Part shown: positions 1-64,000 of the stretch, piece by piece
How positions within the stretch are numbered: the first letter of the stretch is position 1
How the letters are laid out: each line of letters opens with the position of its first letter
Assembly (NCBI GenBank): GCA_947561395.2
Contig: OX387193.1
Span: 806,001 to 870,000, forward strand
Origin: Buxus sempervirens
Lineage: Eukaryota; Streptophyta; Magnoliopsida; Buxales; Buxaceae
DNA: 64,000 bases
Reading direction: 5' to 3'
Made by a program: the position numbers and the translations under genes
Notes under the pieces: model-generated
What the model was told of the DNA's origin: nothing
The model's database searches: none
The model's input: the letters and a program-made list of their open reading frames with translations, nothing else

Positions 1-244
1 ATTTGCAGTAGAGCATGTCACTGTCAGATTGTTGCTGGCTCGTTTCTTAGGGTGAATTCCTCGATGAAAACCGACCAATGACTTAGAATGGTAAAATGAG
101 AAAACTTATGAATGTCTTGTGGTATGATTTGGTAGGCCAACCTATCAAAACATGACACATAACATGTTTTAAATAATCCAAACAAGGAGACAGCATACCA
201 TTAGCACGTTTTAAATAATGCAGACAGCATACCACATAGCATTT
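1..244. repeat. Upstream end of the first antimicrobial-peptide duplication unit, interrupted
   Basis: Bases about 8-85 resemble bases about 3495-3560 (shared words such as GTCACAGTCAGATTG-like and AAAACCGA), which lie upstream of the second peptide gene. This stretch is therefore the left end of the first duplication unit. Bases about 90-244 have no counterpart in the second unit. They contain a short internal repeat (two versions of GTTTTAAATAAT followed by a GACAGCATACCA word). No gene is seen. Confidence 0.45.
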
Positions 245-430
245 ATTTGTAGTATCTTTTTTTTTTTTCAAAAAACATAAACCAATTCATTAAGAAATAC
301 GTCTTAGATCAACCTCTAGCATCACCCAAAAGGAAAGGGGGGCTGATGGGGTGTGAGGACTTAATCTAAAACAAAGAAAATCTATCCAAAGCATGATTTG
401 CCAATAATTTGCTACCTAATTAGCTTCTAA

Positions 431-1176
431 GGCTATGTTTGGAGTTTTGGATTTGAGAAGAAAAGAAAAGAAAGTTAAAAAAGAAAAGAAAAGAAAAATA
501 TTGATTTTCTCTTTTTTTTTTTCTGATGTTTGGATGAGTTGAAAAATGAGAAAAAAAGAAAATACATTTTAATAAGATGATGGATTAGGGTGGTGGGCAA
601 ATGAAAGTGGGCCGATGCTAGTAGCGTTGGTGGGGTGGCAGCAACGGTGACGGCGATGATGGTGGCAGTGGGCGATGGTGCCAAGTGGCAGTGGGTGGCA
701 GCTGGTGGTGGTGGTGGTGGTGGGCGGGCTGTGACGGGCGATGGTGGCGGCTGGTGGTGGGTTGTGGTTGGCGGTGGTGGTGGTAGGCGGCGGTTTGTAG
801 TAGTGGTGGGTGGTGGTGACGAGAGGCGGTGGATGGTGGTGAATGTTGGTGGGTGGTGGTGGTGGTGGTGGTGGACGGTGGTGGCGGATGGTGGTGGTGG
901 TCAACAATGGTGACGAATGATGGTGGGTGGTGGTGATAGTGGATGGTGGGTTATGGTGGTGGTGGATGGTGCTAGTGGTGGGATGAGTGGGTAGTGTGAA
1001 TAATGATAAGTGATGGTCAATTTTCTTTTCTTTCAAAATTCATACCTTTTTAGAAAGAAAGATTTTTACATTTGAGAGAAAATCTCATCTTCCTTCATTT
1101 AAACCAAACAAGAGAAAAGAAAACTTTAGCATTTTCTTTTTTTTTTCTCCCCAAATTCAAGGTTTCAAACACAACC
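431..1176. mobile_element. Tourist/PIF-Harbinger-type MITE with a GGT-rich core
   Basis: The left end GGCTATGTTTGGAG and the reverse complement of the right end, GGTTGTGTTTGAAA, are imperfect terminal inverted repeats with the GGNNNTGTTTGG pattern of Tourist elements, and similarity continues for about 40 bp. TAA flanks both sides (428-430 and 1177-1179), the usual PIF/Harbinger target duplication. The 746-bp element has no transposase and is filled by a GGT-rich simple repeat. Confidence 0.7.
636..990. repeat. Impure (GGT)n low-complexity tract
   Basis: About 350 bp of imperfect GGT/GTG triplets with interruptions form the core of the surrounding MITE. Long open frames on both strands here (poly-Gly/Val/Trp or poly-His/Pro/Thr) are by-products of the triplet repeat and not genes. 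The dense GG doublets on the plus strand could form two-layer G-quadruplexes, which is inference. Confidence 0.85.
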
Positions 1177-1299
1177 TAAATATATGAACAAAATGAACCT
1201 CTTGGAATCTACTACAATGATCCTTGACTTCACTTAATAGACCACAAATGCTCCACGGATAATCAATGCCCAAATTAGACAGCAAGGATATTATAACTT

Positions 1300-1620
1300 T
1301 TAGAGTTACCTTCAAGGATGATATGAGCCAATCCTGTTGAGTTGTGTGGAGCTTAATAATATTGGAAGCTTAGTCACAGCTTTCGTGGATCCAATATGAC
1401 AAAAGGGTATATTGGGTTTTCCACTGTGTTAGGTTTATATATCCTTGTTCTTTTGTTTATCCTTGTAAGCTTCTTTTATTTGAGAACATAGTGAAACAAT
1501 GGGCAGCTGTGGACGTAGCCTTATTTTTGGACGAACCACGTAAAGTTTTTGTATTTATCTTTCTTGTGTAATTCTTTCTTTGTTTTTTTAGTTTTTCATG
1601 ATTTGTAGGAATCATGTCGG
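1300..1620 (+). mobile_element. Probable Copia-type LTR relic
   Basis: The words GTGGACGTAGCC (about 1511-1522) and CGAACCACGTAAA (about 1532-1544), followed by TTTCTTGTGTAATTC, resemble the 3' part of many plant Copia LTRs. No partner LTR, primer-binding site or internal coding region can be recognised, so this is an old fragment of uncertain limits inside the composite insertion. Confidence 0.35.
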
Positions 1621-1732
1621 ATTCGTAAAAAATCCCATGACGACGCCAATTTGTAGTATCTTTTTATAGTGAACCATTATTTATTTTTATTTTCTTTTTG
1701 GTTCAATGTCACGTACGACATATGTAAACCTG

Positions 1733-1779
1733 AAGCGTAGGCAGATCTTGAATATAAAAAAAAAAAGCGTAGGCAGATC
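1733..1779 (+). repeat. Tail-only retroposon footprint a
   Basis: The 15-mer AAGCGTAGGCAGATC occurs at 1733-1747 and 1765-1779. The 17-bp insert between them, TTGAATATAAAAAAAAA, ends in an A-run against the second repeat. The second antimicrobial-peptide promoter, the paralogous site, lacks the duplication. The pattern is that of a target-primed insertion truncated almost to its tail. Confidence 0.6.
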
Positions 1780-2009
1780 AATGTAATGTGGGACCGACCA
1801 TGCCTAGGTTTTTACTTTGTTTTACAGGTCACGACATCTAATGGTGAAATATGCAAAGCAGGAATGCTAATAATAATCATAAAAAGATATGAGGATTAGC
1901 TGTAAACACTAGCTTACAAAATACATAGCTCTAGTTGATAGTGATATTTAGAATTGATAATCGCATGGAAAGGCCATGCACATCCAAAGACTATGCCTCC
2001 TTCGTTGCT

Positions 2010-2018
2010 TATAAATAG
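2010..2018 (+). promoter_or_regulatory. TATA box of the first antimicrobial-peptide copy
   Basis: TATAAATAG lies about 110 bp upstream of the ATG at 2121. The matching position of the second copy has TATAAACATG followed by the same GAGACCTGAGA stretch, so the core promoter was duplicated along with the gene. Confidence 0.65.
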
Positions 2019-2120
2019 AGACCTGAGAGGACAGAGTTCTACATCCCAAAGGCTCTGCATACGCAAAAGTCTTTTAAGTTAGTCTCATTTTTAGTATTTC
2101 GTTACAGTGGTATTGAAGGC

Positions 2121-2446
2121 ATGGCTCCCAACAAGTTCCTTACTAGTTTTGTGGTGATTCAGATTGTGATACTCATGGCAACCACAAGCAACCTCGCAAA
2201 TGCAAGTTCGTTCAAATCGTGGAATGGACAGGGTTGCGACACAAATTTTTCAGAGGAATACGGCCGGCAACTGCGGCTGCAATCCTATATATTCATGAGA
2301 ATGGCGCCTACGAAGTCAGTTACGATGGGCAAACTATAGAATTGTTCCAAAAGGCAGGGTGTGGAGGGGATGTGCTCACAACTTTTCTATCCAGTGTCAG
2401 GAATTGTAATTATTTTGCAGGGAAAAGCATCAAAATCCATTGCTAA
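2121..2446 (+). pseudogene. Broken MiAMP1-type antimicrobial peptide gene
   Basis: This is a close tandem relative of the intact gene at 3855-4172. It keeps the same 28-residue signal peptide (MAPNKFLTSF start, cleavage expected after LANA) and the same start of the mature domain (SSFKSW). It also keeps a recognisable second half of the domain ending KSIKIHC. The two halves no longer read in one frame, so the copy looks broken, with about one break, and should not yield the six-cysteine fold. The TATA box and leader are still well preserved, so it may be transcribed. The nearness to the intact copy suggests a recent tandem duplication. It is treated here only as a fossil of a defence peptide gene. 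Confidence 0.75.
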
Positions 2447-2455
2447 GGTCCACCA

Positions 2456-3498
2456 TATATAGATATAAATAACAAACTCTGCTTGCAATATGTTATGTAT
2501 CATGCAAGCAGAGAAGTGGTGCATAAATAAAGTGAATGTCCCTTGGGGTACGTGATTTGTAGTGGGTGACTGTGTGTATACATGCATTTAGCCTGATATG
2601 AAGTCTTTATGTCCTACAAAAAAGTGTCTTAGTTACTATATATATACTCGTATTGTTCTAACTAGCTTTTTGGATTTCATTACTTGAATGTCTTATGATT
2701 CACTTTGTTGTGAGTACTTCAATGAAACCGAGTGATCAAATTTCTCAATGTCAATTCTGTATCAGCTCTAATTGGTGGTATGACTTAAACATGTGTATGG
2801 TATAATCAGTTTTGTTGACCTTAAAACTGAAATCCAACCAAAACCAAATAGTTTTTGTATAGTATAAACCAACACCATACTGAAACCAATTAAGGACAAC
2901 CTCAAACCGACCGTAATACGTTTTGGTTTGGTTGTTAAAACCGAACGTTGCCATCCTTAAGAAGATTGAATTTTTTTTTTTTTTTTGTAGCAAAAGAAAA
3001 AAAAACCAAAAACAGAAAAAAAAGAAACTTTTGGAAGATTTTGATTGGTTCATAACCATTAAAAAAATTAATAAGACATGTGAACATTCCTCGCTATTGA
3101 ATTTCTTTTACTTCCATGAGCCTGTAAAAGCGTGTTGTACCGTGAAATGCTTTACATGGCAGCATCGAAGCAAAAACCAATCCAAATAATCATTGCAGAA
3201 GATTGAAAAGCACACGGATCATCTTTTGTGGACAATAACGAAGAGCAATTTTCAAGCAAATAAGCTTCACCGCGATGTTGAGTCTATTAAAGCTTTCGAT
3301 GACCTAGCTAATTAGCTATTAGTATTTTTGTTGAAATCATTTCGTCTATAATGCCATTTAGTAATTTTTATCTCGTCAATTCCTTATCTCCTTTGAAGCA
3401 GTTTTTTAAGGAATCAATCCTCAAATAATTGCTTCTCTTTTCAACCGCAATGCCAAAAAGACCCTAACTCAGTCCCATTTGAGTTTTCAATTTAACGA
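2456..3498. other. Spacer between the peptide genes, with repeat relics
   Basis: No gene is seen. Bases about 2790-2960 hold a diverged inverted-repeat-like sequence rich in AACCAAAACC/GGTTTTG words, ending in a GTTGCCATCCTT motif typical of hAT-like MITE ends; a related AAGGATGGCAATGG end appears at about 56043. A long T-run (about 2971-2987) and an A-rich stretch follow. From about 3480 the sequence matches the left end of the first duplication unit. Confidence 0.5.
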
Positions 3499-3788
3499 GT
3501 GGAGCAAGTCACAGTCAGATTGGTGGGAAACCAAAAGGACGAATAAAAACCGATTAAAGGATTTGTAGTATCTTTTTGCCGCTCCTAGATAGTGAAACGT
3601 TATTTATTTTTTCTTTTTTGGTTCAATGTGAGACAAGGCTGATCATTGTCGGGTGGGACCTATCCCGCCTAGGTTTTCACTTCGGTTCTGAGGCCACGAC
3701 ATATCCAATGGCGAAGTATGCAGAGCAAGAATACTAATAAACATTAGATGAGGATAAGCTGTAAGCATCATTACCTCCCTTCTTTGCC

Positions 3789-3796
3789 TATAAACA
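3789..3796 (+). promoter_or_regulatory. TATA box of the intact antimicrobial-peptide gene
   Basis: TATAAACA sits 66 bp upstream of the ATG at 3855 and is followed by a leader that aligns with that of the first copy (GAGACCTGAGA). Transcription would be expected to start about 30 bp downstream. Confidence 0.6.
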
Positions 3797-3854
3797 TGAG
3801 ACCTGAGAAGACGGAGTTTCTAGCATCATATTTGGTTACAGTTGTGTTGAAGGC

Positions 3855-4172
3855 ATGGCTCCCAATAAATTCCTTACCAGTTTTGTGGTGATTCAGATTG
3901 TGATGCTCATGGCAACCACAAGCAACCTTGCAAATGCAAGTTCGTTCAAATCGTGGGATGGACCGGGTTGCAACACAAATTTTTCAGAGGAATACAGCAT
4001 CTGCGGCTGCTCTGATCTTCATGAGAACGGTTCCTTTGAAGTCATCTACGATGGGCAAGCTATAAAAGTGTTCGAAAAGCCAGGGTGCCGAGGGGATGTG
4101 CTCGCAACCTATCGATCCAGTTTCAGGTTTTGTTTCCTTTTTTCGGGGAAAAGTATCTCAATCCAATGCTAA
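3855..4172 (+). CDS. MiAMP1-type six-cysteine antimicrobial peptide precursor
   Basis: A single-exon gene for a 105-residue secreted peptide. Residues 1-28 form a signal peptide (hydrophobic FVVIQIVMLMA, then LANA before the cleavage site). The mature part, about 77 residues from SSFKSWDG, has six cysteines in the MiAMP1 order: one in GPGC, two in ICGC, one in PGCRG, one in FRFC and the last as the C-terminal residue of SIQC. The Macadamia MiAMP1 prototype has a 76-residue mature beta-barrel with the same spacing and ends in IFIQC; it inhibits fungal growth in vitro. Secretion to the apoplast and a defence role are inferred from the family. The start is the first ATG after a TATA box 66 bp upstream. 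A broken tandem copy lies 1.7 kb upstream. Confidence 0.88.
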   Translation: MAPNKFLTSFVVIQIVMLMATTSNLANASSFKSWDGPGCNTNFSEEYSICGCSDLHENGSFEVIYDGQAIKVFEKPGCRGDVLATYRSSFRFCFLFSGKSISIQC

Positions 4173-4190
4173 ATCAATATGTTAATTATG

Positions 4191-4868
4191 TACCACGCAA
4201 GTAGAGAAGTGGGGCATCAATAAAGCCAATCTCCCTTCGGGTGATTTCTAGTGCGTGAATAAACGGATCCGTGCATGTAGCATGATATATATGAAGTCTC
4301 TCTTCTCATAAAAAGTATCTTTCTACATCCTCGTATTGTTTTAGTTTGCCTTTTGGATATCATTAGTTAAACCGTCATAACATTCAATTTCTTGTCAGTA
4401 CCTATTGAATTTATCTAACGTTTAAACTACAATTTTAGGCCGAAAAATCAAAATTAACAACTAAATATACAAATTCCGCAGCGGGGTTTTGTTCTCTCTC
4501 TCTTTTTAATAGTTTGGTTTTATAGAAAATTGGCCATGGCATCTACCGAATAGCATGCTACATAACTCTTTTTGCACGATGTGACACCCCCCACGCCATA
4601 GGGAATGCCGTACAAGATGAAACGGACAATTTTATTTTGTTTTGTTGTCAACCTCGAGACTTTACTTCCAACCTTTGATATTTGAAGAACTTAACAAAAA
4701 AATAAATTGGAAAGTTAGATATTTTAGTATAGGAAAAAAAATTTATAGGATATTGCCACTTACTGTTGCTTTTCATGCAACGACCGTAGTATGCTGCCAT
4801 GTATAGCATCAGCAATGACAGCTCCATTCAAAGGTGATAGATGATTTCAAACCGGCTGTAGGGCCAAA
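4191..4868. other. Intergenic, no gene seen
   Basis: AT-rich DNA with a short CT run (about 4494-4502). No open frame, tRNA or recognisable element is visible. Confidence 0.5.
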
Positions 4869-5222
4869 CAAGGTTTACAATTTCGATGCCGGTGGGCGTG
4901 CCACCCATCGGCTAAAACGAAATTTCGGTGGCACGCCTGAAACAGCGGAAAATTAAAAAGACAAAAAATGGGCAAAAATCGGTTTTTTTCCGGATTTTAG
5001 AGAAATTTCGTCAGCACGCCACTCCGATTCGCGTATAAAAAATAATTTTTTTCCGTTTCGTCCGTTTCGTTACGTTTCACTCGGCATGCCGCCCCATTTC
5101 GATGACAAATCGTCGAAATTTTGTCCAATCGCCGGCAATGCACCCCGAACGATTTCCCACAATAAAACGCATCGCCAAAGGTCCTGTACCGAAATTTCGG
5201 CGGCACGCCGTTGTAAACCTTG
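4869..5222. mobile_element. Small inverted-repeat element (hAT-like MITE candidate)
   Basis: CAAGGTTTACAA at 4869-4880 and its exact reverse complement at 5211-5222 bound a 354-bp element. The outside flanks GGGCCAAA (4861-4868) and GGGGCAAA (5223-5230) match at 7 of 8 bases, consistent with an 8-bp hAT target duplication. The interior repeats the words AAATTTCGGTGGCACGCC and GGCACGCCG in both orientations, so it can fold on itself. No transposase is encoded. Confidence 0.55.
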
Positions 5223-5864
5223 GGGGCAAAGTATAATATAAGACTTTAGAAAACCTTGTATATTAAAAAAACACAGGAAAAAAAAAAACTTAAGGGGCCC
5301 AACGATGCACGACCCATTTGAGCTGGAACCAACACGGACCACAAGCCTGGTAGCCTGACCGACGGCCTGTGCCTTAAGTGGGCCATACCGACCAATAGCA
5401 CACGAGCGGCCCAGATATGGTTTAAACCCAAAGCCAGTTGTGACAATGGCGCCGCACCCCACGTCAGAATTCGTAGATAGTGCGGTTCAGTAGTTCACTT
5501 GCTTACAATTCAACTCCTCAAAATGTTAAAAAAACCACCGACCTGATGAAGCTAGAATGCCGAAGGTAAACACCATGATGGGATATGATAGGGGCGGGAC
5601 ATTAGAGACGATTAATGGGTAATTTTGTGAATTCATACCGCACGCTCTGCCTCCCTCCTCAGCAGTCAGCTCTGAGCAGCTCGTGAATAGAATATTTTTT
5701 AAAAAGTGCCCCCGGTAATGTGATCTTGTTGGGCCGAGACTGTTGTTTGTTTACTAGTAAAATCAATCTCTGCAGTCTGCAACAGCAATGTTTGTTTCTT
5801 CCCCATAAAAAGCGACACCCAAATAAGAAGAGGAAGAAGAAGCTTAGCTGAGTCGAAGCTCTTG
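5223..5864. other. GALT31A upstream region
   Basis: Bases about 5290-5480 are a GC-richer block of unknown origin, without a gene. Bases about 5640-5864 should contain the promoter and leader of the downstream galactosyltransferase. No convincing TATA box could be fixed. Confidence 0.4.
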
Positions 5865-6145
5865 ATGGGCTTGATGATGATAACCAACAGACACCAGAAG
5901 AGCGGAGGGGAGATCTCCACGAGATGGGTTTGTCTTTTTTGCATTTCTAGCTTCTGCTTGGGAGTTCTCCTTGTAGACAGGTGCTCTCTCTGTCTATCTC
6001 TTTCCGTTTGCTTTATTGTTATCACATGTTAAAGATCTTCACTATGCTGACAATCTCTGTAATTTTGTTGCTTGCTGTTTCCTTTTTCTTGATAATTCCT
6101 TGTTTTGTAAATTCCGGAATGCTTTTCATTTCCTACATTGGGAGA

Positions 6146-6176
<31 letters not shown>

Positions 6177-9100
6177 ATTTTTTCGTTCTGGGTTGGCCAA
6201 AGGAAAATGCAAACTGCTTCTCGGATTTTGACTTGCGATTTCTGGGTTCAACGATTCTCTACTATGGTGTTCTGGGTTTCTATATTTTGTGTTGATCGTT
6301 CTGTAATTTCAGAAAATTTAAGCATTTTGTTCCATTTCTGGTGTTTTTTTTCCACTGCCATTCTTTTCTTTTTTTGGGTTGGTTTTTCTACTGGAAATAA
6401 AGTAGATTCCTGGTCTCCGTCGTTTGTAGTGGCTGTCGCAGTCCTTCTTCGTCTTTTTCTTCGCTATTTATATTTCAGAAAAAAAAATTTGAAATAGGAG
6501 ACAGGAGAAGAAACTAATGTGTTTGTTTGCTGTCAGGTATGAAGTTTGAAGAGCCACCGTTGCTAATCACTTGTAATGCCATCATGAAATTTTGTAGTTT
6601 GAGAAATTAACCCGCGGAAGCAACTTTTGCCTCTTTGGACGTTGGAGTGGTATTCGTCAAACGCTAGTGGTTTCTAGGATTGTTTTTCTCTGGTCATCTG
6701 TTGGGGAAATACCCTGATTACAAATTTTTACAGGAAGTTCCCAAGTCAGCCGTAATTCCTTTATCTTTCAGTTTCTTAAATGAAGCTGGCCTGAGAAGCA
6801 GTCATTCACGACTGACCTGTTAGCACACTTAATGTGGATCTTAACCCAATCAATGGGGGCTTTGGTTGGGAAGATAGAGGGAAAGGACGCCTAGAATTGG
6901 AAGAAATTTTAGTGGCAAATGAGTGTAGATTATTTAGATTACCCACCAGTTTTAGATGTATAGTTGATAAAAAAATACAATGTAGGAGCTGAATTTTTGT
7001 CATGCAACCAAGTGCTGTTAACTCATATGCCAACATGAAGTGGAATACATGAATTGTCAGATGCACGATTGAAAAGGAGTAAAGTCTTGGTTTTTTACGT
7101 TATTGAGAATATATAGTTTGGACTACCAAGATTTCTTGACTATTTTCGTAGATTGAAGAAAGAGATATACGCTTGCTGTCCATTAACAGGAATACCATTT
7201 GGTCCTTTTAGGTGTAATCCTGTGGCTTATGGAATGGTTTGCTGAACGAATGAGAAAATCAGTTTTATATTTCATCACTTTGTTTAGAAATTCTTGATCT
7301 CTTACAATTCAGAATGGGATTTTTGATAACATTATGTCAGGCAATAAAGGTATCATCTTAGATTGGGTGTGTGGCTGTGAGAAATGAGAATATGTTGCCA
7401 GAAATTTTTTTATCACCTGAACAAAGAATCCAGCCTTTTCTTTCCTTTTGGATGACTTGATTCAAAACACTACCAAATTGATAATATTCTTATATTCTTG
7501 GACGAGAACCTGAATGTCACATTTTCCAATTGTAGTTGATGAGATGGAGTATAATATTTGACTTGAAATCCTTAGTAGGTATGCTCTAAGTAGTTTCATG
7601 AAATATTTTGGCTTACTCATGATTGATGAAGTCTCTTGGGTATTTTGAAACAACAAGGAGATTTTTTGTGCTGAAGTTTGACACCTCTCTCGCTTAGGGA
7701 GAATATAAGGGTGCAAGGATGCAACTATTTTTTCAGGTTTTGCAATTATCAGAAATATGATAAGCCTATGTTTATGGTAATGTATTTCTATCTGTTACGA
7801 CAATCAGTTAATAAATGTATAAAAACAATGAATGATTACAAGGTTTCAAGCACTTGGATTGGCTTCTAAAGTGTTTTGAAAGGAAGAGTATGGTTATTTG
7901 CAAAATAAATCTGTTCCTCCAAGAATGATGAAACAAATTATCATTGCCTTCCATTCGAAAATAAATAAATAAATAATGAAGAACCATTGTGGTTGAGACG
8001 GTTCAAGACCACATTGATTGAGACGATTTTCAGTACTATTACAGTTTAAAACAATTAATTTGACATCATGACATTGCCTCTCCAATAGCACCTTTCTATC
8101 TAAACTTTAATTCTTTAATGCAATAGTAAGATTTGGATCTTGACTCTTGAATCACAATATAGTCTAATATGTAGGCTTCTCAACCTATCTATCTCTACAA
8201 AATCATGTTTTTGCCACATGGCATGGAAGTAGTGATATGTATGGTATTTGTTGCTTATTAACTGTCAATTTTGATGAATGTAATGTATGTGCTTATGTGG
8301 AAAGAAATAGCATTGTAGTATCTTTTGTCTGGTAACAGACATCAGCAAGGTACATAACTTGCAATGTGTATATCACTGATGTCCATTTAACAGTATTATA
8401 CACTGCAAATCCACTTCCATGCTTTGCTTTCTCCAAAGATTGTGACACCCGTAACTGTCTTGATCCAGAATGTACCAAACAACAGAAAAAGTTGCTTGTC
8501 ACATGCTTTTGGATCTCTCAATTTAATTTCCAGTTATTCATTCTTATAATTACACTTTCATAAAACTCAATAGTTTAATAATCTTTACTTCAAAATTTTG
8601 GTGCTACAAGTGACAATTTCCATTTTCATGTATTGCATTCATTGTACATGGTGTAATATTCAACAAGAATGCATGATTGGTGGTGATGCTTGTTCTTTTT
8701 CAGTAAAGATTCTTGGTAATGATCTTTTAGTGGAAATGTTCATTAGCTTTATTGTCTTCCATTGATAATGCACTAACTTGCACCTCGGAAGTACCATCAC
8801 CAAAGATGGTGTGGAAAAATGGGAACAGCTTCAATTAATTTGTGTATTTATATCAGTAATACTATCCACATGTTTTCACCTAAATTTGACAAAATTCTTA
8901 TAGTTACTTCTAGATTTTGGAGTGTTACTGACCCAGTCAAACTGGATGAAGAGGCTTCACTCATGGGAAAACATCAACTGGGAGAATTTAAGACTCTAGC
9001 TAATTGTGAAAAGAAGGCAAGTAATACAAAAATAAAGCATATAATAGCTAGATTGAGTGTATTGACATGCTTTGATGTCACAGGAAGCTTCTGTGCATGC

Positions 9101-11534
9101 TGGAGACATCCTTACTCAAGTTTCACAAACACGTGATGTCATCATGTAACTCTCTAAATCCTGCCAAATATGGTTGGATTTTCTGACTTTCGGGTTTCTT
9201 CTTGTGATTCATTTCCATTGTTTCTACTTTGCTTCGGTCTTCAGGTGGTCAACTTCAAAGGAAGTTGTTCACTATTAGGACTGGAATTGTTTTAAGATGG
9301 TTTGTCATGCATGCATGTCACAATACCTTCAGGACTTTAGACAAGACAATATCCTCTCTGGAGATGCAGCTAGCTGCAGCTAGAGCTGCCAAATCAGAAA
9401 AACAGGAAGGATCTCCAGTGATGGCAAGACCAGGCATTGAGAAAATAAAGGAACACCCTAAGATTTTCTTTGTGATGGGTATCATTACTGCATTCAGCAG
9501 CAGAAAACGCAGGGATTCAATCAGGGAGACTTGGATGCCTCAAGGTTACCATGCTCTTATTAACTGTTCCTTTAAATCCCTATTATAGAAGAGGTAGATA
9601 AATAAGATATTATCTTCTCCATGACATTTATTATCAAATATTTCCAGGGAAGGAGTTAAAACAATTGGAGAAAGAAAAAGGAATCATTATACGATTCGTT
9701 ATTGGCCATAGGTAGTATCATTACTTTGCAGATGACAAAAAATTTTATTGGCTGCAGTGTTATCACTTTGCACATAATGCATTGCTTTACTTGCTTTCTA
9801 GTGCAACACCAGGTGGTGTTTTGGATCGTGCCATTGATGCAGAAGAAGAAGAACATCAAGATTTCTTCAGACTGGTCCATTGAACATTCCCATGCTTATT
9901 AATTGAAAGATATCCTTGAATTAAGTCACATGTGAGGTTTTCTTCCTCGTTTTGAGTCTTTTCTATTTGCAGAATCATGTAGAAGGGTATCATGAGTTGT
10001 CTTTGAAAACACAAATATACTTCTCAACGGCTGTGGCAAAGTGGGATGCTGACTTTTATGTCAAAGTTGATGATGATGTTCATGTCAATCCTGGTTAGTT
10101 AAACCGCCTGTATATTTTATTCCTGCTTTCAAATTGGTCTAAATTCTTGAATGAGTGTAAGCTGCAAATATCAGGGAAGTGATTGTTCTTTTAATTGACA
10201 GGCATGATTGGTTCAACTTTGGCACGCCATAGATCAAAACCCCGTGTCTATATAGGTTGTATGAAGTCTGGATCCGTTCTGGCACAGAGGTTACACTTCC
10301 ACATCTTATAAGTTCTGTGACTCTGGAGATGTATTCGTTTCTTGGCTATGAATATGCTTTACAAGAAACATCTAATTTAAGTATGCCTACTTTATATAGA
10401 GGAGTCAGGTATCATGAACCAGAATACTGGAAATTTGGTGAGGTGGGGAATAAGTATTTCAGACATGCAACAGGACAGTTGTATGCTATCTCCAAAGATT
10501 TGGCCACCTATATTTCAGTTAATCGGTAAATTTATTTGACACAAATGTGTTGTTCTTAGTTTTGGTCTTGAACTGCTTAAATGAATGATTTTCCTTTTTG
10601 CTTGTAGGCACATACTTCACAGGTATGCAAATGAAGATGTATCCCTGGGATCTTGGTTTATTGGTCTAAATGTTGAACATATTGATGATAGGAGTCTTTG
10701 TTGTGGTTCTCCTCCAGGTCAGATGCCTATCAAAATAAATTTAATTTTCCTCTTCCCTTCATCTTATCTTTAGCTCCTAATTTAGTTCTGGCTTTTGATT
10801 GTTTCAGCTGATTTCTTTGCATGCTTACTTGTATATATGTCCTAAATAATTGAGGGTGCATACTAACCTCCTCTGGAAATATATCTCCAAGTTTAGAAGA
10901 AGTAAATCTAAGGTCATCTGTTTTCCTGAGATCATTATTCTGGTCTGAGCGTATTCTTTCATATGAACACTGGGATCACTGAACAATCATGTATTTTTAT
11001 TTGTTAATTAAAGTTTGAGATCTGAGTTTGAACTGTGATAGGTCTTGATCTGTTCAGCTTCCTAATCAAACTTCCCCTCGGAGTCCATTTGAATGGTCTT
11101 TTGTGCTGTGTATAATTTCGATTAAATACTGTGCAGGATTGACAATTTATTTTTTGAGCATAATAATACTACCTTTCTACTTAATTACTTGATGGCAACA
11201 TGAGTACCATAGCAAGGATTGTGATCACAAGTAATATATTTTCCACTAGAAGGAACAACTTGTTATCTTGATAAACTTTAGGTGCCTTCACCCTTCAACA
11301 TCTTGCTCCAGCATAATTGGTTTTTTGTGTTTTTTTGAACTTAATATGTTTTGATACAGTAATTTTATTTTTGTTTCTCGGACAGATTGCGAGTGGAAGG
11401 CCCAAGCAGGGAACCCTTGTGCTGCATCATTTGATTGGAGCTGCAGTGGCATTTGCAAATCAGTGGAGAGGATGCAGGAAGTTCATCAGCGCTGTGGGGA
11501 AGGTGATGGGGCTATCTGGCATGCCAGCTTCTAA
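5865..11534 (+). CDS. GALT31A: Beta-galactosyltransferase of the GALT31A type (GT31)
   Basis: The product is a Golgi type II membrane enzyme that adds galactose to arabinogalactan side chains; Arabidopsis GALT31A (At1g32930) is its closest match from memory. Coding exons are 5865-5980, 8914-9016, 9084-9145, 9333-9544, 9648-9711, 9802-9874, 9973-10093, 10202-10289, 10400-10525, 10608-10717 and 11386-11534. All phases agree and give 407 residues (family about 400). Exon 1 encodes a short basic tail and the anchor [17 protein letters not shown] (residues 21-37), which fixes the start. Then follow [19 protein letters not shown] (DUF4094), the [19 protein letters not shown] block, the DDD metal-binding motif in [11 protein letters not shown] (243-245), [19 protein letters not shown] and [14 protein letters not shown]. 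It ends [12 protein letters not shown]. Intron 1 is 2.9 kb. Intron 2 appears to use a GC donor (AAG|GCAAGT). Confidence 0.9.
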
Positions 11535-14311
11535 AACTTCTATGGGTTTGTTGTCACATATGCGTGCTTGTGGGTCGAAACCTTGTATTGATCACTGCCA
11601 TCTACCCCATTTTTGTCCAGTAGATTATTGGGGTATTGGTTCTATTGTAAATTGCATTTCTACATGGATTAATGCATATATTTCTCTTAATTGTTTGAAA
11701 ATTTCGGTTAAGTCTAAATTTTGAAGTGATAAGTAAAATTTATGACAACCGTGTGTTTTGTATCAGCCATTTCCTTCGGCTTCAAAATTTCATGACGTTT
11801 CCGCTTGAGATTGCTTCAGAAAAATTATCAAACAAAGATGGATTAAAATAAGTGAAAAAGACAAAAGGACAGAAGCTGTCATGCCATCCTTGCCAATGGA
11901 CTTCATCATTTGCAGTGAATATCATCAAGTTTTTTTTATTGAGCTTAGAATAAGAAAAATGATAAAATAGGAGGATTGGTTTTAGCCACATGGTTGATGC
12001 GTTTTAAACTGTGTTTGACCAAAGGAAAGGGATTCAATGGGCAATAAGTCTTACCACCTGTTGCTACATGTAAACAATGTCATATCAAGATTACTAATCC
12101 ATTCGTAGGCCATTTGATTCTCAAAATAATTACAACCGAAGGTCGGTTTCACGTCCAGGCCTTGCTAGTAAAACAATAGAGATAGATTGCAATAGAACTT
12201 ACAATTGAACAGAATAAGTTTGCAAATGGCAATAAGATTAACAAAACCATAACTAAATTCTGGTGAGTTGGAGAACTCTAGAACCTTACTAAAGCTCCAG
12301 TCCTCCACGTTCCCCCATCCAATGGTTTAAGAGAATGGGACATTGCTCCGTGCTGTACGATGAAACTCTTGAACCACTTCATAACTTCACAGAGAAGATT
12401 AATCAAGCCTTGGAAAGGTGCAGTGTGTCCTTGAGACAGTTTTTTGGAAGGTGTGTCCCATTTTTCCTGGTTGTAGTCATACTTTTCATGGAAGAAATAG
12501 AATTGTCTCTCTTAAAAGGCTTCCTCGGAGATCTAGAGAACTTAGGCCTGCAATAAACTCACCATCTAAACAATCTTAAACTTTAGACCCAAGAAACAGA
12601 ACTTCAAGGTTAAGTTAGTTTACAAAGCACTTGCCTCCTTTTAGGCACTCGGCTAAGAAAATCCTGTGTCTCTTTACAGGATTCCCTTCTGTCATTCTGA
12701 AGATGTCCCTGCACAGCAGAGGCAATCTACTGAATACAATTATAAAGACCACACACAAATTTATACAGATAAATAAACAAGTTTATTGTACCATTCATTA
12801 CTAATCAGTACTGGAGATTTGAAACAGAAAAAACTGGACCTAAATGGAACATGCATGCAGAATATAGAGAAATTCCAAACAATAATATGTGACTGTGTCA
12901 TAATCCAGAGTGGGTGCCAAAGCTTGTGACAAAATTTATTATTAGTGGAAAAACAAACATTAAGCTATTGCAAGGTTGTACCACACAAAAAAGCAACACT
13001 GAAAAGACCCATATGGCAGTAACAGCAACAGGAGTGGGGTTCGAGGACTATAGATCAACCAATTTAAAATCATATGCAGAAATTCTCCTTCAATAACCAT
13101 CTCATTTTTCTGATATAGTTATATTTAAGAACAGAAGGATGAGTTTTTATTAATGCAGTACAGTTCATAAAAAAAGGATCAAGCAACACATCAGCAAATG
13201 CATAAGGTCACACTGATAGCACATAAATTGGCTGTAGAATAAGTTATTAAAATTATGATCATAGAGATTACATCAAGATATACACATATGACGACACCAT
13301 AACTTTACCAAGAGACAATAATTACTAGTAGCATTTCTCAAGCTTAGGACTAGTGATTGAGATTCCCACCTAAATCAAATCCTTGTCTGATCAATTATCT
13401 GGTGAATAAAATGCCAATCACTTGGTAAAAAGCTGATAATGATGTCTTTACCTTCGAGAAAAAGGAAAAACAAAAGTTCGTTGTTTCACACAGAAAATTA
13501 CTTTGGTATAATCAATGCACCAGTAACCAAAGAGTTCAATTAGAGCTGGTGCCATGGACAACCTATATTCTACTCCAACCATAAAACAGAAAACAATTGT
13601 CTTGTCAAGATTGTAAAATTATAGGGAATAAAAGTATTTCTGCTCTAAATTCAATAGGCAGGACAGTGTACGACTGAAAATGTATAAAAGTTTCTGATTC
13701 TAGAAGCCCAGTCTTCTTAACAGTGCATGTGAATCAAGAGCCTCCTACAAATGGCTTTGAAATTGATCATATGGACACAGAAGAAACCAACCATTTACAA
13801 ATGAACACTTACAGCTTTAGAAGAAGCATAAAAGTTTCTGATTCTAGAAACGCAGTCTTCTTAACAGTGCATGTGAATCAAGATCCTCCCACAAATGGCT
13901 TTGAAATTGATCATATGACACAGAAGAAACCAACCATTTACAAATGAACACTTACAGCTTTAGAAGAACTTATATGATGTAGCACAGAAGTAATTTGGCT
14001 GCTGCTTGCATTGAAAACATATACTTCCAAAGGGGAAGATGTGAGGCCCTTAATCAACTTTTTGACTCAAAAGGTCACATGAAAAGGAACAGCTTCTAGA
14101 CTGCAAATCTTAATATACAAAATTTTGCCCTTTTAAGAAAAGACTGTAAATTCATATAAGAACTGGAAGATAAGGTTCGCCAGAGAAACTACAAAGAAAA
14201 AATCAAGTTAAAAAAATCTGATTAATTGGACCATCCCCTAAGTCCCTCATGCAGAAGTGAAATTTATATTCATAGCAATTTTTCATCTCGAAGGAAGCTG
14301 TTAACAGCTCC
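11535..14311. other. Gene-poor spacer
   Basis: No convincing coding region on either strand. The GALT31A 3' UTR must occupy the first few hundred bases. The only clear structure is the 144-bp tandem duplication at 13684-13967. Confidence 0.45.
13684..13967. repeat. Two-copy tandem repeat, 144-bp unit
   Basis: ATAAAAGTTTCTGATTCTAG begins at 13684 and again at 13828. The units run through the shared words ACAGTGCATGTGAATCAAGA, AAATTGATCATATG and CTTACAGCTTTAGAAGAA with only a few differences. No coding capacity is conserved between the copies. Confidence 0.85.
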
Positions 14312-14343
14312 TTACATATCATCAAAGATATCCACATAACCAT
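14312..14343 (-). other. Candidate terminal exon of the gene at 15924-16793
   Basis: On the minus strand a good acceptor (TTCTTCGCAG) precedes 32 bases which, entered in phase 1, read GYVDIFDDM and a stop. An acidic-aromatic tail of this kind is typical of a real C-terminus. The known exon at 15924-16793 ends in phase 0, so at least one more small exon would be needed between them. The link is inferred from strand and position only. Confidence 0.3.
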
Positions 14344-14378
14344 CTGCGAAGAAAATCAATTTCAGAATGGTGAGTCAT

Positions 14379-14432
14379 AAACATTCTCTCCATAAACATT
14401 TATTAAAAAAAAAAAACATTCTCTCCATAAAC
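14379..14432 (+). repeat. Tail-only retroposon footprint b
   Basis: The 19-mer AAACATTCTCTCCATAAAC lies at 14379-14397 and 14414-14432. The 16-bp insert ATTTATTAAAAAAAAA ends in an A-run against the second repeat, as expected of a target-primed insertion reduced to its tail. Confidence 0.6.
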
Positions 14433-15093
14433 CTTCCAGAGCAACAGTCATGATAAAGATATCTTACTAATCTCAAATAACAACAAATTTTAGGTAATTG
14501 TTCTTCAGTGTTTTCAGTTCCAGAAATTTGAATTTGTGGACCACCTCATAACAGAACTTTATTAAAGTTGCTCTGCCTGGAAGAGATTTTTCTACTCATT
14601 GACCATCAAAAGCGAGGTATGACTTAAAATACAGCAAAAAAAGGTCTAAAAAAATGTAGAACAACTATGTGAAGCACTTATAGGGAGCTATATGTATATA
14701 AACATAGCAGTCCATAACCATGCAACACTCAAAGCAAGTATCTAGATGTGAATTTCTAAATGTGCACTCCCAATCATGCCTAAAAACAAGGAATCTTAGA
14801 AATCCCAACTGAAAAATGTTTAACCAGAAGCAGAAATCATCTACAGGTTAAAATTAAAAAAAAAAAAGGCATAATTGGGGATCATAATAATAAAGGCAAC
14901 ACTTGCAAGAAGGTTAATAAAGTGAAGATCATTAAATGTTGTCCAATGGAAGTGACTATCACATAAAATATATCACTGTTTTTATTAATATCTGGTAGTA
15001 AAATAATATAAGCAATCAAGTAAAGTTTTAACTCACTGTTCAGTAGGGGGTACCAACATTCAACCAATATGGGCAGAAAAAAGAAAAGAAAGA

Positions 15094-15297
15094 AAATATA
15101 TATAGATATATATATATATATATTTTACTTGCACACTTGCACTTACACATGCGCGTGCACACATGTATCCACACATTAATCATGGTTAGGTGGAAGAGGG
15201 AGAGGAGGAGGAGAGGGGGAAGGGAGGGTGCACACACGTATCCACACCTGAATCATGGCTACGTGGAAGAGGAGGAGGGGGGCGGGGCGGGGTGCAG
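15094..15297. repeat. (TA)n tract followed by a purine-rich tandem duplication
   Basis: A TA-rich run (about 15098-15122) is followed by two copies of a roughly 70-bp unit. Each contains a TATCCACACNTNAATCATGG word, then GGAAGAGG and a GA/GGAGG-rich purine run. Copies start at about 15166 and 15239. No gene. Confidence 0.6.
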
Positions 15298-15923
15298 CCA
15301 GGCCAATGAAGGGGGCAAGAGAACAAGGTTATGTCATAATATATTGATGAAAAGAGAGAAGGAGAAAAAAAAAAAGGTTTCAATGTACCGCCTCTATTTA
15401 ACAAAGTATTTACCATAATATACAAATACGAAGAAGCATTGAAGATATGTGCTCCAAGGTTAAGTGGAACTATCCAATTAAACAACCAAGCCTTTTCATC
15501 AATTCCCAGAAGGCAACTGAACAATTTGTTTTAATTGCTCTTAACACAGATGCAGTCTTTCAGTGCCACTACATTTTGCTGTATTATGATCAAAACTATA
15601 TACAATATACCAAATTATTGAGAAAACAAACATACAATAACAACCATATAATTCTTCGTAATGCACAGTACCTAAATAACTCATAATAGGATCTGATAAT
15701 GATCACAAAAATAGATCCTCACAGGAGGAGATCCCATACAAGACAATAGCAACTATAAGGAATATATATATTAACTGCTTTGAGATTTAGCGCAAGCAAA
15801 CGTGACTTCTTCAATATGGTCAATGAATCAAAAAGAACCAGTCAGAAAAGATTTCTCCCTGTTGAGGAGAGAACCCAATGTTGCGCACCATTGATAAGAA
15901 ATGAACGTCACATAAATGCTTAC

Positions 15924-16793
15924 ATCAGTCGATGAGATGACACATTTTAGGGAATCTTCTTCCTTTATTGTATTTGATGGCGGAACAGGAGGCTTTCGTT
16001 TCTTTCTTCCTCCAACTTCCTTACCAGATTGAAAGCTTTTCCTCTTCTTTCTACGAACAGATACATTTCTCGACTTACACTTCTTATCGCGAACTTTCCA
16101 AACACTACCCTTGCGGAAAAGAAGCTTCTCGAATTTCCACAACGGTGAGCTTGTGTCTATGATCGTGACTTCCGTGCGAGAGTAACCGGAAAGATCTGTC
16201 TGCAATTTATCCTCCTCAACGGTTGGGGAAGCGAAATTATTTTGTTTCTTTAGCTTCAACAATTCACATGTTTCCTTTACTTCCGTCGCACTGTTATCAG
16301 CACTTGAAGGGGACATTGCGGGAACAATCTCTACTCTCCGTGCACCATCCAAGCTATCATCGACACTGGCAGACGTAGAAAGCACACAAATTTTAGGGTT
16401 CGACTGTTTACGGGAACTCCTTTTCTCAGCAGACCCTCTAAATCGCTGAGAATCGCTTGAGTCTCCCATGTTGAAGAGCTCAGCGAGAACACTGTTCATA
16501 ATTCCAAGAAAACTCTCCTCTTCCTTGTTCTTCTGAAAATCGCAACTCTTCATCGTTTCCTTCCAATGCACGACCGGTTTCTGGTTCGACGGTGTCGAAT
16601 CGGAGGTCAAAATAGGACAAATTTTCTGCCTATCAGCATCGGGAAGCTCCATTTTCAAGGGAATCAAGAGTTGGTGGTTAGGGTTTAGGAAATGCTCGAG
16701 ATCGGTACCATTGCCGACCGGAAAACCTTTGGAGGAACGAAGCCGGTCCAGCCAATTTGAATCAGACTTACCGTCCGATATCGAACAGAGCAT
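15924..16793 (-). CDS. Uncharacterised plant-specific basic protein (main exon, 3' end open)
   Basis: The reading frame starts MLCSISDGKSDSNWLDRLRS; an N-terminus of this kind, with a KGFP motif following, is conserved in a family of uncharacterised plant proteins (recalled from Arabidopsis and grape; function unknown). The chosen ATG at 16793 is the one that begins the conserved block; an in-frame ATG further upstream adds a non-conserved stretch. About 290 residues are encoded before a donor (GAT|GTAAGC) at 15924. Features are an acidic-polar middle, a conserved EVTIIDTS...WKFEKLLFRK...VWKVRDKK segment (about residues 215-250) and a strongly basic run (RRKKRK, GGRKKRK) that looks like a nuclear localisation signal. 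No enzymatic motif is visible. The following exons lie toward 14.3 kb and were not resolved. Confidence 0.65.
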
Positions 16794-19667
16794 CTCCACA
16801 GAGACAGAGAGATAGAGAGGATATGCAAGCTTTGGCAAGTTTACAGAAAAGCAGGTAATGCTATTGCTAGGTGCAATGGAGGGGAATGAAGAGATGGGAT
16901 GGGAATTTGGCCCAAGGGAGACTGATTGCGGAGCGGGGCCTGTATATGGTTCTTCTTTGAGGTATGCTAGTGTACGCATGGATGATTTCCCTTAGTTTTG
17001 ATTTTTAGTGGTTGACTAATGGCTCCAAATATTCGCTGTAGGTGCAGCTCAGTCCGCCGAGCATAAATTTTATGCATCCAACGGTGGAGGTGGAGCACAT
17101 CAAAAGGTTTTGAAATGGTGGAGGTTTTCTTTTTCTTTATAAATTTTGTGCATCCAACGGTGGAGGTGAAGCACATCAAAAGGTTTGAATTGGTGGATGT
17201 TTTCTTTTCTTTTTCCTTTTTCAAAGAAATGGTGGAAGTTATACTTCATTCGATTCCACCACCCCTTTGAGTTCCGGAATCCTTAATTTTTGTAGTGGTT
17301 AGTTTACACAAGTCTGATGACTACTGAAAAGCAAAAGAGACAAAGAGATAATTATACCTACACCTCCTTAGATTTATCACTTCCAAATAGTGGCAAATCA
17401 GGACTCAAATCTGAGAGAGGCAAAAAAAATTCTCAATTTGTTATTTCTCATGAAATATAAAAATTTTAATGAGTTAAGGAGGCAAACCAAAAATTTTAGA
17501 GGAGGCGAAACATATATTTCAATTAAAACATATAAGAAAAACTATATTTTAAATAAAAAAAATAAAATTTTAGGGGGAGCAATTGTCCCCTCTAGCTCTA
17601 AGGTGGTTCCGCCATTGCTCCCAAATGGCGAATAGACTCCCGACATATGGAAATAACAAAAAGCTCCCTTATCTATATGGGTAAATGGTCAGAAGCAGGG
17701 AGTGTAATGACTTTTGGAAAAAATCTAAAACCATTGGATTTAGATATTCTAAAATAGAATTGGATTCAAGTTCAAATCATAATAGATCTTATACGAATCC
17801 AACTCGTTTAGGGGTTTTTAAAAAAGTACACCACTGAATCCGAGGAACACGAGGTTTAAAAAGAGGGAAAAAAAAAGAAGAAGGAAAAGGCAGAATTGAG
17901 ATATTACCACACTGAAAACGTGGTACCTTATATTTGTACGAAGTTAGGCAAGTGAAGTGTATGTGCACCAAAGGAGTGACCCACGTTCTCTGGATGATAT
18001 AACGTGCAATAAGCAATTCACACAAATAACAAATATGATGCAATCTCCAACTGCACTTCCTGATGTTTGAAAGCTCGAGCCTGTTGGTCCCAGTAATTTT
18101 TGACTTTCGGGAGTTATATTGTCAAAATTGAATTCTTGGATTGGTAGGTACACGATGGGTGCAGTAGATTACACGTCATTTCTAATGTGCAAATCGCCTG
18201 TACCTTATAGAAGAGAAACCATTTCAAGGAGATGCCGACCAATTACGCGTAGATTTGGCCGGAGAGAAAGACGGGGCATCGGACGGAAATCTAAAACAAA
18301 AATCACGGTGGCGTGATAGGCCTTCCAAGTTCCGAGTGAGAATTTCAACATTGACTGTATCAGTCTATCACCGACCGAAACCAACCGGTATCGTATTATA
18401 AGTAAAAACAAGCAAACAAACGCAACTCCCACGCCTTTGATGTGGATAGTCAGACGTCAAAGAGTCGTACAATTCGTTCTTCACCTAAACAAATCTGATT
18501 TCTTAAAATTAACCCATGAAGAAACCTTCTTCGTTTTCGGAAAAAGCAGTAAATTTTTAATTGAATTGATTCAAACGGTTGTTGGAGCAAGATGACTGCT
18601 TTAACCTGCAAGAACCTTTACTGGGTCAAGCCGAGTGGATTTTCGTCTATGGAAAGGCCGAGTGCATTTTTGTCGTTGCAAAGCTCCGCCCGGTCAACGA
18701 CCCGGAGCCCTGGGCTCTTCTTCTCCATTCCATTCCGAACAAACTAATTGCCTTGCCAATGTATAATTTCCGTGCCTTACATCCAATCAGGATAGAGCAA
18801 AGGGTCAGATCTTCATCAGATCCGTCGAGTTTATTTAATTGTCTCGACGTGATAGTTTAGGCCGTTGATTTGACACTGGGCGTCTGATAGGATAAAACAT
18901 AGCCGCGTCTCCGTCACAAAAAAAAAAAAGAAAAAGAAAAAAGAAAAGGGATTATAAAAAGAAAAATTCATCGACAAAATCCAGCTAAGCAAACGTGGAA
19001 AACGAGACTAGGCGACCACAAGACTCCGTCCCGATGATATATAATGCGAACGAGAAATGCATGGGTCAAGACATCCATCCGCACACGGTCCATCGCGAAG
19101 GATATTTATGTAATAAGGAATTTTTATTTATTTGTTTCCTTCGCTCATTGGAGGGTTTGTACTTTGTAGCCCTTCGTTTTTCTGCTAATACCAACAGGTC
19201 AGGTAGTCTCCCGTTTGAGGGATTCGGCGGGTCTTCATCTAAATTTTCGCGGCGTATTAGGGTTTATTCTTTGCCAAATGTAGAGGTTCCGTTTGGGGTG
19301 TGGAATTGAAATGGACCTACGCTAATCCGCGCAGCACATCTCTCTACCGCTTATCTCGCAATTCTTATCCAAACCTTTTGTCTTCTTCTTCAGCTCTGCT
19401 GCTCCCGCATATCTAAATCTCATCGATCCTTCTTCTTCTTCTTCCTTTTCCTTTTGTATTCCTCCTATCTTTTCTGCTCAAAAAATTAGTTGTGGTTTGG
19501 TTTTGGGGTTTTTTCATCCTCGGTTTCCCCCAATCTCAAAACCCTTGAATTTTAGTATATTAATTGTCCATAATTTCGATTGAATTGAGGGCTTCTTCGC
19601 TTTCTTCCCCTCTTGTTGTTATTTTGTAAGAATTTCCCCATTTTCCTTCTTTCCTTGATCGGCAATT
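16794..19667. other. Head-to-head intergenic region
   Basis: Separates the minus-strand gene at 15924-16793 from the START-domain gene on the plus strand, so it contains both promoters. It holds the 76-bp tandem repeat at 17063-17215. The stretch from about 19330 to 19667 is CT-rich and fits the 5' leader of the START gene. No other gene is seen. Confidence 0.5.
17063..17215. repeat. Two-copy tandem repeat, 76-bp unit
   Basis: Copies start at 17063 and 17139, with shared words CATCCAACGGTGGAGGTG and AGCACATCAAAAGGTTT and a pyrimidine-rich end. A shorter third piece (AAATGGTGGAAGTT) follows at about 17227. It lies about 270 bp upstream of the ATG at 16793, so it may be part of that gene's promoter region. 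Confidence 0.75.
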
Positions 19668-22600
19668 ATGGCTTTGATTTCGACTTTCGTGGAGATCTTG
19701 CACCGACCAACAATGGGGGATGTATTTACTGAGGTGCTGATGTTTACGGGACCTCTTTGCATTGCCCTTCTTTTTGGAATTCTTGTTGGATGGGCTTGGA
19801 AGCCCCAGTGGGCGAATTTGGGTAGAGAAAATTTGGATTATTCAAGGTCGAGGTCAACCTCTCCATCATTTCCGGCGTCATCGAGTTCTGGTCTCAATTG
19901 GCCATCGTCCTTTGATTTTGGTTCAATTACTAGGTGGAACGCTTCCAAGTTGCAGTTGCCGCGTTGCATCTCTTTCATGCCCGATGACGAGCTAGATAAG
20001 GAGACGGTATCTTTGCCCGCAAGCATGAAACCTGATTGCAGGTACAACAGATTTCTTGATGTCGCTCGGATAATAGTGTTTCGAAGTTCTATCATTTGCT
20101 CAGATTTTTATTATTGATGAAAATGTTTCCACTCATCCCTTACATTGGTACGGATATTCGTTTAATTCTGATAATTAGGAACGGATATGTGAATAAAATA
20201 GATAATAAGTAACACATAAATAGAGTTGCGCTGCTTACACGGGCACTTATCTCTCGCTACGGTTTTGCTATCCAGTTCATCTGAGCTTGAAAAAGAAAAC
20301 TCGGACTTTGTAACGAGGGAGGATTTGGAACATTTATCCCAACTCGTTGAGGTGAAAGATGGTGGTCCTACTTGGATACAGATGATGGATCGTTCTATCA
20401 CTAATATGAGCTATCAGGCTTGGAGGAGAGATCCTGAGGTAAGGCTTTCCCTATCACTGTGATTTGCGTTGGATTTCAAAATTATATATTAACAAGTGGT
20501 TTCTAGAATCAACCTGTAATTGTTGAATCTCTATCAAAGGATATGTGTGTGTCGGTGTGTTGGATTATTTTTCCTCGTTTTCAGTTTTTTTTTTTTAATT
20601 ATTTGTAACTCATTTGTCTCCTTGCGTTTTTTTCTATCTTACTGGTGTATCTTTTCTTTTTCTAATGGCTTTTCCAGAATGGCCCTCCACAATATCGTAG
20701 CAGAACAGTGTTTGAGGATGCCACCCCTGAGTTGGTGAGGGATTTCTTCTGGGATGATGAGTTCAGGCCGAAGTGGGATGACATGCTCATACATAGTGAA
20801 GTTTTGGAGAAGTGCCCCACTACCGGAACCATGGTAGTTCACTGGACACGGAAGGTGATGATATTGTCTTTTCATTCCTTTTTATAGGTAGATTGCCTTT
20901 GTTGCATTTCCTTGACATTTTTCAATGCTTTCTGGCACAGTTCCCTTTCCTTTGTAGCGACAGGGAGTACATAATAGGCCGTCGAATTTGGGAGTCAGGA
21001 AGATCATATTATTGTGTGACAAAGGTATGTGGCTGGAAAAATGATTTTGTTATTGCGTAAAATATTTTTCTGCTTATTTATTGAAATTGTATGATGTTTT
21101 TAGTTTTTTGGACTAGATTGTTTCTGGAACCTTTACTTTCATCGTATTTCCCTTTTTCAATTGGGATGACTAATATACCCCTATATTGTAAATTAAAGTG
21201 GGAAAGACTTGATTTGTTATTGGATCAGCTAGAATTTGATGAATGGAACCATCTTTTGGATTTCCTTTCTGACTCACTCAAATCACTCAAAAATTGATTC
21301 AATTTTTGAGCAGGGATGGTGATTTAACATGAGTTCACAATTCCCAAGACAAGAGAAGGATGTTATTCTTCATCTTTAAGTCTATTTAGCTGTTTGGAAT
21401 CCTGATAATTTATAAATTCTACATACAAATTAGTCAATTTCTTCATCTTTTAAATGGAAAACCCATCATTTGACAATACTTCAAACATTGTTTGAAATAA
21501 ATGGCATTCCCAATTCAATTGAGTGGACTGTTGAAGTTCCTAGCTGGGTCAGAACCTCTTAGTCCTTGCCCAACAAGAGGATTGAAGGCTGGTAGACACT
21601 GTTGTCAACATATATGTCAAATTACTTTATTTTGATTTCCTTGGCCTCTGAAATACTATCTGACATAAAATAATTAAGTAAAAAGAAGGATTGTAATTTG
21701 TTCAAGAGAATAATCTTGCTGAATTGCCCTTGTTGAAATTTGAGAGATGTTTCATTATGGAACAGTTGGAGACAAGGCATTCTTTCTCCAGCGGTAGCTT
21801 AAGTTTCCATATGTATTGACATATATTTATACGGAATAAGTCCTCTAAAAATTAATAATCATGGGAGATACAGAAATAAACGAAATTTATATTTTTCTTT
21901 GAAAACACAATTTAATAATATTTTATTAAGTAAAAAATTCCTGTATTCTTCTTTCAATTGGTTTTCCAACTGTTCTACTCCTCTGTAATACGCTCTTTTC
22001 CTTTCCAGTTTAATTCTTATAAATCTGGTGTTCAGTGATACTTATTAGTTGAAGTAGAACTGAAATACTCATATCAAGGCCTAAGTACTTTGCTTACTAA
22101 AATCTCTGAATGCCATATATTCAATGTTCTGAAATTCTACTGGGGAGCAGCATCTGGCAAATGATGCCATGGCAGCAATTCAGGTCCTTTTTGAATCAGA
22201 TCTCGGCTTTTTTGTTTATTGCTCCTAGACACTTGTAATCCTGTCTTCAACCTAATATTTTGTGTATCATACAATAATTTGTTTAGTTGGATGGATTTGC
22301 GAAGATGATCAGTTATTAGATACTTTTAACTGAAATTATTTGGCCTGTTCTGGCCACTAGATTTTATCTATGATAATTATCATTGAAATCATGTGATTAT
22401 TAGTCTGATTCCGCAATTTGAATCAAATCCCAGGAAAACAGATCTGAGACACAAACCTTAATTGCAATAAAGATAAAACACTGCAGTTGAAATATGAGAA
22501 GTATTATTTAAACCATGTCAGATTTGAACAAGCAATTTGATAAAACCTTACCATTCATACCAGTGGAATCATCTTTCCATATTACTCGTGAAACTACTTT

Positions 22601-24268
22601 CTTGATTTGCATTTTAAAGTGACTTTTACAATTTTCTTTTTTTTGGCTGGGTTTTGTCTGATAAGGAAGACTTGAGATTTTCTCCTCTTCCCGAAAACTT
22701 AGATTTGCCTGCATTTGAGGCATGAAAATGGTCAACGTTTCCTCACATTTTACAACTGGATGCATTTAGAACTTCAGAGCTTGTTTGTCCATTAGTTTGT
22801 AAACAAATGCCTTATCCCAATTGGTTGAGATCAACAAAAATGTTCTTTCAAAACTATCTATTCAGTTAACTTACATGCCTTCAAATCATTTCTAATAGAT
22901 TCGATCTGGTTCCTTGACAGACTTCTTCTATTCCTTTAGATCCTTCAATTTTCACTATCCCTATGGCTGTCTCTACAGGCCTAAGTGATGTCGACCACTT
23001 CCCATTATATTATCTCTTATTCAGGCTACCTGTAGATTAAGATTCTCAGATATGTCTATCCGTTACCTTAGTCTTTCTGCAGATCCATTTCAAATGATTT
23101 CTGTTCTTCTCATACTATTTAGTGTAAAGAACTTTTATCATTATATGAGGGCTGGGTAGGATTTCAGCATATTATGATATTCTAAACTTCTTTTACAATG
23201 TTTTCTTTTATTTCTTTACTTTCAAGGGAAATGTGTATGAATTCTATTTCTAGTATATTTAATTCTGTGACCATTTGGATCCCATTATGATATATGACTT
23301 GATTTGTGATAGACAAAACTGTCTGCAATCGTTTTCCGAACATTGTATATGCAAATTATCTGTTATGACGGTTTTTAGGTTGTGGACTGCTAACAAAAAT
23401 GTTTTCTTAACTGGGCCGTTTCAGGGAGTACCCTACCCCTCTGTTCCAAGGCGCAACAAACCAAGACGTGTCGACCTGTACTATTCAAGTTGGTGCATTC
23501 GGGCAGGTAATTGTAGCTTTGAGGTTTTTTTTTAGCCTTTTTGACATATTATTATATCAACTTAGACTTATCTGTTCTTTTGCAAACCTTATTTAATTTC
23601 TTCAAGATTTTGAGGTTGTGTGGAATTCAAAAGTGGGAATTTTATTTTTTCTTACACTCAAATGTTTACGATAATAAACCAAATATCAATCATGACCATG
23701 ACCATGTCCATGTAGAGAAAATTTATGTGGGAAGACAAAGTGATGCAACTTAAAATTACAATTTTTCTTGACAATATACTTCTAGGTGCATCAATGACCA
23801 ATAGTATTGTATGTTTTATGTTAATCAGTGGAATCAAACAGAAGAGATGGCCAGCTGACTGCGTGTGAGGTAATACTGTTCCATCATGAAGATATGGGCA
23901 TTCCATGGGAAATTGCAAAGTTTGGTGTCCGGCAGGGGATGTGGGGAACGGTCAAGAAGATTGAGCCTGGGTTACGTGCATATCAAAAGGCAAGAGGATC
24001 TGGTGCGCCACTCTCTCAATATGCCTACATGGCTCAGATTAACACCAAAATTGGTGCAGACTACCTGAGATCATTGGAAAATAGTACTAGTCCATCGGAG
24101 GTTGAACCATCAGATTCACATGAGAAGCCTTTGGGGAGGAACATACCCAAACTCCTGGTTATTGGTGGGGCTGTTGTCCTTGCTTGTAGTCTTGACCATG
24201 GCCTCTTAACGAAGGCGGTTATATTTGGAGTTGCCAGGAGGTTTGCAAATATGGGGAAGAGATTGTAA
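19668..24268 (+). CDS. Membrane-anchored START-domain lipid-transfer protein
   Basis: Six coding exons (19668-20041, 20276-20438, 20678-20854, 20941-21024, 23425-23506, 23829-24268) join in consistent phase to 439 residues. Residues about 22-44 (VLMFTGPLCIALLFGILVGW) form a transmembrane anchor. A low-complexity Ser-rich linker follows. From about residue 130 there is a START/polyketide-cyclase lipid-binding domain: SSELEKENSDFVTREDL, TPELVRDFFWDDEFRPKWD, REYIIGRRIWES, VPRRNKPRRVDLYYSSWCIR and GIPWEIAKFGVRQGMWGTVK. The C-terminus has a second hydrophobic stretch (LLVIGGAVVLACSL). Plant homologues are annotated as phosphatidylcholine-transfer-like or START proteins of unknown ligand; the substrate is not evident here. 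Intron 4 is 2.4 kb and empty. Confidence 0.88.
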
Positions 24269-25661
24269 CGGACTAATATTCAAAGTACATCCATGAGGTC
24301 CCTACTTTTGTTTGTCGATGAGCTGCTCCATGTTCACTGCTTTGCTTGGTCGTTGAGTTGCTACATGTTGGGGTCTACTTGCACTCTTAAAAAGGTGAGA
24401 GGGAATTCTTTTTATTTTAAACCGCGATGCCATTACAGGAGGAGGAAAGGAATTGTATGTTGTCTGTTACAAATGCAAAGGGTATTATATAACTGACATT
24501 GAAGGTAGATTCGTTAAGTTTTTCAATATGAGTTACTGAATGGGAAAAAGATCAGATAATTAAGGTCTTCAAGCTCAAAATAAATAATTGGTTGTGAATC
24601 CACGAGTGATTGAACCGGAATTTACCTCATGAGTTGCTTTCCTACATTGTAGCCTATTACAGACCCTCAATGGGAGGGGATGAATTGTATCCTGAATGAT
24701 TTCTATTTTTCAATTCTTCTTTTCTCGTGGTCTAGAGAAATAGCAAAAGTTGGCAGCTAACCAGAACTTAACAGGGTAAAGAAGACAAAAGGCCTTCGAG
24801 ACCAACACCCCGGGAAAGGCACAAATGACAAAGATACAAGCCTTGAGACCTCAAGTCATTCCTGTGCGGGCGATCATTAATAGATACGAGTCATTGCGAA
24901 TAAGCTTCCAAACTGAGCCAAAACACAAAGGTTAGAAGGTCGGCCAGCTTTACGAGTTGCTTTAATGTAACTGGCAGCAAGGTTTTAAGTAACGGCCAAT
25001 ATGACTAGCTATCACCTTCAGGTCGACCGATACAACTCAACAAACCCGATACCGAATTTTTAAACCTAAACTGGCCGTTGGTCTTTAATATAACTGGCAG
25101 CAAAGTTTTAAGCATAGGCCAATATGACTCGATATTGCCCCGAGGTCGGCCGATAACCTAAACTGGCAGTTATATCGATGGATGATACCACGGTCGTCAC
25201 CGATCCCAGACTTGATACCACGGTCGCCACCGATCCCAGACTTGGACGGTCTTAGTATGGCAAAATGGTCCGAATACCATGACATATAAGGAATCAGTAG
25301 CGTATTGGGCTCATTACTCATTGATACAAAAAGGAGGAACCATCCATGCATGCACGTAGAGGACGTTCATGGTCCATCCCTTTAAATTTCCGGAATAAGG
25401 ACCAGTTACCATTTGTGAACAATTAATTAATAGTAGTTACGTTAGAAACGAATAATAAAACTAGGAAAAAGAAAAAACATATAAAGAAAACATTGGTGCA
25501 AAAACCGGGAATGAAAATAAGGGCCTAAACAAACTGACAGATTACCAAGCTGATTTTATGATAGAAAATACGTTGGTTATTACTGCCACTAATCAGATCT
25601 GGGATCATATTAACCATGGCATTGAAACTAGAATAAATAAGTGGATGATCTGCTTGAAAGT
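24269..25661. other. Convergent intergenic region with repeat relics
   Basis: Lies between the 3' ends of the START gene and PDH E1 alpha. It contains a diverged 123-bp duplication (24961-25170) and a 30-bp tandem pair (25184-25243). No gene is seen. Confidence 0.5.
24961..25243. repeat. Diverged hAT-MITE-like duplication plus 30-bp tandem pair
   Basis: A unit starting TTTAATGTAACTGGCAGCAA (24961) recurs at 25084 with TTTAATATAACTGGCAGCAA. Both contain GGCCAATATGACT and AGGTCG-CCGATA and end near CCTAAACTGGC. The CAAGGTTTTAA start resembles known plant hAT MITE ends. Immediately after, GATACCACGGTCGTCACCGA and its continuation occur twice in tandem (25184-25213 and 25214-25243) with one difference. 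Confidence 0.6.
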
Positions 25662-28600
25662 TCAGACATGAGCAGTGCCTTCGGTGAACTTGGGATCCTC
25701 ACATCTGTACCTCCCATCAGGTCCAATTCCAAAACCTTTCGGATCCGCAAACACATTCTCCAGTAATTGGCTGCGAGGTGGAACAGGGCTTGCATCTGCA
25801 AACTGCACCGCTTCCTCGACCACTTCATCAATCTTCTTCTCAATGGCCTTTAGCTCAGCTTCATTGACAAGCTTGTTTTCAATCATGTACTTCTTTAAGG
25901 CTGTGATGGGATCCCTTGCAGCATAGTGAGCCTTCTCAGCTGCCAAAACAAATCCAGAAATTGAAGTGGAGAAATTTTAGAACCTCTCAGAAGACTACAA
26001 GTCACAGAAAGTAAAAGACAAAAGTTCACTCACAAATATCCAACCATCATTCATGCTTAAATCATCCATTCCATTAATAATCTAATATAAATTCACCAGA
26101 AACAGAATGGTGTGTAAAATAATGAAATGCTTAAAAGTATAAAAAAATTTAGTTAGTAGCCAAAAAATAATAATAATAATCCACCATACACATTTCAAAC
26201 GGTGCAAAGAGTCAAGTCATATATAGGGCCATCATTCTCAATGAAGGAAACGGGAATTCAGATATGCCACGAGAATATCATGACCTTTGGTACCGGCCAT
26301 TCCAATTCAAGGCAAAACACTGCAGGCCAAAAGATCCTTCAGATTTTATGGTGAAATTTTAGTCCATGTATCACAAATTTTAGAAATTATCATATAGAAA
26401 CGGTGAAAGCAATCCACTTCAAGATAGTGAGGGGAAGAACATAAAGAACTTGGGCAGATTCAGTCAGACAGAATTTGATAACACGCATCATCCTAATTCA
26501 TGTTTCCAATCATAATCAGGTGGAACAAGGAATTTTCTTGTTGTCATTAAAAAACAATCCATAATAGTGAAATCAGTAAAGAAGCTTTTAACATGTCTTC
26601 CTTGCAGGTTAATAGATGAAGAACAAATCTTACAAATTCACTATAATAGTGAAGAACACGCCTAAAGTGTGATCTGATCCAAGCAACTTTGGCACAAATG
26701 TGATAAGCAGATGTGAAAAGGTAACCTAAATCACAAAAAAACAATAAAATGCGTTATCCTTACTAGTTGGGTTACAACACAGACTGTTTCACCATCCCAA
26801 CATGTCAAAAATCATCTCTTAAGTTAGATTATGCATACTTAAATAATTTCTGACCGGCTCCATTCAAGCCCATTTTGGTTGTCCTATAATTCTTTTAGAT
26901 TTTTCTAAGACATTCTTAAATTGCAAAGAAGGAACCTAAGAATTTTATGCAGCTTAATTGAATTTCAAAGTGAGATACAATACAAACATTTCAAGTAAGG
27001 ATTAATTTGCTGCTGAAATTCTGTAAAATTTTCAAAATAAACGGTTATAGCTCAAAACAGATGAGATACAGAAAATAAAAGACATAAAAAGCAAAAGAAA
27101 AAAAATTAAGTTAACTAGAATTTGATAATGAATTGCCTATCATGATAACTTACCATATTTTAAATCCAGATGCCTAACACTGAACACTGAAAAGATAAGA
27201 CTTAAAACTCTAGAAATACATAAATTACATTGAGTACTAGCTAGAGAAAAAAAATGTTTACATATCTAAAGCTGAAGAAAAAAACAACAAAGAATTTCCA
27301 AGCAAAGTAGAAATTCTATTGGAATAAAAAAGGTTTTAAAATAAGTTGAATTAAGACTGAGATTATGAAGTGTAACTCTAGCACAAATAATCGTAAAGGG
27401 TAAAGTAACAACAAGAATCATTAACAAATATATTCTTAAATGCAATCAACTTCATTGAGAAGCAAAAGATTCTAAAAAGCAATATTATCAATAAAAAGAA
27501 GCATTAGAATGCTGCACAAAGAATTACAACGGGATGGGTTAAGTGGAGAGGCACTTTTGGTATAAAATAAAAGAAATTCTTAACAGGGCAACCGTTACGC
27601 ATGATATAATCGGCAGATCAGAATGTTGGCAAATTGGGAAGGAAAATACACATAGGCTGAGCATTATTAATGTACGGATGCTAAGATGGGTGTGAGAAAA
27701 GACTGGGAAAGAATGAGCATACTTGAAACTGTTTTGAGTCTTGCAATTAGAGATAAGATAAAGGAAAGTAGGTTAAAATTTTTAGGATATATGTTGCAAA
27801 AAACTATGGAGGTGCCTTTCGAAAGGTTTGTCTCTGTGTGTGTGTGTGTGTGAGGTGGTACACACACATACTGGGTTGAGATACTCATAATATGTCAAGA
27901 TATGTTTTTTTATGAAGTAAGGCATTCCGTTATTTTTGTTGTTATATGTTCCATTAGAAACATGCATATAGAGGTTTAAGATCGACAACTTCATCAACGT
28001 TTAACCACGACTTCCAGTCAATCCAATTTCAAAGTAACTTCTTCACTAGCAAATATAACAGGCATGTTTTAAGAACCATCCACATAAAATATGCCTAATA
28101 TTGTGGACAGACAATCTATATCCCCATATCACAAACCTAAAAGCTCAAGTTCAAAATGAAATCTCATGGAAAAGAACACTTTTTACCTGGAGACAATCAG
28201 AATGAACAGAACAGAATGCAGCCGAAGAACCCACTGCACTAAATGATTTTTTTCTTTTTTTTGATTGAAAATTTTCAACCAGAGTATACTCAAAATGAAT
28301 GGATATCGAACAAAAGACACATAGTAGCAGTGGAAGAGAGAGGAAGGATGAGAATGACTAGTTGAAATACTCACCAGGTTCACGAAGCTCGTCTGGATCA
28401 GCCAACGAGTGTCCCCTAAACCTATATGTCTCACACTCCACCAAAGTGGGTCCTCCACCTCTCCTCGCTCTGTCAATTGCCTCCTTAGCTACCTCTCTCA
28501 CCTTCAAAACATCCATTCCGTCCACATGCACGCCTGGAATCCCAAATGCTGGCCCCTTCTTCCAAATCTCCGGATCCGAGGTGGCCCTCAAATGGGACAT

Positions 28601-29505
28601 TCCAATTGCCCACAAATTGTTCTCCACAACAAACACAATTGGCAATTTCCACAAAGCCGCCATGTTTAAACACTCAAAGAACTGCCCATTGTTGCAGGTT
28701 CCATCCCCAAAAAAAGCCAACGTTACAAGATCACAATCCGCCTCTTTAAGAACCTCCCTCCTGTACTTGGATGTGAACGCAGCACCGGTAGCGATCGGAA
28801 TTCCTTCACCGATAAACGCAAAGCCACCGAGCATGTTATGCTCTTTGGAGAACATGTGCATGGATCCGCCCTGGCCTCTGCAACACCCAGTGGCCTTTCC
28901 AAAGAGCTCACTCATGACGGCACGAGCAGGGACGCCCTTACTGAGCGCATGAACGTGGTCACGGTAGGTACTCACTACAGAATCCTCCTCCTTCAAAAGC
29001 TTAATAAAGCCCGTGGACACGGCCTCTTGGCCATTGTAGAGATGCACAAATCCGAACATCTTACCTCTGTAATACATCTGAGCGCACATGTCCTCAAAAG
29101 ATCTCCCCAAAACCAAGTCCTCGTAGAGTTCCAGCCCTTCCTCCCTTGTTATTAGCTGCACGAACAAATGAAATAGCGATTAGAACATTTAGGGCTAGAA
29201 TTTTCCAGATCTTTACAAAATTAGTTTTGCAAGGAGAGGGAGCAATTGATTACCAAATCGGAGAGGGAGGCATTGGAACTGAGCTTCTTTTCCTTGACGA
29301 CATCGGAGACGGCAACCACGGTGGATCGAGAAGCGGAAGAGAAGTTTGTAACGGAATTACAACGGAGTTTGTGGGTGGATCCGAGGAAGGAAAAGGAGGT
29401 CTTTCTCAATGGATCGAATAAAGATTTTTCTGGAGATGTGGAGGAGGTGGAGGCGTTGAGGGGAAGGGGTTGAATGATCTTGATTGCAGAGAAAGCACAC
29501 GACAT
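25662..29505 (-). CDS. PDH-E1 ALPHA: Pyruvate dehydrogenase E1 component subunit alpha, plastid type
   Basis: The alpha subunit of the thiamine-diphosphate E1 of the chloroplast pyruvate dehydrogenase complex, which makes acetyl-CoA for fatty acid synthesis. Three exons on the minus strand (29505-29254, 29155-28375, 25939-25662) give 436 residues, against about 428 in Arabidopsis At1g01090. Residues about 1-65 are a Ser/Thr-rich, acid-poor plastid transit peptide ([17 protein letters not shown] start). The E1 core follows: [38 protein letters not shown], then the thiamine-diphosphate motif [20 protein letters not shown] with VFVVENN, and [15 protein letters not shown]. The last exon ends [20 protein letters not shown], the plastid-type C-terminus. 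Intron 2 is 2.4 kb and contains a (TG)n run near 27835. Long antisense frames over exon 2 are shadows. Confidence 0.95.
27834..27853. repeat. (TG)n microsatellite in PDH E1 alpha intron 2
   Basis: About nine TG units, followed within 12 bp by a short CA run, so the two can pair as an imperfect hairpin. Confidence 0.8.
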
Positions 29506-31710
29506 TGTGTGATAGCTGATGATGAAAACGGGAGACGAATGTGCTATGCTTGTTTAGGGTTCTGAACGAAAGAAGGAGCGCAGGAACGGAGTATATAGGG
29601 AGTCATGAAAATGAAGGGCGGAGGAAACGAGAGAGGATGTCGTGGAAATGACCGACGGGGCGGTGGCAGGCACCTATTTGCTTTCATTAATCAAAGCCAA
29701 AACCAAAGCCACCTACTCACCAACAACGGTGACCATGTAATGCCCGCTGTTACAATTTTGTGAATGCGTTGTTTCGCTACGGTTGAGATATTCTTGCTTT
29801 GCTTTCCGTGTGTGCTCCAACAATTACAAGCTCCAGCACTAACCCCATATGAAAAGCCTCCCCAAGTTCTTTGTTTTTTTTCAGATTAGAGAAAAGCATA
29901 TATGCCTCCTATAAATTTACTTCGCCTTTTCCGTCAAATCCACCACATAAGTACTCTAGTTTATACTGTTTATATAAGGTTGAGAACAAGAATATTAAAG
30001 AGCCCAAACACGATATCTTGACACTCCTTGTACGAGAACGTACATGAAGATTGGAGAGGACAATGACAAAGCATATACACCCTGGATATAAATATATGCC
30101 AAAACAAACTCGCTGCCCAGAGTTTAAAACATGACCTCCTAATATAATGTTAAACAATAATTGCATTAGATCATAAGGTTTTGATAGGTGAAAGCGTAAT
30201 TATGTATATCAAAAGACCCAAACACGACATCTTAGTAGCTTAGATCTAGTTATGATGCAAAAGTCTTTGAGAGACTCTCAAACCTTAGGCTTTTGAGGCT
30301 GGAGTTCTGGAGGTGTCAAGCCAATATGATATTTGATGAAGGAGTTCTCAAGATACTTTCAAACATAGATTTTCACAGGAAAGGCCCATGCGATTGTTTA
30401 TAATACAAAAACATGATGTAGTGGCTAGAAATTGGATGCAGACGATTTCTGTTCCATTAATAGTCACTACATACATCCATAACATGGTGGCTAATTATCT
30501 AAATGTGGTCAATTACCAGTATAAAATATATGCCTCGTCACCCTAAGGCTGATATATATAGAATCCTACATTTAAAAGCCTGCTCGTATACAGTGGATAT
30601 AAGCCCACAAACCTTGTATGTCACATATGGATTCATCACCTCCCACAAAAGGTGGATATGGGCCATGAAATACAAGGCTCGCTCACCACCCATATTCGAC
30701 AAGGATGATATCTAAAATTTTTCTTTGGCTTTCGCTATCAACCTCTCCATAGATGAGTGAAATCCGCTTCGAAATTGCTGATGAATCAAGTAAAGAAAAG
30801 CTAGGTTAGAGCCCGATGGAAGTAACTACAAGCTCATGGAAGAATCTTCAAAAGTAAAATTGTTAATTAAAAAAGAAAGAATGAAGAAAATTAACCTCAA
30901 TACTGGCAGCAGTAAGTATGTGCTGTAGCCAATACCACTTCATATATCGTGGAATTTCTATCTATATTTTTTTATTTAAAGCTTTCATAGAATTGTGCCA
31001 ACTTAAAGTGCTCAAAATATTATAGTTACAAAAAAAAAAAAAAAAAAGATTCTTACTTCAGAAGTTGGTTTTCTTGTTGATGCTCCCAATAAAATTGCAT
31101 TAGTATGGGGTCATATCAGCTGGAGCCTATACTGGAATATCTGTTGGTCCATCGGTGGACAAGGTGTAAACGTCAGCATCATTCACAGACGTGTACATTC
31201 TCCTCATTGTTGGACCAGCAAATGTTCCAGCAAGGGCTCTAGCTGATTTCAAGTTCCGTATATAATATGCGTATGTCAATTTGAAATCTACTGGAGCCCT
31301 TGACTGGGAGATCTGCTGATCCTATACTGAAATGTGTGTCCACGTAGGTGCATGAAACCTATGTGTATACACCCTCCACCGTTGGATCAACAGCGGATAT
31401 GGCCTTGCGTCTGTCGAGTGCTTCGCATGACCGAAACAAGGACGTCCAGCTTACGCACAGCAAGAAACACCCTTAAATTCGGACCTAAAAATAAAGTTAA
31501 ACTCTGTTTATTAGGCAGCGAGGGAGAGTGCCTAGGTTATTAAACGGAGGTGCCGTGCGAGGCCGGTGATTAGCATTGGAAAGAGAAGTGGAGGTGGCCG
31601 AGATCCGGCGACGTTCGTCGGATTTCGACCTTTTTCTTTATTTCTAACCTCCGAGCATCTGAAAGCCTGCAAGATCCGATAACAAGAACCATCCTGCTTG
31701 GAGGTCCAAG
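29506..31710. other. Intergenic, no gene seen
   Basis: The first 100-150 bp hold the PDH E1 alpha leader and promoter. Two related words, AGCCCAAACACGATATCTT (about 30001) and GACCCAAACACGACATCTT (about 30213), hint at an old duplication. An 18-20 base A-run lies near 31028. No coding region is supported. Confidence 0.45.
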
Positions 31711-32401
31711 ATGAAGAGATCCTGTACTGTTATTGCCTCTGTCCTTGTGGCCTCTGCTGTGGCTATTACCTCTTCCGGTGATCGTGACGAAACCTATCGT
31801 CGTCCTCCTGTTGAGGTAATGCTTTTTTATTCACGGATCTATTATTTCGGTTAATCGATTGGCCTTTTGGGTCCGTAACAACGACCGGTGTTTGAGATCT
31901 ATATATTTCTCGTTGAGGTTTAGGGTCTTATGCTCGTCAGAGGATCTGGTTCTTGTTATGCTTAAATTTTCTCCTTGATTATGGGTCTTCTTATTTCTTT
32001 TCTGATGTAACCTTGTCCATTCTTTATTTATTCTGATCCAAATGTAGCTTTCCTTTCAAATGCACCTAAGGGTACAGATATACCGTGCGTTTCGATTTTG
32101 ATCAGAAGATGCGTGTTAACGTTTAGCTTTTGAGATATTTCTCTTACGCTTTAATCGTTTTCTTTTAACTTTTTATGAAAACAAATTCCTCATTCACATT
32201 TTGATTTGTTCTTAACGTCTGATTTCAGCTAGTTTGAGCACCAAGTTCCTTCATTTGATCCGATTTTAATTTCGATTTGTCTTATTCTAGGGTTTCGGAA
32301 AAGATGGACCCGGTGCGCGCAGATCTGGGGATAAAGAGAAATTTGCTCCAAGGTTTGATGGGCTGAGATTCATTGAAACCTTGGTGACGGCACATAGATG
32401 A
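31711..32401 (+). CDS. Conserved 71-residue small protein of unknown function
   Basis: Two short exons, 31711-31815 and 32291-32401, join in phase 0 across a canonical intron (GAG|GTAATG ... TTCTAG|GGT) to encode 71 residues. Exon 1 reads MKRSCTVIASVLVASAVAIT, a likely signal anchor or signal peptide, followed by an Arg/Asp-rich stretch. Exon 2 contains GDKEKFAPRFDGLRFIETLV and ends TAHR before the stop. The FAPRFDGLRFIETLVTAHR tail is recalled as strongly conserved in uncharacterised small proteins of many land plants; this is from memory and unverified. The start is the first ATG after a plausible leader. No catalytic motif is visible, and the function is unknown. The gene is easily missed because each exon is only about 110 bases. 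Confidence 0.75.
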
Positions 32402-33710
32402 AGAAACCCGTGGCGTACCCGAAGCTTTTTAAGGGGAAGCACCATTGCTATTAAGCGAAAGCCCTTGAAGGTGTTATGATGTGAGTCTTTCTGATTAGTC
32501 TTTGTGTCTTGGAATTTCTATTCATTCTTTGCGTGGCGTTGGGATGTATCTTGTCGTGTTTATTTCGTCGCACTCTAATCAATTTATTATCTCTCCTCTT
32601 TCTTTGTATCAGACGGAATATTTGTGTGTGTTTTAAGTGGGATTCTCAGAATGTCTCACAAGCTTTCGTCATATGGAAGGTTTACCGCTCAAGATATAAA
32701 ATCTGGGTGGCACTTGGCAAATTCTTGTATTGTTTCTCTTTTTGATCAACGACGGAAATCTTTATTTTTTTTATATTTGATAAATGTAACGGAAGATATG
32801 TTGGCTCTAATAAGGAATCTGATATTAAAGACCCGATGCCGTGATTGTTGCATTTCTTAACCCTTATGTGGGCTGCCAAGGTCTGGTAAATCAGTATAAA
32901 GTTTGGGGTTTTTTAGGGAGTTATGGTAAATGATGTTAATTTCCCCCAAGTAAAAGGCAAATACAACTCCATGCGAAGTTCATCTGCACGCTTTGTTTGG
33001 GCAAAAAAGAGCCATATTTATTTCCTTGTTAGATGGGTGGCAGCTTGTAAGATTAGGCTGTCTACAAGGTCAAAGGAATATCTTACAAGGAAGTTCAGCC
33101 TATATTATTCGATTTCGGCCGGTTTCTTCGGTGCCAAGGAGATGCATTGTGCAATTCAGTTCATAAAGATTTCACTTACAACCCACCGTTTGATTTGACC
33201 CCTCTAAACAAGTCTTATTTTCGCTAGGTTAGCAATCAGCACGGTATTTTTAGTAGCTGATTTCTAAGACGTGATTAGGTCATCGGTGTGGATTATGACA
33301 TCTGGTAGTATCATGATGCCCCCCATCCTCTCATACGCCCTCCTACAATTTTACTGCACCAACAGTTCGCCTCCACGTACAACATCGTCAACCAACACTA
33401 ATGCCTTGTTTGAACATTTTTAATTGAAAAAAAAAACTCAAAATAGAGAAACCCAAGTCGTCTTCAACAGCAGAGTTGGGTTAGCAGTAACAAAACAGAT
33501 ATAGACAAAAATGAAAGATATAAACATTGAACACATCTAGATTCAAGAATTGTAACTTCGAATCTCATCTTAAAAGAACTCAAAAATGTGAAGAAAATAG
33601 GGTTAGGTTTTAAGATTTTGAAAAGACATAGAAACTAAAACTCGTTCCTACAATCTCTCTTTGTTGGAGGAGAGGGTGCAAACCCTTTCCCTTATGTTTT
33701 TTATACTAAG

Positions 33711-33976
33711 AGGTTTTTTGCAGGTCCAATTTTGCCTTTTTAAAGTAGTGGAGGAGACAACTTTATTTTATTTTATTTAGGTTTTTTTTTAGTTTAGAAA
33801 TGCTAAGGTGAAGTTTTACCCTTTCGTTTTTTATTTTTTTTTGGTAGTGCCGTTTCGTTTTTTTATATTTATAGGTTTTTTGCAGGTCGACTTTTGCTTC
33901 TTCAAAGCGGAGAAGACAACTCGTTTTATTTTATTTAAGTTTTTTAGTTTAGAAATGTTAGGATAAAACTTTAACG
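33711..33976. repeat. Two-copy repeat, units 162 bp apart
   Basis: AGGTTTTTTGCAGGTC starts at 33711 and 33873. Both copies continue through GAGACAAC, TTTATTTTATTT and TTTAGTTTAGAAATG for about 105-110 bp. The spacing region contains the footprint at 33822-33866. Confidence 0.75.
33822..33866 (-). repeat. Tail-only retroposon footprint c
   Basis: TTTCGTTTTTTAT at 33822-33834 recurs at 33853-33866 with one extra T. The 18-bp insert begins with a T-run and ends GGTAGTGCCG, so on the minus strand it is a CACTACCAAAAAA-type tail. Because the site is itself T-rich this is one of the weaker cases. Confidence 0.4.
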
Positions 33977-34156
33977 TTGCCGTCATTTCTGTGGGATCCA
34001 TGAATACACGCTGCGCCCTCTCCTTGCTACAGTAAAAATATTGGAAATGGGCGTTCGAGAGGATGCGGGCTCATGATGATGGGGCAATTCAGATCCGGAT
34101 CTAGCTATATTGTCTATTTTTTTAATTTTCTTATTTTTTTCAGAGCTAAAGGAGAA

Positions 34157-34204
34157 AGGAAGCATATTCTTTTTTTTTTTGGTAGTCAGGAAGCATATTC
34201 TTTT
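34157..34204 (-). repeat. Tail-only retroposon footprint d
   Basis: The 17-mer AGGAAGCATATTCTTTT lies at 34157-34173 and 34188-34204. The 14-bp insert TTTTTTTGGTAGTC starts with the T-run. Read on the minus strand it is GACTACCAAAAAAA, matching the end of the SINE-like element at 55520. Confidence 0.65.
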
Positions 34205-34253
34205 GAACTTTATTTTTTTTTTTTTGGTAATGATATTCTTTTGAACTTTATTT
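34195..34253 (-). repeat. Tail-only retroposon footprint e
   Basis: A perfect 21-bp repeat (34195-34215 and 34233-34253, starting ATATTCTTTTGAAC) flanks a 17-bp insert of T-run plus GGTAATG. The minus-strand tail is CATTACCAAAAAAA. Its left repeat overlaps the right repeat of footprint d, so two insertions struck within about 40 bp. Confidence 0.65.
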
Positions 34254-34469
34254 AAACAATCGTCGTTTTAAATTCTTAAATGCGTTGATTGGACTTCCTG
34301 TCCTTTTCCCCAGAAGTATCTTTAAGGAGTGTTGTTAGAGTATGTGCGATTGCAGAGCAATGAAAAATGAAGATAGGTTAAAAAAGGATTTTTTTTTTTG
34401 GTAACGAAAAGAAGGACTTGGTTGATCATATTACATTGTTAAATGAACCAAGGAATCCCGCGTTACTAA

Positions 34470-35060
34470 GGCCTCGTTTGGCGTATGTTTTGGGAACTAT
34501 TCAGGCTTCAATCAATGAAATATTCTGCACTTATAAAGTGTATTGGGTGATATTATTGGAGTGAGAGGTTATCACATGGAGTATTTTATGGTTAGTTTTT
34601 TCACTTATTATAAATATTTTATGTGGATTTCATTTGGAAAAACAGTAATTGTTAGATACTCCACTTGTCAGTATCTCATTTCAATAGCAAGAACCAATAC
34701 ACTTTAAAAGTGTAGAAGATTTCCTCCGTAACAAAATGGTTGTTTAGCTGCTATTTGGGAATGAATTTTTTCCAAAGGAGTTTTAAAATTAAAATTCATT
34801 AAAAAGAGAAAGCCTAGACTTGTTTTTGGAAACTCAGTTTTTAAAAGAGTAATGACAAACTTATAATAAATAAAAACTCTAAAAGAAATACATTAAAATT
34901 GTTATAGAGACTTTTTTATATAATAAAGATAGATTTACCATTTATGACACACAAGAATGAAAAGTTGGTTTCCAAATGTTTAAACCTAGCTAATGTCCAA
35001 AAAATTTTTTTGTTTAAACTTACCTTTTCTCGAGATTGGGCATGATTGCCAAACAAGGCC
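34470..35060. mobile_element. Tourist/PIF-Harbinger-type MITE
   Basis: The left end GGCCTCGTTTGGCGTATG and the reverse-complemented right end GGCCTTGTTTGGCAATCATG form short terminal inverted repeats. TAA flanks both ends (34467-34469 and 35061-35063). The 591-bp element is AT-rich and has no transposase. Confidence 0.65.
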
Positions 35061-35500
35061 TAATTGATTTAAAGGAGCATGTTTTAGCTTTAGGATTGGA
35101 ATTTTTCTGATTTGTCCTTTTCAGCTTTTTGATTGAAGCAAATCAATGACCCCAAGAAAATAATACAACCATAGAGAAATGGATCCAATAATTGCACTCA
35201 AATTGATGTTTGTCCAAACACTTGTAGTAGAAGGAAACTTGTTAACAAGTTGAGCTAGCTCACCTCAGGCTTGAGTGAGTCCAGCTTGCCTAAACGGAGC
35301 TTCGATAGGCTTGGCTCGATTAATATTCGACTCAAATTGTGTGTCATATTGCCATCCCGTTTAGAGGATTCTCCCCTCTTTTGGCACGGCGTAGTTTATT
35401 TACTCTTACAACAATTCAGATCGACTTCACTCACAGGTAATTCTCTGAAATCATGGTTCTTGCCTTCCTCCTCCCTCTTTGGAGTTCATCTCAGTTGAAA
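35061..35500. other. Intergenic, AT-rich, repeat-like
   Basis: Contains GAGCTAGCTC and GGCTTGGCTCG words (about 35240-35330), as in plant MITEs with a GAGCT-rich end; similar GAGCTTGTGCGA and CGAGCTCAG words reappear at about 36410-36440 on the far side of the LTR. No gene. Confidence 0.35.
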
Positions 35501-35505
35501 TATAC

Positions 35506-36284
35506 TGTTGTAGAATAACAGTGATAAACTGTTTTGTAAACACAATAATAGACAACATAAATCTAACCAGAAAATCAGATTGAACAAATCAGGAGATTAG
35601 GGAACACAATTCGGATATATGAGGAGAATGAAACAATAGCAGGGTTTTGAAATAGACAGGTTGCAAACAGACGCACAGAAAAGAAATTAAAATAAAGATG
35701 AAGAACTTATCAGATCGGAGGATCAGATTGCAGATCGAGGCGAGATCATCTAATCTCTGTACTTAAAGCCTTAAGCGCCCCCTGTAGAATGATTCTTCAG
35801 TGCAATGGGTTGCTTGACGTTGTGGCTTTCAGCTTTCAAGGACCAAAAGTCTCTCCAGTAATCCGTACAGAAATACTGGACTAATAATGAACCACGTCCA
35901 ATCAAGGGAGGCTGTATTCTTAGACTTTCATATATCCCCAAAACCCTAATCTTTATACTTATATAAGAGAGATAACGAACGTGTGTGTCCTTTCAGAGGC
36001 ACACGTTCACATGATTAAAATGTTAATTAAGATTAAAAACAAACCCAATGGACATGACCGACCGGACGGCGGTGGCGCACACTTGATTCAAAGAAACCCT
36101 GACAACAATGAACAGTGTCTCACTTTAGGGGGTGCACCCCTTTAGTTCCCACTATTCAATATAAACTCTTGAAAGTTCTCATAAGCTTCCAATGTGGGAC
36201 TATTCATCCCATAAGAGATAATGCACTAAAGGACAAACACCAAAAGGAAATTTTGAGCCCTTAAAAAACCAATAAAATACAACA
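35506..36284 (-). mobile_element. Solo LTR of an LTR retrotransposon
   Basis: A 779-bp segment starts TGTTGTAGAATAACA and ends AAAATACAACA, giving the short inverted ends TGTTGTA/TACAACA. It is flanked on both sides by the 5-bp repeat TATAC (35501-35505 and 36285-36289). A TATA-like TTATATAAGT on the minus strand (about 35955-35970) sets the orientation. No second LTR or internal region is present, so it is a solo LTR left by recombination. The family was not determined. The intact ends and target duplication suggest moderate age. Confidence 0.75.
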
Positions 36285-36289
36285 TATAC

Positions 36290-37240
36290 TTCCACCTATA
36301 ATAAGACCTTAAGCTTAATTTATTTGAATGTTATAAAAAAATTAATGGGTGAAGCTTTTTGCGAGCAAGCTCTTGCTAGTTGAGTCTGAGCTTAATAAAG
36401 TCCAACGAATTCGAGCTCAGAAAATGTTTATGAGCTTGTGCGACGCTTTAATCCGTGCTCAAGTTTTTCAGGCACAAGCTGAGATGGGGATAGCACGAGT
36501 TGCCTTGGTCCATGTAGGCATGTACAGCTTCGCCTTAACCCTGAACGTTCATCGCGTGTGTTCTGCTTCGACAGAGCCACTTGCGTGTTAAATATCTCAG
36601 CGTTTCGCTTTTCGAACATCATCGTCAAGCTGTCGCTTCAATCTTGATTTAGATACCTAGATACGAGAGGTTCAAAAGCTGTCGCTTCAATCTTAATAAA
36701 CTTCCTTTCTCTCAAACCATTCGATTTAACGGACAAGAATTCCCACAATCAAAGCGGGAACCGTCTGCCCATCTCCAATTAACGTCCAAATAATTTTTAA
36801 CGGGCCAAGTGTAAAGCAAATTTTCTGAATCGACCATGGTAAGACTTTCATCGATCGGTAAGTGGTACTGTTCAAATGCTTGTATTGCGCCACCAAGACC
36901 GTAAGATCGGTATGGTGGCCGTCCTGATCTGTGATCTCTTCACTGCAACCGTCCTTCCGCAAAATCTACTTCAGCAGGTGAACTTCGCAACGATCAAGAA
37001 ATGTTCAATCGTGAGGTCTGTCTTCTTGCGAGACGAAGTTACAGCAGGGGCCTCCCATGACGTCCACCAGACTAATCAGAACCGCTGAATGTGCAATTTG
37101 TTGTCGTTTCTTACCACTTGATCAGAGAAGAAAGAAAACCTAAGCTGTCGCTCGCAAATAGTCTGCTCACATGTGGCCCACCCCGATATTTTTGAGCCGC
37201 GAACCGAGGTTCATGTGCAGTCCTTGACACCCAGAACGGT
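36290..37240. other. Upstream region of the first GBSSI gene
   Basis: No gene is seen. A 19-bp direct repeat AAGCTGTCGCTTCAATCTT (36627-36645 and 36676-36694) flanks a 30-bp insert without a clear A-run. The proximal promoter of the starch synthase gene should lie in the last few hundred bases. Confidence 0.45.
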
Positions 37241-37249
37241 GAAACTTTC

Positions 37250-37260
37250 GCCACGTGGAA
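37250..37260 (+). promoter_or_regulatory. G-box GCCACGTGGAA upstream of GBSSI copy 1
   Basis: The palindrome CACGTG (37252-37257) with identical flanks (GCCACGTGGAA) also occurs upstream of copy 2 at 44500-44510. G-boxes bind bZIP and bHLH factors. Conservation between otherwise diverged 5' regions suggests it was kept by selection, which is inference. Confidence 0.55.
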
Positions 37261-37406
37261 TAGGACAGTGACTGGAAAGCACTACAAAATCAGCTCCCCG
37301 ATGCTGTCCAGAGACCAACGCTTTTGCTGCACTCGGTACAGACAGAGAGTGGGAGAGAGCGCTTTCTTTCTTCCTTTCAAGCCCAACTCTTCTGTAACAG
37401 AGTGGT

Positions 37407-37455
37407 GGTAAGCTTTTCTTCCTTTCCATAAAAAAGAAGGTAAGCTTTTCTTCCT
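37407..37455 (+). repeat. Tail-only footprint f, duplicating a splice donor
   Basis: The 17-mer GGTAAGCTTTTCTTCCT lies at 37407-37423 and 37439-37455 around a 15-bp insert TTCCATAAAAAAGAA. Each repeat contains a strong GTAAGC donor, so the GBSSI copy 1 leader exon has two candidate donors 32 bp apart. The expected acceptor is TTATCAG at 39846, 17 bases before the ATG. Confidence 0.6.
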
Positions 37456-38194
37456 AGAGATCTTGGTTACTCAAATAACTACTGTAAGATATGGATTATC
37501 TGTTTCTGTTATCTCGATCCGAATTTCAGTGCATCTTTCGGAATTTTTGTAACATTTGCTCCCTTTGGCTTTCCCAGTTTAATGAGCTTTCCGTTTCTGA
37601 TCTTGTTTGTTGTGTAGACCCTTTCTTTTTCCTTCCTTTTTTGAGTTATGATCTTTGATTTTCCTCTAGTATTTTAGGCCTATTGAGTGAATTTCTCCTT
37701 TAATTTCCTAGCACTTCTTAGATTCCGAAGAAATCCACTTCGGTTATTCTGTCAATCGAAGGCCTTTGGTTATAGTCCAGAAAATGCCATATTTTATAGC
37801 TTGCAATGGAAAACTAATTTATTTCTGTCGCTTATTCAAATCATAGAGCTTCAAACGCTTTCTTTGCTTTTGGATTGCAAGTTATGCATAGTTGGCTTTA
37901 AGAAACGAGTAGCTTTGCGATATCTGCTGAGTAAATATAACTGAAACAATTTACGGGTTCTTATTTTCAAGACTGTTGATATGCTGATTCTGATCATGTC
38001 AAACTCTGATCTTTTGAGTACGAGTTAACGAAGCATTGAATCAGTAGTAATTTTTTTTATGACCGGGCATGAACACTGTAAAAAGTCAAAAGGCTTAACG
38101 TCTTAAATTCTGAATCGAATGATACCGGTATCAGAATTTCAAACTTTTCATTGATGTGGAAAGTTCCACAGTTATTGATTCTTTCTCTTTCTTA

Positions 38195-39306
38195 GGCTGC
38201 GTTTGGTAACGCTTTTGCTTTTTTGCTTCTAAAAGCAAGAAAGCAAAAAAGTAATTTTATGCTTTTCGAAAGATCTTTTCTTGAAGCAAATGCGTTTGGT
38301 AAACTTTTGTTTTGCTTCTAAGAAGCAAAAAAGCATGTTTGGTAATTGCAGTAACATAAAAATTGCTTTTTGCTTTCATAAAAGTATTGTACACAATTTA
38401 TGTATTGTATTTAAAAATATACTCAAAAATATAAGTCCAATATTATAAAAGATTCATAAAATAGTCATTTAATTACATTCAAATAATCGGGTAGGGGTTA
38501 ATCGGGTTGGATTAAATTAAGGCGGGTTGGAAAACTCCCAACCCAAACCCAACCCGCCAATAAACGGGTTCAACCCGCCAACCCGTTTATTATTATTTTT
38601 ATTTTTTATTTTTCAAAAAATATTATTAAAATAGGGTTGGGGGTTTAATTGGATCCGGTTGTACCGGGTTCGGGTCGGGTTTTGGGGTTAATCGGGTCAA
38701 AACATGATACTTTTGCCACCTTTTTTTTTATAATCGGGTTACCTATCGGGTTGGCGGGTCATAATCGGGTTGACCCAATTACTGTTATTTTTCAAAAAAT
38801 ATTATTAAAATAGGGTTGGAGGTTAATTGGATCTGGTTGTACCGGGTTTGGGTCGGGTTTTGGGCTTAATCGGGTCGAAACATGATACTTTTGCTATCTT
38901 TTTGTTTTTTTTATCGGGTCAACCCGATTACTGGCGGGTTGGGGAAACCCCAACCTGCACCCAACCCAATTAATAAACGGGTCAATCCAACCCGTTTATA
39001 ATTGGGTTGACCTGTCAGGTCGGGTGGCATTTTGTCGGCTCTGGCAATAACAATATGTTGTTGCTTCTTAAGTGAGTATGGAGGCATCATCTTTAATATA
39101 GGAATAAATCAATAGGGTATTGAGGGGTTTTGAAAGCAATAAAGCAATTTTGTAAAAAAATTGAGAAGCAACGTTTTGTTGCTTCCAATGAAAAGCAATA
39201 AAATTGCTTCTTTGCTTTTAGTAAATTGCTTCTCATGTGCGTTACCAAACGGTACTTTTGCTTTTAAAAGCAATTTTTTGCTTTCAAAAGCAAAAAAGTA
39301 CTTCCG
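38195..39306. mobile_element. PIF/Harbinger-type element, right end truncated, with nested insertion
   Basis: The first 295 bp (38195-38489, starting GGCTGCGTTTGGTAACGC after TTA) are nearly identical to 52789-53083. About 39132-39306 matches the right end of that element, but the terminal AAAGCGTTACCAAACGCAGCC is absent. Bases about 38490-39050 are a different, GGGTT/AACCC-rich insertion. The element lies inside the leader intron of GBSSI copy 1. Confidence 0.7.
38490..39050. repeat. CGGGTT/AACCCG-rich nested insertion with internal duplication
   Basis: The sequence is full of CGGGTTGG and CCAACCCG words in both orientations. A roughly 100-bp unit containing TTTTTCAAAAAATATTATTA and GGTTGTACCGGGTT occurs twice (about 38609-38716 and 38789-38890). 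Such GGGTT-rich non-autonomous elements are common in plants. Ends could not be fixed. Confidence 0.5.
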
Positions 39307-39863
39307 TTCAAAATTTTCTTTTTAAACTTTTTTTCTTTACTTTTGTTATTTTAAACTTTTTTTCTTTTTTTTTTTTTATATTCTACCATATTACTTTTGT
39401 TCTTAGACAACATCTGATTAAAATTTTCATATCAAGGAAAGTGAAGTTAATCCAGCTATCTACTGTAAATTATCATTATAATACCCCAATCTGAGTAGTT
39501 GGCATTTATTTTGGAGTCAAAAAGGAAAAAAAAAATTTTTACCTTAGAAGTTCATTACAAAAACAATATTTTGTTGCTCAGTCGGTTGGTATTGACTTCT
39601 GCTATTCAAATTTTTGTGTTAATCTGATGTTATTCTGAGATGTTGATGTTCATTTATTGCACTAATATCATATAAAAATAGTAACTACGAGATATCTTAG
39701 ATGCAGGACCCCTGATATTAGATGTTTTGGTTTCTACATTTCTGGTATTGCTTTTGCTTCGCATTCAATTTATGTTAGAATATGTAATTGAAGATGAACA
39801 AACTGAACAAAGAGTTATTATTTACTTTATCTCGTCTCTTTATCAGAAAAAGGTACATTATCA

Positions 39864-42800
39864 ATGGCAACTGTGGGTGCTTCACATTTCGTGTCGAAAA
39901 GCTCACATGTGAACTGTGGAGGAACATCGGGGTTGAACCCTAAAGCAACATTTTCACAAGCTGGCCTGAGGAACCAAACCATGACGCACATTGGCTTAAG
40001 ATCTATGAAAAAAGTGGATTTTCTACAAACAAGGACCAATGCTGCCACATCCAGGCAAGCAAAGAAGGGTTCCAAAATTGAGAAAGCCTGGCCATCTGGA
40101 GCCATTTTATGTGGAAGTGGTATGAACGTGGTATTTGTGGGCGCAGAGGTTGGCCCATGGAGCAAAACTGGAGGTCTTGGTGATGTTCTTGGCGGTCTTC
40201 CAGCAGCTATGGCGGTAAGCACTTTTCCCCTTTTGCCTTGTTCAGGCATGATCTGCAGAAGTGCCTAGCATTGTCTGTTTTTGTAACCTCCATGGCTTAT
40301 CCTCTTTTAGGCGTATGGGCATCGTGTTATGACTGTCTCTCCACGATATGACCAGTACAAAGACGCATGGGATACAAGTGTTTCAGTTGAGGTAAAATGA
40401 AGTTTGTGAAGAAAGCCTTCACTTTTCTCATGGTTGCTATCAATTGTTATTTTGGGTTAACTGTGCTTGTGTTTTGTTTTACTAATTTTCAATATGCAGC
40501 TAAAAGTTGGGGATAGAATTGAAACTGTCCGCTTCTTCCACTGTTACAAAAGAGGAGTTGATCGTGTGTTCATTGATCATCCAATGTTCCTTGAGAAGGT
40601 AGGTTCATATATTATAGGCCATAGCATTTACTATATAATTGGAATTTAGGGCTCTTATAGAATTCATCTGTGCTAAATGTGTAAACTTCATAAGGTATGG
40701 GGAAAAACTCAATCTAAAATCTATGGACCTACTGCCGGAGTGGATTACCAGGACAACCAACTTCGATTCAGCTTGTTATGCCAGGTGAGTGGTCACTTGA
40801 TGACTTCAAGTTGCTTGATGGTTTAGTAGTTTACCTTTTTGAATTTTCGTCATCTCCAAGAACGAATTAAAAAGAGGAATTAAAGGGCTCATTTCAAGAA
40901 AGATACTGAATTTGTGTACTTGATGATCCATAGCAATTCTATTTCCATCTTGTATCTCAATTTTTAGTGGTATTTTTATGTACAGATTGTAAGATTTGGA
41001 TATGCCTAGAAAACTGCACTTGTAGACCATATGGCTTAAACTAATTCCAGCTCTTGAGCTGCTGGATAAACCCATGTCACTGTTTCACTATGGAGAAGGG
41101 AAAACCCATCAGCTAAGAGCCTTGCTGCTCTTATGTGGTTGTTTCTCCGTAATTCTTTTGTAGATCTATTTGCGCAATTTAGCAATATTAGCATTAGTGC
41201 AATAAGAGCAGCAGTTAATCAGCGTGGTATGTTTATTTGCTTAGGACAATAGTAGATGTCAGTATCTCAATTTGTTGTCCAGCTTAAGATAGAAGCCATG
41301 ACCAAAATCTCTCATGCTAGTTCAAATTTCTCCACTGTACATAATTTGCATTTGGGCAAATTTTATTTTTATTGTTGTTGGTACTGGTATTATTATTTAC
41401 TTATGTAATCTGGGCATTTAATCAAAATTCTCTAGCAGTAAAAGTTTTGTTAAATCAAAACTTATATGCATCTTTATTGCTTTCAGGCAGCCTTGGAAGC
41501 ACCAAGAGTTTTGAACCTCAACAACAATAAATATTTCTCTGGACCATATGGTATGGTTTTGATGCTTCTCAAATTTTTTGATTGAATTTCTCTTGAGATG
41601 TTTCATCAATTAAGCATTTCTACTGGATCTTCCTGTATACAGGTGAGGATGTTGTGTTCATTGGAAACGACTGGCATACTGCACTTTTGCCCTGCTATCT
41701 AAAAACTATGTACAAACCTAGAGGAATTTACAAAAAGGCCAAGGTAAGGTGTCCAATTTTATGCTTTTTACTACTCCGTTTCCAAATCCTGGCCGACTGA
41801 AAGCAGTCACTAACTTGATGCCATATGCTTGATAATATCACCAGGTTGTCTTTTGCATTCACAATATTGCCTACCAAGGAAGATTTGCTTTTTCAGACTT
41901 CTCACTTCTTAATCTCCCTAATAAATTTAGGAGCTCCTTTGATTTTATTGATGGGTAAGGGCTCTCAAATTTTCCATTGAGAATTCATTTTACCGAAACT
42001 TCCTTTGAATCTTCGTATCATGGATCTTATTATGCATTTTTTAGCCAAGATATTAACTGTTTACAAATTTCAGATATAAAAAACCTGTGAAGGGACGCAA
42101 AATCAACTGGATGAAGGCTGCACTCCTGGAATCTGACATAGCTGTAACAGTTAGCCCATACTATGCCCAGGAACTTATTTCTGGCGAAGAAAAAGGAGTG
42201 GAATTGGATAACATCATTCGAAAGACTGGCATCACTGGTATTGTGAATGGCATGGATGTCCAGGAGTGGAATCCATCCTCTGACAAATATATCAGCATCA
42301 AATACAATGCTACAACTGTAAAAACCTTCACTTTTGCTTTTTCTTTACTTTCTTCAGTTCAGAATAATGACTAGAATTGCTGTATTTAGGTGATGGATGC
42401 AAAGCCTCTTCTGAAGGAAGCCCTGCAAGCAGAGGTTGGATTGCCTGTGGACAGAAATATCCCTGTAATAGGCTTCATTGGTAGGCTTGAGGAGCAAAAA
42501 GGTTCAGATATTCTAGCAGCAGCCATTTCCAAATTCTCTGGAGAAAATGTTCAGATAATTGTCCTTGTAAGTGGGACCAATATTTAATTTAGAGTGTTGT
42601 TGTTTCTACTGTGAGAACTGAATTGAGTGGTGAGCTGACTTTTATTTTTTCTTATTCTTCCTTTTTTTTAACCCTTTTTGGGTTTTTAGGGGACTGGAAA
42701 AAAGGCCATGGAGAAGCAGATTGAACAGTTAGAGATGAGATACCCTGAAAATGCCAGAGGAGTGGCAAAATTCAATATTCCCCTGGCCCATATGATTATA

Positions 42801-43530
42801 GCTGGCGCTGATTTTATGCTGATCCCTAGCAGATTTGAACCTTGTGGCCTTATTCAGTTGCATGCTATGAGATATGGAACTGTACGTGTCTCCTCCAGAC
42901 TATATCTTCATTATTTTCCATAAGTAACTACCTGATATTGGTATTTTCTGTATATTGACTCGTTGACCATCATTAACTCTACTATTTTATGTACAGATAC
43001 CTATTGTCGCTTCAACTGGTGGATTGGTTGACACTGTCAAGGAAGGTTTTACAGGTTTTCAGATGGGAGCCTTCAGTGTTGAGGTAAGACTTGTTTTCTA
43101 GTCACAAAACTGCAGAATTGGCTGGCTAGTCATAGTTATTTTGTCAGAAAATAAGCTCAAGTTGGGTCCTTTTTTGCTGTTTCAGTGTGATGCTGTTGAT
43201 CCAGCAGATGTGACGGCAGTGTCAACGACTGTAAAAAGAGCCCTTGCAACGTATGGTACCCCTGCTATGACAGAGATGGTTAGAAACTGCATGGCTCAAG
43301 ATCTCTCCTGGAAGGTAAGAAAAAGTTAATTGGCAATAGGTTTTCTCTTTGCTTGTTTTAAGCCATGCAGATCCATTTTTCTTGCAATTATATGCGCTTA
43401 CTTTTTTTTGCAGGGACCTGCCAAGCTGTGGGAGAAGTTGCTATTGAATTTGGAGGTTGCCGGAATTGAAACTGGGGTGGAAGGTGAGGAGATCGCTCCT
43501 CTTGCTAAGGAAAATGTTGCCACTCCTTGA
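39864..43530 (+). CDS. GBSS1: Granule-bound starch synthase I, tandem copy 1
   Basis: Elongates amylose from ADP-glucose on starch granules in plastids (GT5 family). Thirteen coding exons (39864-40214, 40311-40391, 40500-40598, 40695-40784, 41487-41550, 41643-41743, 41845-41954, 42074-42317, 42390-42566, 42690-42881, 42997-43083, 43186-43314, 43414-43530) give 613 residues, normal for the family. Residues 1-82 are a Ser/Lys-rich plastid transit region; the mature enzyme begins near [19 protein letters not shown] (101-108) is the ADP-glucose loop. [55 protein letters not shown] and [15 protein letters not shown] are present, and the GBSSI-type tail ENVATP closes it. A leader intron of about 2.4 kb precedes the ATG and houses a Harbinger element. 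A second full copy lies 2.5 kb downstream. Confidence 0.95.
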
Positions 43531-44495
43531 GTGCAGCTGTGACTACTTTTCACATGTTTCTGCAAGGAGACGTATGAGTTCACTGCCATGCACTTCTATA
43601 AGCCTGACTCTTATCCTCTATACAACAAATCAACACTGTACCGGTTGCAAATAGAAGTGTGATGAACCAATAAATTCTACTGATGTAGCTTGCAAAAAAA
43701 TAATAATAATAATAGATTCTACTAATGTCGTGGTAGGGATCTGTAATACGAAAGCCTGGAGAACTATTTTCTAGTCTGGATGTTCCAACTTCAAGAAAAA
43801 GGTCTTTGTACTTGTGGTCTTCTTCTTCTTCTCGTGACGGCTGTGTATGGATGATTACTGTTTTAGCAGGAAGCTTCTGTGCCAAATTGAGATGAAAACC
43901 GAAGCGTTTTAATTTCTGTGTTTTTGGGCTTTGGTTTGCCTTTTGCGCTCACGCTTTTGGCCTAGAGCCAAACCAAAAAGCGTGGAATCGTGTACATAAA
44001 TCATAGTAGTACTGTTGATAGGCGGGGTTCTGGTTATAGTGATACTACGAAAATCTATCATGCCGGGCTTCTTATATCTAGGGGACTTCACCAAATAACC
44101 TGGCATCTGAAACCCAGAAACGAAGGCAAATACAAGTCTGAATTGATAACTTCAAGAGGCAAATTCAAGAAACTTACCTTTAAAATCGGCATGATGAACA
44201 CCATTGAAGTCTCTGCGTTTGCTCTCTGAAATACAAGCGACGGAAATTTAAATGATCCGAAACGATTGCATCACTTCCACGAGCCTTAAAGATTCAGCTA
44301 CGCTAAAGCGTCGTTTCTGACAACTGAACGATTATTGGCTCTTTGCGAGAGCATTTCTCATTCACAAACCAGTCTTTTCCCGCATATTCCTTCCTGTGCT
44401 TAAGGGCCTCGCGGCCCCCACCCTTTGGAATTATTAATCCTCCACTAGACTCTTTGAGGTGCGTAGGACTGGAGAGATCCGCTCAACCATTGTTC
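43531..44495. other. 3' UTR of GBSSI copy 1 and spacer
   Basis: No gene. The 3' UTR contains the tail-only footprint at 43670-43728. The remainder, to the G-box of copy 2, shows no recognisable element. Confidence 0.45.
43670..43728 (+). repeat. Tail-only retroposon footprint g, with (TAA)n tail
   Basis: ATAAATTCTACTGATGT (43670-43686) and ATAGATTCTACTAATGT (43712-43728) match at 15 of 17 bases. They flank a 25-bp insert, AGCTTGC followed by an A-run and (TAA) repeats. A TAA-repeat tail is typical of some LINEs. The mismatches suggest an older event than the others. It lies in the GBSSI copy 1 3' UTR. Confidence 0.5.
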
Positions 44496-44499
44496 TTCG

Positions 44500-44510
44500 G
44501 CCACGTGGAA
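44500..44510 (+). promoter_or_regulatory. G-box GCCACGTGGAA upstream of GBSSI copy 2
   Basis: Same 11-mer as at 37250-37260 upstream of copy 1. It is followed 260 bp later by a (CT)n run. Confidence 0.55.
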
Positions 44511-44769
44511 CCGTACGGAAACTCAGCAGACCACTCCAAATGACAGCTCGTCGATGGCCTTCCAGTGCCCATGTTCGATTCCCCAGCTGAAGAGCAGAGA
44601 AAAGGTTCAGAGAGCTCGTCTTCTCCATTCAAAAACCGGCTTTGCTCTTTTCCCTGAACTGACCTGGTTTTGCTCATCCTCAATTTTGTATTTTTCAAGC
44701 ATACTTTCACACGGATACATTTGATTAATCGGTTTCTGTTGTCTACTCTTTTTGTTCAGTAGGCCAGTG

Positions 44770-44791
44770 GCTCTCTCTCTCTCTCTCTCTC
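44770..44791. repeat. (CT)n microsatellite
   Basis: About eleven CT units in the probable leader region of GBSSI copy 2. CT-rich tracts are common around plant transcription starts. Confidence 0.75.
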
Positions 44792-46057
44792 GCAATCTAT
44801 TGGCCGAGATGGTATAACTCATGATGATCATAATCGTCATTATGAATCCATTTTAAAGATCACCACCGAAGTTTTTTGACCTACTGAATTTTCAAGTATG
44901 ATTTGTCTGTCCCTTGAGCAGTTACATTTGTTCTACCCATTTTGAATAGTGCCTACCCATGTCTCCCCAGATTGAATTTTCCCAAAATGAGGGCATTTTT
45001 TTAAGTGTTTTTTGAATGAGCTTTCAATTATCCATGTAGTTTCCATGGTGGTCAGGAAATAAGACTCTGTTAAGTTCGCTGTGTGAGTTCAAATCTTCTT
45101 GGAACCCTAGTTTTTTTTTTAATTGGAACCCTAGGTTGCATTTCGTCATGTATGCTTGTTGAGAAGTTGTCCTTAGCAACTTATTTTCATTTACAGCTTA
45201 CACAAGAACATATCCATTCAATGTTAACACACATAATAATAGCTTAAGAAAGTCTTTCAAAAGTTAAAAGCGCTTGTTATCATTCGAATGAACTCTCTTA
45301 ACTTTCCAAGCATTGAATCTCCGAAATCAACATTCCTAGCTTTTGCTTCTTAAACAATTTATTTTCTTCCTTTTTTTCTCTTCTGTTTTTAATATCGTTC
45401 AGTTCCACTAATTCAATTGGCATGGGAGATTTAAGACAGCATAAAGCACAACATGAAGTTATGAGTAGTTCCTTTGCAAATAAGTAATTGAATGGGTCAT
45501 GTTTTTAACAGTAATTTTCATTAAGCAGAATTACAATGTAGTTATTTCCTCTGATGCAATATTGGTATCACAAGGTCCCATTGATGAAAACACAAGTGCC
45601 CCAATGCTTTGCTTGAAATCCTTGGACAATGCAAGGTTAAATGTATGGATACTGGAAAAATAAAATTTCACAAAACAAATGTATTTATCAATCGATATTT
45701 TGATCATCATTTGATTTTCCTGAGAGAATTTTGATGTCCAGTCATGTCAATAAGTGATAGTTCAAGAATCATACAATTTGTTAGCATTTGTGATTGGTTA
45801 TATATATGCAATGCTTCATTTTAAGTTGGAAACATGAAAATGTAATTTTTGTGGCAAACATGAAGTTATAGAAAAACTTTTACATTGATGTGTTGAGGAA
45901 CCATAATGATCAGTTGTGGCATCTGTTATTCTTTATGAGAAGATTTTAATGTTATGTCTGATCACCCTACTCTTTCTAAACTAAAAGACACAACCAAAGC
46001 CAAATGCAAAGCAGAAAAGAAAATTTTACTTATTTGCTCTGCTTTTTTCTTTTTCAG
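44792..46057. other. Probable leader intron and upstream region of GBSSI copy 2
   Basis: AT-rich, without a gene. A leader intron ending at the acceptor TTTTTCAG (46057), ten bases before the ATG, is expected by analogy with copy 1. Its donor was not fixed. Footprint h (45099-45134) lies inside. Confidence 0.45.
45099..45134 (-). repeat. Tail-only retroposon footprint h
   Basis: TTGGAACCCTAG at 45099-45110 and 45123-45134 flanks the 12-bp insert TTTTTTTTTTAA, which is a pure A-tail on the minus strand. This is the shortest case. The 12-bp repeat alone would be weak evidence, but the polarity fits. Confidence 0.45.
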
Positions 46058-46067
46058 AATATTATCA

Positions 46068-49000
46068 ATGGCAACTGCGGCTGCATCAAACTTTACATCA
46101 AGAAGCATGAATATCAACCAGGAAAGAACGCCAGGATCAAACCATAGAGAGATATCAACACAAATTTGCCTGAGGAACCAAACCATAACTCACAGCGGTT
46201 TAAGATCCATGAATCAAGTTGATATGATAAAGATAAGAACCACTGTGAAATCAAGTAGTAGGCAAGCAAGGAGGAAGAGTATCAAACCCTATAAAACCAC
46301 ACCATCATCAGTTATCCTATGTGGATATGGGATGATCATTGTCTTCATCGGATCAGAAGTAGGTCCATGGAGCAAAACTGGTGGACTTGGTGACGTTCTT
46401 GGAGGTCTTCCACCAGCCATGGCCGTAAGCATAGCTTCCACTTTTTCTTAGCTCTACCCCAATCAGCAAATTAAAATGATAAGCTGTTTTGATTTGTATC
46501 TAGCAATGCATTATATAGTCCAGCAGCATTGACTGACTAACCTCTTTGATTGATCCCTGTCTAGGCCAATGGGCATCGTGTTATGACTATCTGCCCACGC
46601 TATGACCAGTACAAAGATGCATGGGACACAAATGTCGTAGTTGAGGTAACCACTATGTGAAGTTCATAGAGAAAGCCTTTTCTTTCTTTGCAGATTAGGT
46701 TCTCCCATACATTTGACTTGGTTAAGCAAGTAAATTCTTTTTGCTAACTTTTACCTCCCAATATGCAGTTAAAGGTTGGGGATAAAATAGAAACAGTTCG
46801 ATTTTTCCATTGCTATAAACGTGGTGTTGATCGCGTGTTTGTGGATCATCCAATATTCCTGGAGAAGGTTGTTTACTATATCTGAAGACTAGTCCTTGGC
46901 TTACTATTGGAATTATATGGGTCAGCTAGAGCTAAAATATATCTAATGCCTGACTTTTAAGGTATGGGGAAAAACTGGATCCAAGATATATGGTCCTATT
47001 ACAGGAGAGGATTATGAGGACAACCAACTTCGATTTAGTATGTTATGCCAGGTCAGAAATCCCTTGATCCTACAAGTTATTGCATGTCCTCTTTTCATTC
47101 TTTTAACAAAAGCATGGGAAAGAAATTCAATAAAGGCATTCTTGGAACATTTCAAGCGGTACATGTACGGGTGGTAAATTCATGCAGGAAAAAATGGAAC
47201 TCAATAGGAATCAGATGACTGAAAACTTTGGCACCTCTTCCACTATAGTTAAAACACATTGTTATTCATCTACCCCTAAAAAATATGTGTTGTTTCATGG
47301 TATACGATGGGAAATTCGAAGAGCCTTGTAGCAGTATCTGTTTCAATATTGGTGAGCAGATCTGCTTCAAATGTATAGACACAATGAAGTAGGTAATAAT
47401 GGCAATAAACTTGTTCAATGCTTTGTTGAGTAGAATCGCTTGCATTGTGTTTCATGTAGCTCCACTCTTCCAGACTATTGTATAACTCATTTCTACAACA
47501 AATCATTTTTATCTTCCATATATTACCTCACAATGATCATCTCATGCAATTCAGGCAGCTCTGGAAGCACCAAGGGTTTTGAGCCTCAACAGCAGTAAAT
47601 ATTTCTCAGGACCATATGGTGGGAGCATACTTCTCAGATCCTTTCCTACTGTCAAGTCGAATTTCCATAAATAAGCAGTATTTATTTTTGGTGCCTAATT
47701 GTCCTTCATACAGGAGAAGATGTCGTGTTCATTTGTAATGACTGGCACACTGCTCTTGTACCTTGCTACCTAAAATCTATGTACAAAACTAAAGGGATTT
47801 ACAAAAGTGCCAAGGTATAATGTCTCATCTAGTTTCTCCAAACAACTCACATCACAAGCAATGGAGAAATTAACTACTCTTTTAAGCCAAATTGCACTTG
47901 ATAATTCTGCTAGGTTGCATTCTGCATTCACAACATTGCCTACCAAGGCAGATTTGCCTTTTCAGACTTCTCACTTCTCAATCTCCCCGACCAATTTAAA
48001 AGCTCATTTGATTTTATTGATGGGTATGTATCTCAATGGAACATTCTAAGGTTTCTTATTGGTTTCACATTCCATCATCCTTTTGAGGAACTTTAACACT
48101 TGAATTCAACTCTGTAGATACGACAAACCTGTGAGAGGAAGGAAAATTAACTGGATGAAGGCTGGGATATTGGAATCACACATGGTCTTAACAGTGAGCC
48201 CATACTATGCCCAAGAAATTGCCTCTGGCGTAGAAAAAGGTGTGGAATTAGATAAAGACATTCGCAAGACTGGCATCGAAGGTATTGTTAATGGCATGGA
48301 TGTTCAGGAGTGGAACCCATCCTCTGACAAATATATTGCTGTCAAATATAATGCAACAACTGTAAGAACACATAGACAAGATAATGTTTTCAGTTTTCAC
48401 TATAATACACTCTTGTTGGATTTTCTCTTCTTAATTTCTCCGAACTGGCAATGTCAGGTAATGGATGCGAAACACATCCTGAAAGAGTCCTTGCAAGCAG
48501 AAGTAGGGTTGCCTGTAGATAGGAGCATCCCCCTCATAGGATTCATTGGTAGGCTTGAAGAGCAGAAGGGTTCGGACATTTTAGTAGAAGCCATTCCCCA
48601 TTTCATTGATCTGAATTTTCAGATTGTAGTGCTTGTAAGTATTGCATTGTTTCATATACAGCAAAGAAAGAATCGTCAATCACCTCGAACTGGGTTCTGG
48701 CATTTGCACAGGGAACTGGAAAGAAGGCAATGGAAAAGCAGCTTGAACAATTAGAGATTAAATACCCTGACAAGGCCAGAGGAGTGGCAAAGTTCAATGT
48801 TCCCCTGGCCCATATGATCACAGCCGGGGCTGATATTATTATAGTCCCAAGTAGATTTGAGCCATGTGGTCTCATTCAACTACATGCAATGCGATACGGA
48901 ACTGTAAATGCGCACATACACTCGTGCTCTCTTCGTTTCATCTCTTCTTTTCTGTGTCGCGGCACTGATTCATTATATCTCATTAACGGCTATGTTGTGT

Positions 49001-49620
49001 ACAGATACCGGTAGTTGCTTCAACTGGTGGACTGGTTGACACCGTCAAAGAAGGCTTCACAGGATTTCATATGGGAGCCTTTAATGTGGACGTGAGTCAC
49101 ATAATTGTCTTTTTTTCTTTCTTTGAACTGGAATAAGCAATGAATCTACTTGCTCTATAGCCTGGTGTAGAATATGAGCTTTGGTAAGAACCTGGTGTAG
49201 AATATAAGCTTTGGCTCTTACCTTGTGTTGTTTCAGTGTGAAGCTGTGGATCCCAAAGATGTGACTGCAGTGGTAACGACAGTCAAGAGGGCCCTTGGCA
49301 CTTATGGGACTCCTGCTTTCAGGGAAATGATAAAAAATTGCATGGCTCAAGATCTGTCCTGGAAGGTAAGCAAAAAGGATGCTTAGGCTGTTATTTATTT
49401 GGGGCTTTCAATAGACCTCACTAACTCGAATGAAAGAATAGAGAAGATAAATGATGCTTTTCTAGGACTTGGTTGTCACATATGAAGCTGCTATTTTGCA
49501 CAGGGACCCGCCAAGAAGTGGGAGGAGATGCTGCTGAGATTGGAGGTGGCTGGCAGCGAAACTGGAATTGAAGCCGAGGAGGTTGCTCCTCTTGCCAAGG
49601 AAAATGTGGCCACCCCTTAA
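46068..49620 (+). CDS. GBSS1: Granule-bound starch synthase I, tandem copy 2
   Basis: A second complete GBSSI gene, 615 residues, with the same thirteen coding exons and phases as copy 1: 46068-46424, 46565-46645, 46769-46867, 46962-47051, 47555-47618, 47714-47814, 47914-48023, 48118-48361, 48458-48634, 48712-48903, 49005-49091, 49237-49365 and 49504-49620. Exons 2-13 have exactly the lengths of copy 1; only exon 1 differs, by six bases. The transit region (residues 1-84) has diverged most. KTGGLGDV (103-110), [57 protein letters not shown] and the ENVATP tail are intact, so it should be active. Differences from copy 1 include TICPRYDQ for TVSPRYDQ and VFICNDW for VFIGNDW. The ATG at 46068 has the same TTATCA context as copy 1; an in-frame ATG further upstream reads through the presumed leader intron and was not used. 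Confidence 0.94.
49161..49219. repeat. Two-copy 30-bp tandem repeat in GBSSI copy 2 intron 11
   Basis: CCTGGTGTAGAATATGAGCT begins at 49161 and, with one change, at 49191. The unit ends close to the exon 12 acceptor at 49236. Copy 1 has no such repeat in the same intron. Confidence 0.8.
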
Positions 49621-51564
49621 AGACGGGTCGTAGCAATACAAAAAGCTTAAAACGTTATATGCCGTTTTATTCGTCACTGATGGGAGCTTCAGAGGCAGTG
49701 GATGGCTTAGGAAGTTAGAGATGAAGTTTAGATCGTAGAACCGGTAAGCTCTACGCAATGACATTGTCATGATCATTATGCTCTCCAACACCTATCCTGT
49801 TATAAGGTTCATTGCGTACGGGAAGTTGATAAAGCATCCAACTATTGTATTAAAAATGACCGTTTGTAGACTTCGTTAACCAGGAGCATGTAATATTCTG
49901 AAAGTGTGGCTTCGTAACGCATAATGAGAAGTGTACCATTTGCAATTAACAAATAAATAAATGCTCCTCATTTCATTGTTTTTCCCAGTCCTAAAGTTAA
50001 TCATGCCGATATTTCTTTATTGTACTACCCAAGTAACCAAAGAGTACATGTGAATACCCAACGTTTCAACAAGCTAGCAAGAAGATTGGGACACAAATGG
50101 GTGTCCGACTCTTATTGAGATCTTCAGTAACACAATAATCTTCACAAAACACCACCAAGTTCAGCCAAGGCATCAGTGAATTCGATTTGGCACCTTCTGC
50201 AAACTGACCAACCACAATCAGAATTACAACACGGCGCACAAAACTTGTGAGGAATGCCTTTCTTTGTTTCCTGATTCTCATTTTTTAATCATGTTCTTGG
50301 TCCTATCCACTCAACCCAAAAAAAAAAATTCAAGGCTAACAAAAATCAAGAAACAGAGGTTGACCAGCATATGTGGGATTTTAGGCCAAAACATGATCAG
50401 ATTCACCACATGTCTACATAACCCATCAACATTTTGATTTGCCAATTGACCGGTGGTCCACTGCCAAGGAAATTATAGCCTACAACTCCAACACACTAAA
50501 TGCCCAAGGTTCCAGAACAAAATCTTGGGAGTCCCAGAACTCCTGATCATTGTCACCTCTTATTCTAGCCATTCATGGTGGTTTCCAAAACCTTATTGCA
50601 CCATTCCAATATATACACTATAACGATGTCTCTTACAAGCTACGCACGCCCAGCATGCAAGACTTCTAAACCCAAACAATATGAAGGTAAGTAAAATTGA
50701 GCTCCAATAACCATAGTAAACTCCAAGAAAGTGACAGCTGCGAATACTAATGGATGCTGAAACTCAAGTTGATCAAGAAATCAAATTCCATGACCAAAGT
50801 TCAAGCCCACACAGTATAATGGAATAGGCACAATAAAAATTGGACTTCAAGAGTACGATCAACATAAATATCAAACTTGCAAATGAAAGGCCACCATAAA
50901 AAAAGGGTAGGATTGTAAGAATTCAGATAACCCAGGTCAGCAGGTCACCAAATAGAAGATGATTTACAATGGTGATTGAAGAAACATTCAGCTCAAGACA
51001 AATAATGGATCTGGGACTAAGAACATTTGATCAGCTTAACAGTGAGGTCATGTGAACAGAGATTCTAAGAAATAACATGGCACTCTCTCCCACATCTTCC
51101 CTCAGTCCCCCATTCCCATAGAACTATTGGTCAAAATGATATGGACATAGTCGAGCAGTGTGTTATGCAGATAAATAAATTTGGTAGATTCAGCAATCAG
51201 CTATATAAAAAAAAGTTCTAAAGCACTGTCATTAGTAAGGATACCATCCAAAGCAAGAAAACGACAAATATAAACAGATCACACTTCAAGTGAAATATGA
51301 AATGTAGTTGAGCATCAAATCCACTGCATATAAGATCTTTTTCAATTCAACAATTGACAACCAAATCACTAAATTAACCAAAAATAAAACAAAATTTGTC
51401 TCCACTACTAATATTCAAAAACATGACCAAAACTAAATTCACTAGTGACCACTTCACTTAGGGTATGCATTGGTTTCGACTCAGAGCACTAACATCAAAA
51501 TGAAGAAACTGCTCAGAACAAGGTACTAAATTTGTAAAATGCCACATCACACTGAAAGGAGCTC
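49621..51564. other. Convergent intergenic region, no gene seen
   Basis: Lies between the 3' ends of GBSSI copy 2 and the P1 gene. AT-rich and without recognisable coding sequence, tRNA or transposon ends. Confidence 0.5.
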
Positions 51565-52191
51565 CTAATCAAACAAGCCGAATCCCATGTCCTCGTCACT
51601 CTCTTCTTTCGGTTCTTCCTGTGATATTTGCAAGAAAGGTTAAAACAACCAGATATATGAAAAACAAATTATCAGAAGTTACCATATGAACATCCTTATA
51701 ATCCAAACAAGTCAATAGCATTACCTTCTTTTCCTCAGCTGCAGGTGCGGCAGCAGCAGCATCGGCTCCACCACCACCTGCGACGGGGGCAGACATGGCA
51801 ACAGGGGCACCACCTCCGCCAGACCCAACATTCGTGATTAGATCTTCAACGTTCCTGCTCTCGAGAAGCTTAGCGAATAATCGTGGCCAGTAAGACTCGA
51901 TCGATACATTCGCAGCTTTCGCCAGAGTCGCAATCTTCTCTGCCTATTAATGTGTTAAGGTATAAAAACAGCGAACATATAAGGAAAAAAATATGAACAT
52001 GAAATGAAATAAGATCCATTAAATTACAAAGGGAAAGGCTCGTATTACGCTATTGCTAACGTTTTAATAATCACATATAGATGTTTTCAGGCAAGAAAAG
52101 GAATGCAACGATAAAAGGATACGGTAATGGGAATTCCATCGTCGTGGAGAATCAAACACGCGTAGACGCAAGCGAACTCTGATACGGACAT
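51565..52191 (-). CDS. RPP1: 60S acidic ribosomal protein P1
   Basis: A stalk protein of the large cytosolic ribosomal subunit that dimerises with P2 on P0 and recruits elongation factors. Three coding exons on the minus strand (52191-52123, 51943-51725, 51618-51565) give 113 residues, the usual P1 length. The N-terminal helical dimerisation domain reads [20 protein letters not shown], then [20 protein letters not shown] and [21 protein letters not shown] Gly/Ala-rich hinge follows, and the universal acidic tail [13 protein letters not shown] closes it. A leader intron (52379-52214) precedes the ATG. A split SINE and a Harbinger element begin less than 500 bp upstream. Confidence 0.95.
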
Positions 52192-52788
52192 CGTTGCGCA
52201 AAGACACTAACTTCTGCAAAGATCGACAAGGATAACAATATTGGACGCATCAAGATGAGAAACGAAATCAAATTCGAAGATCCGCAAAAGGAAAAGAGCT
52301 ATTAATCAAGAGCAAACAGAGATACATAGAGATGTTCAACAAAGATCCGAGAGGAAGAGGAAATAGAACACACGCTTACCTCAGATAATTGAAAGGAGAA
52401 GGATTCGCTGGGAGTCCCCGCTTTTCTGAGAGAGTCTAGGGTTTGGAGTTTGGAAGCAGATGCCGTCGAAAGTGAGATGTGAGATTCCTTATAAACGCAT
52501 GGATTCTAGGGTTTTTGATCGTATGGTCTACGCAGAAAGATGTACATCATGTGGAATCCTCATGTTTATCGACTCCAGCCCAACTAGCCCCCGAAGTTTC
52601 GGCCCGCTAAGACAGTTTTGGCGGTCCATAAAGTCGGAGCTGCTTAACTGATAACTAAACCGACCATAGGAGTGGCGGTCCGATGGTCCTCTAAGTACAC
52701 TTAGGAGGTCCTTGGATCAAATCCCCTAAATGCAGGGTTAGTCTAAAGGTGTCAAACCAAGTCCCCTATGGATCATTGCATACTTGTA

Positions 52789-55342
52789 GGTTGCGTTTGG
52801 TAACGCTTTTGCTTTTTTGCTTCTAAAAGCAAGAAAACAAAAAAGCAATTTTATGCTTTTCGAAAGATCTTTTCTTGAAGCAAATGCGTTTGGTAAAATT
52901 TTGCTTTGCTTCTAAGAAGCAAAAAAGCATGTTTGGTAATTGCAGTAACATAGAAATTGCTTTTTGCATCCATAAAAGTATTGTACACAATTTATGTATT
53001 GTACTTAAAAATATACCCAAAAATATAAGTCCAATATTATAAAAGATTCATAAAATAGTCATTTAATTACATTCAAATAACTAAACACGTATCTAATATC
53101 ACTATGGTGCTAATCCATATGCACTAGCTAGTCTACGTGCAATTGAGTCTCTTAATTCTGACATCTCTTGTTGAGATCCAGCCGTCACATCAATCTCTAT
53201 GGGTTGTTCTAAACTTGAACCTGCTAGCTCATCTTCGTTCACTACTTTTATCGGCCATATAATGAATAGCTCATCCCGTATTTTTTCCCAGTCTTTCTAT
53301 AAAGTTCCTCTCTAATCTTTTTCCATCCACATTTCTTAAATGTTGTCATTAATCTATTTCCCTTCTTCATTTCGTCCACCTTCAATTCAATGAATATTGC
53401 CTCTTGATCTCCGTTCCAATTTGCCACCGACTCTTTGGCATCTTCAAAAGATATATTTGTAGTAGGAATGGAAAACATTTAATTGACAACGTTCTAAGGA
53501 TTAGAACAATAATTTATATATGCAAATAATTACAAAGATACAAAATAAAAATATAGCAAAATAAATTCAACACCCAGAATTGTGTTCGGATCATATTGTG
53601 CTTAAGTAAAACCATAAGAGAATGAGATAACATAACTTAAAAATTTTAAAGACACAGATAAACTATTTGAGTAAATAGAGAAAAGCTTCATAGTCTTGGA
53701 GGGTAAGGCTTTTGAAGGAAAAACAGTAGTGTAAAGGATGAAAGCTTACTGAGTGGCACAACAAAAAATGCAAGACAAACCCAATTCCAGACTGGATATA
53801 TTTCAAACATTATTTCAAATGAAGAAAGCCAATAAAACACCAGTATCATCTATCTAATTAAAATATATCTTTGCCATTCAAAATTTTAGCTATGGTCTTT
53901 GAATCTGTATGGGTTCATGCTGTAAATACGAAAAGTACACACAACTCCTTAGGTAGCAATCCACTCGACTGTGCTGCTTATATATATAATATACCACCTT
54001 TATAAACCTATGCTTTTTCTATAGAATGACTCGATTATTTTTTGATCTCATATAAGCCAATGAAAGTTCACCTACTTCTAATGATACCTGGGGCTTCTCA
54101 CATCTTAGGTTTTATCACATTGCTATATCTAGCATTGCTTCACTATACCACCTATCTAATCCTGGCTTGTGACCAACAAACATGTTCCAAGGAATCAAAT
54201 TCATCTGGTCAAATGTCTGTAGGCAGTATATGATAGGATACCAAAGACATTGTATTCTCTATTTTGGGAAAATTTGAACCAAAATTCCCAACAAAGAAAG
54301 CCACTAAAGCTCCAGACCATTTCATCTAACAAGAGTACATTGCCATTCAAAACATTAGTTGAATCCAGTTGGTTCCCACACCAAGTCATTACTTACTAAT
54401 CTATCCATCTAATAGAACAAGGTACAGGATTAGTTGCCTTCGAGTTCACTATTTTGTTGCTCTTTATTAATTGCTCAGAAGAACAAATGGGTGGGTTTAT
54501 GAGACCAGATTGAGTGACGAGCAGTAATAGTCATGGGACGGTGGCTTTATGAAACCAGATTTGTCCTTTTTATCAATGTTGCAGAGGAATAGGCAAAAGG
54601 ACAGTGAACGGCTGACCAGACATTGACGACATGTATTGTTCTCCATTTTGATTAAGCATGTATTGTTCTCCATGAAGGAGGAAAGGACTGTTACCGGGAC
54701 GTAAGCATATCCGAGGGATTAAGCATGCATTGTTCCATCAAAAGGTTGAAGATGTTACATCGAGGAGGGATTAAAAGGTTGAAGATGTCTATTATGGACG
54801 TAAGCATATCCCTCGGAGGGATTAAAAACAGGGATTGAAGATGTTAAAAACAGGGATTGAAGACAAAAAACAGGGATATGCTTTCATAAAGGGATTGTGA
54901 AAGCATATCCGAGGGATTAAGCATGTATTGTTGTCCATTTTGATGGAACAGAGAATCGTGACGGAAAAAAACAAAGATGTCTCTTGAACAGAGGAGACGA
55001 AGAAAGGGCTTACCTTCACCGGAGAAGACAACGTTGTCTCAAAGGAGTCACCAGAGAAGAGGCTCGGCGCCGGAGAAGAAGATGATCGGGTTGAAGGCAG
55101 CCGACTTCTGCGAAGAAGACAACCACGCTGCTATCGAGGGATATTGAAAGCAAAAAAGCAATTTTGTCGAAAAATTGAGAAGCAACATTTTGTTGCTTCT
55201 CATGAAAAGCAATAAAATTGCTTTTTTGCTTTCAATAAATTGCTTCTTGTGTGCGGAATCAAACGGTACTTTTGCTTTGAAAAGCAATTTGTTGCTTTCG
55301 AAAGCAAAAAAGTACTTCCGAAAAGCGTTACCAAACGCAGCC
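52789..55342 (-). mobile_element. PIF/Harbinger-type DNA transposon, internally deleted
   Basis: The terminal inverted repeats GGTTGCGTTTGGTAACGC and, reversed from the right end, GGCTGCGTTTGGTAACGC bound 2554 bp, flanked by GTA on both sides (52786-52788 and 55343-55345). Subterminal regions are built from repeated AAAAGCAA/TTGCTTTT words. On the minus strand it keeps part of a Myb/SANT-like open frame (53478-53248) and, directly after, a short transposase-like tail frame (about 53250-53102). No DDE catalytic core was found, so it is non-autonomous. A shorter relative lies at 38195-39306. Confidence 0.75.
53102..53478 (-). pseudogene. Myb/SANT-like ORF remnant and tail frame of the Harbinger element
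   Basis: The frame 53478-53248 reads MFSIPTTN...WNGDQEAIFIELKVDEMKKG then TTFKKCGWKKIREELYRKTG, the start of the Myb/SANT-like domain that PIF/Harbinger elements use as their second, DNA-binding protein. The domain stops early. It is followed in another frame by EDELAGSSLEQPIEIDVTAG and SELRDSIARRLASAYGLAP before a stop at 53102, which resembles an element-protein C-terminus. An internal deletion joining the two pieces is the simplest explanation. Confidence 0.55.
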
Positions 55343-56421
55343 GTAGTGCGGTGGTGACAGTCCGTTCACTCCAACTAAGGCGGGGATGTGTGGTAGCTAA
55401 CTAGCTATGGCTCAATATGAATATTTCACAGTAGGGAGGAAGCCACTATGATCATGCCTAGGGGGTTGGCCACATTGGTAGTCCCCTTCCTTCGTTTTTC
55501 TATTACCAAAAAAAAAAAAAAACTAATAACTAAACCAAACCAAACTAAAAAACCAATCGATCAACCAAACTGGACCAAATGTGTTTGATGTTGGTTGGCT
55601 TTGTTTGTTTTGGTTTGATTTGATTCAATTTATGGGTATATGCATTAGTTTCCCCCATTTTGGTGTAACAAATTTACAAATCTGAATTCAAATCAATTGT
55701 CTTGTCCAACATCTATAAATCTATACTATATATTACGAGAAGTGCTCCTTAGGAATCCTGCCAACTAAAATGTTTAAGTTTTCAAAACAGCCCTTATACA
55801 TCATTATGAAGATTTATTAATAAAAAGATACAATAATCAAAATTGCCTCAATTTTTTAATAATTTAATAATTAGTTACAAAACTGTTCCTCCCTTTCTTC
55901 ATACGTGTAGTATTGCATGTGCACCTTGCTAATAATGTTTGCGTAAATTGAAATTCCTTTTAGACCACATTGGGGATGGTATGGAGCGTGTTTCAAGGAT
56001 ATTATCACAAATATTAGATTGCTTCTACGGGAGACGAGTTTAAGGATGGCAATGGTTTGATTTTGGGAAAAACCAAAACTGAATTGACAAGTTTACAATG
56101 AAAACTAAAACTGAACCAAAACTGCTACGCTTTACCAATTTTGAAATTGAAATTGATTAAATTTATTTTCTTGAAACCAAAACCAAATCAAATCAAACCC
56201 AACGCCCTTTTCGATTCGAATAGATCCAGTTTTCATTATTTTATTGTGTTTAAACAAGAATATGCTAAGAAAAAACTACATCAAAAAAATTGAAGTACAA
56301 TAAAAATAAGAAATAAAGTGAAGTCTTTTGTTTAGCTAACCATCTAAGATCATTCAAGTTTAGAAAGGATATAGTTTCTCCTAACAATATTTTGATCGAA
56401 AAGCATATTCAATATACTTGT

Positions 56422-56553
56422 TGAGGGTGGCACTTGCTTTGGTGGTAAAGACCATGCTAGTAATAGCACAGGTCATGGGATCGTTTCCCACCCTCATCAA
56501 AAGTGTGTGTGAATCTCGGCCATGAGTCGGTCCCCTATCCCAAAAAAAGAAAA
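56422..56553 (+). mobile_element. tRNA-derived SINE
   Basis: A 132-bp element with an A box (TTGCTTTGGTGGTAAAG), a B-box-like GGTCATGGGATCGTTTCCC and a 3' end CCTATCCCAAAAAAAGAAAA. Flanks AATATACTTGT (56411-56421) and AATATACTCGT (from 56554) match at 10 of 11 bases as the target duplication. The tail matches the insert of the footprint at 57299-57312. Confidence 0.75.
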
Positions 56554-56978
56554 AATATACTCGTGGAAGGGACAATGAAATAGGTCAATTGTATTCAACT
56601 CAACTGTGGTAGTATAATACCCCAATTACACCAGTGACAATATTATCCACTTTGGACTATTGGGCCTCACAGTTTTGCTTCAAAAGACCTCATTTCTTGA
56701 AAGAGTAACAAGTCTACATATATGGACCTTTACTTTTTCTTCTCCCAAACAATATAGGATTCCATGATTTCATAATCCAGCCCCCCTTAAGGACTGAACA
56801 TCTCCGTGCAGTAACTTGCTAACCCTAGTAGCCTATCAGCCTCATTAACGTAAGCCCATCCTCATTAGAGCCTACCAACATAGACCATGTCACGAAACCT
56901 TAAAAGGGACGTGCTTAGGATAACTATCATGTGTATGGCTATCATTTAATGAGGTCAAGGCATAAGTAGAGGTGGCAA

Positions 56979-57025
56979 GTTCTCCTCATGATCTTTGAAA
57001 AAAAAAAAAGGTTCTCCTCATGATC
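56979..57025 (+). repeat. Tail-only retroposon footprint i
   Basis: GTTCTCCTCATGATC at 56979-56993 and 57011-57025, 15 bp perfect, flanks a 17-bp insert TTTGAAAAAAAAAAAAG-like. The TTTGAAAAAA tail equals the minus-strand end of the insertion at 262. Confidence 0.65.
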
Positions 57026-57282
57026 AACATAAAAAGAAATTTAAAAAAAGAAAATCAAGTCATTCAATATGCCTAAACCCATCATTAAGTCAAAATATGA
57101 ACCCAATGTAGATCGAAAACACAACCCAAAAAGGAAAAAAAAATCACCTAACTTTCAAAAACATCCATAAGATTAAATTTATATTTTTATCAATGATTCA
57201 AATTAACAAAGTAATAATTTGTACTAACCTTAACTTTTTCATAATAAAGTCACTAACTGAAAGACATGAAAATATCCAAAGT

Positions 57283-57328
57283 AACAAGAAGCTTGTACTG
57301 TTCCCAAAAAAAAACAAGAAGCTTGTAC
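57283..57328 (+). repeat. Tail-only retroposon footprint j
   Basis: AACAAGAAGCTTGTAC at 57283-57298 and 57313-57328, 16 bp perfect, flanks the 14-bp insert TGTTCCCAAAAAAA. Its TCCCAAAAAAA end equals the tail of the SINE at 56422-56553. Confidence 0.65.
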
Positions 57329-58039
57329 CGTACGTTATTTATGTTAAACACTATTTAAAGAAAAATATTGTATAGTTTATCAAAATGACGATGTTGAGAT
57401 GGATATTTCTCGTAGAACATAAAGAATTAATGTATCTTAATTGCCTAGGTATTGTTTTTATAAATAAAAAAAAAAGATAGAGAAAAATAGAATAAAGTGG
57501 TCTAGACTTAGCAAGTGAAGATTAAAGGACGATTGTGGAGAAGTGTTCATGACGGACTGTGAATAAAAGATACAAACAAGATAAGAAGAAAACCGAAAGG
57601 AATCATGATAGAATCAATTAAAATGTATTTAAATGTTAATCTATCAAAAAATGTAACGATTTAAATGTAAAGAGTGTTTAAATAATTTTCACATACTCGC
57701 TAGTCGCTAACACACACACCCAACGCGCCCCTGACAATGATAGCACTGCTGCAAACGGAAAGCAGGGACCCGAAACCGAAGACTTCCGTAACGGCCGTTC
57801 AGTTAACTCTAGCAATACTCTCTTGTATCGCCTCGGCTCCCGATTCCTCTGTTAACGACAAGCGTCAACGTTCTGCACAAATGGAAACATACTTTGACGG
57901 CAGATCTTGGCGCTGTTAAGTTACCACTGAACTCCACAAGCTTTTCTTACATCACTCTTTATCTGCTCGCTCTCTTTCTCTCTATCGCTCTCTTCCTACC
58001 GGGGTTTCGCTGCTCGATTTCTTCTGGTTGAAGGAAACC

Positions 58040-59474
58040 ATGGAGTTTTGTAGATTATGCTGTTCTTCCTTGCTCCTCATAATCTCAGGCAAGTTCTAGG
58101 CCTCTTTTCCCACTTCTCTGTTTTTTGCCCTTTTGAGTATTATATTTCAAGGTAAAATTAAATTGCTCATTTTCTGAGGCCAAGTTTTTACATTTGTGTA
58201 GGTTTTCTGTTTCTAGAATTGGTTGCTTCCGTCGGCATTAACTACGGCCGGATAGCGGACAACCTCCCTTCCCCGGAAAACGTCGTTCCGCTTCTCCGAT
58301 CTATTGGTGCCACTAGAGTAAAGCTCTACGATGCAGATTCCCGAGTGCTTCGAGCTTTTGCCAATACTGGCATTGCCTTCGTCGTTGCACTCGGAAATGA
58401 GTACCTAGCGAAGATGAGAGATCCAGAGAAAGCTTTATCTTGGGTGAAATCAAATGTTCAGCAATACTTGCCTGCAACGAATATCACCTGCATCACTATT
58501 GGAAATGAGGTTCTAACGTTCAACGACACATCTCTCACTGAAAACCTCCTGCCTGCGATGCAGAACGTGCACACAGCTGTTGTAAAACTAGGGTTAGACA
58601 AGCAGGTGAGCGTCACCACTGCGCACTCGTTGGCGGTGCTGGAGGCCTCGTATCCTCCGTCTGCCGGAGCTTTCCGTCGAGATCTGATCAAGCACATCTG
58701 TCCGATCTTAAATTTCCATGATAAGACTGGTTCATCTTTCCTCATTAATGCCTATCCTTACTTCGCATACAAGGCCAATCCGAAGCATGTCTCTCTTGAT
58801 TTCGTTCTCTTTCAACCCGGCCAAGGGGTTTTGGATCCGATCTCGAATCTTCACTACGACAACATGTTGTTCGCACAGATCGACGCCGTTTACGCCGCTC
58901 TGGCCTCGCTGGGATACAAGAAATTGCCCGTACAGATATCTGAGACTGGTTGGCCATCGAAAGGGGACGAAGACGAAACTGGAGCAACGCCGGAGAATGC
59001 AAAAAAGTATAACGGGAACCTAATCAAGCTGATTTCTCAGAAAAAAGGGACACCAATGAGGCCGAACTTCGATCTGAACATTTACGTCTTTGCTCTGTTC
59101 AATGAGAATATGAAGCCAGGACCGACTTCAGAGAGGAATTACGGATTGTTCAAGCCCGACGGAACGCCGGCATATCCACTCGGACTCACCGGCAACAGTG
59201 CCAAGAACACGACGATCAGTACCGGAGATGGGGAGGGCAATGCCAACACAACTTCGCCGCCGGCAAATTCATCAGCGGGATATTTATCCATCTCTTCTGC
59301 TTCTGTAAGTTGTGCCATTACATTTCCCACAAGTCACAATCTAATTGTGGATGGTGACAATTTTCTGTTATTTATCTTTTTTATTAATTTAGCTGTATTT
59401 AATCGCAGGATAAACGACGTTTTGCTGGTATTTTCTTGGGAGGATGCTTGAGTTGGTCTTTACTGTTCCTCTAA
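58040..59474 (+). CDS. Glucan endo-1,3-beta-glucosidase, GH17, probably GPI-anchored
   Basis: Hydrolyses beta-1,3-glucan such as callose at the cell surface. Exons 58040-58088, 58202-59304 and 59409-59474 give 405 residues. Residues 1-26 form a signal peptide (MEFCRLCCSSLLLIISGFLF) completed across intron 1. The GH17 barrel starts VGINYGRIADNLPSP. The acid/base Glu is E119 in TIGNEVL and the nucleophile is E264 in ISETGWPSKGD; GLFKPDGTPAYPLGL closes the domain. A Ser/Asn/Thr-rich linker follows. The short last exon adds DKRRFAGIFLGGCLSWSLLFL, a hydrophobic tail suited to GPI anchoring. There is no X8/CBM43 domain. The layout resembles plasmodesmal-type GH17 enzymes such as Arabidopsis At5g42100, but the location is inferred. 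Intron 1 requires a GC donor (TCAG|GCAAGT) to keep the frame. Reading through intron 2 yields a longer, unrelated tail. Confidence 0.92.
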
Positions 59475-60207
59475 ACGGTTAACGAGGAAAGACCATAAAG
59501 CAATTATCTGCCCCTTTTTTGTCGCCGAGAAAGCATGAACAAGAATATGAATGAGCTTCGTAGCTAGGGAAAGGTAAATTGAAATTTTATTCTTTACTTG
59601 TATTTCAAATCATGCAAATGGACTGTAGCGAAGGCCTTTTAAACCGTCGGTCCAGTGCTCGCTGGAGTTGTACCAGTATCTTTGTGGATGATGATATACA
59701 ACTTTTTGAGTGTAGGGTCTACTAACATGTGATTTTGCTTTACTTATTGCCTTTTGAGTTTGGACTGACTCATTCCAATGTATGTGCTTCTCTATTTTAT
59801 CTGCAGCACTTGCAGGTAAGAAATTGAGAGGTTTGGTAACTGTGAGACCCATCTCACCTTGTATCGGGAGATTTAGTAGTATTGGCATGTATCTTATTAC
59901 TACTGCTACTATTATTATTACCATTAACTGATTAGATTACCATTTGATCAAGCTCCATTAGATATCAGCGAGTTATTCGTTTCACTGGTTTTATTTTATT
60001 TTTTAAGGGTCATTAACTCACCTACACCAACTTAGCCCTCTCTTCAAATGGTGGTTGATGCGTATCCTATGACATTTTGATACTGGAAGTGTATTTTATT
60101 GTTGTGAAATTTCACGGTGTCAATTTAGTTTCTTTGGTTCTGATGATGACACGGACAGTACTCCACTGCTAGGGTACCATATATTTCAACCAACAACTTA
60201 ACAACTC

Positions 60208-60270
60208 TTGAGACAAAATACCTTTTTTCTTTTTCTTTTTTTTTGGGGTTAAGTTGAGACAAAACACCTT
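60208..60270 (-). repeat. Tail-only retroposon footprint k
   Basis: TTGAGACAAAATACCTT (60208-60224) and TTGAGACAAAACACCTT (60254-60270) match at 16 of 17 bases around a 29-bp insert. The insert is a T-rich run then GGGGTTAAG, which on the minus strand is CTTAACCCCAAAAAAAAAG, a tail resembling the TCCCAAAAA SINE end. Confidence 0.6.
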
Positions 60271-60564
60271 GACGAAAGAATATCGAAATTTGCATCGAAA
60301 AATGCTTTCCGATTGTTACATACCTCCCTGGTTGCTGTCCCTGAAGTTTATAAAATACACTTCAAAGAGGAATTACTTATAGACCTGTTTCTAAATTTTT
60401 ATTTTACTCATTTTTGCGAAGTATGGTCTCATAAAGGATAAACTTGTTTTAAAGATTTCTTTACATGTTAAAGATATTTAATTTAATAAAAGCTCTTTTC
60501 AGTTATGCAATCTGATAATATTTATATAACCTATAAAAGAATGAATAGAGGGTTTCTAAGCGAA

Positions 60565-60629
60565 CTCGGCCTCGATGGGATACAAGAAATTTACCCGTAC
60601 GATATCTGAGACCGGTTGGCCATCCAAAG
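60565..60629 (+). pseudogene. 65-bp fragment of a GH17 gene
   Basis: GATGGGATACAAGAAATTTA, CCGTACGATATCTGAGAC and GGTTGGCCATCCAAAG align with the neighbouring GH17 gene at about 58899-58962, the segment encoding LGYKKLPVQISETGWPSK. Small indels show that it is not functional. The fragment ends exactly where the 86-bp repeats begin. Confidence 0.8.
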
Positions 60630-60868
60630 TCAAATCGTTCAAACCCATTCTCTTAATAGGTCCAACATTCAAAATGAATGCAAACGAGGCCTTAGTTATC
60701 AAACTCATCTCCTCTCAAAACGATTAAACCCATTCTCTCAAGAGTTCCCACATTCAGAATGAATGCCAAACGAGGCCTTACTTATCAAACTCATCTCCTC
60801 TCAAATCGTTTAAACCCATTCTCTCAAGAGTTCCCACATTTAGAATGAATAACAAACGAGGCCTTAGT
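60630..60868. repeat. Three-copy tandem repeat, about 86-bp unit
   Basis: Units start at 60630, 60715 and 60801 with TCAAAACGATTAAACCC-like words and contain CCCACATTCAGAATGAATG. Each ends CAAACGAGGCCTTA. Reversed, that end reads TAAGGCCTCGTTTG, the same as the TAA target plus terminal repeat of the MITE at 34470. Each unit therefore carries a Harbinger-like terminus. Confidence 0.8.
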
Positions 60869-61293
60869 TTTCTCCGATTGTTCAAATCAGAGAAAAAGGG
60901 CTATTTATAGGCTAATCATTCTTATAACGAAACAATCAACTATTATTCAATAATACCAATTTATATTTCCTAACTGCTATTTCACTTGATAAAAGAAATA
61001 ATAATAATAACAGAACTAACTCTGCTGAACATTTGCCGTGCCTCCACCCACCTTAGTGACACTCCGTATCTGCCCAATGTCTGGTATCCTCTTTCTCGTC
61101 CAGAAAAAAACCGGATGCACAAAAAATAGATTCAGTAAACAAATTTTTGGACGGCTGGACCAATTCCGCTTCTGTTAGCTTAGAGAAGCATCATGACTGT
61201 AAAAGTTGCATAAACTGCCGAGAGTCTATGCCTAGACATGGCCCTCAACTTGGAGATCGGGCTTCAGATGGCTCCCCCACTCACGCCTTCGAT

Positions 61294-63764
61294 TCAACTT
61301 TTGACTCTCCGGAAGAATAACACATAAGCTGCTGATGTCCTAATCTCATCCTCACTGACTGAAGATACATGACTGTCGTCAAAATGGTACCATCTGTTCT
61401 CTTCAGGAAGCTGCAAAATTGATCAATCAGGATTAATCCATTGAATTTTCAATGAAATCACCATTTGCCAGGTAAAAGTTAAATCAAGCATATCATTTCA
61501 GGATGCCAATAGAAGTCACTTATATAACTAGGTTAACATAAAATGCAATATTCAACCCCAATCCTAACCCCAACCCCAACCCCAAACCCAGGGAAAAAAA
61601 AAAAGAAAAAGAAAAAAAGCATGTAAATCTTTCACTTTTATAGTTGGTCAAATGGGAGGAATAAGTTAAAAACATATTGGAATGGTGCATTCTCCCTCCT
61701 GGAAGGGCTGATTTGATCTTAGCAGAATAGCACACTTCTTGATTCTATGACTTGTTTTCCAGCAAATTTAACCTTAAAGACCTAAAGTATGAATCTTACC
61801 TTAACGTAGGCGGAGTAGTGGCCCCCACCTAGGCCACCGTAATGATTGCTAATAGCATAAAGTTCATATACATGAGAATGAGAAGCCGCACCCTTGCTTT
61901 TTACATATTTGCTTAAATCAAGATTATGAATAGGGAAATTCACAAAGGTGTCAAGTTTGTTCTTCAGGTACCGACTATAAGAAAACCGTTTCAAGTGAAC
62001 AACTAGAATATCTGGCAGCCTCCACAAGTCCAGTTTCTTCGAGGCCTGCCTATGTTCTTTACAGCCAGGACAATACCTGCATTGACAGATCAAAAATGAA
62101 AATAAGGCATGTAATTTTCAAGATCCAGTTAGACTGAAAACATAGCTGTGCATGAAAAAAAGTAGCATACCACATGTCATCAGGTCCCAAAGGTTCCTCC
62201 TTCAAGAAAGCTTCCAAGCATGAAAATAAAGAGATTGCTTCCTGCCTTGTTTTCTTCACAGAAAACCCAGTCTTGTAAACCTCAGGAAGATCCTCAAGAT
62301 AGCTAGCATCATACAGCTCACGCTCCCCATCAGACCAAACCAAATTAACCTGTATAGATTGACAAGGTTTAATGGGAGAATCCTTTTCAATCAGGGTGTA
62401 ACTCAAGCCCTTCTCATAAGTTACAGAGAGTTGAAAGGCTGAATCCGCATCAGACATTTGCTCTGGTTCCAACTTATCCATTGATTGGTTTCCAGATCCA
62501 CAGTGAGTATTGAAACTGTTAGGTCTGTCATCATCTAATTCCGAAGTAGGGGAATTCCCCTTGCTGGTATGGACTTGAGGCAAAGGAAAATATGCTTTTC
62601 TTTTCAATGGAGTAAGCATCTTATGTACAGCTTTATTAATATCAGCTCCGGTTTGTGGGACTTCTAAACAAGTGACCAGTGGTGTCCCAAAGAGCTTCTT
62701 GTCATTACTGTTTAGAATGTCTGCAGTGCATCTGAAACACACAAATCTTTTGGTTAACAAAAAACCAGAGTGAGATCATATATATATATATATATGCCCA
62801 TTTTCCATCATATCTTATACAAGATTTTCTCATCAGTGCCCAAAGACACACATCTTAACACTCTAACCGTTATGACAGATAGCTTAAGCAATTTTATTTA
62901 CTATGATCTTTTGAAGCCACAAAACTTGTAAACCACAAATCCTGAAGTCCCACTATCCAAAGAAGTGAAGCAACATAGCTGCGTGACTTCTAATCACAAT
63001 CTCCAGTGATGTAGAAGCTGCTAAATAGCTGTAAATTCCATTGTTTTCAAGTATATAAAGAAAGGACTGTACATGACAGACATCCAAAATCATAAAGATG
63101 GAGTAATATCTACATTGTGAATTTTTTGTACAAAATAACAATATGATATATGCATAACCATGCATGACAAAAGAATAAAACATTAAAATCTAACTAGAAC
63201 TCATTCAAACGTTAATTTGGAAAAATCCAAGAAATGACTGAATTTAAAAACTCACTTTTCTTTGCTTTGATGAATGATCTCTAGTCTTGCTAAACCCTTC
63301 TGTCTTTTGGGAAGTCGATAGGCTACGATATGCTCATCATCCTTTATTGAGGACAATGGATCCAAAGGGTTCTCCAGGTATCGAAATATCGTATGATCAT
63401 ACACCTGAAGATTGAGAATCTACAACTTAAGCAGCAGTAAAAAGAAAAATGAAACCTAAGTGAACAGATTATCTAGTAGAATCAGACTCCGTGCAATTAA
63501 CACTACCTCTGCGAGCAATAAACTTTCACCGCTCCTTAAGCAACATGCCGTACTCAACTCCTGAATAAGATCTTTGATGGAACCATGTCTTAATACCGTC
63601 ACAGTATAAGGAATTGGAAGCACACTTCCATCACCACAGAACACAGTCACTGTCATTATCCGTGTGACATTTGAAGGTAATGGCAAAGATAAGTACATAA
63701 AGGGATCAAAAGTTACAGAAACTTTGCCACAAACTGGGCATACCAGTGTCGACTTGTATTGACC
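61294..63764 (-). CDS. Ubiquitin-specific protease (USP/C19), C-terminal part; start outside window
   Basis: A deubiquitinating cysteine protease of the plant UBP family, probably of the UBP8/UBP5-like type. Five exons on the minus strand are visible: 63764-63507, 63404-63256, 62731-62171, 62076-61800 and 61410-61294, about 454 codons in consistent phase. Exon content in order is [20 protein letters not shown] (first CxxC of a structural zinc site), [17 protein letters not shown], a long low-conservation insert, [22 protein letters not shown] (second CxxC), [16 protein letters not shown], then the His box [20 protein letters not shown], and [15 protein letters not shown] ending [10 protein letters not shown]. 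The Cys box and any N-terminal DUSP domain must lie beyond 64000. The first visible exon probably begins at the CAG|GGTCAATAC acceptor and not at the upstream ATG. Confidence 0.88.
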
Positions 63765-64000
63765 CTGAGCATTTTGCACCACATTCATATTGTTAGCAAC
63801 AATGTAGAAAATCAGTTATGGAGTTGCACATCTGATAAATTTCAATAAACAAGAAGCTAAGACATAATTTGATCAATATGCAAAAGCAAAATGATGTAGG
63901 AAAAAAAAATGATGAAATCGATCATTTTTATGTCATTAAATTTCTTACAATCCCTTTCTCTCTTTTATTTATTTTTTTCTTTTTTCTTTTTTTGAGAATA
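63765..64000 (-). other. Upstream intron of the ubiquitin-specific protease gene
   Basis: AT-rich and T-rich sequence leading, on the minus strand, to the acceptor at 63765-63766. No exon is recognisable before the window edge. Confidence 0.55.

Follow-up and report, generated by a model that had tools for sequence, protein, structure and literature searches.

Insertions that consist of little more than a poly(A) tract are already known singly in humans. In human disease genes, poly(A)-only ('pA') insertions, in which an A-run stands essentially alone, are listed with L1-type insertions in a published table (PMC4859970). Rows 121-124 of this table contain four such entries, with tails of 35-120 nt; three are accompanied by kilobase deletions and have no target duplication, and one has a 6-bp duplication (PMC4859970). 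The short insertions of Buxus sempervirens described here (stubs) differ from these four entries in that they number in the thousands, usually have A-runs of 6-19 nt, mostly have target duplications (TSDs) of 12-23 bp, and share a 7-nt family leader.

The nearest plant case found is that of the Sadhu retroposons of Arabidopsis. These are non-coding elements of about 900 bp at full length, with poly(A), TSDs of 7-16 bp starting with A, and clean empty sites; truncated copies, which are said to fit abortive retrotransposition, retain alignable Sadhu sequence (PMC2848041). The stubs resemble Sadhu in poly(A), A-starting TSD and empty sites, but not in size.

The 5'-truncated L1-clade LINEs of plants share with the stubs the poly(A) at the downstream duplication, the loss of the 5' end and the variable targets. 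However, they usually retain a recognizable 3'UTR, whereas some 7 nt remain in the stubs, and the 40 places that were read (see below) showed no clear intermediate lengths. Plant genomes also harbor repair-type tandem duplications with filler, in which a short direct repeat surrounds unrelated filler and the ancestral site is empty. The literature searched did not yield a dense, motif-defined class of stubs with full duplications, although the search could miss texts that write 'poly(A)' with its bracket.

Short A-tailed inserts between direct repeats

The window, a 64-kb stretch of the 676-Mb genome, was scanned together with 130 kb from elsewhere (stretches L002-L014), 194 kb in total; the stub density derived from the window and these 13 stretches, which were picked by place, refers to a non-random sample. 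All eleven short-insert direct-repeat sites reported for the window by the first-pass annotation are present in the sequence as described, except that eight of the repeats, not seven, are perfect (1733, 14379, 34157, 34195, 37407, 45099, 56979 and 57283). Six of the stubs lie on the plus strand. The stub at 1733-1779 has the TSD AAGCGTAGGCAGATC (1733-1747 and again 1765-1779) around the insert TTGAATAT plus A9 (1748-1764). At 14379-14432, a 19-bp TSD encloses ATTTATT plus A9 (14398-14413); at 37407-37455, a 17-bp TSD encloses TTCCAT plus A6GAA (37424-37438); and at 43670-43728, a 17-bp TSD with two mismatches encloses AGCTTGC, A7 and a (TAA)n-type tail (43687-43711). The two remaining plus-strand stubs have TSDs of 15 bp (56979-57025; insert TTTG, A12 and G, 56994-57010) and 16 bp (57283-57328; insert TGTTCCC plus A7, 57299-57312).

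Among the minus-strand stubs, whose inserts are given as read on that strand, the one at 33822-33866 lies within a dispersed repeat; its insert ends in CACTACC followed by an A9T-type tail, and the two copies of its TSD of about 14 bp differ by one 1-nt indel and one change. At 34157-34204, a 17-bp TSD encloses GACTACC plus A7 (34174-34187). The stub at 34195-34253, with a 21-bp TSD and the insert CATTACC plus A10 (34216-34232), overlaps the target of the former and is a second insertion. A 12-bp TSD encloses TT plus A10 (45111-45122) at 45099-45134, and a 17-bp TSD with one mismatch encloses CTTAACCCC, A9 and an interrupted A-rich tail (60225-60253) at 60208-60270.

Such arrangements are far more frequent than expected by chance. 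An exact scan of the window (arms of at least 11, offsets of 22-60) returned 20 direct-repeat pairs, compared with 0-2 per control in 10 dinucleotide shuffles, and a mismatch-tolerant scan of the 194 kb returned 97 rows, many of them within tandem arrays, compared with a mean of 2.7 in three shuffles. Isolated pairs, defined by an insert of 4-30 nt and no more than one further row within 200 bp, numbered 41. An A/T run of at least 6 was present in 17 of the 41, whereas only 3.5% of length-matched random windows contain one (binomial tail 1e-14), and the repeat length was 12-21 bp in all 17. The sites at 33822 and 43670 fell below the threshold of the mismatch scan and were examined by eye. The other 24 pairs, which lack an A-run, thus outnumber the A-tailed pairs of this size range; examples in the window are a 13-bp repeat around a 21-bp filler (188-234) and a 19-bp repeat around a 30-bp filler (36627-36694).

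The polarity of the A-tailed pairs was assessed by a strict rule, namely whether the longest A/T run lies nearer to the downstream or to the upstream repeat. Of the 17 pairs, 14 were oriented as expected, with the run on the downstream side, two were oriented wrongly and one was a tie (one-sided P 0.002). Each of the exceptions (60208, L014:6664 and, as the tie, L005:3971) has an A-rich tail that is interrupted but still adjoins the expected repeat, so that polarity is as expected in all 17 if these tails are taken whole. The earlier statement that the A-run abuts the repeat in every case thus holds when interrupted tails count whole, but not under the strict rule; at 37407 and 56979, three bases and one base, respectively, stand between run and repeat. 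A reversed-sequence control (28 right, 19 'wrong') was dropped as a polarity test in favor of the strict rule because, with a slack of 4 and leaders this short, the same stubs are found again backwards. A further pair at L014:9473, with a 6-nt insert containing four A, has apparently the opposite polarity.

Paralogues within the genome were compared with the stub sites. For the stub at 1733, all four C15 paralogues read (L035-L038, from five candidate rows) have an empty site, as do all eight copies read of the dispersed repeat that hosts the stub at 33822 (L039-L046). Altogether, 18 sites were queried: five had clean empty paralogues (1733, 33822, L010:6056, L011:5487 and L011:1802), L014:1375 was ambiguous, and 12 were without a spanning relative among the scored candidates. 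The paralogues contain a single target copy and no insert, and not the duplication alone, which in relatives would, according to the first-pass annotation, have spoken against insertion.

The YTACC(A)n family and LINE 3' ends

Many of the inserts share a leader. Across the genome, YTACC followed by A10 occurs 4,458 times, compared with 387 occurrences of the mirrored pattern (11.5-fold), and the longer motif SAYTACC followed by A10 occurs 1,328 times, compared with 42. The YTACC motif is specific, since RTACC followed by A10 is nearly symmetric (498 versus 347). The unequal polarity is therefore evident both genome-wide and in the 194-kb scan.

Forty YTACC+A10 places were read, each with 250-300 nt of upstream sequence, and a place was called a stub if a repeat with a score of at least 12 surrounds the leader and A-run only. 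By this definition, 25 places, or 27 counting two weaker ones, are stubs, with the leader and then the A-run standing between two target copies. In 19 of the 27, the leader measures exactly 7 nt (consensus SAYTACC), and its length is steady despite the variation of the A-run from 10, the minimum of the pattern, to 19. The duplications are mostly 12-23 bp, the weakest being 8 bp; for LINE-mediated insertions, duplications of about 7-20 bp with variable sequence are expected. Those leaders at the unselected sites that differ in sequence are 2 to 9 nt long. For one leader, TGGACTACC followed by A9, only 16 occurrences were found, indicating that sequence 5' of the 7-mer is unconserved for that leader. 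The first-pass annotation had spoken of near-pure tails: the eleven short tail-type inserts are there, but many inserts belong to the YTACC(A)n family with its mostly 7-nt leader and are not featureless. The idea that leaders are copies of flanking target was dropped after inspection by eye.

Pairs with a score of at least 12 within 30 nt were present at only two of 20 mirrored places (L097 and L104), and these are at equal distance in both reading directions and thus have no polarity. Among the 40 YTACC+A10 places, L059 was the only one with an insert of at least 60 nt and a repeat score of at least 12 in both readings; this 72-nt insert is located in a local repeat. At L068, a 12-bp repeat lies at a distance of 200 nt, within a locally repetitive stretch.

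The targets of the YTACC stubs tend to start with A (21 of 27) or AA (17 of 27; three rows of the count were corrected by hand), whereas 49% and 24%, respectively, are expected for random sites beside an A-tail. In this respect they are like LINE targets, whose duplications start with A (the A side of the TT/AAAA nick). The corresponding values for 19 unselected sites, 12 A starts (P 0.15) and 8 AA starts (P 0.06), are not significant. On the TT side, no preference for T before the nick was found: the base preceding the target copy in 26 rows is A in 5, C in 9, G in 6 and T in 6, with A under-counted because it merges with the tail.

L1-type LINEs are abundant in the genome. In six of eight dispersed copies read, TTACC is located 4 nt before the poly(A), whereas YTACC directly adjoins the A-run in the stubs; the other two LINEs have TTACT 4 nt before the poly(A). 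The stubs at L005:3971 and L014:6664 end in TTATC and were likened to two of the eight LINEs. Long copies ending directly in YTACC(A)n (exact pattern) were limited to two LINE-like ends. Two further LINEs, L050 and L069, carry additional sequence ahead of TTACC(A)n. A search for a parent element by pattern and LINE protein yielded none that clearly ends in SAYTACC(A)n, although the LINE-like end at C8:5653160, from the pattern search, has CATTACC before A. An all-against-all comparison of the 120 nt preceding 320 A-runs recovered the ends and other parts of LINEs as well as local arrays; a SINE family was not among the results, and Rfam gave no match at gathering score in the window. The stub inserts, 11-29 nt long except for L090 (47 nt) and L055 (56 nt, by eye), contain no recognizable LINE ORF or 3'UTR, and are too short for a SINE head (tRNA/5S/7SL-derived, with pol III boxes), which is absent.

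Probable early-stopped reverse transcription and its alternatives

The stubs probably arose by target-primed reverse transcription, in which an L1-type LINE halted once the poly(A) and some 7 nt had been copied. A LINE-type endonuclease/reverse transcriptase would nick the DNA and start synthesis on the poly(A) of an RNA; synthesis would run through the tail, extend no more than about 7 nt into the unique RNA 3' end and stop, and second-strand cleavage and fill-in would generate the target duplication of mostly 12-23 bp. The template would be the RNA of an L1-type LINE polyadenylated at YTACC. Polarity, shuffle excess and empty paralogues support this mechanism, which the first-pass annotation had proposed, and suggest that a jumping-gene enzyme very often begins copying and halts almost immediately. 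Further support comes from the specific motif before thousands of A-runs, the 7-nt leader of most stubs read, the frequent AA start of their targets, and the abundance of L1-type LINEs, most of those read having TTACC near the poly(A). Insertion with duplication, polarity, empty sites and the motif are observed; the RNA nature of the copied strand, the part played by an L1-type LINE and the LINE origin of the template are inferred. The early-stop model leaves unexplained why synthesis ends at 7 nt and what the precise template was, and a stop at 7 nt is unlike a random loss of processivity. Further points against it are the missing T preference, the non-significant A start at unselected sites, the scarcity of long copies ending directly in YTACC(A)n, and the short pairs without an A-run; moreover, the same polarity would result if a 3' end were extended by a few copied bases and then by untemplated A. 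Tentatively, the YTACC stubs may be discrete 'nano-retroposons', units that comprise 7 nt and a poly(A) and have a defined 5' boundary, rather than the random tail of LINE truncation. They would occupy about 2,800-4,000 places with an A-run of at least 10, a number that would rise if stubs with shorter tails and different leaders were counted. The boundary would reflect either a fixed block that reverse transcription meets after 7 nt of one kind of RNA, or the start of the template RNA itself.

Two variants overlap with the early-stop model. It is possible, if somewhat doubtful, that the stubs arose by ordinary extreme 5'-truncation in a family of LINEs or SINEs with YTACC(A)n ends, and are merely the shortest copies in a continuous range of lengths. 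Truncated copies are usual in non-LTR retroelements (PMC2848041, PMC4859970), and the two LINE-like 3' ends in which YTACC adjoins the A-run are compatible with this variant. However, 27 stubs contrast with the single longer insert L059, the leaders cluster at 7 nt, and conservation upstream of the 7-mer is lacking for the TGGACTACC leader. A rather unlikely variant keeps the mechanism but changes the template: a LINE reverse transcriptase would copy, in trans, a short or structured polyadenylated non-LINE RNA up to a structural block or to the RNA 5' end. The exact 7-nt leader in 19 of 27 stubs would fit, as would the unselected leaders, which look as if the stop were general, but a candidate RNA was not found, the Rfam search of the window included, and YTACC is present near LINE 3' ends.

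Repair of staggered breaks, involving neither RNA nor a LINE, is an improbable source of the A-tailed stubs. Overhang fill-in would duplicate 12-20 bp, and the filler would consist of a few copied bases and untemplated or slipped A; a leader-then-A polarity is also expected from a 3' extension ending in A. The 24 isolated pairs with non-A filler indicate that another duplicating process operates in the same size range, and suggest a second, repair-like class, which known repair-type duplications may explain. For these, however, neither A-tail polarity nor a common filler or 3'-end motif is expected, whereas the A-tailed class has both polarity and the SAYTACC motif. The shared leader, A-runs of 10-19 and AA-starting targets are not predicted by staggered-break repair, and pairs at mirrored places are rare and without polarity. 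Chance or tandem-repeat slippage can practically be dismissed, as the first-pass annotation had done for slippage: other scan pairs do sit in arrays (L003, L006, and 25183 and 54740-54836 in the window), but the shuffle excess, the empty sites and the 11.5-fold asymmetry contradict it.

If early-stopped reverse transcription is the correct explanation, abortive events leave a permanent record at sites that number in the thousands or perhaps tens of thousands, a record that would be invisible to homology-based annotation. The stubs would then be a direct count of failed LINE events, and the fixed 7-nt stop would provide a clue to early LINE reverse transcription that full-length copies cannot offer. 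They would also steadily supply genes with short A-runs, which are microsatellite seeds, and with duplications of 12-20 bp, and their presence or absence would be a good phylogenetic marker.

Short inserts between direct repeats

The eleven short inserts flanked by direct repeats that the first-pass annotation had listed (positions 1733, 14379, 33822, 34157, 34195, 37407, 43670, 45099, 56979, 57283 and 60208) are all present in the window (C19:806001–870000), with paired copies of 12–21 bp around 12–29 bp, although direct reading gives eight perfect pairs instead of seven. The organization is that of a stub, that is, a target copy, a short leader, an A-run, and the second target copy. The excess over shuffled sequence, proposed there as a check, was confirmed, with 20 exact pairs in the window versus 0–2 in each of ten dinucleotide shuffles; these pairs include eight of the named sites in full, and 60208 via an 11-bp core. 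The window also contains two tandem duplications, with a 144-bp unit (13684–13968, 96% match) and an 86-bp unit (60630–60866, 89% match).

A fixed rule was applied to the window plus a sample of 13 further 10-kb stretches, located 0.5 Mb into their contigs in twelve cases and 1.0 Mb in the other (contig C2 has just 0.95 Mb), altogether 194 kb of a 676.5 Mb genome in 247 contigs. The type of LINE, the genome size, and ORFs of plant-like appearance point to a plant. Tandem arrays that crowd repeat scans (L003:2335–3250 and L006:6549–9650 in the sample) were excluded. Among 41 isolated pairs with inserts of 4–30 nt, 17 had an A/T run of at least 6, a feature of 3.5% of random pieces of equal length, and 24 did not. 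Nine of the 17 A-class pairs were from the window and eight from the sample, confined to four of the 13 stretches (L005, L010, L011, L014). The A-run had been claimed to abut the downstream repeat in every case; by the longest-run rule, this polarity held for 14 of the 17 pairs, while two runs were nearer the upstream repeat and one was tied, all three being interrupted A-rich tails. The pair L014:9473 has the opposite polarity, with merely four A. The 24 non-A pairs (for example, window 188, 36627, and 49161; L002:1248, L013:5452, and L014:8117) form a separate class, for which break repair is perhaps a better fit than retroposition. One of this class, L010:5663, has a filler with the complement GTTACC and is possibly a stub whose tail is very short.

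Empty sites were sought in the same genome around 18 sites, ten in the window (34157 and 34195 taken as one) and eight in the sample, with 40 of 78 and 40 of 1,249 candidates scored. The 33822 stub resides in a roughly 280-bp dispersed repeat (window 33690–34000) with at least 10 full-length relatives; the insert and one target copy were absent in all eight fetched copies (out of at least 10 spanning rows). For 1733, there were five rows, all on C15; four of these copies were fetched, and they were empty exactly at the expected joint. An empty relative of L010:6056 lies some 4 kb off, within the same locus, the relatives of L011:5487 and L011:1802 are empty, and L014:1375 has a relative with a single target copy, but the adjoining stretch is diverged. 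For the other twelve sites, no spanning relative was found among the scored candidates. Wherever this can be judged, the single-copy state is therefore ancestral.

The YTACC family

The leaders of several stubs end in YTACC. Genome-wide, YTACC+A10 occurs 2,197 + 2,261 times and the backwards pattern 190 + 197 times, an excess of 4,458 − 387 = 4,071 copies. For RTACC+A10, the counts are 498 vs. 347 mirrored, so the pyrimidine matters. SAYTACC+A10 (1,328 vs. 42 mirrored) comprises 30% of the YTACC cases versus 11% of the mirrored ones; therefore, the two outer bases are informative too.

Forty YTACC+A10 places were read, all in C1:0.36–10.06 Mb, so that the stub fraction rests on one chromosome end. 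Stubs were found at 12 of 20 places in the first batch and at 15 of 20 in the second, where L081 (score 9) and L091 (score 8) are weak. A uniform recount (score at least 12, insert at most 30 nt) yielded 23; this number includes L055, a misread compound case, and, due to a stricter complexity filter, leaves out L053 (exact 17-bp repeat) and L061 (exact 16-bp repeat), whereas L090 falls outside because two stubs share one target, resulting in a 47-nt insert. The corrected count is 25 of 40, or 27 with L081 and L091. By eye, L055 has a 56-nt insert with two YTACC+A runs, flanked by 14-bp repeats. L050 and L069 are mutually related LINE copies in which the LINE's own end is separated by about 14–18 nt from a TTACC(A)n sequence, which may reflect a 3' transduction or a stub that landed in the tail. 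L059 lies inside a local repeat, and no clear duplication was found at the remaining nine of the 40 places. Under the same rule, 20 mirrored places gave pairs at L097 and L104 (score 12–13 at 22 nt), which are seen in both reading directions and therefore lack polarity; with different slack, the L104 pair appears in the right direction only. At the mirrored L107, L108, and L109, pairs were found at 54–88 nt.

The leader, from the target copy to the A-run, is 7 nt long in 19 of the 27 stubs. The other eight leaders have 3, 5, 8, 9, 9, 15, 15, and 37 nt, the longest being the double insertion L090; the two shortest (L063, L066) may be cases of a match between leader and target end. The A-runs extend from 10 (the minimum of the pattern) to 19. 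For the 27 stubs plus three window stubs, the outer base of the 7-mer is C in 12, T in 9, G in 8, and A in 1, and the second base is A in 18 of the 30 cases. Upstream of one 7-mer, there is no conservation, with only 16 occurrences of TGGACTACC+A9. At unselected sites (A-tailed sites chosen without the YTACC pattern), leaders that lack a YTACC end range from 2 to 9 nt. The double insertions at window 34157–34253 and L090 each consist of two successive stubs that share their orientation, resemble each other in the leader, and have overlapping or identical targets; hot spots for insertion and re-use of one template are alternative readings.

LINEs as a possible source

L1-type LINEs abound in the genome: the Pfam profile PF13966 gave 150 scored matches among 11,362 first-look candidates, and a LINE fragment of L050 (Pfam zf-RVT) gave 150 scored among 10,448. 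The 3' ends of eight dispersed LINE copies with long reading frames (of 20 sought) have TTACC in six and TTACT in two cases; next come TATC or GATC and the A-run, which has only five A in L119. Copies from the PF13966 search mostly end in GGACTYAYYTTCC(A)n, where the end was seen. The six TTACC ends suggest that YTACC is a LINE 3' motif, but one from which four nt still separate the usual poly(A) site. The exact pattern (LINE-like hairpin, 35–65 nt, YTACC directly before the A-run) occurs at two places only genome-wide, C8:5653160-5653236 and C1:52130983-52131055, which are candidate parents. The LINE-type end TTATC+A10 occurs 1,141 times versus 331 mirrored, and two unselected stubs end in TTATC. 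The simplest link between stubs and source would be a LINE RNA that receives its poly(A) at YTACC or close to it.

Among the 11,362 zf-RVT candidates, many of the 150 best matches cluster in blocks, one per large contig: C1:30.3–30.8 Mb, C3:30.2–31.0 Mb, C4:36.6–37.4 Mb, C8:29.1–29.9 Mb, C15:13.2–14.3 Mb, and C19:25.2–25.9 Mb, with similar blocks on C6, C9, C10, C11, C12, C14, C21, and C22, that is, fourteen contigs, C12 on just three matches. The blocks look as if they marked LINE-rich centromeres, a parallel to the Celine LINEs of poplar, tea, and ash (PMC11288735).

Plant L1 3'-end recognition is treated in the Ohshima review (PMC3747384), and the table of Hancks and Kazazian (PMC4859970) includes four pA insertions; PMC2912911 was a further source. 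No plant report of such stubs was found, in a search blind to bracketed 'poly(A)' that does not show absence from print.

Target sites and mechanism

If sites beside an A-tail were random, 49% of the apparent target copies would be expected to start with A and 24% with AA. In 26 rows of YTACC stubs, 21 started with A (P = 0.0008) and 16 with AA (P = 4e-5); with the misread L055 swapped for L053 and L061, the values were 21 and 17 of 27. Among 19 hand-entered unselected sites, 12 started with A (P = 0.15) and 8 with AA (P = 0.06). No enrichment of T before the target was found (6 of 26). Therefore, the stubs share the A-side target preference reported for LINEs, SINEs, and Sadhu (PMC2848041), but lack the full TT/AAAA signature.

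Target-primed reverse transcription would account jointly for the duplication, the polarity, the A-tail, the 3'-end motif, the A-starting targets, and the empty sites. Alternatively, a broken end could be extended with A addition, which accounts for the polarity but fails to account for the motif or the targets. The 7-nt stop falls outside what target-primed reverse transcription would explain alone; either a fixed block would make the enzyme dissociate, or the template would start at that point. If the first 10 Mb of C1 are typical, the 25–27 stubs in 40 places would translate to about 2,800–3,000 recognisable YTACC+A10 stubs. Extrapolating the density in 194 kb (11 in the window and 8 in the sample, which is neither random nor even), stubs of all kinds would number tens of thousands in the genome.
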